Source of the DNA: Gentiana macrophylla
Taxonomy: Eukaryota > Streptophyta > Magnoliopsida > Gentianales > Gentianaceae
DNA: 64,000 nucleotides
Direction of reading: 5' to 3'
NCBI GenBank assembly: GCA_026214975.1
Contig: CM047807.1
Span: forward strand, 65,327,824-65,391,823
Of this stretch, positions 1 to 64,000 are shown in pieces. The notes under the pieces were generated by a model that had not been told where the DNA came from, ran no database searches, and saw only the letters and a list, made by a program, of their open reading frames with translations. Position 1 is the first letter of the stretch; each line of letters begins with the position of its first letter. Made by a program: the position numbers and the translations under genes.

Positions 1-251
1 AGGCAAGGCCAAGTGGTCTATGAGTAATTCCCTAAGATTTAGATAGTTTAATAGGGGTGATGCCCTGAAACTTTCTCACCAGTCATCCTTGCTTCACTCC
101 ATGTAAAGCGCAAAGATTACCAGGGGTGATGCCCTGATACTTTCTTGCCGTACATTGGAGCTTGAATACATTCAGAACAAAATGGTTTTTAGCTCAAAGC
201 CAATGGCAGATTGACTACCTATGCTTACATCCATCGGTGGATTAAAGCAAA
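1..251. other. Left flank, unassigned
   Basis: No coding potential is visible. It holds two similar short stretches containing GGGGTGATGCCCTGA (about 54-68 and 123-137), suggesting an older repeat. The last five bases, GCAAA (247-251), are the candidate left target-site duplication of the element starting at 252. The matching right copy is not in the window. Confidence 0.4.
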
Positions 252-568
252 TGATGACGGTTAAAATAGTCTATCATACAACATCAACATTCTATCCATT
301 ATAAGACAAAAATAGTTGTTTCGACCTAGAAGTATGAACCATTTGAGTTGAATAGCATATGTCAGGTTCGTGAGTCAAGAAATCTGCATTTAGCATTTAT
401 CTTCCTTGTTTCGATATTATTTCGTGCATTATTTGATGATTTTCTGGATACGAAATATTGGGCTGAGCAACATGGACGAATCTGGAGTGGGCTGAACGAA
501 TGGAATGGGCCTAGGGTACTCCCGAACATTCCAAGTTAAGTCGGCTGAAGAAAAGGACGAAAATACGC

Positions 569-604
569 TCGGTAACCTGGGAGGCGGTGCCGACTTACCA
601 AGAG
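569..604 (+). repeat. Paired dyad motif, GyA LTR copy
   Basis: TCGGTAACCTGGGA (569-582) is followed by CCGACTTACCAAGAG (590-604). The 3' LTR copy (14861-14895) has the better preserved TCGGTAAACCGGGA. The core is CGGT-AA-ACCG. Related pairs occur at 1871-1905 and 3543-3578. Confidence 0.5.
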
Positions 605-676
605 TCCAGATCCTTCTGAAACGCGTTTTCTTCTACCAGAGGTAGAACTAGATGTTTCTAAGTCGGTTTAGATAGC

Positions 677-685
677 TATAAATAA
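677..685 (+). promoter_or_regulatory. TATA box of GyA 5' LTR
   Basis: TATAAATAA lies about 425 bases into the LTR. The same sequence is at 14969-14977 in the 3' LTR. It is the likely core promoter of the genomic RNA. Confidence 0.7.
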
Positions 686-1715
686 GAGGCTTCACCTCCG
701 AACACATGTGTACAATTTTCAAGACAAATATTATGCAATAAAAGTTCATTTTTCTTTCTTTTATTTTTTTTCTGAGTTCTGGTCGGAGAGACGACGGAGT
801 CGCCGCCAAAGGAGAGATCCGAGGGAGATCTATGCTCGTCTTCGAGGGTACTATTTTCTGTCTTTTCCAAGATGTACATCTATCGTTGTTCTATTCGACT
901 AGTATGTTTTAATTGCTTATTTAGTTTAATTATGTAGTAGTTAGTTTATTTAGCCCATGTGTTGTAGATCTGATTCGTTGGTGAAAAAAATCATGAAATA
1001 GCGATTGCGTTCTTTAGATCTGTGACGGTCTATATCACTAGATCTGAATACCTAGTAAATTACTAATTCATGGTAATCGGTGCCAGCTACATTGATCGTT
1101 AGATTTAATTTACATGTTTTAAGCCTGATCAACTATTTAAATGTCATCGTAAACTAGCATAAAATACTAATAGTGAAGTGCTATGTTTGGACATTATCTA
1201 GAATGGACCCTAGGAACATGTTGATCAATGTTGACAGCTGTCTAGGCGGGTTTACGGTTTGAGTTAGCGCTCAATATCGACAGCTCTAGTTCTTTATGCG
1301 TATGGGCTATTATGGACCAATAATGGAGGGTAGCTTGCGTATAGATTTTCTACTACCATTGTCGGATTAGATAGGGTTAGGAGTTGTACCCGTAGCTGAA
1401 CAATGAATAAATTCACCAGTGGGGAGGATTGTTGCATGTGTGAGGGGAATAACTAATTACTCATAATTGAACTAATACATCAGAAACTCTAGTTTGCTAC
1501 TTTGAACTTGCATAATCTTGCTAGTTGATTGTTACCAATTTTTTTTACTATTGTCTATGTTATAGTTTTTCGTAGACCATTATCGTGACAAGCTCAATCT
1601 TGATAATTAGACGTTCTTACGAGTCTCTGTGGGATCGACCTTGACTCACCAGTACTCTACTACGATAGACGTAGTCCTATTCCTCGTAAGTGCTTTGAAC
1701 GCGATCAAGATTTTC

Positions 1716-1733
1716 TGGCGCCGTTGCCGGGGA
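1716..1733 (+). other. Primer binding site of GyA (tRNA-Asp type)
   Basis: TGGCGCCGTTGCCGGGGA is the characteristic primer binding sequence of plant Athila/Tat gypsy elements. It lies 8 bases after the LTR end. The identical 18-mer occurs at 60458-60475 in GyE. Confidence 0.9.
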
Positions 1734-2273
1734 CTCGTGTCAAGAATACTTTTTATTTAAGATTGAGTTTTCTGTATATATTTGAGTCTACTTAATCGAG
1801 TCTATTTTATTTTCTGTTTATACTAGAGTCATACAGTATCAATTTTGTTAAAAATCTTGAAAAATTGCTTCCGGTTTACCGAGTGTCCACCCAGATAAAC
1901 CGTGGGTCTAAATTTTGGCAGAATCATTTCTGTTAGTTCAGATTCAAGTCAGTAGTCAGAGTGTGTATTTTTTAGTTTGCCAGGCATGTGTAACAGCTGG
2001 CGAGGCAAGTCACTGACCCTTTTACTTTCTTTTTGTGTCTTGCAGTACGCTACACGAAGTTCAGCTGCCAAATTCAAGAGATTCATACCTGAGATTGAAA
2101 AGTTTGCTAGACAAAGGAGAAAGGAAACTTGAGAGAGACCTGTTTGGCTGGCGAATAAAGTGGTTTCGAATGAAGGAGATCACAACGAGAGGGAAGAAGA
2201 GGTTCCTCCTTTGGAAGATACAGAAATCAACATGGCACAGAACGGACAGAATGGATAGAATGGAGCAGGAGTT
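1734..2273 (+). other. GyA untranslated leader
   Basis: This is the leader between the PBS and the recognisable gag. It holds a paired motif at 1871-1905 (CCGGTTTACCGAG, then CCAGATAAACCGTGG). Short reading frames here have no recognisable product. Confidence 0.6.
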
Positions 2274-3887
2274 GTGGTACAAGCAGATAGAAGAACTCTA
2301 CAGAGTTATGCAATGCCAACGATTGAGCAATTCGTGCCAGTGATTGTTCAGTCTGAGGATGCAACTAAGGTATTTCACCCGAAACCAAATGTGATTCAGA
2401 TGGTGACTAATTACACTACCTTTCATGGAGTAATGAACGAAGATCCTAGTGTACACGTCACCAACTTTCTAGAAATAGTCAGCACGGTCAAGCCAGCAGG
2501 AGTACCGGGAGACAACATCAAGTTGAAATGGTTTCCATTAACTCTGAAGGACAAAGCGAAGATATGGTTATTGTCTCTAACACTAGGATCGATCCAAACT
2601 TGGACCGATCTATTGCAGAAGTTTATGAATAAGTACTGCCCATCTGGGAAGTCACTACAAATGAGACAAGACATTATGAACTTCAAGAAAAGACCCAATG
2701 AAACCTTGGAAGAAGCATGTGAAATATTTAAGGAAGCACAGAGGAGATGCCCAATTCATGATATCACTTTGCCTATATGAATGCATAGTTTCTATCACGG
2801 ATTACGACCAAGTGTACAAATGAGAGTAGATGCATCGAGCAACGGATGTTTTGCGTTGCTATCACCTGAAGAAGCCAAAGAGAAGTTGGAGTCAATCACA
2901 CTGACAAGTCAATGCCAAATTGAAACGGCCAAAGTAGCTGAAGGCGTACTTGGAGAAGATACTTCTCAACAGATCTTATTCCAGCTAATGGCAATGAATG
3001 AGAAGATAGATGGCATGCAAGATCGCATAGCCAAGGTTGAAAAAGTTCATGAAATTGAAGCAACTAACATTGAGGACGTGAACTATATAGGGAGGTAAGG
3101 AAATCATTATGGGGTCGGATATCGCCCAGGTTCTCATGACCACCCTGGAGGATTCATGCCTCAATTCAACAAGTCCGATGGTTGGGAAGCAGCCATGGAT
3201 AAAATGAGCTCAACTGTGACCGAAACGGTAAATCAACTTACAAAATCCATGACTGAGCTGAACACAATATTTACCACATATTTTTAGAAGAAGGATACAA
3301 GAATGACCAATCAAGAAGCATTGTTGCAGAATCTGTCACACCAAGTGGGGCAGATTGCAGAACAAGTGTCAGCCCGTCCTTCAGGAGGATTGCCAAGTAA
3401 TATTGAGAAAAATATGAAGAATGTGAATAAAATCTTGACTAGAAGTGGAAAGGAACTTCCTAGGTGAGTTATACCAACTGTCCAAGATGAATCAGAAAGC
3501 AGTCAGCTGCAGAACGCAGCAGAATCTGGAGAAAAAGAGGGGCCGGTAAATCGGGACACTACTCTGGTAAACCGGGAGTCTGAAAATTCATCTGACAAGC
3601 AGGCAGAGCAGCAGCAGTCAGTAGGTAAGTATTCACGAACTGTAACTATTAATCCTGCTACTTTACCCTATCCTCCTAGGAAATATAAGCCGATTAATGA
3701 TGATGCGCATTATAAAAAGTTTATAGAAATGTTTAAAAAGTTGCAATTGAATATATCTTTGGTAGAAGCTGTGGCCGGAATGCCAGAGTAAACAAAATTC
3801 TTGAAAGAATCAATCTCTACCAAAAGGAAGTTATTAGACCTTGAGACTATATGCCTTAACGAGGAATGTTCGACAGTTTTGCAATAC
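2274..3887 (+). pseudogene. GyA gag remnant (Retrotrans_gag type)
   Basis: This encodes the structural Gag of an Athila/Tat element, which would form the cytoplasmic virus-like particle. One frame runs from 2274 to 3887 and is broken by in-frame stops near 2778, 3096, 3285, 3465 and 3789 rather than by frameshifts. The middle part (about 2400-2800) has the retrotransposon gag pattern: WFPLTLKDKAKIWL, a W..L..KF..KY segment, then FKKRPNETLEEA and a YHGLRP-like segment. The tail has the Athila/Tat junction signature PYPPR and the segment leading to LNEECS before the protease. The frame ends exactly at codon TAC (3885-3887), where GyB inserted, and resumes in frame at 8687. The true start codon is unclear; the open frame extends upstream of 2274 but is less conserved. 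Confidence 0.82.
3543..3578 (+). repeat. Paired dyad motif inside GyA gag
   Basis: CCGGTAAATCGGGAC (3543-3557) and CTGGTAAACCGGGAG (3564-3578) are repeated with a 21-base period. They match the CGGT-AA-ACCG motif of the GyA LTR although they lie within the gag reading frame. Confidence 0.55.
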
Positions 3888-4572
3888 TGTAATATTCCGA
3901 TTTTCGAGAAAGGGCAGACGTGTCATTTTGGAGTTAAATTTTATAAGATAAATATATATATTTTTTAGGAATTTATATATATATATTTTAAGGAAATCTG
4001 ATTTTTAGGAAAAAGGGTAATTAAGGAAAAAAAGGGATTAGGTTAATTATTGGGATTTTCCTATTTAAGGAAAATAGACCCCAAACAGTTTTCCCTAATT
4101 ATTAATATCAGATTTTCCACCTCCTAATCCCTTCTACCAGCGTGTGAGAGCTTGAGAGAAAGGCTAAGAGTTTCTTCCATTTTCTAAGTCGGATCATAAC
4201 GGTTTTCAGATCAGAATAGGGCATCGGAATCGTCGTAAAGAGAGCATCGATTCAATATCAGAAAGTTGGAGCTTTTCCCAAGGTTTCTCTAGAAAAGGTG
4301 TTCGTTTGCTGCAGTCTTTCTGGGTTTTGGCTTGGATTAGCTTGCTTATAAGGTAAGAAGCTCTTCCTACAATTTCAATTATCATTATTGATGTTTAGAT
4401 CGTGTTTTCTGATGCGTAGATGTAAGAAAATTGGGCTTTTTCGTTGATCAAAGGATCATAGACGTTTAGATATGTTTTCTACGTTTTTCTGAGTTGAAAT
4501 CGATGTCAATTAGGTTAGAAACGGATCAGAAATCGCGTTTTTAAGATTTAGAATTTTGGGGAAAACCTAGGC

Positions 4573-4765
4573 GGACGGGCGTTTGCATTAGGCAAACGGG
4601 CGTTCGTGACCCTAGTAGCTCAGACGGGCGCCTCGCACAAGCGCACGGGCGTTTGAGGTCGAAATGTTGATTCGTGATGTAGTGTTTTTTTGATGCACGG
4701 GCGCCTGGTTTAGTGGACGGGCGTTCAAGGCCAAACAGGCGTCCATAGGATGTCAAACGGGCGTT
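4573..4765 (+). repeat. Cluster of paired ACGGGCG dyad motifs in GyB LTR
   Basis: ACGGGCG occurs at 4575, 4596, 4624, 4645, 4697, 4717, 4735 (as ACAGGCG) and 4757. Grouped as pairs the spacings are 21, 21, 20 and 22. Flanking bases often form arms around a central GG, for example CAAACG-GG-CGTT. The truncated 3' LTR retains copies at 7194, 7245, 7267, 7285 and 7307. Confidence 0.7.
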
Positions 4766-5224
4766 TCGCCTATTTTGGCTAGTTTTTACTGTTTTATCTT
4801 TTCAGCTTGGTTTTGGCTTCATAATCGTGTTTTCACTGTTTTAATCCCTTAGTCATGATATGTTAACATCAACTAAACATGAACAAACTTCGATTGAACT
4901 TCTGATTCGTTCAGTTAAAACACCGAATGTACTCTTAAAGGGAGATGAAGTTCGGATCCATCGGAAGGGCATGAAAGGGCTTGTGCTTTGATGAACTAGA
5001 GTTCATCAATGTCTGTGTAATTGCTAGGCCTTGTCTGTGTCTAGTGGTCTAAGAAAGGGAGTTAATTTTGTGAGGGAGCTTACTTGAAAACACTTAGGTG
5101 GCTAGTTAATAACCATTAATAATTACATACTTGCATAGTAATAAGATTAAACATCATGTCATCCTTGGTAAGGCACAAGACTATATCGCAATGTGTAGGC
5201 ATTCGGATAGGGCGAATAAACCAG

Positions 5225-5385
5225 CTGGCCTTTCTAGAGGCACCAGGAGTAGTGGGTTCTCGTTGTGGATAACTCTGATGGCCCAAGGGCACTAGGAGTA
5301 GAGGGACTTCACAGGTGAATAACTTTGCTGGCCATTAGAGGGCACCAGGAGCAGAGGGACTTTACAATTGAATAACTCCGTAGGT
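5225..5385 (+). repeat. Tandem repeat of about 50-53 bp in GyB LTR
   Basis: There are three units starting at CTGGCC or ATGGCC (5225, 5278, 5328). Each contains a GGCAC[C/T]AGGAG[C/T]AG core and ends near GAATAACT. The same array is in the 3' LTR from about 7773. Confidence 0.7.
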
Positions 5386-6135
5386 TCATAAGACCCCAAG
5401 TACGGAGGGACTTCGCCGAACACGTATACTATCGAGACTAGCCCATGTCTATTGGTGAGTTCCACCAATAGGTTGCACCCAGATGACTCGTGGTGGGCAG
5501 CACCATGCGTAGTGCCCTTGAATGCGGATGTAACAAAGATAAGCTAAGTTGGAAACAGTTAGTCATGACATGTTGATGGACATGAAGTGAACCCTTGATT
5601 GAGTCGGTCTCATAAAGATAATTAAAATAATAAACTTGTTAAAGAGCCTTAATTAAATTGTATCTTCTACTTCTTACTATGTACAATATACTTACCTCAA
5701 ATGCATGTTTATTTATGTGTTTGGGGGAGAGAAGACGAACAGGTAATCCCGCAGTTCGAGGAGGACTTTGATGACGACAATTAGGGACGCCGAAGTTGAA
5801 GGCTTTATTTATTTATATTTATATTCACTAGACTTGTTGTCGTTGGGGAATTTCTTGTAATTTTCTTTAGTACGTGCTTTCATAGGATTTCGTACGTTGT
5901 TACGTTTCGTTTGGTTTTCCAATGTAATAAATGTTACATTTCTATCTTTAGTATGTCGATTTCTATTCTTAGTAGCATTTATGATGTTTTGCCGAGTCTT
6001 TTGAGCTTCCGTTTTGCTGAACTCGATACGACGTAGTAGAGGCTTACAGGTAATATTAGATTTATTTAATGTCATACGTGCCGAGCATTTTGTTTCCGGA
6101 TAAGGACTCGGTATCCGGGAGCGGGGCGTTACAGT

Positions 6136-6146
6136 TGGTATCAGAG
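6136..6146 (+). other. Primer binding site of GyB (tRNA-iMet type)
   Basis: TGGTATCAGAG starts two bases after the LTR end. It is complementary to the 3' end of initiator tRNA-Met, as in chromoviruses and most copia elements. Confidence 0.8.
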
Positions 6147-6230
6147 AGAAGCGTCCTTTAGGCATCCTTTCTTCTAAGATAAGTTTCTCTAGATCTCTTA
6201 GTAACATTCTGGTTTCCCTTGATCATCAGG

Positions 6231-7189
6231 ATGGTGTTCACGAGAACTGGAGAAGGTGCAGAGTCTTCCAGAGTTCGACGGGAAAGTCCAACACCGGTCG
6301 TAGGAGGCGGTGTTGTGAGGCAGATTCCTCCACCTCATCGGAGTATGTCACCACCACCTCATACTGCGACACCTACACCAAGATCTCAACAGAGTTTGTC
6401 ACCATGACCTCATCAGGGGCAACCTCCACGATGGCATGTGGGGAGTTCGGTTCAGTTCTCTTTGGTAAGCGATGTTCCAGCTGGTTTTGTACCTCCGCCG
6501 GTAAGCTACCTTGTACACCAACAAGTTTAAAGAGTTGGGAAGGTTTTACCCTGAGCTAATGAAGGTTTAAGAGAGGAAAATGGCACTCTACAAGGAAGGT
6601 TTGGCCTATGAAATACAATCCGGTATGTTGGGTTTCACGGCAAGGAACATGGCTGAATTGTTGAATAAGGCTTTGGAAGTTGAGAACTTTAGGAAGAAGG
6701 CCACCGTTGTAATTGGAGTAAAAAGACCTTTGCAGAGTAGCCAAGTAGAAGATCAAGAAGCACCTCAGCCGCAAGAAGAGAAAAGGATTATGGCACCTCA
6801 AGCCGCTAGGTCATCCGGCAGCACATCGAGTTGCCCAAAGTGTAAAAGGAATCACTCCGGAGAATGTCGGGCAGATACAAATGGTTGATATCATTGTGGA
6901 GACCCCGGACATTACGCAAGGCAGTGTCCTATGCAGAACACAAAGGAAATTCAAAGAAATGGCAATGGAGGTGCAACTCGACCAACGAGGGTGTTTGCTA
7001 TGGATGCAGTCATACCAGGTACCTTTCAGTTCGTTTGTTTTATCAAGATATTCTTATGACATGAATTAAGTTCATGTTGTAATTATGGTTAAATAAATGA
7101 ACTAACTTTTAGGCACGTTAATAACGGGTAACATAGCTATATCAACATTAATTAATACGAGAGTGTCAAAACTTTTGGTGTTAAGTAAG
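6231..7189 (+). pseudogene. GyB gag and start of protease
   Basis: ATG 6231 begins a proline-rich N-terminus and a stop follows at about 6405. After a deletion of the central gag domain, the frame resumes at 6580 with the typical C-terminal gag segment, in which an L.KALEVE pattern leads into basic residues. A nucleocapsid-like region follows: CPKCKRNHSGEC, then YHCGDPGHYARQCP, a CCHC zinc knuckle whose first cysteine codon is now TGA (6886-6888). After this comes FAMDAVIPG, the usual link to protease, and, beyond a likely intron (7019-7112), GTLITGNIAIS, the protease N-terminus. The sequence breaks at about 7190 into LTR. Gag would package RNA through the zinc knuckle; this copy cannot do so. 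Confidence 0.75.
7019..7112 (+). other. Candidate intron at GyB gag-protease junction
   Basis: A donor CCAG|GTAC and acceptor TTTTAG|GCACG bound a 94-base AT-rich segment with stops. Joining the flanks restores an uninterrupted VIPGTLITGNI-type protease entry. Seen: the splice-site dinucleotides and restored frame. Inferred: actual splicing. An AT-rich insertion is the alternative. Confidence 0.45.
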
Positions 7190-8681
7190 GCAGACGGGCG
7201 TTTGAGGTTAGAATGTTGATTCAGGATGTAGCTGTTTTTGACGGACGGGCGTTTGGGGTTTAGTGGACGGGCGTTCAAGGCCAAACGGGCGTCCATAGGA
7301 TGTCAAACGGGTGTTTGACCTGTTTTGCCTAGTTTTTACTGTTTTATCTTTTCAGCTTGGTTTTGGCTTCATAATCGTGTTTTCACTATTTTAAACCCTT
7401 AGTCATGATATGTTAACATCAACTAAACATGGACAAACTTCGATTGAACTTTTGATTCTTTCAGTTAAAACACCGAATGTACTCTTAAAGGGAGTTGAAG
7501 TTTGGATCCGTCGGAAGGGCATGAAAGGGCTTGTGCTTTGATGAACTAGAGTTCATCAATGTCTGTGTAATTGCTAGGCCTTGTCCGTGTCTAGTGGCTA
7601 AGAAAGAGAGTTGAGTTTGTGAGGGAGCTTACTTGAAAACACTTAGGTGGCTAGTTAATAACCATTAATAATTGCATACTTGCATAGTAATAAGATTAAA
7701 CATCATGTCATCCTTGGTAAGGCACAAGACTATATCGCAATGTGTAGGCCTTCGGATAGGGCGAGTAAACTTGATGGCCTTTCTAGAGGCACCAGGAGTA
7801 GAGGGCACTCGTTGTGGATAACTCTGCTGGCCCAAGGGCACTAGGAGTAGAGGGACTTCACAAGTGAATAACTTTGCTGTCCATTAGAGGGCACCAGGAG
7901 CAGAGGGACTTTACAATTGAATAACTCCGTAGGTTCATAAGACCCCAAGTACGGAGGGACTTCACCGAACACGTATACTATCGGGACTAGCCCGTGGCTA
8001 TTGGTGAGTTCCACCAATAGGTTGCACCCAGATGTCTCGTGGTGGGCAGCACCATGCGTAGTGCCCTTGAATGCGGATGTAACAAAGATAAGCTAAGTTA
8101 GAAACAGTTAGTCATGACATGTTGATGGACATGAAGTGAACCCAAGATTGAGTCGGTCTCATAAAGATAATTAAAATAATAAACTTGTTAAAGAGCCTTA
8201 ATTCAATTGTAGCTTCTACTTCTTACTATGTACAATATACATACCTCAAATGCATGTTTATTTATGTGTTTGGGGGAGAGAAGACGAAAGGTAATCCCGC
8301 AGTTCGAGGAGGACTTTGATGACGATGTTTAGGGACGCCGAAGTTGAAGGCTTTATTTATTTCAATTTATATTCACTAGACTTGTTGTCGTTGGGGAATT
8401 TCTTGTAATTTTCTTTAGTACTTGCTTTCATAGGATTTCATACGTTGTTACGTTTCGTTTGGTTTTCCAATGTAATAAATGTTACATTTCTATCTTTAGT
8501 ATGTCGATTTCTATTCTTAGTAGCATTTATGATGTTTTACCGAGTGTTTTGAGCTTCCGTTTTGCTGAACTCGATACGACGTAGTAGAGGCTTACGTGTA
8601 ATATTAGATTTATTTAATGCTATACGTGCCGAGCGTTTCGTTTCCGGATAAGGACTCGGTATCCGGGAGCGGGGTGTTACA
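7190..8681 (+). repeat. GyB 3' LTR, 5'-truncated
   Basis: It aligns with the 5' LTR from about 4640 onward and ends GGGGTGTTACA before the TSD. The break lies next to an ACGGGCG motif (7194-7200), so the deletion may have used the motif copies as short homology. Confidence 0.85.
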
Positions 8682-8686
8682 AATAC

Positions 8687-9238
8687 AAACTGCCTCCCAA
8701 GTGTAAAGTTCCTGGGATCTTTCTCATAACATGCAAAATTGGAGGAGTATGCCTGAATAGAGCATTGTGTGATCTTGGAGCGAGTGTCAATCTTATGCCA
8801 CTCTCCATCTTTCATAAGTTATCCATGAAATAGTTGAATGAAACATATATAACCCTTCAATTAGCAGATAGGTCAATCAAGCAACCGTGTGGAGTGGTGG
8901 AGGATGTTTTGGTGAAAGTTGCTAAGTTTGTATTCCCTATAGCCTTTGTGGTGCTAGACATGGAAGCTAACCACGATGTTCCACTAATCTTAGGAAGACC
9001 TTTCCAAGCAATGAGCAAAACATTGATAGATATTCATAAGGGTGAGCTGATTTTGAGAGTGAATAAGGACAAAGTAGTGTTCAATGTGATGAATTCAATG
9101 AGATATGCCCAAGATAAAGGAGAAGCATGCTACATGCTAGATGCCATAGACGAGCTTGTTTTGGAATTATATCAGGATGTGGCGCTACACCCCAAAGTTA
9201 TGAGGAAACCTGGCATGGGTGTAGCGAAGGTCAAGTGA
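8687..9238 (+). pseudogene. GyA aspartic protease
   Basis: It continues the gag frame after GyB. It starts with the conserved KLPPK.K.PG entry, then a C.IG segment, the catalytic loop CDLGASVNLMP (about 8776-8808) and the flap/second-half pattern VLDMEA....PLILGRPF. One stop (TAG, 8831-8833) interrupts it just after the active site. It would process the Gag-Pol polyprotein. DLGAS in place of DTGAS is normal for Athila/Tat. The frame ends at TGA 9236-9238, and the expected start of RT does not follow. Confidence 0.82.
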
Positions 9239-9346
9239 GAGAAATAGAACCTATATTTTCTGTGGATTTAGGAGGAACCTTTCATAGACCTTCGTGGCAC
9301 AATTTCTTTGACCTAAAATTGACTTGCAAGCTGTTAAGATCATATA

Positions 9347-10549
9347 GCCCCCAAAGACCGAGAGAAAACAACTTTCACATGTCCTTATGGAACTTATGCG
9401 TACAATCGCATGCCTTTTGGGTTATGTAATGCACCTGCAACATTCCAAAGGTGTACGATGTCATTATTTGCGGACATGGTGGAGGATTTTCTTGAGATTT
9501 TCATTGATGATTTCTCTATATTTAGAGATAGATTTGACAAATGCTTGGACAATTTGAGTAAAGTGTTAAAGAGATGTGAAGAGACCAACCTTGTACTTAA
9601 CTGGGAAAAATGTCATTTCATGGTTACAGAAGGAATAGTGTTGGGCCATAGAATTTCAAAGAAAGGAATGGAAGTTGATAGGGAAAAGATAGAGGTGATA
9701 GAGAAATTACCCATTCCGACAAACTTAAAGATGTTGCGAGCCTTTCTTGGCCACGCCGGATTATATGAGAGGTTTATTAAGGACATCTCTAAAGTTTATA
9801 GACCTTTGAAGGAATTGCTTGTGAAGGATGTACATTTCGTATTTCGAGAAGAATGCAAGAAAGCATTCAACACATTGAGACAAATGCTTATAACAGCCCC
9901 AACTCTGGTAGCACCAGATTGGAACAAACCTTTTGAGCTTATGTGTGATGCAAGCGACACGACAGTTGGAGCAGCCCTAGGACAAAGGGAGGATAAAATC
10001 TTTAAGTCTATCTATTGTGCCAGTCGTACCCTTAACCGGGCCCAGAGGAATTATGCGACCACAGAGAAGGAGCTCTTAGATGTTATCTTTGCATTCGACA
10101 AGTTTCGACCTTATCTGATAGGATTGAAAGTCACTGTATTCACTGACCATAGAGCTTTAAAATACCTTCTAACCAAGCAAGACTCCAAGCAAAAATTGTT
10201 GAGATGGATTCTACTCTTACAAGAGTTTGATGTGGAAATCAAAGATAAAAAGGGATCTGAGAACCAGATGGCTGATCACCTGTCGAGATTAACATTGCTG
10301 GAAGAAGAGCAACCGACTGAGATCAGGGAGAGCTTATCTGATGAACAACTTTTTGCCATCTCAAAGGTAGCTCGAAAGGAATCTCAGTCTCGACAACATA
10401 CATCAAAAGTACGCAAGGTATACCCTTGCTTTGCCAACATTGTGAATTATCTAGGAGGAAGGTACCTACCACCGGAATTCACGAATACGGATAAGAAGAA
10501 GTTTTTCACGTATCTGAAGCATTACCATTGGGACGATCCCTACCTATAG
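9347..10549 (+). pseudogene. GyA reverse transcriptase (5'-truncated) and RNase H
   Basis: The recognisable RT starts at about 9347 ([20 protein letters not shown]), so the fingers and motif A with its first catalytic aspartate are missing. Present are [13 protein letters not shown], the catalytic box FIDDFS (about 9500-9517), the GHRIS and thumb region (FLGHAG.Y.RFI), and the RNase H domain with [22 protein letters not shown] and [11 protein letters not shown]. The 379-codon stretch 9410-10549 is open. It would copy genomic RNA and remove the RNA strand. About 100 degenerate bases (9239-9346) mark the deletion. Confidence 0.87.
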
Positions 10550-11695
10550 AAATTGTGCCCTGATGCCATTCTTAGGAGATGCATCCATGATGACAAGATT
10601 CCAAGTATTTTGCACATGTGACAATCTAGAGAAGCTGGAGGTCTTTGTGGGCCAGATAAGGCAGCAGCAAAGGTACTGCCGTATGGATTCTATTGGCCAA
10701 AATTTCATAAATCTGCTTACGTGTTTACACGAGCCAGTCATTCCTGTCAAATTACTGGTAAAATTTCTAAGCAGAATGAGATGCCACTACAGAGTATCTT
10801 AGAAGTGGAGTTATTCGATGTTTGGTGAGTTGATTTTGTTGGACCTTACATCCTGGTAGCAGTCTATTATGTTTCGAAATGGGTGGAAGCAGTGGCTTCA
10901 CCTACTAATGATGCCAGGGTTGTCTTGATATTTCTTAAGAAACACATTTTGATGAGTTTTGGAGTGCCAAGAGCCACAATTAGTTATGGAGGGAGTCATT
11001 TCTCTAATAGGTTGTTTGAGAAGTTGATGATAAGATATGGGGTTAGACATAATATTGTAGTAGCATATCACCCCAAGACGAGTGGACAAGTAGAAGTCAC
11101 GAATAGAGATATTAAGAGGATCTTAGAGAAGACTGTGAATCCCAAGAGGAAGGATTGGTCTTTGAAATTAGATGATGCTCTTTGGGCCTACAGAACAGCT
11201 TATAGGACCACGATTAGGATGTCACCATATATGATAGTGTTTAGAAAAGCATGTCATTTACCGATGGAACGCGAGCACCGAGCGCTGTGGGCTACGAGGT
11301 TTCTAAACATGGATGACAATTTAGCCGGTGAAAAGAGAATGCTAGAGTTGAATAGATTGGAGGAGATTAGGCTTCAAGCGTATAAGAGTGCAAGGATTTA
11401 TAAAGAAAGAATGAAACGATTGCATGATAAGAAGATTCTGATCCACACATTTCAAGTTGGAGATAAAGTGCTGGTGTATAATTCGCGTCTTCGTATTTTT
11501 CCTGGGAAGTTGAAGTCTAGATAGTATGGACCACATGTAGTCACGAAAGTCTACAATTTAGGTGCATGTGAAGTTAGACATGAATACTCTGGGCAAAATT
11601 TCACAGTTAACGGCCACTGGCTGAAACAATACCTAGAGCACAAGTATAACCCTGAATTGGATGTCTTTGTGTTGACAGAGCCGGAATATGAATAA
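10550..11695 (+). pseudogene. GyA integrase
   Basis: It is in the same frame as RT/RNase H, with stops at about 10547, 10619, 10829 and 11522. The N-terminal zinc-binding region is at 10560-10750 (C.HDDKIPS.LH followed by the FYWPKF segment). The catalytic core has VDFVGP with the first aspartate, then SYGGSHF, where the second catalytic aspartate is replaced by tyrosine (about 10981), and [11 protein letters not shown] with the glutamate. The C-terminal part has [14 protein letters not shown] and FTVNGHWLKQY and ends at 11695. The enzyme would insert cDNA into the genome; loss of the second aspartate alone would inactivate it. Confidence 0.85.
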
Positions 11696-11779
11696 AAGAG
11701 CCCTATTAGTACAGTCTAGCTAACGACTATAAACTCAGAACTATTTCTAAACCCTTATTTATTGCTTTTGTTTATTTAG

Positions 11780-13293
11780 TGTTAAGGGTGAAATTCATGA
11801 TTTATATGACGTTATTCCCGCAACAATATCCTTGGTATTTTAGTACTTTTTATAGAAAAGTGTTGGTTTTATCGAATTATTGAGTAAACGAGTTTTAAAT
11901 GTGTTTAAATGCAGAATCGAGATATTTACGTGATTTTAACGGTGTTTTATGTTTATCCGTATGATGTTACATTTTGCATGTTTCTATCATGTTGTTAGGT
12001 ACGTTTGCATGATGAGTAAGGAGCTTAAACGATGATCACATGAAGATGGAAGAGTTGAAAGATGTTTAAGTGAAGAATCATTGAAGAAACCGGAACCAGG
12101 CACTTCATGGGAATTTTATCCACACTTGTAGGCACTTTCAGGGAAAGTTGGCTTGATGAAAGTTGTAGAGGATTGAAATAGCTTTCCAACGCATGTTGAA
12201 TCACCTCATTCGGAGCCCTAGAAGTGAAGTTATGAGCAAAATACTGGAGCTGGGTCCTGGACGGGCGTCCATGATGATGAAGGAGCGTCCGGAGCGGTTA
12301 CTGTAGCAGCCGACATTGAAACTCTATATAAAGCAGCGGATTCTCATCACATTAACATACAATTCGAACCCTAATATCTTAGGGGCGGCTCAGGCTGCGT
12401 TTTTACCCTATTTTCTTCCAGTTTATGCACTTTAATTTCTAGATTAGATTAGGTAGATTTATGTTCTTTAATTCATCAATTTCAAGCTTTCAAAGGATGC
12501 TAAGAGGCTAATCCCTCTTTGAACAAGAGTTGTGAAGCCGTCCATCAACAATTCAGTTTTGTTCGTGATTAATTCGTGAGTTTCTACTTCGAAGTTGTTT
12601 CTTTTATCATTGTTTATTATTGTGTATTGCAATTACATCGAAAGATCTTTGCTTTTATGATTGTTTTAACTTGATGAGAGTCATGTTAATGTTAGATCAC
12701 CATGATAAAAGTTTAGACCTTTAATCTAATCAAAACGAAAGTTATTAGATTGATTTTCTAGATTAGAAATTGAAAGATTTCACGCCTATGTTAGAAAGAC
12801 GTAATCTTTAACATCGAAAGATAAAAGATTAGAAAACGAACTTGTCTACGAGAGTAGGAGTTTATGCCTTCGATTAGGTGAATCACGACTTGAGTAGAGA
12901 TCACGAAATAATCCGAATTGGAATTGAATGTTGATAGGATAGGTGGATCAATTGCTTGTTCGCTTCGTTATACTTGATTTAAATCCTTTAAAACTTGAGT
13001 TGCATAGTTTAGTTTATCTTTTTGCACTTAGTTTAGTTTAGTTAATAAGTTCACACTCCGTATCTTGCCTAGCATTGGAGTAATCCTCTGTCTAGTTAAT
13101 TTTCTGCATATTTGGTAGTTTAGTTCTTCGTTTAGTTTAGCTTCGTGACATAGGTTAGTTTAAACAAAAACTAGGATTCACAACAGTCTAGTTCCCCGTA
13201 AGATCGACCCGGCATAGCCTCTATACTACGATCCTTGCACTTGAGGTTAACCGGTTTATTACTTGTTGTTTTGTATTGATAAAATCCAGGACA
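11780..13293 (+). repeat. Solo LTR (S) inserted in GyA, TSD TTTAG
   Basis: A perfect 5-bp duplication TTTAG flanks it (11775-11779 and 13294-13298). It has TGT...ACA ends, a TATA box TATATAAA at 12325-12332, and near its end GATCGACCCGG, resembling the GATCGACC phrase of Athila LTRs. There is no PBS or internal sequence, so it is a solo LTR of 1514 bases. It holds one motif pair at 12259-12290 (GGACGGGCGTCC, then AGGAGCGTCC, 20 bases apart). Confidence 0.8.
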
Positions 13294-13298
13294 TTTAG

Positions 13299-14529
13299 TT
13301 ATTTTGAGTCAATAATTTAGAATGGCAATCGCAAGGTTTTTTTATCACATATATCTTCAGCCATCTGGCTACAGATACATGTGGTTTTTTCCTTCACGAT
13401 TCTCATATGATGCCCTCGTAAAAGTTTTCGCGTCTTGCTTAGGCCAATAATAGAATAAAGTGGCTTAAACTGTTTATGTGCATTCCTCTGGTATGCACAA
13501 TTACCGCCACCTTACTTTCTTGTTGCTCTTCGCATGTTACTCACAGTTTTCAGGAGTATTTTGGAATGCAGGTAACAACTTGGAAGTGGAATGACCTAGG
13601 AGCTAATGATTCTGCTCTGGGATTCGTTTTGACTCAGCCAACATTTTCAGAGCTAAGTACTTTTGCTTTTCTTTAATATTAGTCATTGGGGACAATGTCT
13701 ATAATAATTGGGGGGTAGGCATCTTATCTGGGTAATCAAAAAAGGAAATAATTTTGAAACTTTTAACACTGTTTTTAGCATGTTATTTGCACGTTTTCGA
13801 GTAAGGAATTGGTAGAAAAGGAGCCCATGTTCAATTTGAAGTGAGCTATAGCATATTCAATTTAGTATGGAAGAATGAGCATATGTTATGTTACATGGAG
13901 TATTAACTTATTAATTATTATTCTATCGTTGCAATAAATATTTGAACACATAATCTGAGTGAGAAGTGTTCTAGATTAGATGATAAGTTGTTTTAACAGG
14001 GAATCATTATTTGTCTGTCTATATACTTTAACAAACTGTTGTAAGACAAGGGAAGCAACTTGGATGACGAAAGGTGACCGGGACAAACAGACTTGTGAGA
14101 GAAAGATAAAAAAGTGAGGAAATATGCCAAAAAAAAGAGAAAAAAAGAAAAAACATGCAATAAAGGCAGTGAGGGAAGCGAACTCGTGTAAAAATGTCAC
14201 GACCCTCTCATAAAAAAAGAAACAAATGAGGACTTAAGAGCGATGCTCAGTCCCCGAGTCTGCCCGATCCAATTAAGGTACCATGTTGTGTAACCAAGTC
14301 TGAAAGCAAGATGAGCAAGTGTATGCGCATGTAAGTTAAGATTGTGGGGTTAATACAACTTGATTCTTCTCACGAACGCACTATAAGTAGTGATTAATGG
14401 GGAGCTTATGGATTGTGACATGATGTATGTTTCTGCCGGAAATCTTTATTGAATATGTGGTAGTTAATTGTGATTTCTCTTGTAGCTACATTCCGCCTTG
14501 ATACTCTGCTCGCGGACGAGAAAAAGTCT
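13299..14529 (+). other. GyA non-coding 3' region
   Basis: This is the stretch between pol and the polypurine tract. It contains the Athila/Tat-like phrase ATTGGGGACAATGT (about 13684-13697) and a second G-rich tract TTGGGGGGTAGG (13710-13721) that resembles the true polypurine tract, plus A-rich DNA at 14105-14225. No protein is recognised; a reading frame at 13476-13676 looks fortuitous. Confidence 0.6.
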
Positions 14530-14541
14530 AGTGGGGGGTAG
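14530..14541 (+). other. Polypurine tract of GyA
   Basis: AGTGGGGGGTAG lies directly before the 3' LTR start TGATGAAGG. It would prime plus-strand synthesis. Confidence 0.8.
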
Positions 14542-14542
14542 T

Positions 14543-15269
14543 TGATGAAGGTTAAAATAGTCTATCATACAACATCAACATTCTATCCATTATGAGATAA
14601 AAATAGTTGTTTCGACCGATAAATATGAACCATTTGAGTTGAATAGCACATGTCGGGTTCGTGAGTCGAGAAATCTGCACTTAGCGTTTATTTTCCTTCT
14701 TTCGATATTATTTCGTGCATTATTTGATGAATTTCAAGATACGAAATATTGGGCGGAGCAACATGGACGAATCTGGAATGGACAGAATGAAAGGAATAGG
14801 CCTAGGATATTCCAGAACATTCCAAGTTAAGTCGGCTGAAGAAAAAGGACGAAAATACCCTCGGTAAACCGGGAGGCGGTGCCGACTTGTCGAGAGTCCA
14901 GATCCTTCCGAAACACGTTTTCTTGGACGAGGGGTAGAACTACATGTTTCTAAGTCGGTTTAGATAGCTATAAATAAGAGTCTTTGCCTCAGAACACAAG
15001 TGTACGATTTTCAAGACAAATATTACGCAACAAAAGTTCATTGTTCTTTATTTTATTTATTTTATGAGTTGTGGCTGGAGAGACGACGGAGTCGATGCCT
15101 AGGGAGATATCCGAGGGAGATCTACGCTCGTCTTAGCGGGTATGATTTTCTGTCTTTTCCAAGATGTAGATCTATCGTTGTTCTATTGGACTAGTATGTT
15201 TTAATTGCTTATTTAGTTTAATTATGTAGTAGTTAGTTTATTTTTCCCCTTGTGTTATAGATCTGATTC
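14543..15269 (+). repeat. GyA 3' LTR, cut by CoA
   Basis: It matches the 5' LTR from 252 to about 975, then stops at ATCTGATTC where CoA begins. It retains the TATA box (14969-14977) and the paired motif at 14861-14895. Confidence 0.88.
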
Positions 15270-15604
15270 TGTTGGAAATAAAATTTATGTTTTGATGATA
15301 ATTCATCTTATTTGTTAAAATATTATCTTAACCCCATTGATGAAGTGCTGAAGCCAGCTGTTATAGTGGAAAGCTAAAATATGTCTAGAACTGAATGTAT
15401 AAGTTTTACTAGAGTCTGATATTTGTATAGGTTACATCACACAAGCACTGAAATTATTAGTGTGCCGTAAAACTGAAATCTGGAAATCATTTAGAAAACT
15501 GGAAATCTTCGAGACAAGAAAACTGACTCAGAATACACCTACATAAAACTGAAGAAGGTAAGTTCGCTGAGAGTTACTGACTCAGTTGACTTATCTAAAA
15601 GATC

Positions 15605-15705
15605 GAAGAACTGAGGGTTCAAACTCAGTTATTGAAGAATGAAGAACTGAGGGTTCAAACTCAGTTATTGAAGAATGAAGAACTGAGGGTTCAAACTCAG
15701 TTATG
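15605..15705 (+). repeat. 36-bp tandem repeat with ACTGAG/CTCAGT dyads
   Basis: Units start at 15605, 15641 and 15677. Each contains AACTGAG-N8-CTCAGTT, a 7-bp stem. The 3' LTR has only two units (from about 26041 and 26077), so the LTRs differ by a unit gain or loss. Confidence 0.8.
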
Positions 15706-16146
15706 AAGATTACAAGTCGAGACTGTAAAGTTGGATTTCAGGCAAGATTGTGGTGACCTGAACTGACTTTATGGATCTTGTACGAAGACTTAAGAATCAT
15801 AAGGACAATGAATTCTTAGATGATAATGAATCATGGTGTACTCTGATTAAGTCAATTATAATCAGATGAAAACAGGAGTATTGATAGTTGAAGAAGAGTA
15901 AAATATCAGTTAATGCTTCAAGTCAGTTAGGAAACTGACAAAAGAAAAACTCATTACAAAACTGATAAGGAAACTCAGTTTTATAAGTCAGCCATCCAAC
16001 AAACTGAATGTACAGTCGAACGTTGTAAAGAAAACAATTTCATTGGATGAGTTACTGACACAACAGAATGGTCAGAAAATATAGCCGTTGCAAGATAGAC
16101 GTTGATACAATTCAAATTGAAGCTAGATGAACGTTGGACTTCACAC

Positions 16147-16154
16147 TATAAATA
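16147..16154 (+). promoter_or_regulatory. TATA box of CoA 5' LTR
   Basis: TATAAATA in CACTATAAATAGAAG, with an identical context at 26548-26555 in the 3' LTR. It is the probable core promoter for the genomic RNA. Confidence 0.75.
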
Positions 16155-17054
16155 GAAGACTTTGCACCAACAAGAAAATAAATAGAACAGAGCATATACA
16201 AGAATCAACAATCAATTTTGTGCATCTGTCTATTCTATTCGAATTGCTATCATCTCTGAACTATAAAAAGATCATATCTAGTATTTCTTCAAGTGTTCAA
16301 GCTACAAAGAATTTATCAATATTTCAACACATTGAAGAACCACAAACAAGAATCAACTTATTGATTCTCAGCCCAACCTTGATTCTACATCAAAGGTTTT
16401 AGACTGTGAAGCAAACCGGGAAGGTTTCGCCAAGGACAATTGTGACAAGCAGTCGGGTAGACTGTGTTTGTGGTGGTAGCTGGTGAAGAGGCAATCCTAC
16501 CCTCTAAGGATCAGTGGTTCAAGCATTTGAAGAGCAGCAATTCTACCTGTTCTACAACTTTTTAGATAGTGAAGCTAGGGATTAGCCAAGGACTATTGTT
16601 TAGGACTTTTGTAACAATTCACCTCAAGAAGTTCTAGTGGAATTTTCCTCCGCACTACAGGAAAGAGAGGACGTACATGATTACATCACCTGAACCTCTA
16701 TAATATCCGCCTTAATTACTTTACGCATTTATTTATTTATTCAAAGATTTACTTACAACATTGTGATTCTTGATTGTTACACTCTCACAATCAACCGACA
16801 TTCACCGTAATTCGATTCACAACACTCGATTTTCATAATAGAATAACAAGATCAAGAAAAAGGCTAAAATCATATCCGCTGCCGGTTGACTGAGTTTCAG
16901 CTTAAGTCAGTTTGACTTAATCTCAGCTTTGTCAGCTTAAGTCCACACAAGTTTTTAACTGAACCTTAATTTGCTTTAAATCTAGTTTTAGGGACAAGTT
17001 TATTCACCCCCCCCCCCTCTAAACTTGTGTTAGCCTTTCCAAAGGACCAACAAT

Positions 17055-17066
17055 TGGTATCAGAGC
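17055..17066 (+). other. Primer binding site of CoA (tRNA-iMet)
   Basis: TGGTATCAGAGC lies two bases after the LTR end, the standard plant copia primer site. Confidence 0.9.
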
Positions 17067-17171
17067 AGTGTTTCTTTAACAAGATATCATTTGCTCTTTA
17101 TCTCCTCTAGTTGTTCTTATTTGAAAGCTCGATTTTCGAGCTTAATCTACTATCGCCTTCACTCTCTCACA

Positions 17172-19386
17172 ATGGATAACAATCAATATGCAAGACAAAT
17201 GCTTATGTGCAACATGGACAGATTTGATGAATATAAACGTCGTATGCAGGCATTTCTAGCAGCTACTCATGATGAAATGATGGATGTACTCACTGATGGA
17301 CCAATTCAAATCACTCATATGCAAACTGTTGGTGGAGAGCAAGTTCCAGTTACAAAACCCAAATCCGAATGGACTAGTGATGATCGCAAGCGAAACAATC
17401 TGAACAATGTTGCCATATACTTTATACTCACTGATGGACCAATTCAAATCACCCATATGCAAACTGTTGGTGGAGAGCAAGTTCCAGTTGCAAAACCCAA
17501 ATCCGAATGGACTAGTGATGATCGCAAGCGAAACAATCTGAACATTGTTGCCATGGACTTTATCCTCAGAACTCTTGACAACAAAATGTACTTGAAGGTG
17601 AAAGAATGTACAACTGCCAAAGAAATGTGGGACAAACTTCAGTTAGTTTTTGAAGGAACAGATTCAATCAAGGAAAATAAAATTTCCGTTGCAAAACAAA
17701 AGTTTGAGAATTTCAAGATGAAATCTGAAGAAACCATTGACCAAATGGAGATAAGATTCAGTGCTTTCATGGATGAACTAGATCTACTCAAGATTGAATA
17801 CTCAAATAAAGTCATCAACACAAGAATCTTGAAGGCATTACCAATGTGCTGGAAGATGAAGGTCACTGCTATGGAAGAATCAAGGAGACTTGATGTAGAA
17901 GATTCATTCAAGATCTTTTCAGATCTGAAAGCTTATGAATTCAGTGAAGATTTCACAACCACATCTGCAATAATCAAAGCTCTGGAAGAACCAAAGACCA
18001 TAGCACTTGTAGCAGCATCAAATGAGAATCAAGAAAACTCATCTAACAATCTTCATGAATTGGAGTAAATGGAAGAACAAATGGCTCTAATGATGAACAG
18101 AATTCGAAGAATGAAAAGTGGACTCCCAGTTACTCAAAAGTTCCTCAAAAGGACTCCTGAGAAAAGAAAAGATGATGAATACCTCTATTTCAACAGCAAG
18201 AAACCAGGACATTATAAAGCTGAATGTCCAGAACTGATCAACAAAACTCCACCAAAAGAGTTGGTAGAAGAGCACTCCTTGCTGGAGATGAATCAGATTA
18301 TGAAGATGGTACTGAAATATTATCAGATGACACAGCTTTAATGGCACACATGGAAGATCCAAATGAGGTATGTGAATCAAACTTTAAATACTCTTCAGCT
18401 CAGATTTCCATGATAAATGCATGTTCTTCGACTGCTGACTCCAATCCAAAAAATCTAGAATTAGAAGAAACTCTTGACGAGTTGATTAATCAGCTAGTAA
18501 CTATACAAGCTAGTTATGAATCAATCAAAGCTGAGAAAGAAAGTCTAATTCTTGAAGTTGAAAGATTGAAGTCTGAACTAAAAATGTTGAAACTGACTAA
18601 AACTGATAAAGAAAAGATTCATCATCAGCCTACTGCAAAACCACAGCAGCAACGGAATCGTTTACTCAATCAAATTCAATTACTGGATTCAAATCAGGAA
18701 AACCATATGAAGACAAAACTGGTTTAGGATTTGATACACAACAATCTTCAAAGAATGGAACTAGCAAAGTCTGCCGGGCCTAGTACCAAACCGGTATTAA
18801 GTTTGTAGCTGAGCAACTTCCACAAACTGAGAAAATTGTTTGAACCAAAGTAAAGCCGTGATCACACAGGAAAAATCAGTTTTCTAAGAAGACAACTGCA
18901 TCTACCAACAAAGGTAAATCAAATGGTAGATCAGCTGTATCCAATGGAAACCGAAACGGCAAATCAACTGCCAGATCCACAAAAACCAATGAAGTCAGGA
19001 ACCAGAAAAATTACAATCAAAATAAATCCATGAATGCCAATCATTCAAAGATTCACACATTTAGGGGAAAAGGAAGACTATATCCCACTTATGATGATTG
19101 GAATTTTACAGAATTTGTTAATAAAACTGATAATGACAATCATTCCAGACCGAAAACTTATCACAAGTTTCAATCCAAAACTCAACAAAGGACTAATTTC
19201 AGTTCTCAGAATAAGTCACAGTACAAAGGTCAATCCAGACCTCAGTACAGAAGGAATGATAGTTATCACTCTAGCTTTAATAACATAAATCAACATGGAA
19301 ACAAATTTCAGTCAGAAGATCTGAGAAATCATATAAATAAGACACAGTCCGAACATAGATACTATGGGAGTGTGGCTTACATATAG
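17172..19386 (+). pseudogene. CoA gag remnant
   Basis: ATG 17172 (MDNNQYARQ) was chosen because the minus-strand relative CoC starts the same way. The N-terminal half is the copia gag (UBN2-like) domain with LTDGPIQITHM, TAKEMWDKLQ and ETIDQMEIRF patterns. It ends at a stop at 18066-18068. The next frame (18069-18341) has a damaged zinc knuckle, YLYFNSKKPGHYKAEC, in which two cysteines are Y and S; CoC keeps CFNCKKPGHYKAEC. A frameshift leads to 18224-18727, an acidic and coiled-coil segment (LEETLDELINQL...LEVERLKSELK). Segment 19030-19386 carries the basic C-terminal tail. An internal 46-residue duplication (17288-17563) is unique to this copy. Confidence 0.85.
17288..17563 (+). repeat. In-frame 138-bp tandem duplication in CoA gag
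   Basis: Copies at 17288-17425 and 17426-17563 are nearly identical (one reads VAIYFI, the other VAMDFI at its end). CoC has one copy. The duplication keeps the frame and adds 46 residues. Confidence 0.88.
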
Positions 19387-19503
19387 GAAAACAAGTGCAA
19401 CAATATGCGAAGAAACCCAAAAGGATATATTCCCTGAGTTGTAATGACAATCGACTTCTATGGACCCAAACTGAGTTGGTTACCTAAAAACTTCTAATTT
19501 TCA

Positions 19504-20805
19504 TTGCAGGATATATGGTACTTTGACAGTGGTTGCTCTAGACACATGACAAAGAGCAAAGACTGCCTCAAGAATTTTATTGCAAAGGATGGACCAAAAG
19601 TCAATTTTGGAAGTAAAGATAAACCTGGTTACACGAGAGGTTTTGGCACCTTAATCGAAATGGACCGACAATCAAGAATGTATCTTATGTATAAGGACTA
19701 CACTACAATCTACTCAAAGACAAGTCAATTTTGTGATATGGGATACAAAGTTACTTTTGATAAAGAATTCTCGTTGTCATCATCGTGAATCACTTATCAA
19801 GTTGTCTAGCCGGAAGAAGAAAGGAAAACATGTATGTGGTAGATTGGACAATCGCCGTTTACGAAACTGTTTGCTCGTGCATACCAAATCGTAAATCAGC
19901 TTGGCTATGGCACAAGAAACGAGTCATCTCAATTTTGATGACATCAACACACTTGTTAAGAAGCAGCTAGTCATTGGACTACCAGAGATATCATATAAGA
20001 AGGACAGCTTATGTGATGCATGTCAACATGGAAAACAAACAAAAGCAAGTTTCAAGACCAAGTCTCAGCATTCAACAACTATACATCTAGAATTGCTACA
20101 CATGGATTTATTTGGACCTATTACACCAATTAGTATCAGTGGAAAGAAATATACATTGGTGCTAGTAGATGATTTTTCAAGATATACTTGGGTAATCTTT
20201 CTAACCAAGAAAAGTGAAACCAAGAAAAAGCTCACATAACTTCTCAAGAGACTTCAGAATCAGAAAGGAGTTTCAGTTGTGAAGATAAGATCTGATAAAG
20301 GAACTGAATTCCTCAACAGTGTGATTATTGAATATTGTGAAAGAATATGGTGTTTTACACCAACTTGTCACCACAGAACACCACAACAAAATGGTGTAGG
20401 CTGAAAAGAAGAAACAGAACACTCAAAGAAGCTGGGAGGACTATGATCTATGAAGCTAAACTACCTGAAAGATATTGGGCAGAAGCAGTTAACACAGCTT
20501 GTTACACTCAGAACAGAGCTCTCATGAACAAGAGACATGAGAAGACTCCTTATGAAATTTGGAATGGAAGAAAACCAAATGTTTCATACTTCTATGCTTT
20601 TGGAAGCAAAAGTTTCATAGACAATAATGGAAAAGATCAACTTCACGTTTTTCAACCCAAAGCTGATGAAGGAATTTTCCTAGGATATTCAAGTGTCAGC
20701 AAAGCTTTTAGAGTACTAAATAAAAGGACACTCAAGCATGAAGAATCAATACATGTAGTATTCGATGAACCAAACTTCCCTGGTGAAACAATCAAGACCG
20801 ACTGA
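19504..20805 (+). pseudogene. CoA protease and integrase
   Basis: Protease is at 19504-19788, with the copia active-site region WYFDSGCSRHMT. The integrase zinc-binding part follows, damaged at 19800-19900, with LCDACQHGKQTK (about 20012-20047). The core shows LLHMDLFGP with the first aspartate, LVLVDDFSRYTWV, then IRSDKGTEFLN with the second. The glutamate segment (NGVAEREN in CoC) is broken by a stop and frameshift at 20390-20410. The C-terminal part has RYWAEAVNTACY, TPYEIWNGRKPNVSYFYAFGS and the DEGIFLGYS segment, ending at 20805. The 19640-19900 region contains many CG changes relative to CoC. Confidence 0.85.
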
Positions 20806-21103
20806 ACCGGCCTCGATCTCGCTATTACCACGCCAGAACTGGCCGATTTGATTGGCGTTGGAAGACTACAAATTTCATAATGTTCGAGATCAAGATCACC
20901 TCGGCCTTCCAATTGCTCAACAACTTGAACAACTTCATTCAGATTCATTGAACAAGTTCAAGAACCGCTTTTGAAGAATCGCTTGAACAAAATGAAAATC
21001 GCTTGATACAAACTCACACACATCAATGGATGAGAGATCACCCTGAAGAACAAGTTATTGGTGATACTCAAGCTGAGTTCGAACAAGACATCAACTAGAT
21101 GCA

Positions 21104-22656
21104 ATGAATGCATGCTTTCTATCTCAATCAGAACCTAAAGAAATTGAAGAAGCCTTGAAAGATCCAGATTGGATATTAGCTATGCAAGAAGAACTCAATG
21201 AATTCGAGAGAAATCAAGTATTGGAATTGGTAGATAAACCAGTTCATGTCAATTTCATTGGAACCAAATGGGTTTTCGAAATAAACTTGATGAAGATGGG
21301 AACATCATCGTAAACAAAGCCGACTTGTAGCCAAAGGATACTCTCAAGCGAAGGCATAGACTTTGATGAAACTTATGCACCATTGCTAGACTAGACTAGA
21401 AGCAATCGACTATTTATTGCTTATGCAAATCACAAGAAATTCAAATTTTATCGATGGATGTTAAAAGTGCGTTTCTAAATGGAATTCTTGAAGAAGAAGT
21501 ATATGTTCAACAACCACCCGGATTTGAAATCAAAGATCAAGCAGATAAAGTTTTCAGACTAAGGAAAGCTCTTTATGGACTGGAACAAGCACCAAGAGAT
21601 TGGTACGAAACTCTATCTCAATTTCTAGTGGATAATGGATTTATCAAAGGAACAATCGACAAAACCTTATTCAGGATGAAGAATGGAGAAGATACTCTAC
21701 TACTTCAAATTTATGTTCATGATATCATTTTTGGATCAGAAAATGAACAGTTATGTGAGAAATTTGCAAGTTTAATGAAAAGCAAATTTCAAATGAGTAT
21801 GATGGGAGAATTAAATTATTTCCTAGGATTGCAAGTTAAACAATTAGCTGAGGGAATTTTCATTCACCAAACCAAATATACAAGAGAACTTATCAAAAAG
21901 TTTGGTATGGAGAAATCTACTGGAATTTCTACACCAATGGGGACCAACATCAGAGTAGATGAAGACAAAGAAGGTAAAGATGTTGATCAAACACTCTACA
22001 GAAAGATGATTGGAAGCTTACTCTATCTTACAGCAAGTAGGCCAGACATATCTTTTACTGTCGGTGTATGTGCAAAATTTCAGTCAAGACCAAAGGAAAG
22101 TCATCTCACAGTTGTGAAAAGAACTTTGAAATATCTGAAAGACACATATGGAGTTGGAATTTGGTATTCAAAAGAAGGAGAATTCAAGCTGATTTCTTAT
22201 TCAGATTCAGACTATGCTGGATGCAAAGTGGACAGAAAAAGCACATCATGCACATGTCAGTTATTGGGAAATAGACTTGTGTGATGGTTTAGCAAGAAGC
22301 AAAACTCAATCTCTTCTTCAACAGCTGAAGCTGAATATATAGCAGCTGGAAGTTGTTGTGCTCAAGTTTTATGGATCAGAAAGCAATTAAGAGACTATGG
22401 GATAGAAGAAGGAACAATTCCCATAATGTTTGATAACACAAGTGCAATTGCAATTACTGATAATCCAGTTTTACACTCAAGGACAAAGCACATTGATGTC
22501 CGTCACCACTTCATAAGAGATCATGCAGAGAAGAAGGATATAACAGTTCTTTATGTACCTACTGAAGGATCGGTTGGCGATATCTTTACAAAGCCATTGG
22601 ACAAAGAAAGATTTGCCAAATTAAGAACTGAGTTGGGAATAATTAAAGTCAGTTAA
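21104..22656 (+). pseudogene. CoA reverse transcriptase and RNase H
   Basis: RT begins with [22 protein letters not shown] and GTKWVF (21104-21313). It is disrupted over about 21300-21450 and resumes with [37 protein letters not shown] and the catalytic box IYVHDIIFGS (about 21709-21738), where the first YVDD aspartate is histidine. CoC keeps YVDD. Then come FLGLQV, GSLLYLTASRPDI, an RNase H start SYSDSDYAGCKVDRKST, a stop at about 22282, and the conserved end NTSAIAITDNPVLHSRTKHID through FTKPL to 22656. The copy could not support reverse transcription. Confidence 0.88.
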
Positions 22657-22676
22657 GTCAGTTAAGCCAGAGATTC

Positions 22677-22735
22677 GTCAAGGGGATTAATCTTTGTTAT
22701 GTTGGGTGCGCTCACTTAACAGATTAGTCATTGAC
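22677..22735 (+). other. Conserved hairpin between pol and ORF3 (CoA)
   Basis: Outer stem GTCAA/TTGAC (22677-22681 with 22731-22735); inner stem TGTTA/TAACA (22695-22699 with 22717-22721); apical GGGTG-CGCT-CACTT. Homologous hairpins at 27898-27956, 28005-28062 and 39031-39089 (minus) change both sides of these stems together. Confidence 0.65.
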
Positions 22736-23145
22736 ATCAACAATCTCAAGCTGACAAACTGAAGAATTTGAAAAAACTGAATAATTTGATGGAACTGAAT
22801 TATCTCTAGAACTGACCTCAACATCAATTTTCATTACCAGTCAAATTTAGTCAAAGGTTTATAAGATAGAATCAACAGCGGTTATATCGCATTAAATTAC
22901 CACAGTTCTTTTTGTCTGAATTTCATGTGTACAGCCTACGATTGTCAGAACAGTACACGTATCGGTTATCAAAACCATCATGGAATTTGAAAAGTTGTAC
23001 CACTCAACCGCCAGAATATCCTACCTATTTATTCAACCTCCGTTCACACTATTCTCTATCAAAATTCAAATTATTTTCAGAATGCAAAATATACTCTTTG
23101 CAACCCTCTCTTTCAAAAATCAAAATTTTGTGTTCACACTCAAAT
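22736..23145 (+). promoter_or_regulatory. Region upstream of CoA ORF3, with TATA-like box
   Basis: No coding. CTATTTATTC at 23025-23034 is followed by a pyrimidine-rich leader up to ATG 23146. The same arrangement occurs upstream of the other ORF3 copies (28399-28407, 51010-51018, minus 38831-38840). It may be a separate promoter for ORF3 RNA; this is inference. Confidence 0.45.
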
Positions 23146-25557
23146 ATGGCCACTTCAGATGAATCGAAAGACAAACGATTGATCACAGAGCTGGATGAAC
23201 TAACACTTGAAATGTATGAAGGTATGTGTCAAAACACCTTGTTAGCCAGCTGTGTATGAGATAAAATCGAAAAACAACCAGGATTGAACAACATCCTCGA
23301 AGTTAGTTTCAAAGAAAAACGAGATGTGGAAGGCATTTTGCAATTTTGGCAAAATATGCGTTTAGTCAGAGACTCCTTGATAACTACAGTTCGTGGAGAT
23401 TGCATTGTTCTCAATGAAAGAGTCATGAGGTCACTCTTTGGCTTCGCAAATACAACAGCAACTTCAACAGAGTTAGCCACACTACCATTGAAGAAAGAAG
23501 CTTTTCTCGCAATGATTACTTCGTCTACAGAACCAATCGAATTTGGTATTCATGTCGACAAAATCAAGCCGAATTTGGAAATCTCAAAGAGATGGCTCAA
23601 AGAAACACGTCATTGGAAAATCCAAAGGAATTAATATAATTTCGAAGAAAATATTTTCTTGATGAACATAATCTGGGGATAATATAGAATATAATTTGGC
23701 GGGTTATATAGTCAATCAGCTTCAAGAAGCAACACTTAGTGAATTAGAAAGTGTGAAAAGAGCTCAAGTCAAGGACAAGTAATCGATGGAAGATTCCGAT
23801 CAAGAAGACTCTTAGTGGAATCATTCGATTTTATTTAGAAAGAATTAAGGAAGGAAGCAAGCAAGGAAACTGCAACATCGAAGGAAATCGCAGAAACAAC
23901 TTCCCAACCAAAGCAAGTCGTATTAACGTGTCTCAAGCGGAAGTCGAACACAAAAGGACTAAGCAAAAGTGAATCCACGAAAGGAAGATCGGTTGTAAGA
24001 TGTTTGTACCTCAAATCTCAAGTCGAAAGCACCAACCGAGGGGAACAACAACATTAATTGACAACCGAAGTTACTCAAGAGAATGTCATCACGACCATAC
24101 TTCTCGAGATACAACAAAGAATCGATTCAAAGAATCAAAGACTAGTCTTCGGGTGACAAAATCATTAAGTCGATGAAAATGAAACTTCAACCGAGAAGAT
24201 TCTCGAGATGTCGCTTCTGATCAAGAAAACTTACTCTTAGAAATTGGAAGTTAGAGATCTTTACTCTCTGTTTCCTATTTCAAAATTTCTTGACAATCTG
24301 CTTCAAAAGATTTACCGAACTAGCAAAAGAAGTGAATCAGGCATATCATCTAAAGACAGTTCAAAGAAAAAGGATGATGATGACCATGATAAGTCAAGAA
24401 AAGAAGCTGATGATACTACAGTTTTGCAAACAGTCACTCAATCTCAACCTCTAGTAACGCAAGTTGTACCACAGCAAGAAGGATTGCCAGTTGGAAATCA
24501 GACAACTGACAATCTGCAAGCAGCTGATGAAATTAGACAACTGATATTTATTGCTGATAATACTCAGGATAAGGATCAAATAGAATCTACATATGATCCC
24601 TCTGATTTTCTATCTAAGGATGAATTGACTAGAGTTCTTGAAAACTTGAAAATTGTACTCAGTCAGAGAGATACACAGAATGGCCTTTTATCAAACATCT
24701 CTGGATATCTTGATTACAGAACTAGAACTGATGTTTCAGTTCATGCAAGACTAGAGATGATTCACAAATCAAGTTCAAGTTCTGCTTCAGAGATTGTGTT
24801 ACTCAAACAACAACTCGTAGATTCAACCATGATAGATAGAGAAACTCATGCTCGTGCTCATTGGCATATAAATCAAAGATATCTACGGGTTAGAAACTCG
24901 ACTTAAGGAAGTACTTGCTTCTCAAAGGATGATTTCAGAAGATAAAAAAGCAACCCATGCCCTGGTAGATCAGTTATATGATGCCAAAAAGGGGGAAGCT
25001 AAAGAAGAAAAGCAGAAATTACTTGGAGAAATGAAGCGACTTGAAGAAGAATTACAAAGATACAGATCAGATCCTAAATTTTTGAAGAAAGAGTTAACTG
25101 ATGATCAACTTATTGAAAAATACAATCAACCTGGAGACAGAAGAGTTACTCTTACAAAGGATCTGTGGACACAGTGTATCAAAGATTACAATCCTATTAA
25201 ATCCATGTACAAGGACAAAACATTTGTGGAATCCTTGAACTACTTTCTGTCTGATATTTACTCAAAGCAAAAAATTGCACAACATAAGAAGAATCAGAGG
25301 ATTGATCATAAACTGAAGATTAAAGACAAACTGAACAAATGAAAGCCGATCTAGTAGAATTTGAAAATTACTACTTGAAAGACTCAAGCTTACCCAAGCG
25401 AATTCAATGGAAAAGATGGAAAGAAAGTAGTCAAGTTGACTACAACAAGACCTTTCCAAAGGAAGACTCCAAGCTTGAAGAAGATTTTCGCTTGTATGAC
25501 AAAGCAAAAAGATATGACTCAGTAATGCAAAAAGCTAAGAAGAAGCTTAGTCTTTAA
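23146..25557 (+). pseudogene. CoA third ORF (SIRE env-like position), function unknown
   Basis: ATG 23146 begins MATSDESKDKRLITELDE, colinear with MATSKKSQEE of CoC. The N-terminal domain has LQFWQNMRLVRDSLITTVRGD and NERVMRSLFGF. Stops and frameshifts break 23250-24240, where many CTG/CAG words have become CG words. A middle acidic and low-complexity part (24244-24906) is followed by a lysine/glutamate-rich coiled-coil segment (24929-25342) and a basic tail to 25557. The position after RNase H corresponds to the env-like ORF of SIRE-type elements, but no signal peptide or membrane span is evident in the visible segments, so an envelope role is not supported. The product is unknown. Confidence 0.7.
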
Positions 25558-25689
25558 TCACAATTATTTGAACAAAATGTACTTATCCAGTTTTTGCTCA
25601 ATCTAATGAAAACCAGTTTTCCAGTTTTACATTGTTTTACACAGTTTTGATCTTTAAGATTGTCTTTTAGGGAGAGTTTTTGCATCATC

Positions 25690-25703
25690 AAAAAGGGGGA
25701 AAT
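25690..25703 (+). other. Polypurine tract of CoA
   Basis: AAAAAGGGGGAAATT lies directly before the 3' LTR. The same AAAGGGGGAAAT word precedes the 3' LTRs of CoB and CoD and, inverted, that of CoC. Confidence 0.85.
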
Positions 25704-27311
25704 TTTTGGAAATAAAATTTATGTTTTGATGATAATTCATCTTATTTGTTAAAATATTATCTTAACCCTATTGATGAAGTGTGAAGCCAATCAAGTTATA
25801 GTGGAAAGCTAAAAGATGTCTAGAATCGAATGTATAAGTTTTACTAGAGTCCGATATTTGTATAGGTTACATCGCATAAGCAATCGTGTAATTATTAGTG
25901 TGTCGTGAAAACTGAAAACTGAAATCATTTAGAAAATCGAAATCTTCGAGACAAGCAAACTGACTCAGAATACACCTACATGAAACTGAAGAAGGTAAGT
26001 TCGCTGAGAGTTACAGACTCAGTTCACTTATCTAAATGATCGAAGAACTGAGGGTTCAAACTCAGTTATTGAAGAATGAAGAACTGAGGGCTCAAACTCA
26101 ATTATGAAGATTACAAGTCGAGACTGTAAAGTTGGATTTCAGGCAAGATTGTGGTGACCTGAACTGACTTTATGGATCTTGTATGAAGACCTAAGAATCA
26201 TAAGGACAATGAATTCTTAGATGATAATGAATCATGGTGTACTCTGATTAATTCAATTATAATCAAATGAAAACAAGAGTACTAATATTTGAAGAAGAGT
26301 AAAATCTCAGTTAATGCTTCAAGTCAGTTAGGAAACTGACAAAAGAAAAACTCAGTACAAAACTGATAAGGAAACTCAGTTTTATAAGTCAGCCATCCAA
26401 CAAACTGAAAGTACAATCGAACGTTGTAAAGAAAACAATTTCATTGGATGAGTTACTGACACAGCAGAATGGTCAGAAAATATAGCCGTTGCCAGATAGA
26501 CGTTGATACAATTCAAATTGAAGCCAGATGAACATTGGACTTCACACTATAAATAGAAGACTTTGCACCAACAACAAAATAAATAGAACAGAGCATATAC
26601 AAGAATCAACAAGCAATTTTGTGCATCAGTCTATTCTATTCGAATTGCTATCATCTCTGAACTATAACAAGATCATATCTAGTATTTCTTCAAGTGTTCA
26701 AGATACAAAGAATTTATCAAGATTTCAACACTTTGAAGAACCACAAACAAGAATCAACTTATTCATTCTCAGCCCAACCTTGATTCTACATCAAAGGTTT
26801 TAGACTGTTAAGCAAACCGGGAAGGTTTCGCCAAGGACACTTGTGACAAGCAGTCGGGTAGACTATGTTTGTGGTGGTAGCTGGTGAAGAGGCAATTCTA
26901 CCCTCTAAGGACCAGTGGTTAAAGCATTTGAAGAGCAGCAATTCTACCTGTTCTACAACTGTTTAGATAGTGAAGCTAGGGATTAGCCAAGGACTATTGT
27001 TTAGGACTTTTTGTAACAGATCACCTCAAGAAATTCTTGTGGAATTTTCCTCCGCACCATAGGGGAAGAGAGGACGTACAGATTACATCACCTGGAACCT
27101 CTATAATATCCGCCTTATTTACTTTACGCATTTATTTATTTATTCAAAGATTTACTTACAAAGATTGTGATACTTGATTGTTATACTCCTCACAATCAAC
27201 CGACATTCACTGAATCGATTCACAACACTCGATTTTCATAATAGAATAACAAGATCAAGAAAAAGGCTAAAATCATATCCATTGCCGGTTGACTCGGTTT
27301 CACTTAAGTCA
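25704..27311 (+). repeat. CoA 3' LTR, truncated at its 3' end
   Basis: It begins TTTTGGAAATAAAATT (TG changed to TT) and aligns with the 5' LTR to about CACTTAAGTCA. The last 130 or so bases, including CCAACA, are missing. Several CTG words are changed to CG forms in 25770-25960. Confidence 0.87.
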
Positions 27312-27874
27312 AAGAAAGTCATTTAGGTGCAAATCAAGAGAGTTCTCAAGTATCTCGAAAGAGACTTTGGGAGTAGGGATATGGTATTCCAAGGAAGGAA
27401 GCTTGAGTCATATCCTACTCGGTTCTCGATTATCTTTGGATGCAAGATTGATAAAAAAGCACCTCGGAACTCATCGCTTGATGGGAAATAGACTGGTTTC
27501 TGGTTTAGCAAGAAAGCAAATTATATATCAACTTCCACTCTTGAAAATTGAATACATTGTTCTTTGGAAGTTGCTGTGCACAAGTACTTTGGCTAAGACA
27601 ACAATTAAGGGATTATGGAATTGAAGAAAAGGAAATTCCATTTATGTGTGATAACACAAGTGCAATTGCAATCACAGAAAATCCTGTTTTGCACTCAAGA
27701 ACCAAGCACATTGATGTGAGACATCATTTTATAAGAGATCATGTTGAAAAGAAAGATGTGGTGGTTCTATACATCCCTACTGAAGATCAACTTGCTGATA
27801 TTTTTACTAAACCACTTGATAGTGAAAGATTTGCCAAATTAAGGACTGAACTTGGAATTATAAAAGTTGACTGA
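27312..27874 (+). pseudogene. CoB RNase H remnant
   Basis: It begins at the KESHLGA-like position of the connection to RNase H. The frame is scrambled to about 27600, with CG-type changes such as TACTCGGTTCTCGATTAT at 27416-27433 where CoA has TATTCAGATTCAGACTAT. It is then clean from RQQLRDYGIEEKEIPFMCDNTSA through NPVLHSRTKHIDVRHHF and DQLADIFTKPL to the stop at 27874. It is the end of a copia Gag-Pol polyprotein. Confidence 0.85.
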
Positions 27875-27897
27875 CATTCAGCAATGTACTGGAATTC

Positions 27898-28062
27898 ACC
27901 AAGGGGATTAGTCTTTGCTATGTTGGGTGAGCTCACTTAGCAGATTAGTCATTGGTATCAACAATTCCATGTACTTATATTTGGACAATTGAGCAAATGA
28001 GGTTGCCAAGGGGATTGGTCTTTGTCATTTTGGGTGAGCTCACTTGACAGATCAGTCATTGG
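27898..28062 (+). other. Duplicated pol-ORF3 hairpin (CoB)
   Basis: Copy 1 (27898-27956): outer ACCAA/TTGGT, inner TGCTA/TAGCA. Copy 2 (28005-28062): outer CCAA/TTGG, inner TGTCA/TGACA. Both have the apical GGGTGAGCTCACTT. The stems keep pairing while the bases differ, as expected for a functional RNA fold. Confidence 0.65.
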
Positions 28063-28519
28063 AATTAAACTTCATCTTATATTATCAATTGAACAAAACA
28101 AGAAGAAAACAAGGGTCATTGAGAGTACTTATGTCGTGAGTCGCTGAAGCCTATTTATCAGCAGACTGCTAAGCCCACCCTACTGAGGATCACCCTGCTG
28201 GATGGAACGTTACTCAGTCAAAGTTATTAAAGTCAAAAAGCATATTGGCGGGATATTTATTTTATCCTTTATAACCGCAATTAACACGATCTAATGGTTA
28301 TCATACGTTATGGAACACGTGTCAAGCCAGCATTTATTCAGATTAATCATGGTTGACATGGATGTACGCAATCGATGAGCTTTCAACCACCCACTTGCCT
28401 ATATATTCAGCTATCATCTCGCATTCTCTACTTGCAAAATCTACTTTATCATCGCGATTTTTACAAAGGTGAACACAGATTTGAGAATCAATCTTCTTCA
28501 TCTAATTCTTCTCTTACAA
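28063..28519 (+). promoter_or_regulatory. Region upstream of CoB ORF3, with TATA-like box
   Basis: No coding. CTATATATT at 28399-28407 lies 113 bases before ATG 28520 and is followed by a T/C-rich leader. It parallels the other ORF3 copies. Confidence 0.45.
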
Positions 28520-31500
28520 ATGGCGGAAAAGGTTGATGTTCAAATTGAATCAAGCCAAAGTGTTAGAGGTTTTGTTGAAGATGCAAACAGAACTGAACTA
28601 GCCATTAACATTGGTCGAAGAATAAGAAGGTATGCTGGTCTGGAGAATGTGTTAAATATAAGATTGGAAACAATTTCTTAAACAAATGTTGTCAGTTTCT
28701 GGAGAAATTTTCGGATCTGAGGAAGGAATCAAGCATTTAAAACTACTGTAAATGGGCAAGAAATTGAAGTTTCCCTCAGTCTGGTGAGAGAATTTTTTGG
28801 ATTTGTTGAAGTGGTGGATGGCTCAGTCAATCCTGAAGCAATGGGATTGGACAAAATGGCGTTTGTTGATCAGATTAAAACAAATGCAGCCACCAAATCC
28901 GTTCCAGGCATCAACTGCAAACATATTGGAAGTGAATACAGTCTGCTGAGCAAACTGATTGCTAAAAACTTACTTGGACTAGTTGGAAGTATGGATACTC
29001 TATCAGGGCCCAAGATAGAGTTAATGATTATCATCTGCAGGAGCATGAAGTTTGATTGGGATAGATACTTCATCCATTATATGAAGAAGTTCTTCAAGGA
29101 AGACAAAGAGGGAAAGAGGAAGTCCAAGGCCCTGCCCTTAGGATTGATGGTTCAGACCCTGCTGAATCATCTGGAAATCCCTGATGTAGCATCTGAAAAT
29201 ATCAATCAGTCTAGATACAAGAAGGAAATTGATTATGCTATTCCCGGTCTAGATGATGATGAAGAGGTTCTTTGGAGAGGCATTGGCGATGATGATAATG
29301 ATGGAGATGATGGTGATCTTTGGTGGTGAGCGAGGTCAAGCAATCTAAAACGAAATCATTAAACTCCGCCGCACTCCAAGAGAGCTCACTGATAAAAGAA
29401 AGGGTGGAGATACAAAGAAAATAAATCAAGTTTCAAAACCTTCAAAGAAAACAAGGAAGCAAACAAAGACAGATCTTGAGTCTGGCCGAGGTCAAGTGGA
29501 GGTTCTCGACCTGCTTTGTAGCTGCAAGAAAAACTGTTGTTGAAATATTGAGGGAACAACAGAAGGAAGCCAGTAGAAAGAGGAAGTCTGCTGTGACTGA
29601 AAAGAATGATGAACCCATTTCCAAGAGGAGAAAAGAGATTGTTCATAAACATAAACATGGAAAAGGGAAAGAACTAAAAAACTTGGAGGCTCAAAGAATC
29701 CAAGAGGAAGCATCGAGAAGAGAGATGAAGAGGTCATTGAGGCGGAGCCCTTGACCATAATCAGGCTGTGGAGGTTCTCGACTCCTCACCAAGAGGTAGT
29801 CAAGTCTACGATCTTTGGGCAGTTATTGTTGAGCAATCTGTTGAAGATATGCAGCAGCTCATCGACCCCTCGAGCCTGCTATAATATCTATCAAGAACCA
29901 CAAACAAACCACCGAATCCAACCTCTTTGTGGAAGTTGAAGAGGTAATTGAAGACTTGGTTGAAGACCACGCAAATTTGGCAAGAACTCGGGGGAAGAGC
30001 GTTATCTTTCACCGACCTGCTGATGAGCATGTAAGTCAGGAGGAAGCAAGTGTGGTACAGATGGAAGTAGTAGGTACAAATGTACAATCTCAGCAACCTA
30101 CTGACTTTAGAACGTCTGTTGAAGAAACCATGAGCTTACTTGTTGGAGCTTTTAGAGGTCAGCAAGCTACTGAACCTGCCATTAGAAATCCATCTATGCC
30201 ATATGAGAAGGCATCTAAAAAGGGCAAAGTAGATCCCAACTTCAAAAAGGTGCAAAACTACTTTCAGTGGAAGTTTGGATTCTACAAGAGACAGAAACCA
30301 GCTGCTGATCCAATGAGTGGATTTGAAGAATGGGCATTTGAGCAGCTAGGTGTGGACAGCCTGTTGGATTTGATAGACACTAGCATGCTGCAATCTAGGC
30401 TGATGGATCTTTTGGATGAAGGAAAGAAAAGTGGAGCTATTATGTTCAGAGATCCAAAGTTTACACCAGACAGTGATTCATCAGATTCTGATGATGATAC
30501 CCCTATGTTTCTGGGGAGACCAAAGGAGTGGCTAGAGAAACAACAACCAAGCCACCGGGTCAAGAAGCCACGATATCACGAAGCGTAACCCACTGAGATC
30601 GGTAAGTCTGCGAGGGCCCAAGAGATGGAGAGATGGATGAGGATCTACAGATCTCACCATGGATGATCTAGAAGCATTGATCAACGAAGGAATTAATTTG
30701 AGTGCTAGTAGGCTAGGCGATGAATCTTCTACATTCCATGTTGTAGAGCCTACTGCACAAACCAAATCGAATCGAGTGAGGATTTGGATGGAGAAAAGGC
30801 TACCGATTTCAATGAACCTAGTGTCGGGCCGAGAGGAGTCCATTGAATATCAAGATGGATTTCACTTTGAGGGCACTCTTACTAAAATCGCCATCATCCC
30901 GCACAAGATTGGTCATGCGTAAGGATTCCAAGTGGATAATGAGGCTATATTCAATCCACTCGAGCATTGAAGAGGAGGTACAGTTTCTTTGGGCTACAAA
31001 CAAAGACTGGACAAAGGTTGGAACAGAGGTACAGTTCGCCGAGTCTCAAACAACACCGAACAAAGGTTGGAACTGATTTGGGTTTGGAGGAAACCCTTGT
31101 TGTTGATGAGGTCAGCCAGTAGTGGAGCCTCTTCGGAGGCAAGACCCACGAAGGAAAGATAGTCGGCAGACAAATTTGTTAATGAGGATGAGCAAACTTT
31201 GGACTTTGACTTCGATGATGAGGAATTTCGGATGCCTGAAGAAGAAAATATTGATGTTAATCCCCTCAAGCATTTGTACTGCTTTTGAGGAACTCCGCCA
31301 TTGATCCTATCCTGGATGAATATGAAGGACCTAACCTCGCTTTGGATCGACAGAGTTGGGCAATGGTAATAAGCAATCGAGGCCACAGTACAATGTTGAG
31401 GAGCTCTCTTGATGAAGCCACCGGGTGGAAGGATGACCAGTGAAGTGCCAGTTGAAGTGTTAAATGAGTTAAGGACTGTAAGGCATGATATGCAATAGTT

Positions 31501-32492
31501 AAGGACACAACTGGACAGACAGGAAGAAAGATTTGAAGAACTGATGAAGATGGTAAATGAAAACAGACAATCAACTGCCACAGTTGCTTCAAACTTCACA
31601 TCTACTCAAAATGTCGTGAATGATCTCGATACTAGATGTGAGGGGCATCAAGGTTGGAAATCTTGCAAAAGATAAATTGTTTGAAAGATCAACTTATTTC
31701 TATCCATCGAAACTTGACAACCTTGCCGCAACACACGAACCTCATCGAGCCTCGCCTTTGCACAACAACTCTTTGTGCTCGATCCCAAACTTACTGAAAG
31801 GATCAACCGACTGGAGGAGACCTTGCAATCAAGGATTACTTCAATTGATACAAGAACTGGAGCTATAGAAAATCAATTGAACAGAGTGGTAATCTCACAT
31901 GAGGGTATTCATGGCCTCATATCCCGTTTTGTTGATGATGTCACTAAGGGGAAGAGGGCCAATCACCGCAGAGAGCAAAGGAGGTTTGCAAGACTTTTTG
32001 CACGAAGAGATGGCAAGATGATACTAATGCTTTTAGGCAACTCACACTGGCAGAGTTCAACTTATCGATGATCTTCTTAGACAATACAAGAAAGAGTATT
32101 ACAATAGGAGGAAACCTTATCAAAACAAAGGGTTTCATGAAGGACTGGACTCTTTCTTGGGATTGAAATTTTGGGAAGCAAGGGTTAAAGCCTTAAAGGC
32201 AAGCAACAGAGGTGGAAGAAGTGGAAGAAGTGGCAGAGGTGATAGGAACTTGCCTATCACAAAAGTAAAGGATTCACTTGAAGAGTTTAAAGAACTGTAT
32301 ATGAAGTTGGGTTTCAGAGTGAATCAGATAAACCTTATCCTGCCTGAAGCTTGGAACTGGTGGAAACAAGTTAATCCCTACATTGATTTTACACTGATTG
32401 AAAATGAATGGATGAGGGATATGATAGAACAGATCAGAGCCTATCAAGAGCAAGCTGAGAAGGCTAGACAAGAAAGAGAAAAGAGACAATAG
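28520..32492 (+). pseudogene. CoB third ORF, function unknown
   Basis: ATG 28520 (MAEKVDVQIESSQS) leads into RRIRRYAGLENVLNI, which parallels KIKQIRGMEYAFNI in CoD, showing the ORFs are homologous. After a stop at 28679-28681 the domain continues at 28784-29329 (LVGSMDTLSGPKIELM...FDWDRYFIHYM). Then come acidic residues, lysine-rich segments (29476-29754), a conserved central block (29929-30588, WKFGFYKRQKP and EWAFEQLGVDSLLDLIDT) that matches WKFSFIANQRN and KWVFDLYNITN in CoD, and a disrupted stretch (30590-31800). A C-terminal coiled coil follows, with WNWWKQVNPYIDF and a charged tail ending at 32492. Glycine/serine/arginine repeats occur near 32205-32245. No enzymatic motif or membrane segment is evident. 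Confidence 0.68.
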
Positions 32493-32637
32493 ATCAGCAT
32501 ACTCACATTACTTTATCTTTGCTGTATCTAGTTTGTAATAGCTTTGAACAAATGATTTTAATGAAAGATGAGTACTTGTTCTGTTTTTGTCTTAATCTTT
32601 TTGCTTTGCTGATTAGGTGAGGGTAGTGGCATCATCA

Positions 32638-32653
32638 CCAAAAAGGGGGAAAT
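32638..32653 (+). other. Polypurine tract of CoB
   Basis: CCAAAAAGGGGGAAAT lies directly before the LTR start TGTTGG at 32654. Confidence 0.85.
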
Positions 32654-34102
32654 TGTTGGACTTATTTCTATGTTTTGATGATGAGTGCCATACTAGCTGT
32701 TATAGTGCAAAGGCAAAAAGATGTCTAGATCAAATGTATAAGTTTATTAGAGTTTGATTCATAAATAGGTTTGATCAAACAAGCAATCAGAAAGGGCAAA
32801 AAGGTTGATATCAATGAGACTGGTCTAGGTCAGTAGGGTAGATAGGTCAGTAGACTAGTCCTGAACCTGCTGAAGAATGAAGACTGAAGGCTGAGGGTTC
32901 AAATTCAGTTAATGAAGGCTAAGGGATCAAACTTAGTATTTAAAGTCAAGGATATGGAATCAGAATTTAGGCAAGTCTGTGATGACCTAAACTGATTACA
33001 TATACCTTGTGTAGAAGGTCTAAGTTCCATAAGATGGATGATGTTTGGAACTTGGTTATAATTAAAATGGTGTAATCTAACTTCACAAATAAAAGTTAGA
33101 TAAAAGAAATCAGCTGCAGTATATTTTATACACAGAAATATGATGTTCAAGCAGATCGATAGTACTTCAAAGCAGATCGATGAACTCTTTGATATAATAC
33201 CTCGATTAATTCAAGATTATTGGAAGATTACATGGATAAGGACAGCCAACTACCTCTGACTTATCAAGGAAATCAAAGGCTGAGATTAAAAAGACGTTGG
33301 GATGATTTATATTTTTAACCATTGGATACAAGTCAAAGGGGTGGACAGACTGCACTGTCAAAAAGGAATTCTGACAGTGTCAGTCCTATGAATAGTGACA
33401 GATTGCAAATCAGATGGGACAAAAACAAGGAACGGTCACATTTATTTGATTCAATCTTTATTTCATAAAGAACCTGCTGAAGACAGTGAAGCATTTGTTG
33501 GGTGTGAAAGACTGTTGTTTGTGGTGGAGCTGGTGAAGAGGCAATCCTACCATTCAAGGACCAGTGGAAGACTCAGGAGCAGCAATCCTACCTATTCCCA
33601 GTTTTCAGTTTGTGAAGCCATAGTTATTGGTGAAGGACAAACATCTTAGGAATCTTTGTAACAGCTACATCAAAGATCTCTAGTGAATTTCCTCCAAAAT
33701 CACAGGAGAAGAGTGGACTGACAGGATTACGCCACCTGGAACCACTATAAAATCTGCCTACTTACTTTCAAAGATTTAATTTCGCACTTAGTTTATTTTG
33801 TACATCAACCTCTCGAATCTAGCAAATCAAATCACACACTTGCACTCTTGAGTATCTAATACTTAGTATCATATTTAATAACAAGTATTAAGGCTTAATT
33901 TTGATTTAATTCACTGCACAAATTCAACAAACTCAACTATCGATGAACTCTTGTTTATCGCCAGGTTATCGAAGTCTCAAAGCAGACTCTGAAGTATCGT
34001 GAGATCATTGAAGTTGCAGAATTTGTTAACTCCAAAGTTTTAAGTGTTAAGTTTATTCACCCCCCCTCTAAACTTAACCAAAGCCTTTTCAAGGGACCAA
34101 CA
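32654..34102 (+). repeat. CoB 3' LTR
   Basis: It is 1449 bases, starts TGTTGGACTT and ends GGACCAACA. Its start, central phrases and CCCCCCTCTAAACTT-rich end match the CoA family, but much of the interior differs. The base after its end (34103) is already inside minus-strand gag of CoC. Confidence 0.87.
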
Positions 34103-34358
34103 AGGATAAAGTCCATAGCAACATTGTTGAGATTGTTTCGCTTGCGATCATCACTAGTCCATTCGGCTTTGGGCTTTGGAACTTGTACTTGTCAATCACC
34201 ATCAGTTTTCATGTGAGTGATCTGAATTGGTCCATCAGTGAGTACGTCCATCATTTCGTCATGAGTAGCCACCAGAAAAGCCAACATCGTCGTTTATATT
34301 CATCAAATCTGTCCATGTTGCACATAAGCATATGTCTTGCATACTGATTGTTATCCTT
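34103..34358 (-). pseudogene. Second CoC gag start, truncated
   Basis: It nearly repeats 44155-44410. It codes for the first ~85 gag residues in the minus direction, then ends abruptly at the CoB LTR. The start codon ATG is now AAG (34356-34358). A PBS (34474-34485, GCTCCGATACCA on the plus strand) and the LTR lie to its right. Confidence 0.82.
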
Positions 34359-34487
34359 GGTGAGTGAGTGAAAACTGATTGTGTAATAACTGGAAACTGA
34401 TCTTTCTTATGAGAACAACTAGAGGAGATTAGAGCAAATGAGCTTTTTAACAATGGCTTGTTAAAGAAACACTGCTCCGATACCAAT

Positions 34488-36171
34488 TGTTGGTCCCTTG
34501 GAAAGGCTAACACAAGTTTAGAGGGGGGGTGAATAAACTTGTCCCTAAAACTGGATTTAAAACAAATTAAGGTTCAGTTAAAACTTGTGTGGAGTTAAAC
34601 TGACTAAGATGAGTTCAAGTCAAACTGACTTAATCTTAAAATTAAGTCACCCGGTAGTGGATATAATTCTAGCCTTTTTCTTGATCTTGTTATTCTATGT
34701 GAAAGCTGAGTGTGTTAAACTGAATTCTGAAGAATGTCAGTTTGTGAACTGTGAAATGTATAACAATCAATTATCAAAATGATGAGTAAGTAAATAAGTG
34801 CGTAAAGTAAATAAGGCAAATATTATAGAGGTTCCAGGTGGTGTAATCATGTACGTCCTCTCTTCCCTAGTGGTGCGGAGGAAAATTCCACAAGAACTTC
34901 TTGAGGTGAACTGTTATAAAAAGTCCTAAACAATAGTCCTTGGCTAATCCCTAGCTTCACTATCTAAACAGTTGTAGAACAGGTAGAATTGATGCACTTC
35001 AATTGTTTGGGCACTGGTCCTTGAAGGGTTATGTATGCCTCTTCACCAGCGACCACCACAAACACAGTCTACCCGAGTGCTTGTAATAACTGTCCTTAGC
35101 TAAACCTTCCTGGTTTGCTGCACAGTCTAAATCTTTGATGTAGAATCAAAGTTGGGCTGAGAATCAATAAATTGATTCTTGTTTGTGGTTCTTCAAAGAG
35201 TCTGATTCTGGATAAATTCTGTGTAGCTTGAACACTTGAAGAAATTCTAGATGTGATCTTGTTATAGCTCTGAGATGATAGCAATTTGAAAGACTATTGC
35301 ACAAAAATGCTTGTAAATCTGTTAAATCTTCGTGTTGTTATATTTTTAATCCTTGGTGCAAAGTCCTCTATTTATAGTGTGAGATCCAACGTTCATCTGG
35401 CTTGAATTCGAATTGTATCAACGTCTATCATGTAACGGCTATATTTTCTGACCGTTCTGATGTGTCAGTAACTCATCCAATAAAATCGATTCCTTCTAAG
35501 CGTTCGACTATACTATCAGTTTGTTGGATGGCTGGCATGTAAAACTGAGTTTCCTGATTAGTTTTATACTGAGTTTATCAGTTGTCAGTTTCTTGACTGA
35601 CTTGGAGCATTAACTGAGATTTTTACTCTTCTTCAAATATCAGTACTCCAGTTTACATCTGATTACAATAGACTTAATCAGAGTACACCATAAGCAAATA
35701 TCTTCTAAGAGTTCATTGCCCTTATGAATCTTAGGTCTTCATACAAGATCCATAAAGTCAGTTCAGGTCACCATAAACTTGCCTGAAGTCTAACTTCATA
35801 GTCTCGACTTGTAATCTTCATAATCGAGTTTGAACCCTCGCTTCTTGGTCTTCAATAATCGAGTTTGAACACTCGGTTCTTGATCTTCTAGATAAGCCAA
35901 TCGAGCCTGTGTCCTCAAATGAACTTATTTTCTTCGATTCAATCATCGTGTATTCGAGTCGCTTTTGTCTTAGTGATTTCCGAGCTTTCTAGATGACTTC
36001 GCTTTCGGTTTTACGACACACTAACTATTACAGTGCTTGTCTGATGTAACTTATACAAATATCAGACTCTAGTAAAACCTAAACATTCAGTTCTAGACAT
36101 CTTTTAGCTTTTCACTATAACAGCTAGCTTCAGCACTGAATCAATGAGGTTAATAAATTTTATTTCCAACA
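34488..36171 (-). repeat. CoC shared (left) LTR
   Basis: It is 1684 bases, bounded by TGTTGG (34488) and CCAACA (36171) as read on the plus strand. The segment 35820-36010 has several CTG/CAG to CG changes relative to the right LTR (for example 35822-35841 against 45822-45841). The minus-strand polypurine tract (ATTTCCCCCTTTTTGATG on plus) starts at 36172. Confidence 0.88.
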
Positions 36172-36448
36172 ATTTCCCCCTTTTTGATGATGCCAAAACA
36201 CTTCCTAAAAGAAAAGCTTAAAGATCAACACAATGTAAAGCAATGTAAAACTGGAAACTGGATCTCATTAGAATACGCAAAAACTGGAATAGTTACATTT
36301 TGTTCAAATGAATTTTGACTAAGGACTAAGCCTTTTTCTGTGCTTTTTCTGTGACTGAAATAAACTTCTTCTCTTTGTCGTGTAGACGATAATCATATTC
36401 TAGCTTGGAGCCTTCCTTTGAAAAGGTTTTGTTGTAGTCTACTTGACT

Positions 36449-38710
36449 TCATTCTTTCCATTTCCTCCATAAGATTAACTTTGGTAAAGCTGATTCATTC
36501 ACGTAGTATTTCTCAAATTCTACTACATCAGCTTTCATATGTTCATTTTTGTCTTTAATCTTTAGTTTGTCTTCGATCCTTTTGGTCTTTGTATATTGTG
36601 CCATTTTCTGATTGTAGATTTCATCAGATAGAAAGTAGTTCAAGGATTCTTCAAAAGTCTTGTCCTTGTACTTGGCTTTGAAAGGATTATGATCTTTGAC
36701 AAACTTTAACCATAAATCCTTTGTAAGATTAGTTCTCCGATCTCCAGGTTGACTATATTTTGCAATGAGCTACTCGTCAATTAATTCTTTCTTTAAGAAT
36801 TTTCCAACTCATCTTCAAGTTGCTTCTTTTCATTGAGTAACTTCAGCTTTCCCCTTTTTGGCATCATATAACTGATCTACCAGAGCATGGTTTGCTTTTT
36901 GATCGGCTGAGATTTGTTACTGAGAAGTAAGTACTTCTTTGAGCTAAGTTTCTAACTCGTAGATGTGCTGATTCATATACCAGTGAGCTTGTGCAAGTGT
37001 TTCCCTGTCTACTGCGGTTGAGTCCTCAAGTTTTTGTTTAAGTAACAAAATTTCTGAAGCAGAACTTGATCTTGACTTATGAATCATCTCTAGTCTTGCA
37101 TGAACTGAGACATCTGTTCTATTTCTATAATACAGATATACAGAGATGTTTGATAAAAGGCCATTTTGTATATCCCTTTGACTGAGCACGATTTTCAAGT
37201 TCTCATGAACTTTGGCCAATTCATCCTTAGTTAGGATATTGGAAGGATCATATGTAGCTTCTGTTTGATCCTTAAACTGAGTGATATCGTCAATGATTAT
37301 AAGTTGTTTATTATCAATTCCATCAGCTGCTTGCTGATTGTCAGTTGTCTGATTTCCAACTGGCAAATCTTCTTTCTGAGTTACAGTTTGCATTGCCTGA
37401 GGTTGGATATCTGTTTGCAAATATATAGTCACATCAGCTTCTTTTCTTGAAACATCATGGTCATCATCATCATTTGAAATAACTTTGGGGGTGGATGATG
37501 TGCCTGATTCTCTTCCTTTAGCTAGTTCAGTGAATCGTTTGAAGCAATTTTCAAGAAATTCTGATATAGGAAATAGAGTGTAGAGGTCTCTGATTTCCAA
37601 TTTCTCCAAGATTAGTTTCTCTTCAGTCTGTAGACTGACATCACGAGAATCTTCTGGTTCAAGCTTCATTTTCATAAGCTTGATGATTCTATCAGCTTTA
37701 AAAACTGAGACTGGTTGCTTATCTGGTTGGTCTTGTAACTAAGAAGTATGGTCAGCAACAATATTTTCCTTGGAAACTTCAGTTGCCAGTTGTTGTTGTT
37801 CCCCCTCAGTTGGTGCTTTCTCACTTGAGGTTCCTGGGTATAAACATTTTACAACTGATCTTCCTTTTTCTGAGTCCGCTTTCCGCTTGATGCCTTTGTG
37901 TTCAACTTCCTGCTGAGACATAGTTTTCTGTCCAGCTTTAGGTTGGGAAGTTGTTCTTGTCACAGCTGTTATTTCCTCTGCAGTTTGTCTTTCTTTCTTC
38001 CCTGCCTTGAGTGTCTCCAGATAAAGTTGAATGATTCCGCTGAGTGTCTTCTTTAGTCGGAATCTGCCAGCAGTTGCTTGACCTTCAGCTTGAGCTCTTC
38101 GTACACTTTCTAATTCAGCTAAGTGTTGCTTCTTTATCTGATTGACTACATATCCAGCCCAATTGAATTGTAATTCATCCCAAATTATGTTCATTAGATA
38201 AATTTTTTCTTCGGATAGTGTACTGATTCCTTTGGATTTTCCAATGACATGTTTGCTGAGCCATCTGCTGAGATGTGCAAATTCTGGCTTGAGTTTGACA
38301 ACATGAATATCAACTTCTACTGGTTCCTTAGAAAAAGTAAGTTGATTAAGAAAAGAGTCTCTTTTTAATGGTAGAGTAGTCAAATCTATTGATGTCACAG
38401 ATGAATTTGTGAAACCAAATAGTGACTTCATGACTCGTTCATTGATAATAATACGATCACCTCGAACTGTAGTGATTAGGGAGTCTCGTACCAGACGCAT
38501 ATTCTCCCAGAATTGCAAAATCCATTCCACATCACTTTCTTCGTTAAACTTAACTTCCAGAAGGTTCCCCAAACCTGGTTGTTTCTGGATTTTATCACAG
38601 ATCCAACTTACTAACGGAGTGTTTTTGCACATTGCTTCATAAATATCGAATGAAAATTCATCTAAATCTGTGATCAAGCTTTCTTCTTGTGATTTCTTTG
38701 AGGTGGCCAT
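36449..38710 (-). pseudogene. CoC third ORF, function unknown
   Basis: ATG at 38710 (MATSKKSQEESLITDLDE). The first frame, 38710-37739, is open for 323 codons and is the best copy of this N-terminal domain: LVSWICDKIQKQPGLGNLLEVKF, WENMRLVRDSLITTVRGDR, INERVMKSLFGF, LSRWLSKHVIGKSKGIS and NIIWDELQFNWAGYVVNQI. A basic segment with EEITAVTRTTSQPK follows. After a stop at 37739 it continues at 37675-36944 (acidic and glutamine-rich), then a degraded coiled-coil part (36900-36650) and a tail at 36643-36449. A TATA-like TATTTATTCA (38831-38840, minus) lies upstream. Same family as the other three ORF3 copies. Confidence 0.72.
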
Positions 38711-39030
38711 ATCTGGGTGTGAACACAAAAATTTATTTTTGAGATGAAAAGATTTTGAAACGTCTGATTTTGTTTTTAGGAAAGAGACTGATAATTTGAA
38801 ATTTTGATTGAAAAGAGTGTGAACGAAGGTTGAATAAATAGGTAGGATGTACTGGTGGTTGTTTAGTACAACCTTTCAAATTCCATGATGATATAACTGC
38901 TGTTGATTTTATCATATCAATCTTTGATTGAAGTTGACTGGAGTAGAAACTGATGCTGAGGTCAGTTTTAGAGTGAACTATCAGTTCTGTCAAATTTTCT
39001 GTTTCAGTTAATCAGTTTGAGATTGTTGAT

Positions 39031-39089
39031 GTCAATGACTAGTCTGTTAAGTGAGTGCACCCAACATAACAAAGATTAATCCCCTTGAC
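39031..39089 (-). other. Pol-ORF3 hairpin (CoC)
   Basis: Read on the minus strand it has outer stem GTCAA/TTGAC, inner stem TGTTA/TAACA and the apical GGGTG-CACT-CACTT. It lies 20 bases after the end of RNase H, as in CoA. Confidence 0.65.
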
Positions 39090-39109
39090 GAATCTCTGGC
39101 TTAACTGAT

Positions 39110-40585
39110 TTAACTGACTTTGATTATCCCTAATTCAGTTCTTAGTTTGGCAAATCTTTCTTTGTCCAATGGCTTTGTAAAGATATCGACCAACTGATCT
39201 TCAGTAGGTACATAAAGAACTGTTATATCCTTTTTCTCCGTATGATCTCTTATAAAGTGGTGACGCACATCAATGTGCTTTGTCCTTGAGTGTAAAACTG
39301 GATTGTCAGAAATTGCAATTGTTCTTGTGTAATCACACATTATGGGAATTGTTCCTTCTTCTATCCCATAATCTCTTAATTGCTGTCTAATCCATAATAC
39401 TTGAGCACAACAACTTCCAGCTGCTATATACTCTGCTTCAGCTGTTGAAGTTGAGATAGAATTTTGCTTTTTGCTAAACCATGACACAAGTCAATTTCCT
39501 AATGACTGACATGTGCCTGAGGTGCTCTTTCTGTCCACTTTGCATCCTACTTAATCTGAGTCTGAATAAGATATCAATTTGAATTCTCCTTCTTTTGAAT
39601 ACCAAATTCCAACTCCATCTGTATCCTTTAGATACTTCATTGTTCTTTTTACAACTGTGAGATAACTTTCCTTTGGTTTTGACTAAAATCTTGAACATAC
39701 ACCGACAGTAAAAGATATATCTAGCCTACTTGTTGTATGATAGAGTAAGCTTCCAATCATTCTTCTGTAAAGAGTTTGATCAACATCTTTGCCTTCTTTG
39801 TCTTCATCTAGCCTGATGTTGGTCCCCATTGGTGTAGAAATTCCAGTTAATTTTTCCATACCAAACTTTTTGATAAGTTCTCTTGTGTACTTGGTTTGGT
39901 GAATGAAATTTCCATCATCTAATTGTTTAACTTGTAATCCGAGAAAATAAATCAATTCTCCCATCATACTCATCTGAAATTTTCTTTTCATTAAACTTGC
40001 AAATTTCTCACATAACTTTTCATTTTCTGATCCAAAAATAATATCATCAACATAGATCTGAACAAGTAGAGTGCTCTTTCCATTTTTCATCCTTAATAAT
40101 GTTTTGTCGATTGTTCCTTTGATAAATCAATTATCCACTACAAACTGAGATAGAGTTTCATACCAAGCTTTTGGAGCTTGTTTAAGTCCATAAAGAGGTT
40201 TCCTTAGTTTGAAAACTATATCAGCTTGATCTTTGATCTCGAATCCAGGTTGTTGTTGAACATACACTTCTTCTTCAAGAATTCCATTCAAAATTGCGCT
40301 TTTAACGTCCATCTGATATACTTTGAACTTTTTGTGAGCTGCGAATGCGAGAAATAGCCTGATTGCTTCCAATCTTGCAACTGGTGTATAAGTTTCATCA
40401 AAGTCTATGCCTTCTGCTTGAGAATATCCTTTAGCTACAAGTCCAGCTTTGTTTCTGATGATATTCCCATCTTCATCTAGTTTGTTTTTGAAAACCCATT
40501 TGGTTCCAATGATATTCACATGATCTGGTCTTTCAACTAATTCCAATACTTGATTTCTTTCGAATTCATTAAGTTCTTCTTGCAT
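39110..40585 (-). pseudogene. CoC reverse transcriptase and RNase H
   Basis: Starting at 40585 ([20 protein letters not shown]), it has [53 protein letters not shown], a stop at 40127-40129, then KNGKSTLLVQIYVDDIIFGSE with the catalytic YVDD intact (about 40045-40056), FLGLQVKQL, GSLLYHTTSRLD, a stop near 39683, the start of RNase H with stops near 39551 and 39497, and STSTAEAEYIAAGSCCAQV to FTKPLDKERFAKLRTELGI ending at 39110. Reading stays essentially in register apart from single nonsense codons, so it is younger or less damaged than CoA. Confidence 0.88.
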
Positions 40586-40651
40586 AGCTAGTATCTAGTC
40601 TGGATCCTTCAAAGCTTCTTCGATTTTCTTAGGTTCAGATTGAGATAGAAA

Positions 40652-42265
40652 TCATGCAATCATTGCATCTAGTTGATGTCTTGTTCGAACACCAGTTTGA
40701 GTATCACCAATAACTTGTTCTTCAGGGTGATCTCTCATCCATTGATGAACTGGTGCTTGTATCAAAGGATGTGTATTTTGTTCGACTGGTTCTACAAGAA
40801 CTGGTTCTTGTATTTCTTCAACTGAATTAGAGTCATGTTGTTCAAGTGTGAGTTGTTGGGTAGTTGGAAACTGAGACTGGTCTTGATCTGAAATTTGAAG
40901 TCTTCCAATATCAATAGAAACTGATTCTGGCATTACGGGTAACTGAGACTGTGAAACTGGTTCTGGTCTGTCTTCTGTTGTTTCTGCAGGAAAGTTTGGT
41001 TCATCAAACACCACATGAATTGATTCCTCATGTTTAAGTGTCATTTTATTTAGTACTCTAAAGGCTTTGCTGACACTTGAGTATCCTAGAAAGATGCCTT
41101 CATCAACTTTGGGCTGAAAAACTTGAAGTTGATATATCCCATTATTGTGTATAAAACATTTGCTTCCAAAAGCATGAAAGTATGAAACAATTGGTTTTCT
41201 TCCATTCCAAATTTCATAATGGGTCTTCTCATGCCTTTTATTCATGAGAGCTCTGTTCTATGTATAGCAAACTGTGTTAACTACCTCTGCCCAATATCTT
41301 TCAGGTAGTTTTGATTCACAGATTAATGTCCTTCCTGCTTCTTTGAGTGTTCTGTTTTCCCTTTCAGCTACACCATTTTGCCGAGGTGTTCCTGTGGCCG
41401 CAAGTTGGTGTAAAACACCATTTTCTTCACAATATTCAATAATCACAGTGTTGAGGAATTCAGTTCCTTTGTCTGATCTTATCTTCACAACTGATACTCA
41501 TTTCTGATTCTGAAGTCTCTTAAGTAATTCTGTAAGTCTTTGATTGGTTTCACTCTTCTTGGTTAAGAAGATAACCCAAGTATATCTTGAAAAATCATCT
41601 ACCACCACCAATGTATATTTCTTGCCACTGATACTAATTGGTTAAATAGGTCCAAATAAATCCATATGTAGTAGTTCAAGAACTCTGTTTGTTGAATGCT
41701 GAGATTTGGTCTTGAAACTTGCTTTTGTTTGTTTTCCTTGTTGACAAGCATCATATAAGCTGTCCTTCTTATAAGAGATTTATGGTAGTCCATTGACTAG
41801 CTGTTTCTTGACAATTGTGATGATGTCATCAATGTTTAGATGACTCAGTTTCTTGTGCCATAACCAACTGATTTCTTATTTGGTATGCACAAGCAAACAG
41901 GTTTCAGCAACAGCTGTTGTCCAATCTACTACATACATATTCTCTTTTCTTCTTCCGGCTAAAACAACTTGAAATGTTGTTTCACTGACGACAATGCAGA
42001 AGTCTTTATCAAAAGTAACTTTGAATCACATATCACAAAATTGACAGGTGCTGAGTAGATTGTAATGTAATCCTTCTACATAAGATTCATTCTTGAATGT
42101 AAGTCCATTCCTGATTAGGGTACCATACCCTTTGGTGTATCCCGGTTTGTCCTGACTTCCAAAATTAACTTTTGGTCCATCTTTTGCAATAAAATTACTG
42201 AGACAGTCCTTGCTCTTCGTCACATTCCTTGAGCAACCACTGTCAAAGTACCATACATCCTGCAA
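40652..42265 (-). pseudogene. CoC protease and integrase
   Basis: Protease is at 42265-42026 with WYFDSGCSRNVT and HYNLLSTCQFCDM. The zinc-binding part of integrase lies at about 41950-41700, with frame damage. The core includes the segment at 41488 (KIRSDKGTEFLN, second aspartate; RQNGVAERENRTLKEAG, catalytic glutamate intact). It is followed by RYWAEVVNTVCYT, a CAG-to-TAG type stop, NRALMNKRHEKT, FGSKCFIHNN and DEGIFLGYSS. A long linker rich in glutamine and glutamate ends at 40652. It corresponds domain by domain to CoA 19504-20805. Confidence 0.86.
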
Positions 42266-42630
42266 TAAAAGTTAAAATTTAGGTACCCAACTTTGTTTGA
42301 GTCCATGGGGGTCAGTTGTCAGTACAACTCTGGGAATATATCCTTTAGGTATTCTTCAGATATTGTTGCACTCGTTTTCATATATGTAAGCCACGCTCCT
42401 TTAATATCTATGTTTGGACTGTGTCTTATTTATTTGATCTCTCAGATATTTTGACTGAAACTTATTTCCATGATGCTTTCTATTATTGAAGCTTGAAAAA
42501 TAACCATCATTCCTTCATCTCGAGGTCCAGGTGACCTTGGTACTTTTTTGAGAACCGAGATTAGCTCTGCGAGTTTTGGACCAAACTTGTGATAAGTTTT
42601 CTGTGCGGAATGTTTGTTATTATCGCTTTG

Positions 42631-44410
42631 TTAATAGATGCGCGAAAAATTCCAATCATCATCGATTGGGTTATAATCTTCCTTTCCCCACGAATGTGTG
42701 AATCTTTGAATGATTGACATTCTTGGATTTACCTTGATTGTAATTTTTCTGGTTCTTGACTTGATTGGTTTTTGTGGATCTGGCAGTTGATTTGCCATTT
42801 CAGTTTCCTTTAGATATAGCTGATCTACCATTTGATTTACCTTTGTTGGTAGACTCAGTTGTCTTTCTAGAAAACTGATTTATCTTATGTAATACTGGCC
42901 TTACTGGTTTAGCAATTTTCTCAGTTTGTGGAAGTTGCTCAGCTACAAACTTAATACCAGTTCTGATATTAGGTTCAGCAGCTTTGCTAGTTCTATCCTT
43001 AGAAGATTGATGTGTATCAAATCCTAATCCTATTTTCTCTCCATACAGCTTTCCTGATTTGAATCCGGTAACTGAACTTGATTGAGCAAATGATTCGATT
43101 CTTTCTTCGATGCAAGATGGGCGATCTTTGAATCTTTTCTTTATCAGTTTTAGTCAGTTTCCACATTTTTAGTTCAGACTTCAATCTTTCAACTTCAAGA
43201 ATTAGATACTCTTTCTCATTTTTAATCGATTCATAACCAGCTTGATTAGTTAACAGCTGATTCATCAATTCGTCAAGTGTTTCTTCTAGTTCTAGATTTT
43301 TTGAACTGGAGTCAGCAGTCGAAGAACATGCATTTTGCATGGAAATTTTAGCTGGAGTGTACATAGAATTGGATTCACATACCTCATTTGTATCTTCCAT
43401 GTGTGCCTCTAAAGTTGTGTCATCTGATAGTCTTTCAGTACCAGCTTCATAGTCTGACTCATCTCCAGCAAAGAGTGCTCTCCTTCCAACTCCTCTTGGC
43501 GGAGTCTTCTTGGTCCGTTCTAGGCATTCAGCTTTGTAATGTCCTGGCTTCTTACAGTTGAAGCAAAGATACTCATCATCTTTTATTTTCTCAGGAGTCT
43601 TCTTAATGAACTTCTGGGTTACAGGATGACCATTCTTCATCCTTCTGATTCTGCTCATCATAAGGGCCATTTGTTCCTCCATTTCATCCAACTGTTGAAG
43701 AATATTTGTGGATGTTTCTTGAATCATTTGATGCTGCTGTAAGTGCTGTGGTTTTTGGTTCTTCCAGAGCTTTGATTATTACAGCTGTACTTGTAAAATC
43801 TTTACTAAATTCATAGGCTTTCAAATCTGAGAAGATTTTGAATGAGTCTTCGATGTCAAGTCTTCTAGATTCTTTCATAGCAGTGACTTTCATCTTCCAG
43901 CACATTGGTAATGCCTTCAAGATTCTTGTATTGATAACTTTCTTTGTGTATTGAATCTTGAGTAGATCTAATTCTTTGTTCAATGGTCTCTCTAGATTTC
44001 ATCTTGAAATTCTCAAACTTTTGTTTTGCAACTAAGATCTTGTTCTCCTTGATTGAGTCAGTTCCTTCATAAACTAACTAAAGTTTTTCCCATATTTCTT
44101 TAGCAGTTGGGCATTCTTTCACCTTTAAGTACATGTTGCTGTCAAGAGTTCTGAGGATAAAGTCCATAGCAACATTGTTGAGATTGTTTCTCTTGCGATC
44201 ATCACTAGTCCATTCGGCTTTGGGCTTTGGAACTCGTACTTGTCTATCACCATCAGTTTTCATGTGAGTGATCTGAATTGGTCCATCAGTGAGTACGTCC
44301 ATCATTTTGTCATGAGTAGCCGCCAGAAAAGCCTGTATTCGTTGTTTATATTCATCAAATCTGTCCATGTTGCACATAAGCATATGACTTGCATACTGAT
44401 TGTTATCCAT
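42631..44410 (-). pseudogene. CoC gag
   Basis: ATG 44410 (MDNNQYASHMLMCNMDRFDEYKQR). The UBN2-like domain ends at a stop after KEIWEKL (44078; Q codon to TAG). It continues at 43983-43684 and 43727-43017, with an intact CCHC zinc knuckle CFNCKKPGHYKAEC (about 43567-43526), an acidic part and a coiled coil (LEETLDELMNQL...VERLKSELK). The basic C-terminal tail (to about 42631) ends shortly before protease. A frame change near 43090-43140 coincides with CG-rich word changes. Confidence 0.85.
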
Positions 44411-44525
44411 GGTGAGTGAGTGAAAACTGATTGTGTAATAACTGGAAACTGAGCTTTCTTATGAGAACAACTAGAGGAGATTAGAGCAAATGAGCTTTTT
44501 AACAATGGCTTGTTAAAGAAACACT

Positions 44526-44537
44526 GCTCTGATACCA
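44526..44537 (-). other. Primer binding site of CoC (tRNA-iMet)
   Basis: GCTCTGATACCA on the plus strand is TGGTATCAGAGC on the minus strand, two bases from the LTR. The second copy at 34474-34485 has one change (GCTCCGATACCA). Confidence 0.88.
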
Positions 44538-44539
44538 AT

Positions 44540-46220
44540 TGTTGGTCCCTTGGAAAGGCTAACAAAAGTTTAGAGGGGGGTGAATAAACTTGTCCCTAAA
44601 ACTGGATTTAAAGCAAATTAAGGTTCAGTTAAAACTTGTGTGGAGTTAAGCTGTCTAAGCTGAGTTCAAGTCAAACTGACTTAAGTTTAAAACTAAGTCA
44701 ACCGGCAGTGGATATAATTCTAGCCTTTTTCTTGATCTTGTCATTCTATGTGAAAGCTGAGTGTGTTAAACTGAATTCTAAAGAATGTCAGTTTGTGAAC
44801 TGTGACATGTATAAAAATCAATTATCAAAATGCTATTGATAAATGCTGAGTAAGTAATAAAGTGCGTAAAGTAAATAAGGCAAATATTATAGAGGTTCCA
44901 GGTAGTGTAATCATGTACGTCCGATCTTCCCCTGTGGTGTAGAGGAAAATTCCACTAGAACTTCTTGAGGTGAACTGTAACAAAAAGTCCTAAACAATAG
45001 TCTTTGGATACTCCCTAGTTTCACTATCTAAATAGTTGTAGAACAAGTAGAATTGTTGCTCTTCAATTGCTTGAACACTGGTCCTTGAAGGGTTACGTAT
45101 GCCTCTTCACCAGCGACCACCACAAACACAGTCTACCCGACTGCTTGTAATAACTGTCCTTCGCAGTCTAAACCTTTGATGTTGAACCAAATTTGTGCTG
45201 AGAATTAATAAATTGATTCTTGTTTGTGGTTCTTCAAAGAGTCTGATTCTGGATAAATTCTGTATAGCTTGAACACTTGAAGAAATTCTAGATGTGATCT
45301 TGTTATAGCACTAAGATGATAGCAATTCGAAGGACTAATGCACAAAAATTCTTGGTGCAAAGTCATCTATTTATAGTGTGAGATCCAACATTCATCTGGC
45401 TTGAATTCGAATTGTATCAATGTCTATCTTGTAACGGACATATTTTCTGACCGTTCTAATGTGTTAGTAACTCATCCAAAAAAAATCGCTTCCTTTTAAA
45501 CATTCGACGGTACTATCAGTTTGTTTGATGGCTGACATGTAAAACTGAGTTTCGTGATCAGTTTTATACTGAGTTTATCAGTTGTCATTTTCTTGACTGA
45601 CTTGGAGCTTTAACTGAGATTTTTACTCTTCTTCAAATATCAGTACTCTAGTTTACATCTGATTATAATAGACTTAATCAGAGTACACCATAACCAAATA
45701 TCTTCTAAGAGTTCATTGTCCTTATGAATCTTAGGTCATCATACAAGATCCTTAACGTCAGTTCAGGTCACCAAAAACTTGCCTGAAGTCTAACTTCATA
45801 GTCTCGACTTGTAATCTTCATAACTGAGTTTGAACCCTCAGTTCTTCGGTCTTCAATAACTTAGTTTGAACCCTCAGTTCTTCAGTCTTCTAGATAAGCC
45901 AACTGAGTCTGTGTCCCTCAGTGAACTTATTTTCTTCAGTTCAATACTGGTATACTTCTGAGTCAGTTTGTTTGTCTTAGTGATTTCCAGTTTTCTAGAT
46001 GACTTCCAGTTTTCAGTTTTACGACACACTAACTATTACAGTGCTTGTCTGATGTAACTTATACAAATATCAGACTCTAGTAAAACCAAAACATTCAGTT
46101 CTAGACATCTTTTAGCTTTTCACTATAACAGCTAGCTTCAGCACTTCATCAATGAGGTTAATATAATACTTTGAATAAATATGATGAATTATAATCAAAA
46201 CATAAATTTTATTTCCAACA
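44540..46220 (-). repeat. CoC right (5') LTR
   Basis: It is 1681 bases, bounded by TGTTGG at 44540 and CCAACA at 46220. The minus-strand TATA motif (CTATTTATAG, about 45367-45376 plus strand) is present. It retains the ACTGAG/CTCAGT words that are altered in the left LTR. Confidence 0.9.
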
Positions 46221-47566
46221 GTTCTGGTCAGTGTCTCGGTGGCATGCAGTGCAGTGTCGAGATAGCAACCTTAACTCTAGAAATTGATTTTATACTATTT
46301 GTAGTTAATCTAGAACTGAAATATTGTTAAATAGTGTTATATGAGTAATTTGTGCAAGTTTCTGGTTTCTAGAAATCATGTTTTAGGATTTGTAATGAAT
46401 GATGATCTTGTTCATGTTTTAGCTGGTATATTAAAAGGATCTTGATATTGCGGTGAATACCAGATTTGCGGTAAGAGAAGTATTTTGTGGATATCCGGAG
46501 AGAATACGGTGGTGAACAAGAACAAGGTTGTCGGACTATAGCTTATGAGAGTAAACACAAGTGATTCGACAAATTGACGGAGTAGCTCTGTGTATATTAG
46601 TTCTTGGATGCTTTGTATTACATTGTGACCCCATATATATAGGCTGAGACTAAGTCATTCTTTTGTTCATGACAAGACAATTTAATGAATGTAATTAGAG
46701 ATAATCATACAAACAAATACAAGTGGATTGGCCAGCTGTCTTGATAGGTATGGCGGGTAGCGGAGTCGTCTGTAGGTCGGACTCATATTTGCCTTGTCTT
46801 GATATCAGCCTGAGTATGTGGGTAAAAATCGCACGGAGTGGAGGGGCCCGGCTTACAGATAGCGGACAAGATCTGGCTTACAGATAGCGGACAGGATCCA
46901 GCTTACAGATGGTGGACAGGTCCCGGCTTACGAACGTCGGGTAGGATCTGGCTTATGAGTTGCGGACTAAGAGGAAGGAGGCCTAAGACCTGTTATTGGG
47001 CTATCTAAATAGGCCCAATCTAGGTGAACAGGGCCCCAATCCGGTTCGGGTATATCAATGGCCCCCTACTCTGCGCCTGGCTTGCCTGCCGAGGCAGAGA
47101 GTAGAGTTTGAAGAAGCAGCTGAAAGTCGCACCCTTATGTTGTCGTTCATGACAGAGGTGTGCTGATAGCAGTTTTCGGGCTAAGATCAGTGTTGACATT
47201 GTGTTGCCAATTATTGATAGATGTTGTGCATTGTAGATGCCGATAATGTTCTATATGGATTTAACCAGTGTTAGTATCGTGTAGCGAATTACCAGTTGTA
47301 TGTTGTGCATTGTAGCGGACAGGCTTAGATGCCGATAACGCTCTATTGGCTTAGATTTCCATGCGCAGAGCAACGGGCTTAGATGGCCTGAAGCTGTGTT
47401 GAATGGAGGCCGTAAGCCGCTTGAAGTGAGATCGCTGACCATAACAATCTGAGGCCGTAGGCTATATGGCGTTGAGGTCGCAAGTGGGGACCAGAGCAGT
47501 TGGAGCAATAACGGACGTATGGGTTCATGAAACGCCACGTCTGTTACGTTTTCCTGACATGATGTT
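46221..47566. other. Non-coding repeat-rich segment before CoD
   Basis: No convincing ORF. It contains CATATATATAGGC (about 46629-46641), a 25-bp tandem array (46850-46974), the phrase TCAATGGCCCCCTACTCTGC (47056-47075) and repeated words such as TGTTGTGCATTGTAG (47222-47236, 47300-47314). It continues across CoD: ATGTT (47562-47566) is duplicated at 56380-56384, so this DNA and the GyT unit were contiguous before CoD inserted. It may be LTR or promoter sequence of GyT. Confidence 0.45.
46850..46974 (+). repeat. Five tandem 25-bp repeats
   Basis: Units start exactly at 46850, 46875, 46900, 46925 and 46950, each beginning [G/A]GCTTA and containing a [G/T]GCGGAC- or GGTGGAC-like centre. Units 1 and 2 are nearly identical and the last two are more diverged. 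Confidence 0.85.
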
Positions 47567-49320
47567 TGTTTGAAATAAAATTTATGTTTTGATGATGATT
47601 CATCGCTTAATCAAGTTATCGTTATTAACCCCATTGATGAAGTGTCATAACTAGATGTTATAGTGCAAAGCAAAAAGATGTCTAGAATAATAATGTATAG
47701 GACTTTATAGAGTCTGATATTTGTATAAGTTGAATCAGACATGCACTGTAATAGTTCTAGGCTGTGAACTGAGAAAATATGAAACTAAGATTTAGTTAAA
47801 CTGAGATTCAATGAGAAACTGGAAAATAGAGAACACCAACATGAAAACTGAAGAAGATAAGTTCGCTGAGGGACACAGACTCAGTTGGCTTATCTGGTAG
47901 ACTGAAGAACTAAGGGTCATAGACTCAGTTACAGAAGACTGAAGAACTGAGGGTTCAAACTCAGTTATGAAGACTACGTCGAGACTGTAAAGTTAGACTT
48001 CAGACAAGCTTGTGGTGACCTGAACTGACTTTATGGATCTTGTATGAAGACCTAAGAATCATAAGGACAAATTCTTAGAAGATAATAAGTCATGGTGTAC
48101 TCTGATTAAGTCAATTATAATCAGATTAAAAACTAGAGTACTGATATTTGAAGAAGAGTAAAATCTCAGTTAATGCTCTATGTCAGTCAAGAAACTAACA
48201 AGTAACAATTTCAGTATAAAACTGACAAGGATACTCTGTTTTATATGTCAGTCATCCAACAAGCTGATAGTACAGTTGAACGTTATAAAGGAAGCGATTT
48301 TATTGGATGAAATACTGACGCAGCAGAACGGTTAGAAATATAGCCGTTACAAAAATCAAGCAGGATGAACGTTAAATAAAACCCTATAAATAGACTACCT
48401 CTACAACAACAAGAGAAGAGGCAAGAGGAATTAAAAAGAATCTATCTAGTCAAGAAAGATCTAATTAAGGGGGAAAGCCAATTTCGAAAGAATTCCTGCT
48501 AAGTTCTTAATTGCAAGATCAAGAAAATTTCTTCAAGTATCCAAGCACATTCAAGCAAAATCAAGAATCTATCACTTGCAGAAATTCAGAGCCGTGCAAA
48601 ATCTAATTATCCATAAGAAAAGCTCTAATCACAATTGAATCATAGTCATTGATTCAAGTCTCAACTTTGATTTCATCAAAGGTCAAGACTGTGAAACACC
48701 AAGAAGGTGTGAAGGACAGTTGAGTTTAGTCAGGAAGACTGTATTTGTGATGAGCTGGTGAAGAGGCAATTCTACCCTTCAACGACCAGTGTTCAAACAG
48801 TTGAAGAGCAGCAATCCTACATGTTCTACAAGTGTTTAGATAGTGAAGCTAGGGATTAGTCAAGGACTATCAGTTTAGAACTTTTTGTAACCGGGCCATC
48901 TCAAAGAAGTTCTAGTGGAATTTTCCTCCATCACGAGGGAAGAGAGGGCGTCTGAGGATTACACCACCTGGAACCTCTATAATTCTTGTTTATTTATTTT
49001 ACGCATTTATTTACTTCATTACAATCTTAATTATCTAAGTTCTCACGGTAAAACCAAGTCAACAAACTGTTTGTTATATAAATGCTAATTTTATCTGCTG
49101 CCAGTTAACTAGACTAAGAATGAGTCATTATTGACTTATACTTAGTTGAGGTAGCTGAAATCCGCACAAGTTAAGGGACAGGAACAAAACTGAACTGAGC
49201 ATCAGTTTGAGTTTCGTGAGAAACTTCGCCTTCAGGGCAATTCGATTCAGAAAAGATTTTGGTGACAAGTTTATTCACCCCCTCCCTCTAAACTTGTGTT
49301 AGCCTTTCCAAGGACCAATA
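47567..49320 (+). repeat. CoD 5' LTR
   Basis: It is 1754 bases, starts TGTTTGAAAT (one change from TGTTGG) and ends ACCAATA (ACA to ATA). TATAAATAG is at about 48384-48392. It carries inverted CTGAG/CTCAG words at 47870-47975. Confidence 0.9.
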
Positions 49321-49322
49321 AT

Positions 49323-49334
49323 TGTTATCGGAGC
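49323..49334 (+). other. Primer binding site of CoD
   Basis: TGTTATCGGAGC differs from TGGTATCAGAGC at two positions, two bases after the LTR. Confidence 0.8.
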
Positions 49335-49429
49335 AGTTCTTCCATTTGGAAGTGATTCAACGATATCTTACAAACTAGTTGTTAAAACCCCTTACTGTAT
49401 CTGTCATAGAGATACTTTAGTGAAATTAA

Positions 49430-50780
49430 ATGGATACATCTAGAATTAGAAGCTGGCTGAATAACCCCCTGACTGACTATTTGCAAAATGTTGTTTATGA
49501 TATTCAGGATCAAGTATTTGAAAGGTTCAGTACTACATGCTCTCACACAAATCTGGAACCTTATTTCAGTTATGATGAAGATATTGACATTGACGCATGG
49601 AAAGATGAATCAAGAGGATTTCCATCCCTAAGTGATCTTTCAGTAGAAGCAGAAAAAGAATGGCTACGAGTAGCTGATTATGTTGAAGACAAATTGACTG
49701 AAAACATTGGTGAAGATCCATCCGTTGCAAAAGTCAAAGATGCTATACTACACATGAGTTATGGAGGTGAAAGTTATGAGGAAATCATACTGCTAGGAGC
49801 AGCACAAGAAAATGCTAATGAAAAAGGGAAGCATGTTTTAATTGATGATAATTTCTCAACAGAAATTCTATCCATAAAAAATCAGGAGGTAATTGCATCT
49901 ACATCTAGCACTCATACTGCTATGAACAATCAGAAAAATGAAGATTTCAATGAATCCTTGGACATACTCATAAAGGAATTAGAGGAAATTCAAAAGAATT
50001 ATGATGATGTCAAAAAGGAGAAAAAGTTATTGAAAACTGAAATTTCAAGATTGAATGCTAGATCAAATTAATAAAGACTAATAATGAAACCAAGGAAATT
50101 CGACCAACTGATGAACTGATAGAAGCATTAAACTTCAAAGAATCATCAGTTGATTCAATTCCCAGTGTTCAGTTCAAACCTGGAAAACCTTTTGGAGACA
50201 GATCTGGTTTAGGGTTTGTTAATCAGAATAATTCTAAGTCCAGACCATGTTCAGTTGCATTAAAATTTGTGACTGCACAATGGTCAGGAACTCAAAAAAC
50301 TGATAAAATTATTAGAACTGACAAATTACTCAGCACAGCCATTTGCACAAATTGACAAAACTGAAAAATCAATTGGAAAGATACACCAAGCCAACAGATT
50401 TTTCAAAAAGAGTCAGAAGGCTGAAAAAGGCAGAAATGATCAGAGATCCGTAAGAAAAATCTTCAAGCCATATCCATTCGAAAACAAAGATTATTCATGG
50501 AATGATAAACTCAGAAGGAAAGGAAGACTATTTCCCACTGATGAAGATTGGAATGAACCTTCACATCAGTTGCACAAGCTGATCAAATCAAAAACTGTCT
50601 AGGCAAAATAGGAAAAGTATTTAAAAATTGACTATACTCAGTCAAAATATGAAGAGAAGTATAAAGTCAAAAATAAAAATGTATCATCAAAAGCTAACCA
50701 GTTAGGAACCAAACAGATATGGGTACCAAAAATTTCTAAATTTGTTTTGCAGGAAAATTACGGTAACTGGAAGCCGAAAA
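49430..50780 (+). pseudogene. CoD remodelled gag-like protein
   Basis: ATG 49430 (MDTSRIRSWLNNPLTDYLQ) opens a 213-codon frame. Its N-terminal ~150 residues are acidic and do not resemble the UBN2-like domain of CoA and CoC gag. The last 40 residues (ESLDILIKELEEIQKNYDD...) are a coiled coil colinear with the CoA/CoC gag coiled coil. After a stop at 50069-50071, another frame carries the gag tail, including FKPGKPFGDRSGLGFVNQ (compare the corresponding FKSGK..G...GLGF region of CoC gag) and the GRLFPTDEDWN-like segment (compare GRLYPTYDDWN in CoA). No CCHC zinc knuckle is present. The gag ends FVLQENYGNWKPKN, where the autonomous copies read LQDxWYFDSGCS, so the deletion starts at the protease boundary. 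Confidence 0.72.
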
Positions 50781-51112
50781 ACTGAGTTTTGTTCACAACT
50801 GAGTTTTTAAATTCAGGACGAGTACAGCTATAGATACACCTCATCTACCCTATTCACTACTGTCTAGCTACATATATCAAGAAAAGACGTGCTCCTTCTC
50901 AATCTAAACCGTTCATATTTTCCACTAATCCACCTTTTTCGCAATCTCAAAACATTTATGACAAGACGTTATGAGTCCCACCCAATTCATAACTACCTTT
51001 CCTACAAATTATAAATAACCCAGAATTTTCCATTATAATTCTTTACACTCGAATTTTGAATTTGCTTTCTCAATCTTCAAATTTTCAAATTCTCAATCAA
51101 ATCCAGAAAATA
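50781..51112 (+). promoter_or_regulatory. CoD region upstream of ORF3, with TATA box
   Basis: A perfect TATAAATAA at 51010-51018 lies 95 bases before ATG 51113, followed by a T/C-rich leader. With no pol hairpin remaining, this is the only recognisable signal before ORF3. It may drive a separate ORF3 transcript. Confidence 0.5.
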
Positions 51113-54100
51113 ATGACTTTCACTCTTGTTGAACCCGGAATGATCGTATCACTTGACCAATATATTTCAAAATACACTGATCAAACCTTAGTCAAAACAA
51201 TTGCAGCAAAGATTAAACAGATTAGAGGAATGGAGTACGCCTTCAACATCGATCTGAAAAGTGTATGTCTGGAAAGCATTGGAGACATCTATGAATTTGG
51301 ATGTACATCTATAGAAGGAGAAGACACACACACCTTCACCACGACTGTCAATGGTAAGGAGATCAAGGTCACTGAAGATCTAACTGCAGAAATCTTTGGG
51401 TTTGACAAATCTGGAGGAACAGCAGCCATCAAGTTGACCAAAGAACAAAAAGAAAAACTTTGGAAAGACATAGCTATTGGTGCAGAATCCGCAGTATTAC
51501 AAACCGGGAGCACAAGCCTGCTCAAACCTGAATTCAATTTTCTCTCAAAAAATTTGGCAAATTGCATAATTGGAAATGCAGGAAATTATAGCAATTTATC
51601 TGGAGCAAAATTGGATTTACTGTATGTGATTTGGTTTGGAGAAAACTTCAATTGGCAAAGATATATGTTTGATCAATTAGTGGCTCAATCAACTGACCTA
51701 CCCAAGAAGAAGACAGACGTTAAGAAATGTCGTTTCTATCACAAGAAAACTCTTGCATTAGTGGTCCAAAGAATACTCGACCATTTCGGAATCGCAAAGA
51801 GGAAAGAAACATCAGTTGCTGATGGGAAGATTGTTGTTAAGAAAGAAAAGGCTGGAAAGAGGAAAGCTGGAGGTTCAGTAGGTGAACCTAAGAAGATGAA
51901 AAGCAGGAAATCGAAGAAACCTGCAACTGGAGATGAATTCTTGGAACAAATTGTAGAATTAAGCAAAAAGAGAAAACAATTGGAAGATTTAGTGAAAAAT
52001 AAATCTGATCTTGTAACACCAACTAAAGAATCAGCACAGACAGCAAGAACTGAAGCTATTCTTGCTGAGTCTACCCCAATTCCAATAACTAAAGCGTTAC
52101 CCATTCAAGAACTAGTTTCACAAGAAATTGTGATGACAAAGGAAACTGAAGTTGTCAACGAGGAATTTGATCATGAAACCGAGCCACGAAGGAAGGCGAG
52201 ACTCGGGAGAGCAGGACCACGAGAGTTGAACATATTGATGAAGATTCTGATGGTGATGAAAGATTAATTGATGAAACAATGTTGGAAATTCTGTCGTTAC
52301 TTTCAAAATCAAGATCTACCCCCCAGAGATCTTTTTCCAGATTAGAACTTGAAGAATCAGGCAAAGGATTTTCAGTTTCTCAATCTGTGGAAAAAGGAGC
52401 CGAAGAAGAATCAAGATCAACAAAAATCATTAACTTGGATGAGCAAGTCAATGGAGAAGAAATTGTTGAACCAACTGAGAAAGAAGTTCCAGTTACTGAA
52501 TTGGAACTTGAACCAACTGAAAATCAAGCTGCTGAAGAAATTGTAAGTGAGAAAGTTGTGGAAACTGAACCAACAATCTCAGTCCCAGACATTGAAAAAG
52601 AGTCATCAGAAATTGCAATCACTGCTGAGGGAGAAATCAGCAGAACTAATGTTGTGCAAACAGAAGAAGTTGCAAGAACTGACCCTATGCAAACAGAAGA
52701 AGTTGCAAGAACTGACCCTATGCAAACTGAAGATGTTATTCCAGAAAGTAGTCAGGAAGTCACGAGAGAATCAGAAAAGATCATCACTCAATCATCAAAA
52801 GATCATGGAGAACTGATGTCATCTGATTATGAACGATTGCGCAAATATCAAGCTTGGAAATTCAGTTTCATTGCAAATCAAAGGAATCAGCTAGTAGAAA
52901 TGGAAGCTACTGAAAAATGGGTATTTGATTTATACAACATTACAAATCTATCTGAGATAATCAATACCGAAGATTTTTTGAATCAGGGATATGCACTGAT
53001 AAGGAATAGCTACTGGGAGGAACCCACAGTTGGTGGAAATTTCAAAAAGAATCATGATGATGATGATTCTCAGGATGATGCCAATCTACAAGAAGGAATT
53101 CTAGCCTCACTGCAAGAAAAAAGAACTGAAACTGATCAGAATACTGATAATGAGTCTAGTAGTTCTGAAGAATCCAGTGTATGTTCTAGTTCTAAAAGTG
53201 TGTCCGATGGACAGCAAGGAGAGAAAGAAGGTTATAAATCTCCTACAGACAAGTCTTTACTGGAGATAGCAAGAACAGTGGCAAGAATGGCTGAAGAAGA
53301 ATCAGATGAAGAATTAAATGAAGAATTGAATGTCCAGTTATCACCTAGAAAAGTTATTGATCAATCAAACGTGTAAGAAGTTTGAGAACAGTCTGAAAAA
53401 AGAAGAAGATCGGCAGAGTACAAAGAAAAACTGAAGTAAGTGATTGTCTCACCACTCAAGAAAGCCAATGAACAGCAAGCAGGAAGCTCACAAGAGGTTC
53501 CCACTCAGGTTGATCTCATTAAGTACTATCACAATGAGATAATCAGAATTCAAAAGGATGACAACAGCCTATTTGGAAAAGTCTTAAAATCCTTAGAGGC
53601 TAGTCAAGATGAAAGAAACAAGCTTGAAAAGAAAATGGATACTGTCACTGAAAATTGTCAAAACACCTTGATCGAGCTTCGAAAGACAACCATTGAGAAT
53701 GATGCAAGGAGAGATGAAACTCAAGACAGATGGAAAGGCATTCTAGATAATCTGGTTGATAGAATGATATTAATGGAAAGTGGAATGAAAGACTCAGTTG
53801 TAGCTCAAACCATTATTGGCATCAACTCAACAAAATCTGAATGCTTACATTAGAAGCTTAATTCATAAAGATGATGTCAATAAGGGGGAAAGTTTGGACA
53901 TCCTAAAAGTCAATGCAACTGAGATTCCACAATTCCTTCCAAAAGCTGATGATAAATTGAATGAGTTAAAGAAAGCTAGAGGAGAGTTTACTGATGAAGA
54001 AATGGAGTTAATTGTTAAGTACTCAGAGCCCACTGATAAAAGAGTTGGTTTAGACTCTCGCCTATTCAGTCTATTCAAAGATTTACCAGCAAGAGAAGGA

Positions 54101-54460
54101 GTATCAAGGGAAGAATCTCTAGAATCGTTCCTACATATGCAGAAGTTGCTCATGCACTACTTCAACAAACTCAAGAAATGGGAAGCAGATGGTATTATTG
54201 ATAAGGAATCGGAGAAAATTGAAAAGGCTGAATCTGAATTTGTTCAAAAGCTACTGAGAACAGCCACCAATGAAAGACTAAGACCAATTGTTTTCACCTT
54301 CGCGGTACTCTTCAAAAGCAAATTCTTCAGGAAGAACAATCTATCTGAATCATGGCACATTTGGGCAAGCATCCATGGAATTGAAAGCTCAGCTACAAAT
54401 GATGCTATGAGAACCGTTGCAGAAAGTTATGATAATCAATTTACTTTAGCCACCAAGTAA
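51113..54460 (+). pseudogene. CoD third ORF (best preserved copy), function unknown
   Basis: ATG 51113 (MTFTLVEPGMIVSLDQYISK). The N-terminal domain (about 250 residues) contains KIKQIRGMEYAFNI, EDLTAEIFGFDKSGG, FNFLSKNLANCIIGNAGNYSNLSGAKLDLLYVIW and FNWQRYMFDQL. A lysine-rich segment follows. The frame shifts near 52180-52215, inside a CG-rich patch, and continues to 53376 with an acidic domain that has an 11-residue repeat QTEEVARTDPM (33-bp units from 52657) and the conserved WKFSF...KWVFDLYNIT block. Three stops lie near 53374-53439, then a coiled coil (53440-53853), then another frame (53816-54460) with a charged C-terminal domain, ILKVNATEIPQFLP to ESWHIWASIHGIESS. Overall about 1,100 codons. 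Retention in a pol-less element argues it matters to the element; no membrane segment or enzyme motif is recognised. Confidence 0.75.
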
Positions 54461-54621
54461 AAAGAAACTTTCTTCTAGCTCTTTTTATTATGATGTATTT
54501 TATTACTCTACTTTGTAACTCAGTTATCAAATAAATTCTCAGTTTCTCAGTTCAGTTTGTTATTTACTGTATTTTGTTTTATCTTTTTGCATTTCTTTTA
54601 AGGAGGGTATTGACATCATCA

Positions 54622-54634
54622 GAAAGGGGGAAAT
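54622..54634 (+). other. Polypurine tract of CoD
   Basis: GAAAGGGGGAAAT lies directly before the 3' LTR start at 54635. Confidence 0.85.
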
Positions 54635-56379
54635 TGTTGGAAATAAAATTTATGTTTTGATGATGATTCATCGCTTAATCAAGTTATCGTTATCAACCCC
54701 ATTGATGAAGTGTCATAACTAGCTGTTATAGTGCAAAGAAAAAAGATGTCTAGAAGAATAATGTATAGGACTTTATAGAGTCTGATATTTGTATAAGTTG
54801 AATCAGAATAGCACTGTAATAGTTCTAGGCTGTGAACTGAGAATATATGAAACTGAGATTTAGTTAAACTAAGATTCAATGAGAAACGGAAAACAGAGAA
54901 ACACCAACATGAAAATCAAGAAGATAAGTTCATTTGAGGACACAGACTCTGTTGGCTTATTTGGAAGACTGAAGAACTAAGGGTCACGAGACTCGATTCT
55001 GAAGACCAAGAACCGAGGTTTAAACTTCGATTTATGAAGATTACGTCGAGACTGTAAAGTTAGACTTCAGGCTAGATTGTGGTGACCTGAACTAACTTTA
55101 TGGATCTTGTATGAAGACCTAAGAATCATAAGGACAATGAATTCTTAGAAGACAATAAGTCATGGTGTACTCTGATTAAGTCAATTATAATCAGATGAAA
55201 AACTAGAGTACTGATATTCGAAGAAGAGTAAAATCTCAGTTAATGCTCCAAGTCAGTCAAGAAACAGACAAGTAACAATCTCAGTATAAAACTGACAAGG
55301 ATACTCAGTTTTATATGTCAGTCATCCAACAAGCTGATAGTACAGTCGAACGTTATAAAGGAAGCGATTTTATTGGTTGAATTACTGACACAGCAGAACG
55401 GTCAGAAATATAGCCGTTACAAAAATCAAGCAGGATGAACGTTAAATAAACCCTTATAAATAGACTACCTCTACAACAACAAGAGAAGAGGCAAGAGGAA
55501 TTAAAAAGAATCTATCTAGTCAAGAAAGATCTAATTAAGGGGGAAAGCCAATTTCGAAAGAATTCCTGCTAAGTTCTTAATTGCAAGATCAAGAAAATTT
55601 CTTCAAGTATCCAAGCAAAATCAAGAATCTATCACTTGGAGAAATTCATAGCCGTGCAAAATTTAATTATCCAGAAGAAAAGCTCTAATCACAATTGAAT
55701 CATAGTCATTGATTCAAGTCTCAACTTTGATTTCATCAAAGGTCTAGACTGTGAAACACCAGGAAGGTGTGAAGGACAGTTGAGTGCAGTCAGGAAGACT
55801 GTGTTTGTGATGAGTGGTGAAGAGGCAATTCTACCCTTCAAGGACCGGTGTTCAAACAATTTGAAGAGCAAACAATCCTACATTTTCTACAAGTGTTTAG
55901 ATAGTGAAGCTAGGGATTAGTCAAGGACTATCGGTTTAGATTTTTGTAACCGGGCCATCTCAAAGAAGTTCTAGTGGAATTTTCCTCCATCATCACGAGG
56001 AAGAGAGGGCGTCTGGGATTACACCACTTGGAACCTCTATAATTCTTGTTTATTTATTTTACGCATTTATTTACTTCATTACAATCTTAATTATCTAAGT
56101 TCTCACGGTAAAACCAAGTCAACAAACTGCTTGTTATCTAAAGGCTAATTTTATCCATTGCTAGTTAACTAGGCTAAGAATAAGTCAGTATTGACTTTAT
56201 ACTCGATTGAGTTAGTGAACTCCGCACAAGTTAAGGGACGAACACAAAAAGCGAATCGAGCATCGCTTTGAGTTTCGAGAAACTTCGCCTTCTGTGGGAA
56301 ATTCCAGTTCATGAAAAGTTTTTTGTGACAATTTTATTCACCCCCTCTGAACTTGTGATAGCCTTTCCAAGGACCAACA
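54635..56379 (+). repeat. CoD 3' LTR
   Basis: It is 1745 bases, TGTTGGAAAT to GGACCAACA, followed by the TSD ATGTT. CG-type word changes relative to the 5' LTR cluster at 54910-55040 and 56190-56290. Confidence 0.92.
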
Positions 56380-56384
56380 ATGTT

Positions 56385-56656
56385 TGACATGAACCGTCCT
56401 CTTTTCTGATTGGCCAGGAGGACCCGGAAACCGTTCCTAGCAATGATGGCGTTTGAATTTTGAAAACCCAAACGTCATTTCCCTCTATTTTCTTTTAATA
56501 AATAGAGTCCTTCTCCCCCATTCTCCTACTTTCCCTTTTTCTGAATATAATTCTGGCAACACAGGTTTAGAGGATTCCGGCGATAGCAAGCAGATTCCGG
56601 CAAGCAAGCAATCTCAGACAAAATCCACACTCCTCATCCCCATTTTACTTAATCAG
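56385..56656 (+). promoter_or_regulatory. GyT promoter and untranslated exon
   Basis: TTAATAAATAGAG (about 56497-56509) is a TATA-like box with a C/T-rich start region after it. Upstream, AATGA..CGTTTG and CAAACGTCATT (about 56438-56478) form an inverted pair around ACGT-type sites. The exon ends AATCAG|GTATGA. This DNA was joined to 46221-47566 before CoD inserted. Confidence 0.5.
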
Positions 56657-57054
56657 GTATGAATTCGTATATTTTTCCTGCCTTTTTATTTGATTTTGCC
56701 CTTTCCTTAGATAGAATGCTATCATACTGTAGAATTGTATCTGTTAATTTAGGGTTTTTCGGATGAACACTGTAAATTTGCCCCTTATGCTTCTATGTAC
56801 TTGTGCCCCCTTTCCCAAAAATCCTTCAATTCATAGATGCATAAGCTATTTGCTATATTCAATGTTTGAATGTTTTATTTTGTTTGGGATTTTCCAGGGT
56901 TGTTTGGGGGTTTTCTGGGTTATTTAGGGGGTTTTCTGGGTTATTTTGCTTAAGGATGGAGGGGCGAGGTGTCGGGATGTGATTACTCTCACTTCGGCCC
57001 GATTTCCATGTCTGGGTGATTATACTGATCCACCTCACCCTGTTTGTTTTCTAG
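56657..57054 (+). other. Candidate 5'UTR intron of GyT
   Basis: Donor CAG|GTATGAATT and acceptor TTGTTTTCTAG|A sit one base before ATG 57056. The 398-base segment is T-rich with repeated TTTCTGGGTTATT words near 56910-56945. The splice sites fit the plant consensus; splicing is inferred. Confidence 0.6.
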
Positions 57055-57055
57055 A

Positions 57056-58330
57056 ATGTCTTCAGAGCGCACCTTGTCACAATCAGCTGAAGAAAACTGG
57101 CATGTTGTCGGCTATGGCTCTGAGGAGGTTAGCATGGAGGAGGTTAGCTCGAGTGATGCAGAGGAGGAGGTAGTCGAAGAGGAGAGAGGAAAAATCGACG
57201 TTGATTCTGACTCAAGCGCTGAAGCGGAAGGTGAGAAAGTTGTAGTAATTGGTGAGGGTGCTACTGGTTGTGAGGTCGAGGATGAACACCAGGCTTCGCT
57301 GAGCGACCTTATTAATAGGATCGAGAAAGTGAGAAGTCCTGGGGCTGCCAGCCGTAGTGCGATGCTCAAGGAAGCCGTGGAAACAGCGGAGGTGTCGAAA
57401 AAGACCGGTGTGTCAAAGAAACAATCGACGTCTAGGAGAGGTAGAGCGGCCAAGGAATTAGTCGTATCAGACAAGCCCGAGAAAAAGAAGAGGCCGCCTA
57501 AAAAGAGGTCAATCGCCTTTGACATGGAACTTGCGGAGCAAAAATGAGCCGATAGAAATCTCATAATTCGATGGAGGGAATTTCGAGATCGGGTTGATTA
57601 TACATCGGCGGTGACCGCTTATGACATTCCGGATGACTACCGATTCGTTAGTATGGGTTCGACGAATATGTCGCAGACGTGCGGCCGGGATACCAAGGAT
57701 TTTCTGTGGCTACACTACGACCACCTAGTTTCCGGACTTAGGCCACCCTTTGATCCGTTCTTCGTCACATTCATGGAAGAATTAAAGGTTATACATTGCG
57801 ACCTTAGTCTGGGGGTAGTCCCGGTGGTGATGTCTTTTATCATAATCAGTCGGCTTCGTGGTCGTGAACCGTCGATGGCGGCGCTGCTACATTTTACGGT
57901 TTAACAAGAAAGGGCAACGCTGGACAAATTCAACCACGGAGCAGAATGAGTAGTGGTAGACCTCGATTTCTATTCAATCTTCCCGACAAAGTTACGGACT
58001 GGTACAAGAGGTGTATGAGAGTCGAATCACGAGTGGATGGCCATTTCAAAAGATCCCCGTGAACTCTGTGCAGACCAATCACTTGAAAGATATCCAAACC
58101 CAGGAGGACGACGACGAGTTTATAGCTGACCTCAAAGAGTTGCTCGGATTTGTCTGAAAATATGTCGAACAAACCCGAGCCTTTAATTGGAGGTTGCTTT
58201 TAAACGATAGGAAACCTTATCTTAGGAGGGCCGGGCTGCCCACAGCCGGCGTCGGGAAACCCTTGGTGGTGGTTGACCCTTTGCCCACTGATCCCAATTG
58301 GTACGGGGAGTGTCATCATGGAAAATGCAT
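57056..58330 (+). pseudogene. GyT gag-like protein ('putative gypsy type transposon' class)
   Basis: ATG 57056 (MSSERTLSQSAEENWHVV) begins an acidic N-terminus, a basic stretch (KKKRPPKKRS) and ELAEQK. A TGG-to-TGA type stop (57545-57547) follows, then the same frame continues RDRVDYTSAVTAYDIPDDYRF to GLRPPFDPFFVTFMEEL and VVPVVMSFIIISRL, ending at a stop at 57902-57904. The GLR.P.HPF pattern followed by a hydrophobic block is typical of the plant family known as putative gypsy type transposon (Transposase_28, PF04195); I could not run a domain search. Further fragments in other frames (RPRFLFNLPDKVTDWYKR, then DPNWYGECHHGKC) continue to about 58330. The product is unassigned; these are usually gag-like proteins of non-autonomous gypsy elements. 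Confidence 0.6.
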
Positions 58331-58482
58331 GCCATCTCAGTGTAAAGTTTTTCTTGGCCACCCTTCGTTCCGGGCACCGAATACGATTTTCTCTTGTTTG
58401 TTTTTGATAGACTGTCTCTTTCATTTTTGTTCTTCTTCATTATTTGGACAGCTTCTAACAAGTGTTGCCCATTGCAGGCTCT
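58331..58482 (+). other. GyT degraded coding or intron-like segment
   Basis: T-rich sequence with stops in all forward frames ends at CCCATTGCAG|GCTCTATGG, a good acceptor-like site. It may be an intron before the last GyT exon. Confidence 0.35.
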
Positions 58483-58752
58483 ATGGATTCTCTAGAACAA
58501 CACAGTCTGTTGAGCACCATGAAGACTACCGGCAAGGTAAAGAGAGCTGCCGTGTTAAAGGGAGTTAAGACCTTGCTCCCTTCGGTCGAGATCCGAAAAA
58601 GGGCGGCTAGAGCTTCAGGATACCAGGCTGGGAAGTCGGCTCTCCCACCAGTGAAACAAATGGTGGAGAAAGCTGTGGCCGGCAAATCCCTCAAGCAGAT
58701 GATAACGGTCATTTTGTGCCCGTTATTCTATGACCATTATCCCCGATTCTAG
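58483..58752 (+). CDS. GyT downstream exon-like ORF, unknown
   Basis: ATG 58483 (MDSLEQHSLLSTMKTTGKV) follows the acceptor-like site and codes about 89 residues. It is basic, with alternating lysine, arginine and alanine segments (RKRAARASGYQAGKSALPP), and ends at TAG 58750-58752. No domain is recognised. It could be a later exon of GyT or a chance ORF. Confidence 0.35.
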   Translation: MDSLEQHSLLSTMKTTGKVKRAAVLKGVKTLLPSVEIRKRAARASGYQAGKSALPPVKQMVEKAVAGKSLKQMITVILCPLFYDHYPRF

Positions 58753-59000
58753 TTTAAAGGAGCTATAATAGTGTAATAATAAGTCGTAATATGCTTAATT
58801 TGCATATGCCGAGAGTTACGATTCATTATTATGTATTAAGAGGTTTTATTATATTATTTGATGTTACAGACTGTATGTCATGCTATATTTGTAGTAACTC
58901 ATTTGGGAGCACAAGGATGGACTTCGGAGAAGCTTTAATGGATCGCAGACAAGTTTAGAAAGCCCAAGACGGAAAAAGAAGAAAGCCCAGAAGAACATAA

Positions 59001-59040
59001 GGCTCGGTCGACCGAGCCTATGCATTCGGTCGACCGAGTG
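59001..59040 (+). repeat. Paired TCGGTCGACCGA motif, GyE LTR cluster 1
   Basis: Cores are at 59004-59015 and 59026-59037, a 22-base period. The first lies in an 18-bp perfect palindrome GGCTCGGTCGACCGAGCC (59001-59018). Confidence 0.85.
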
Positions 59041-59560
59041 GGCCTGTAGCCCAGCAGAAGTCCGGCACATTGTTGAGGCGGTTAGGGTTCAGTAGTGTCG
59101 GCATTTAAGTCGGTTTTCTATGTCGGCTGAGGCTCTATATAAACACAAGTCCTTTGTATTTTTTATTATGCATTCACCAATATCAATTCGTATATACAAA
59201 TAAGCAAATAAGGATTCATTAGGCTTGTGGAGGAGCTGAGGGTGCAAACATGTAAGCCCTAGTTCTTCATCTTGTTTTCTTTTAGTAATCAATTTCCCAA
59301 TTATGCTTTGATTGTTTGAGTAGTTATTCATATCTAGATGATGTAGATCCAGGATATGACGTTAGGGCAGTGGTGATACCTTGTCTATGAGGATCCCATA
59401 CCCTACGTCCTCTACCTATTATCTATGGATGAATCTGCGTGTTTAATTTACGTGTATTTAGATTAATTTATATGATGTCCTGATGATTCACTATATAATC
59501 CGATTCGTATGTGAAACGCTGAGAAATATATTCGGGGATGTAATCTGGGGAGTTAAGTAC

Positions 59561-59616
59561 TCGGGTGACCGAGAGGTGTCACTCGGTCGACCGAGAGCAC
59601 CTATTCGGTCGACCGA
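59561..59616 (+). repeat. Triple TCGGTCGACCGA motif, GyE LTR cluster 2
   Basis: A degenerate copy TCGGGTGACCGA is at 59561-59572, with perfect cores at 59583-59594 and 59605-59616. The period is exactly 22 bases throughout. Confidence 0.85.
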
Positions 59617-60457
59617 GAGCTTTCAAACTGTTTCATCCGTTAATCCATCCACGTCTTTATGATTAGGTTAGCTTAATTGAATCTGTTATCTCAGTAGGTA
59701 TGGCTATGGCTACGTCACTCGCTTAATTTAATTAAAACGTGTAAAAAGGAAATACCGATATAAAACTCTTAGGTAGGCTCATAAATTGATCTTCGGACGT
59801 TCAGCGTTATCTAGGTAGGTTTATATTAGGGAATTGCGCGCACCTTGTTTTACGTAGATCGTAAACTAGCATGAGACTATAACTTGGTAATTGTTAGTTG
59901 GACGAGAGTTCGAGTGATCATTTAGGAAGTACGCCTAACCATAGGAATGTTGCCTGGACGAGGTGTATGGTTAATATCGGCATCCTTAGAGTCGTAAGCG
60001 TGTGAGTTATATGAGATGGAGGCACCAAAAGGCGAAGTCACGTAACAATACCACAGTGATATAGTGACCTACCCGCTACATCAAGTTTTGAGGGATGACT
60101 CCGTAGCCAATATAAATAGATATGAGCGGATTAATAGTTGATGAGTCTTGTTGTTATATAAATTGTCTAGATCCAAATAATTACGGTTATAATTGGGCGC
60201 TTGATTACCTTATTTGTTTACATGTTGTTTGTTTATATGTTTGAGTGTGTCTTTCTTTCTCGTATTCTATGTTGGTCATAGACCGTCTTTTGTCAAACGA
60301 AATAAATAGGTTGACTATTTAAGTTAGGATCCACAAATTGATTCTCTGTGGGATCGACCTCGACTCTATCTACCTATACTGCGATTGAACCTAGTTCACT
60401 TGCTAGTGGTTATTTAGGAATCGAGTTAATAATTTAACTTGACCTCAATCAAGTTTT

Positions 60458-60475
60458 TGGCGCCGTTGCCGGGGA
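60458..60475 (+). other. Primer binding site of GyE (tRNA-Asp type)
   Basis: TGGCGCCGTTGCCGGGGA, identical to the GyA site. Confidence 0.9.
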
Positions 60476-60584
60476 ATCAATGGTCTAACTGCTTAAATGA
60501 TCTACTTAATTATTTCGTTTCTCTGTTTTCTTTCATATTTACATAAAAAAAATAAAAAAAATAAAAAAAAATATATCTGTATAT

Positions 60585-60618
60585 TCGGTCGACCGAACGT
60601 TATCACTCGGTCGACCGA
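60585..60618 (+). repeat. Paired TCGGTCGACCGA motif, GyE leader
   Basis: Cores are at 60585-60596 and 60607-60618, again 22 bases apart. The pair follows an A-rich tract (60544-60572), downstream of the PBS. Confidence 0.85.
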
Positions 60619-60663
60619 ACCCATTATTTTTTTTCTATATTTTCTGATAGTTGTTTTCCCCCT

Positions 60664-60981
60664 GTGATTCTGTTAGTAGGTTATAAGCCTAGCAGCGGTA
60701 TGAGTAATCATCTTGCTGTTAGTTCAATAACCGTTTGTTTTTCTTATGATGCGATTAATCGGAGGAATCACTCAAGCGAATGTTTAGCAAGATGTCATCA
60801 CATCGATTTTACGAGGTTCAAGGAGAAGAAGTCATGGTCTTTGAGAACCAAAACCACACCTAGAAAGCCGTTGACACCTAAACTCAAGGAGAGAATAGCA
60901 AAGATGAAGGCAAGAATTCACGAAGCCAAGAAGTCAAAAGAGTCTAAAGATGCTTACATATACAGAGTATGTCCAAGTTAA
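60664..60981 (+). CDS. Small basic ORF in GyE leader, unknown
   Basis: About 105 codons ending LKERIAKMKARIHEAKKSKESKDAYIY. The second half is a strongly charged helix, possibly the stub of gag after deletion of its central domain. No gag signature remains. Confidence 0.35.
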   Translation: MILLVGYKPSSGMSNHLAVSSITVCFSYDAINRRNHSSECLARCHHIDFTRFKEKKSWSLRTKTTPRKPLTPKLKERIAKMKARIHEAKKSKESKDAYIYRVCPS

Positions 60982-61969
60982 TTCTGAAGAGATATCTTCA
61001 GATTCGGACTCGAGGATATGACTACATGCATCACATGTCAGATATAGAATCTGATTCTGAGGTTAGCATAGACCTAAATCACCATATAGTCATATGTCCT
61101 AGAGATGCAGCGCATATTGAGAATGAAGCTCGGTTGATGCCGAAACTAGATGACCCAGGAGCATTTATGGTAGAGGTTACCTTAGAAGGAACATACCTAG
61201 GGTTGGCTTTGATAGATTAAACTCGAGTCCGAACATTTTCCCGAAGTGTCTTTGTGATAGAAATCTAATCCTTACTCCCACGAATACTCCGTTGCAAGTT
61301 AGATTTGCGGATGGGACCAGAACAATCATGTCTGGAAATATGTATAATATGATCATTGGCATAGGACATCTCAGGTTTAAGATAGATATAGTTGTTATGG
61401 ATATAGATGAGCACCCTCGCTGCCCGATCATTTTAGAGAGAGCCTTTATCAATACTTCTAGAGCCCTAATTCGTATGACCATGTGTGAGATCACATTTTT
61501 CGATGCTAGAGGTTCTGAGACCTATGGGACGAGGAATTCAGATTTCCCTACTCCGGTGAGCGTGAATGTTATAGGAGTTGGTAGTTCGAAACCAGATATT
61601 ACTCCGGGACTAGGAAAAAGTGTCCATGACAAGACAGAAGAAAGAGATAAGACCCTTACAGTTCTGAGTCATGAGAAAGCTGTCGAGCCTGCCCCTGTTC
61701 TAGAAAATCATAATCCTGAAGGCCTGCCTTTCTCCAGACCCAAGACTAGAAGGAAGCAAACAAAGAAACGAACTCGTCGAGTTCGAGCTAAAGAGAGCTC
61801 ATCTACTTCTGAAACAATCACGAAAGTTGGAGCTTGCTTGGATGGAGCGAGTTCAGTATTTTTAGTTGGACTCACATCTCACGGAAAGGCACTCGTGCAA
61901 AAGGACAGCAAGACATTTTCGGTAAAGGCTAACCGGGTGAAAACCTGGCAAGCCAAGAGCAGTTCGTAG
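60969..61969 (+). pseudogene. GyE aspartic protease remnant with a pol C-terminal-like tail
   Basis: Segment 60969-61220 codes DDPGAFMVEVTLEGTYLGLALID, then a single-base frameshift breaks the catalytic loop region (I-D-L..SSPNIFPK, about 61206-61243). The second half (61292-61500) reads VRFADGTRTIMSG and DIVVMDIDEHPRCPIILERAF, matching the ADGT and VVxDxxxxxxxPIILGRPF patterns of the protease (GyA has PLILGRPF). After this the reading frame carries serine/lysine-rich linkers and ends FSVKANRVKTWQ, which resembles the end of an integrase such as FTVNGHWLKQY in GyA. I infer that RT, RNase H and the IN core were deleted between them. The order after the protease is uncertain. Confidence 0.6.
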
Positions 61970-62974
61970 AAAGTGATGATTTATGGAAAGTCGAGCTACC
62001 GACTTAAACTGTAGAACTATTTCTATTCTTAGTTATTTTATGTTAAAAAATAAAAGTAGCGTGAAACGATAAGAAGTTTTTTTCTATTTTGCCGTGTTCC
62101 GACGACTGCTGAGTTAAGGATGTGCAAAATAATTTTTTTTATTCGAATTGTCTTCATGTGAAATGGAGTGTAGTAACTGAGTCTTTGTAAGAATTGTTGA
62201 TTAAGGAAATAGAAATGCGTTATTTTACAAATACTTAGACCAGAGTGCTTGATTTAAGAGATTGCCTTTTGTGCTTGAGACAACTTGTCGGTTGAAAAAA
62301 AAAAATAAAATTTTGTGGTAGGAATTGCAAAAGTGAAATAATAATTTTGGCATGGTTATATGTTGTAGTTAATTTACGGTGTGTCAAAACAATTAAAATG
62401 GTCAACACCATAAATTTCTACATATCCCCATTCACCTTTCCCTCTTCCCAACCATTCACCTTTTCCTCTTCCCAATTTCTTTATTCTTCCAATTCAAAAT
62501 TTCAAATTCCACCTTTACACCTCATCAATCCCCAACAATTTTTATCCACCAATCACATTCCACTTTGCAAATTCCATTTTTCTATTTAACCCACTCATCC
62601 TCTCTTTCATTTTCTTCATCCTTTTCTCCATCTTCTTTCTCTACCTTTTTCCCAAACCCTTGTAGAAATCAAATGGAAGTGTTTTGAAAATCTTCATCCA
62701 TTTCACCATTTTCACTCACTTTTGAAAATCACAGTCGAAATATTTTACGATAGACCAAATCAGTCCATCGGGACAATACAGGGCGGAAACCCACCATTTC
62801 AGGCGAACTCATCACTCGGTCAACGAGTAATTACTCTCGGTCGACCGAGAGTAGCCTGCTGTGCCGCCGCCCACTACGTGCCACTTTTACGTCGGGATGC
62901 CACCAAGAAGACACAGAGCCGCTCAGTTTGTGGCAGTTGCAGGCGACATTCCATTAATCAATGGGGTACCATAA
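61970..62974 (+). other. GyE non-coding segment before the env-like ORF
   Basis: No gene is recognised. It has a pyrimidine-rich stretch (62425-62700: CCCATTCACCTTTCCCTC and similar), a weak TATA-like CTATTTAAC (62582-62590) and a motif pair at 62816-62848 (one degenerate copy, TCGGTCAACGAG, and TCGGTCGACCGA at 62837). The layout resembles a promoter and leader for the next ORF. Confidence 0.45.
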
Positions 62975-63838
62975 TTCGCGAGTCGGGAGGTATATTCTTC
63001 GTTTATTAATCATTTCGTTAATGCCCCTGTACATCGAGCTCGAGGACTAGATTTGGATAATTGTGGGGATGAGCTTTTGGCATTGATGGAACATTATCAG
63101 TGGCGAGATGTCGTAACACCCCCCGGCCGAGTCAACGTCAATTGGGTAAGAGAATTTTATGCTTATTTACGCGTGCACCCCAACACCAATATTGTTATTA
63201 TTCGTGGACGACCAATTGTAATTTCTCCGGGTACGTTTAATGCTTATTTTGGGTTGGATATCTCGGAGGACAGGCCGGAGTATATGGCGACATTTGACGG
63301 GTCCGATGATTGGTTGGAGGAAGTTGGTGCCTATCTGGGGATAGAATGGACTATAGGGGAGGTTGCCCGCACATTAGCGGAACCAGATTTTAGGAGATGG
63401 GAGGATAAATGCCTTCATCGGCTTATCCGTTCTAATATCTTTCCGGCTAAGTATGTATCTACGGTCTACTATACCCATGCCACTCTGCTTTATTGGTTAT
63501 GCATGGGATGGCCCGTGAATGTGGGAGCGTTGATACGTAAGGAAATGACAGACGATGCTCTCAAGCGTCGGCACACCTTACCTTTTGGTTCACTGATCAC
63601 TACATTCTGTGAGGGAGCCGAGTGCCCAGTGTTAGGCGGCGATTCCTATGTGGGGCCAATGCCTATCCTATCTTTAAGTTCTGTCGCACCGCCTATCGTT
63701 CACGGCCACGATCAAGAACAAGAAGGGGAACCCGAGGATGATGCTGACGAAGCCGACACGAACAATTTGCAACTAGCACCATTCAATCCAGGATTTTGGG
63801 ATTACGTATTTTTATTTGCGTGTTTGCATTTCCTATAA
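62975..63838 (+). pseudogene. Athila env-like ORF ('putative plant transposon protein' class)
   Basis: The frame is open from 62975 to TAA at 63836-63838; the first ATG is near 63086 (MEHYQWRDVVTPPGRV), and earlier codons such as RGLDLDNCGDEL look like lost N-terminus. The core NVNWVREFYAYLR, IIRGRPIVISPGTFNAYFGL, EVARTLAEPDFRRWEDK and LIRSNIFPAKYVS...THATLLYWLCMGWPVNVG matches the conserved domain of the Athila ORF found after pol (Transposase_32-like, PF20167). It ends in an acidic tail. It is called env-like by position only; its function is unknown. No start codon is certain, so it is treated as a remnant. Confidence 0.7.
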
Positions 63839-64000
63839 TTAATGAGTTTTTATTTTGACTCGCTTCTACTAGTATGTCGTGTTATATAGAGCAAGTGTCT
63901 CTGTTTCCTAAATTCGAACTCATGTAATGTTTTGGACTTGCTGAAATGTATTGAAATGTAATCATTAATTTATGGACTTAAAAATGTTTAAGGAAATTGT
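63839..64000 (+). other. GyE sequence after the env-like ORF
   Basis: AT-rich sequence. No PPT or LTR is reached before the window ends. Confidence 0.5.

What the first reader, a model, noticed from the sequence alone, without database searches (positions are those of the whole stretch)
569..62848. Common design: family-specific dyad words in two-turn pairs across unrelated gypsy elements
Four gypsy-type elements each use their own 10-14 bp dyad with a 2-bp centre (AA, CG, GG), repeated at 20-22 bp, in LTRs and in GyA and GyE also in internal sequence. A shared design with diverging words fits co-evolution with a binding factor, such as an element-coded protein telling its own DNA or RNA from relatives, or a host zinc-finger-like repressor or activator. 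I know of no description of this; the function is speculation.
Basis: partly seen in the sequence, partly recalled or inferred. Interest (0 to 1): 0.88.

Follow-up and report, generated by a model that had tools for sequence, protein, structure and literature searches.

The report
Paired palindrome boxes in gypsy retrotransposons
Two gypsy-type jumping elements in this plant-like DNA carry short palindromes (imperfect in one of them) set in pairs 21 or 22 bases apart, one element having the same palindrome core as boxes published for an unrelated copia-type element, and these are likely landing sites for a plant regulatory protein rather than a private code of each element.

Summary
GyE (from 58701, Athila-like) has seven exact CGGTCGACCG dyads; six form three pairs, each exactly 22 bp apart, in U3, U5 and the post-PBS leader. 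Its boxes are 96% identical, its spacers near random, so recent tandem duplication is unlikely. GyB (chromovirus-like LTR) has eight ACGGGCG boxes readable as four pairs at 20-22 bp, but weakly dyadic. GyA (Athila-like) has three imperfect CGGT-NN-ACCG pairs, all at 21 bp; unsupervised search does not rank this word first. The fourth element, a solo LTR, has one good dyad and no convincing pair. Three copia control stretches have no CGGT pair.

The words are not four private codes: GyA and GyE share arms CGGT/ACCG; GyB and the solo LTR share ACGGGCGT. GyE's core equals the 'RM' box printed for a Vitis Sirevirus (Ty1/copia; PMC2829016). The design is thus described, but in another superfamily and, in the sections read, without fixed two-turn spacing.

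Best explanation (inferred): enhancer-type sites for a dimeric host transcription factor, paired for cooperative binding. The window's own genome could not be searched (19 busy replies), so conservation across copies is untested.

The parts
58701..60450 (+). GyE 5' LTR (Athila-like; ends placed by eye)
   Evidence: read from sequence; PBS follows at 60458
59005..59036 (+). GyE U3 box pair CGGTCGACCG x2, 22 bp apart, 131 bp upstream of TATA-like 59136
   Evidence: TATA
59562..59615 (+). GyE U5 boxes at 59562 (1 mismatch), 59584, 59606; 22 bp steps
60458..60475 (+). GyE primer binding site TGGCGCCGTTGCCGGGGA
60586..60617 (+). GyE leader box pair, 22 bp apart, 128 bp after the PBS
62817..62847 (+). 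GyE exact box 62838-62847 inside a 22-bp perfect palindrome (62832-62853), with a damaged, one-base-short copy at about 62817
62975..63838 (+). Open frame with PF20167 (putative plant transposon protein) downstream of the last GyE box; the frame from the ATG at 62897 holds a stop
252..1705 (+). GyA 5' LTR (Athila-like; ends placed by eye)
   Evidence: 252-991 matches 14543-15284 at 90%
570..600 (+). GyA U3 box pair 570/591, 21 bp, imperfect; 107 bp upstream of TATA-like 677
1716..1733 (+). GyA primer binding site TGGCGCCGTTGCCGGGGA
1872..1902 (+). GyA leader box pair 1872/1893, 21 bp, 156 bp after the PBS
3544..3574 (+). GyA internal box pair 3544/3565, 21 bp, downstream of gag
   Evidence: gag PF03732
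14862..14892 (+). GyA 3' LTR boxes CGGTAAACCG (14862) and, read from the sequence, CGACTTGTCG (14883)
9338..10549 (+). GyA reverse transcriptase / RNase H frame
   Evidence: PF00078, PF17917
3888..6132 (+). GyB LTR (chromovirus-like by its TTACA / TGGTATCAGAG junction, a recalled hallmark), nested in GyA
   Evidence: 4645-6133 matches 7194-8681 at 95%; junction read
4575..4764 (+). GyB boxes ACGGGCG, eight copies readable as four pairs (4575/4596, 4624/4645, 4697/4717, 4735/4757)
7194..7314 (+). GyB second LTR boxes (7194, 7241, 7245/7267, 7285/7307)
11780..13293 (+). Solo LTR, Athila/Tat-like 3' end by eye, 5-bp flanking repeat TTTAG
   Evidence: three other candidate end pairs were listed, one of them also with a 5-bp repeat
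12259..12270 (+). Solo LTR dyad GGACGGGCGTCC, 66 bp upstream of TATA-like 12325

Best explanation
The boxes are likely cis-regulatory sites at which dimers of a host transcription factor would bind, two dimers side by side on one face of the DNA since their centres lie two helical turns (20-22 bp) apart, and would drive the retrotransposon promoter. Shown here: exact dyads and exact 22-bp spacing with near-random spacers in GyE, and in both Athila-like elements a pair 107-131 bp upstream of the TATA-like box and 128-156 bp after the PBS. Inferred: protein binding, cooperativity, activation, and that the binder comes from the host. The inference to a host factor rests on the same core being shared by different elements here (CGGT-NN-ACCG in GyA and GyE; ACGGGCGT in GyB and the solo LTR) and, for GyE, by a Vitis Sirevirus. 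A candidate class, untested, is the plant LOB-domain (LBD) proteins: zinc-finger-like dimers reported to discriminate palindromic DNA (passage in PMC10118128).
For: GyE: 7 exact boxes; three exact-to-exact pairs and one pair with a one-mismatch copy, all at 22 bp. Box identity 0.96 against spacers 0.36/0.31 and random 0.26. Pair excess for arm CGGT: 5 in GyE against 0.015 expected and 2 in GyA against 0.015, reached by none of 200 shuffles in either case. GyA and GyE LTRs give significant alignments only near the LTR 3' end and PBS, yet both hold a pair at LTR offset 318/304 and PBS +156/+128; random placement gives both coincidences in 0.4% of trials, a rough figure whose tolerances were set after seeing the data. 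Precedent: Sirevirus RM boxes, dyads with CGG-CCG core, clustered upstream of TATA and upstream of ENV, Vitis core CGGTCGACCG.
Against: Only one copy of GyE, and two LTRs each of GyA and GyB, are at hand, so selection on the boxes is not shown. The U5 and leader boxes lie downstream of the TATA-like box, unusual for a promoter enhancer. GyB words are weak dyads, and GyA fails the unsupervised tests as a discovery. Of six AT-rich loci with the same PBS, four have no CGG-CCG dyad from 2.3 kb upstream to 500 bp downstream of it, L026 has one and L094 two, and in none of the six does one CGG-CCG word recur. [quoted passage not shown]
Confidence: 0.5

Rival explanations
1. An element-coded DNA-binding or anti-silencing protein (VANC-like) reads the boxes, and boxes and protein co-evolve per family.
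For: VANC proteins of Arabidopsis VANDAL transposons bind short motifs that form tandem repeats in noncoding DNA and vary between related elements (PMC5735166 passages). GyE has an extra frame with PF20167 just downstream of a box. Retand elements carry antisense TRP28 genes whose domain probably can bind DNA (PMC11963269 passages).
Against: The cores are shared between different elements rather than private. The PF20167 frame gives no hint of DNA binding here: no PDB relative by sequence and a useless single-sequence fold (pLDDT 34). VANDAL elements are DNA transposons (recalled).
Confidence: 0.15
2. The pairs act as RNA or single-strand hairpins: two palindromes 22 nt apart form a 13-14 bp stem with a short loop, serving dimerization or packaging, or feeding host small-RNA production.
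For: The GyE U5 and leader pairs fold into perfect 14- and 13-bp stems with 8- and 10-nt loops, and the U3 pair into a 14-bp stem extended by two pairs beyond a bulge (-22.8 to -28.0 kcal/mol). In GyA 1872/1893 the second word loses its own symmetry but still pairs with the first. An excess of small RNAs maps to Sirevirus palindrome clusters according to a citing paper (PMC10760457 passages).
Against: Direct repeats of a palindrome always can fold this way, so the fold is no independent evidence. Boxes also sit in U3 and far inside the element. The pre-ORF boxes and the 14862/14883 copies fold locally, each on itself.
Confidence: 0.15
3. No function: helical-length tandem duplications of GC-rich words that drift, with the dyad symmetry seen by selection of examples.
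For: CGGT is not the top word in GyA, GyA LTR plus leader is negative, and the solo LTR does not stand out. An Athila/Tat-like LTR in L026 has an 11/23-bp array upstream of TATA that is plainly tandem (period 46, 92% match).
Against: GyE spacers are near random while boxes are almost identical, and spacing is exactly 22 in the 4 adjacent pairs of exact or one-mismatch boxes.
Confidence: 0.2

Closest known systems
Repeated-motif (RM) boxes of Sirevirus (Ty1/copia) LTR retrotransposons, PMC2829016
   Same: Palindromic boxes, nearly all with CGG-CCG core, that vary in centre and flanks by element; in the LTR upstream of TATA and 5' of an extra gene; Vitis core identical to GyE (CGGTCGACCG).
   Different: Carrier here is Ty3/gypsy (Athila-like by PBS and, for GyA, RT); copies come as pairs with fixed 21/22-bp spacing (the sections read give no spacing); copies also in U5 and after the PBS. 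GyB and the solo LTR lack the CGG-CCG core.
VANC target motifs of VANDAL transposons, PMC5735166
   Same: Short repeated motifs in noncoding parts of a plant transposon, differing between related families.
   Different: DNA transposons; motif YAGTATTAY is not of the CGG-CCG kind; a binding protein is known there, none here.
Retand (Tat) tandem repeats and TRP28, PMC11963269
   Same: Non-chromovirus gypsy elements with family-specific repeats and an extra gene that probably can bind DNA.
   Different: Repeats there lie between pol and the 3' LTR; no dyads or two-turn pairs in the passages read.

Membership tests
Sirevirus RM box (GyE) | Palindrome with CGG-CCG core | tested here: met
   7 exact CGGTCGACCG; same letters as the Vitis RM
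Sirevirus RM box (GyE) | At least eight copies per element | tested here: inconclusive
   7 exact plus 1 one-mismatch copy in the part of GyE in the window; the 3' LTR lies outside
Sirevirus RM box (GyE) | Cluster in the LTR upstream of TATA | tested here: inconclusive
   Pair 59005/59027 is upstream of TATA-like 59136, but 59562-59606 is downstream; other TATA-like words exist in the LTR
Sirevirus RM box (GyE) | Extra copies 5' of an ENV-like gene | tested here: inconclusive
   Box 62838 ends 49 bp before the ATG of a broken PF20167 frame; ENV identity not tested
Sirevirus RM box (GyE) | RM cluster forms a CpG island | tested here: inconclusive
   LTR CpG o/e 1.09, GC 0.39; the CpG-island program was not run
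Sirevirus RM box (GyE) | Carrier is a Ty1/copia Sirevirus | tested here: not met
   GyE has the same PBS and a matching LTR 3' end as GyA, whose RT/RNase H is of gypsy type and which has PF03732 gag; no RT of GyE is in the window
Sirevirus RM box (GyB, solo LTR) | CGG-CCG core | tested here: not met
   Core is ACGGGCGT
Athila/Tat lineage (GyA) | PBS TGGCGCCGTTGCCGGGGA (recalled as typical) with gypsy-type RT, RNase H, integrase | tested here: inconclusive
   PBS 1716; PF00078 and PF17917 met; rve is below the curated cut-off. No RT tree was built.
VANC/VANDAL system | Element-coded protein that binds the motif | not testable with these tools
   Only a PF20167 frame of unknown function

The most novel reading that the evidence does not exclude
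One host regulatory code is used across superfamilies: Ty3/gypsy Athila elements and Ty1/copia Sireviruses independently settled on the same CGG-CCG dyad box, laid out in the gypsy elements as two-turn pairs at set points (U3, leader, before the extra gene), because one plant factor family reads it; a second core, ACGGGCGT, is likewise shared by a chromovirus and an Athila-type LTR.
Probability: 0.3. Interest if true: 0.7.

Novelty: new variant of a known kind. Interest (0 to 1): 0.45.

Why it matters
If the same palindromic box drives retrotransposons of two superfamilies, the factor that reads it would be a common switch for large parts of plant genomes, and it becomes findable: the box is short, exact and paired. 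It would also move the Sirevirus RM box from a genus-specific feature to a general regulatory module, and give a concrete probe for an old question, what activates or silences LTR promoters in plants.

Tried and rejected
Own-genome search for the GyE word: 19 identical requests, all answered busy, so copy-level conservation stays untested. Protein search with the PF20167 frame: 603 candidates, none at E 0.001. Viral contigs with GyA RT: 10 stretches matched a pattern, none confirmed. The CGGTCGACCG pair pattern gave 12 viral contigs and the PBS 4, none with GC under 0.5; read as GC-rich phage and not pursued. The Athila LTR-end pattern gave 0. The chromovirus PBS pattern gave 2 AT-rich loci with long frames across the site, rejected as retroelements without a family search. 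CACCGGACTGTCCGGTG gave 6 contigs, all GC 0.58-0.63, and the CGGTAAACCG pair 9, of which 4 were checked (GC 0.46-0.60) and 5 were not; one match each, not pursued.

Prokaryote genome contigs with the PBS: 97 loci, 9 with GC under 0.5 overall or locally, 6 taken as plant-like by eye (L026, L048, L055, L071, L094, L100; L100 is doubtful). Only L071 was confirmed by gag and integrase similarity to GyA. Over the whole loci CGG-CCG dyads number 1, 4, 1, 0, 6 and 5; no word recurs within a locus. L026 has an 11/23-bp array just upstream of TATA, and L071 repeats TCCACTTGGA (5 exact copies, 85-147 bp apart). In the dyad-pair test at 20-22 bp family-wise p was 0.06 (L026; 0.01 at 19-24 bp), 0.03 (L048), 0.15 (L055), 0.01 (L071), 0.34 (L094) and 0.03 (L100); best words were TTAA in L071 and L100 and GGCG in L048.

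A first max-count test with 4 mismatches was swamped by AT-rich words and shows nothing, GyE included. In the repeated-dyad count GyA, the solo LTR and one copia LTR show nothing like GyE. AF2 model of the PF20167 frame: pLDDT 34, not used. Rfam and tRNA scans: nothing.
Full report
What is there. The window is a nest of plant-like LTR retrotransposons. GyA is Athila-like: gag PF03732, RT/RNase H PF00078/PF17917 and an integrase match below the curated cut-off, PBS at 1716, LTR copies 90% alike. It holds two inserts: GyB, whose LTR junction reads as chromovirus type, and a solo LTR at 11780-13293 with a TTTAG flank. Between 15264 and 56384 lie elements whose LTRs match one another; copia-type domains were found in two frames there, at 17034 and 21400, and I take the related LTR elements as copia. 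GyE starts at about 58701 with a 1.75-kb LTR, has the same PBS at 60458 and runs off the window.

Checking the words. CGGTNNACCG occurs 9 times, 7 in GyE and 2 in GyA, against 0.11 expected. In GyE the exact boxes lie at 59005/59027, 59584/59606, 60586/60608 and 62838, with a one-mismatch copy at 59562; the four neighbouring distances inside these clusters are 22. Before 62838 stands a damaged copy at about 62817, one base short and 21 bp away (read). GyA has 570/591, 1872/1893 and 3544/3565, each 21 apart, with 2+3, 0+2 and 1+1 mismatches. GyB has eight ACGGGCG boxes spaced 21, 28, 21, 52, 20, 18, 22, which I read as four pairs. The solo LTR has the only other ACGGGCGT of the window, inside GGACGGGCGTCC, 66 bp upstream of its TATA-like box.

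Chance. In a strict test over 23 regions (10-mers with 4-base arms and 2-base centre, at most one arm mismatch, at least 9 of 10 letters shared), pairs at 20-22 bp appear in 5 regions: GyE LTR 6, GyE interior 3, GyB first LTR 4 (three of them an AT repeat), GyB second LTR 1, and one pair in 28-34 kb; the other 18 regions, GyA and the solo LTR included, have none. The GyE counts are three pairs seen in three registers each. In the unsupervised test over all 256 arms, done piece by piece, family-wise p is 0.005 (the floor) for GyE and GyB, 0.010 for GyA, 0.239 for the solo LTR, and 0.299, 0.050 and 0.244 for three copia stretches. In GyB an AT word and TTCA rank beside GACG and AACG. In GyA the top word is ACAC and CGGT is second (2 pairs against 0.015 expected). 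For GyA I therefore rely on CGGT as a word already fixed by GyE, not on discovery. On GyA LTR plus leader alone the test is negative.

Tandem duplication. In GyE the eight 12-base boxes (62817 left out) are 0.96 identical on average; the ten bases to the right and left are 0.36 and 0.31 identical, random 10-mers 0.26. Within clusters spacer identity runs from 0.1 to 0.5. A recent duplication would leave similar spacers. An old duplication with only the boxes kept remains possible, and would itself mean that the boxes are under constraint.

Layout. The LTRs of GyA and GyE give clear alignments only near the 3' end and at the PBS. Still, both carry a pair at LTR offset 318 and 304, upstream of a TATA-like box at 425 and 435, and a pair 156 and 128 bp after the PBS. 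Random placement gives both coincidences in 0.4% of trials; the tolerances were chosen after the fact, so this is a rough guide.

What is known. PMC2829016 (passages, and sections 9, 10 and 19) describes in 13 Sireviruses a repeated palindromic motif, with CGG-CCG core in all but one, variable by element, mostly in the upper half of the LTR and upstream of TATA and, in elements with ENV, also upstream of that gene; the Vitis consensus is CGGTCGACCG. The authors call it Sirevirus-specific against the classic Ty1/copia elements they compared, and could identify no site for a single factor. PMC10760457 (passages) says that small RNAs map in excess to maize Sirevirus palindrome clusters and that the palindromes may be cis-regulatory; the primary paper is not held. 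A full-text search for four box words together with 'retrotransposon' returned 4 papers; only PMC2829016 prints CGGTCGACCG. Other searches were seen as listings: Athila and palindrome terms (13 papers, 39 papers of which 20 listed), gypsy, palindromic and U3 (1 paper), Athila with DAP-seq (2 papers). The titles and abstract starts show no such description for gypsy elements, which does not prove that none exists.

Interpretation. Two cores serve four elements, each core shared between elements whose LTRs barely align otherwise. One of the cores also serves a copia Sirevirus named after Vitis. This pattern fits a factor supplied by the host better than one supplied by each element. Dyad symmetry suggests a dimer; two helical turns suggest two dimers on one face. 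LOB-domain proteins are a candidate because they are zinc-finger-like dimers reported to discriminate palindromic DNA (introduction of PMC10118128, passage; the structural paper itself is not held). None of the binding steps was tested here.

Limits. No second copy of GyE and no plant genome could be searched. Six plant-like loci picked up by their PBS from prokaryote assemblies hold scattered CGG-CCG dyads but no recurring one, so the box is not general in this lineage; L026 shows instead a tandem 11/23-bp array in the same place, just upstream of TATA.

Noticed in passing
58701-64000, 252-1705, 3888-6132 versus 15284-22888: The gypsy-type stretches keep CpG near expectation (o/e 0.89-1.25 in 7 stretches) while the 2 copia stretches measured are depleted (0.47, 0.35), although a copia element appears inserted in GyA and so would be younger.
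   Followed up: partly
L026 1219-1410 (on the strand with the PBS forward): A plant-like Athila/Tat LTR in a Streptomyces assembly contig has an 11/23-bp array (CACTAATGGAG / CCACCATTGTG) ending about 30 bp before its TATA box.
   Followed up: partly
L071 320-740 (on the strand with the PBS forward): Plant-like contig in a Blastococcus assembly, with gag and integrase similar to GyA, repeats the dyad TCCACTTGGA at 85-147 bp spacing.
   Followed up: partly
L026, L048, L055, L071, L094: Plant-like retrotransposon DNA appears inside bacterial genome assemblies, probably contamination from host or reagents.
   Followed up: no
57548-57904: Weak match to Transposase_28 (PF04195, E 0.019, below cut-off) upstream of the GyE LTR, perhaps a remnant of another Tat-type element.
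   Followed up: no
46848-46931: 25-bp tandem repeat (CCGGCTTACAGATAGCGGACAAGAT, 3.4 copies) in a stretch between two copia-like LTR elements.
   Followed up: no
62590-62660: TATTTAA followed by a pyrimidine-rich stretch upstream of the last GyE box, possibly an internal promoter; seen by eye only.
   Followed up: no
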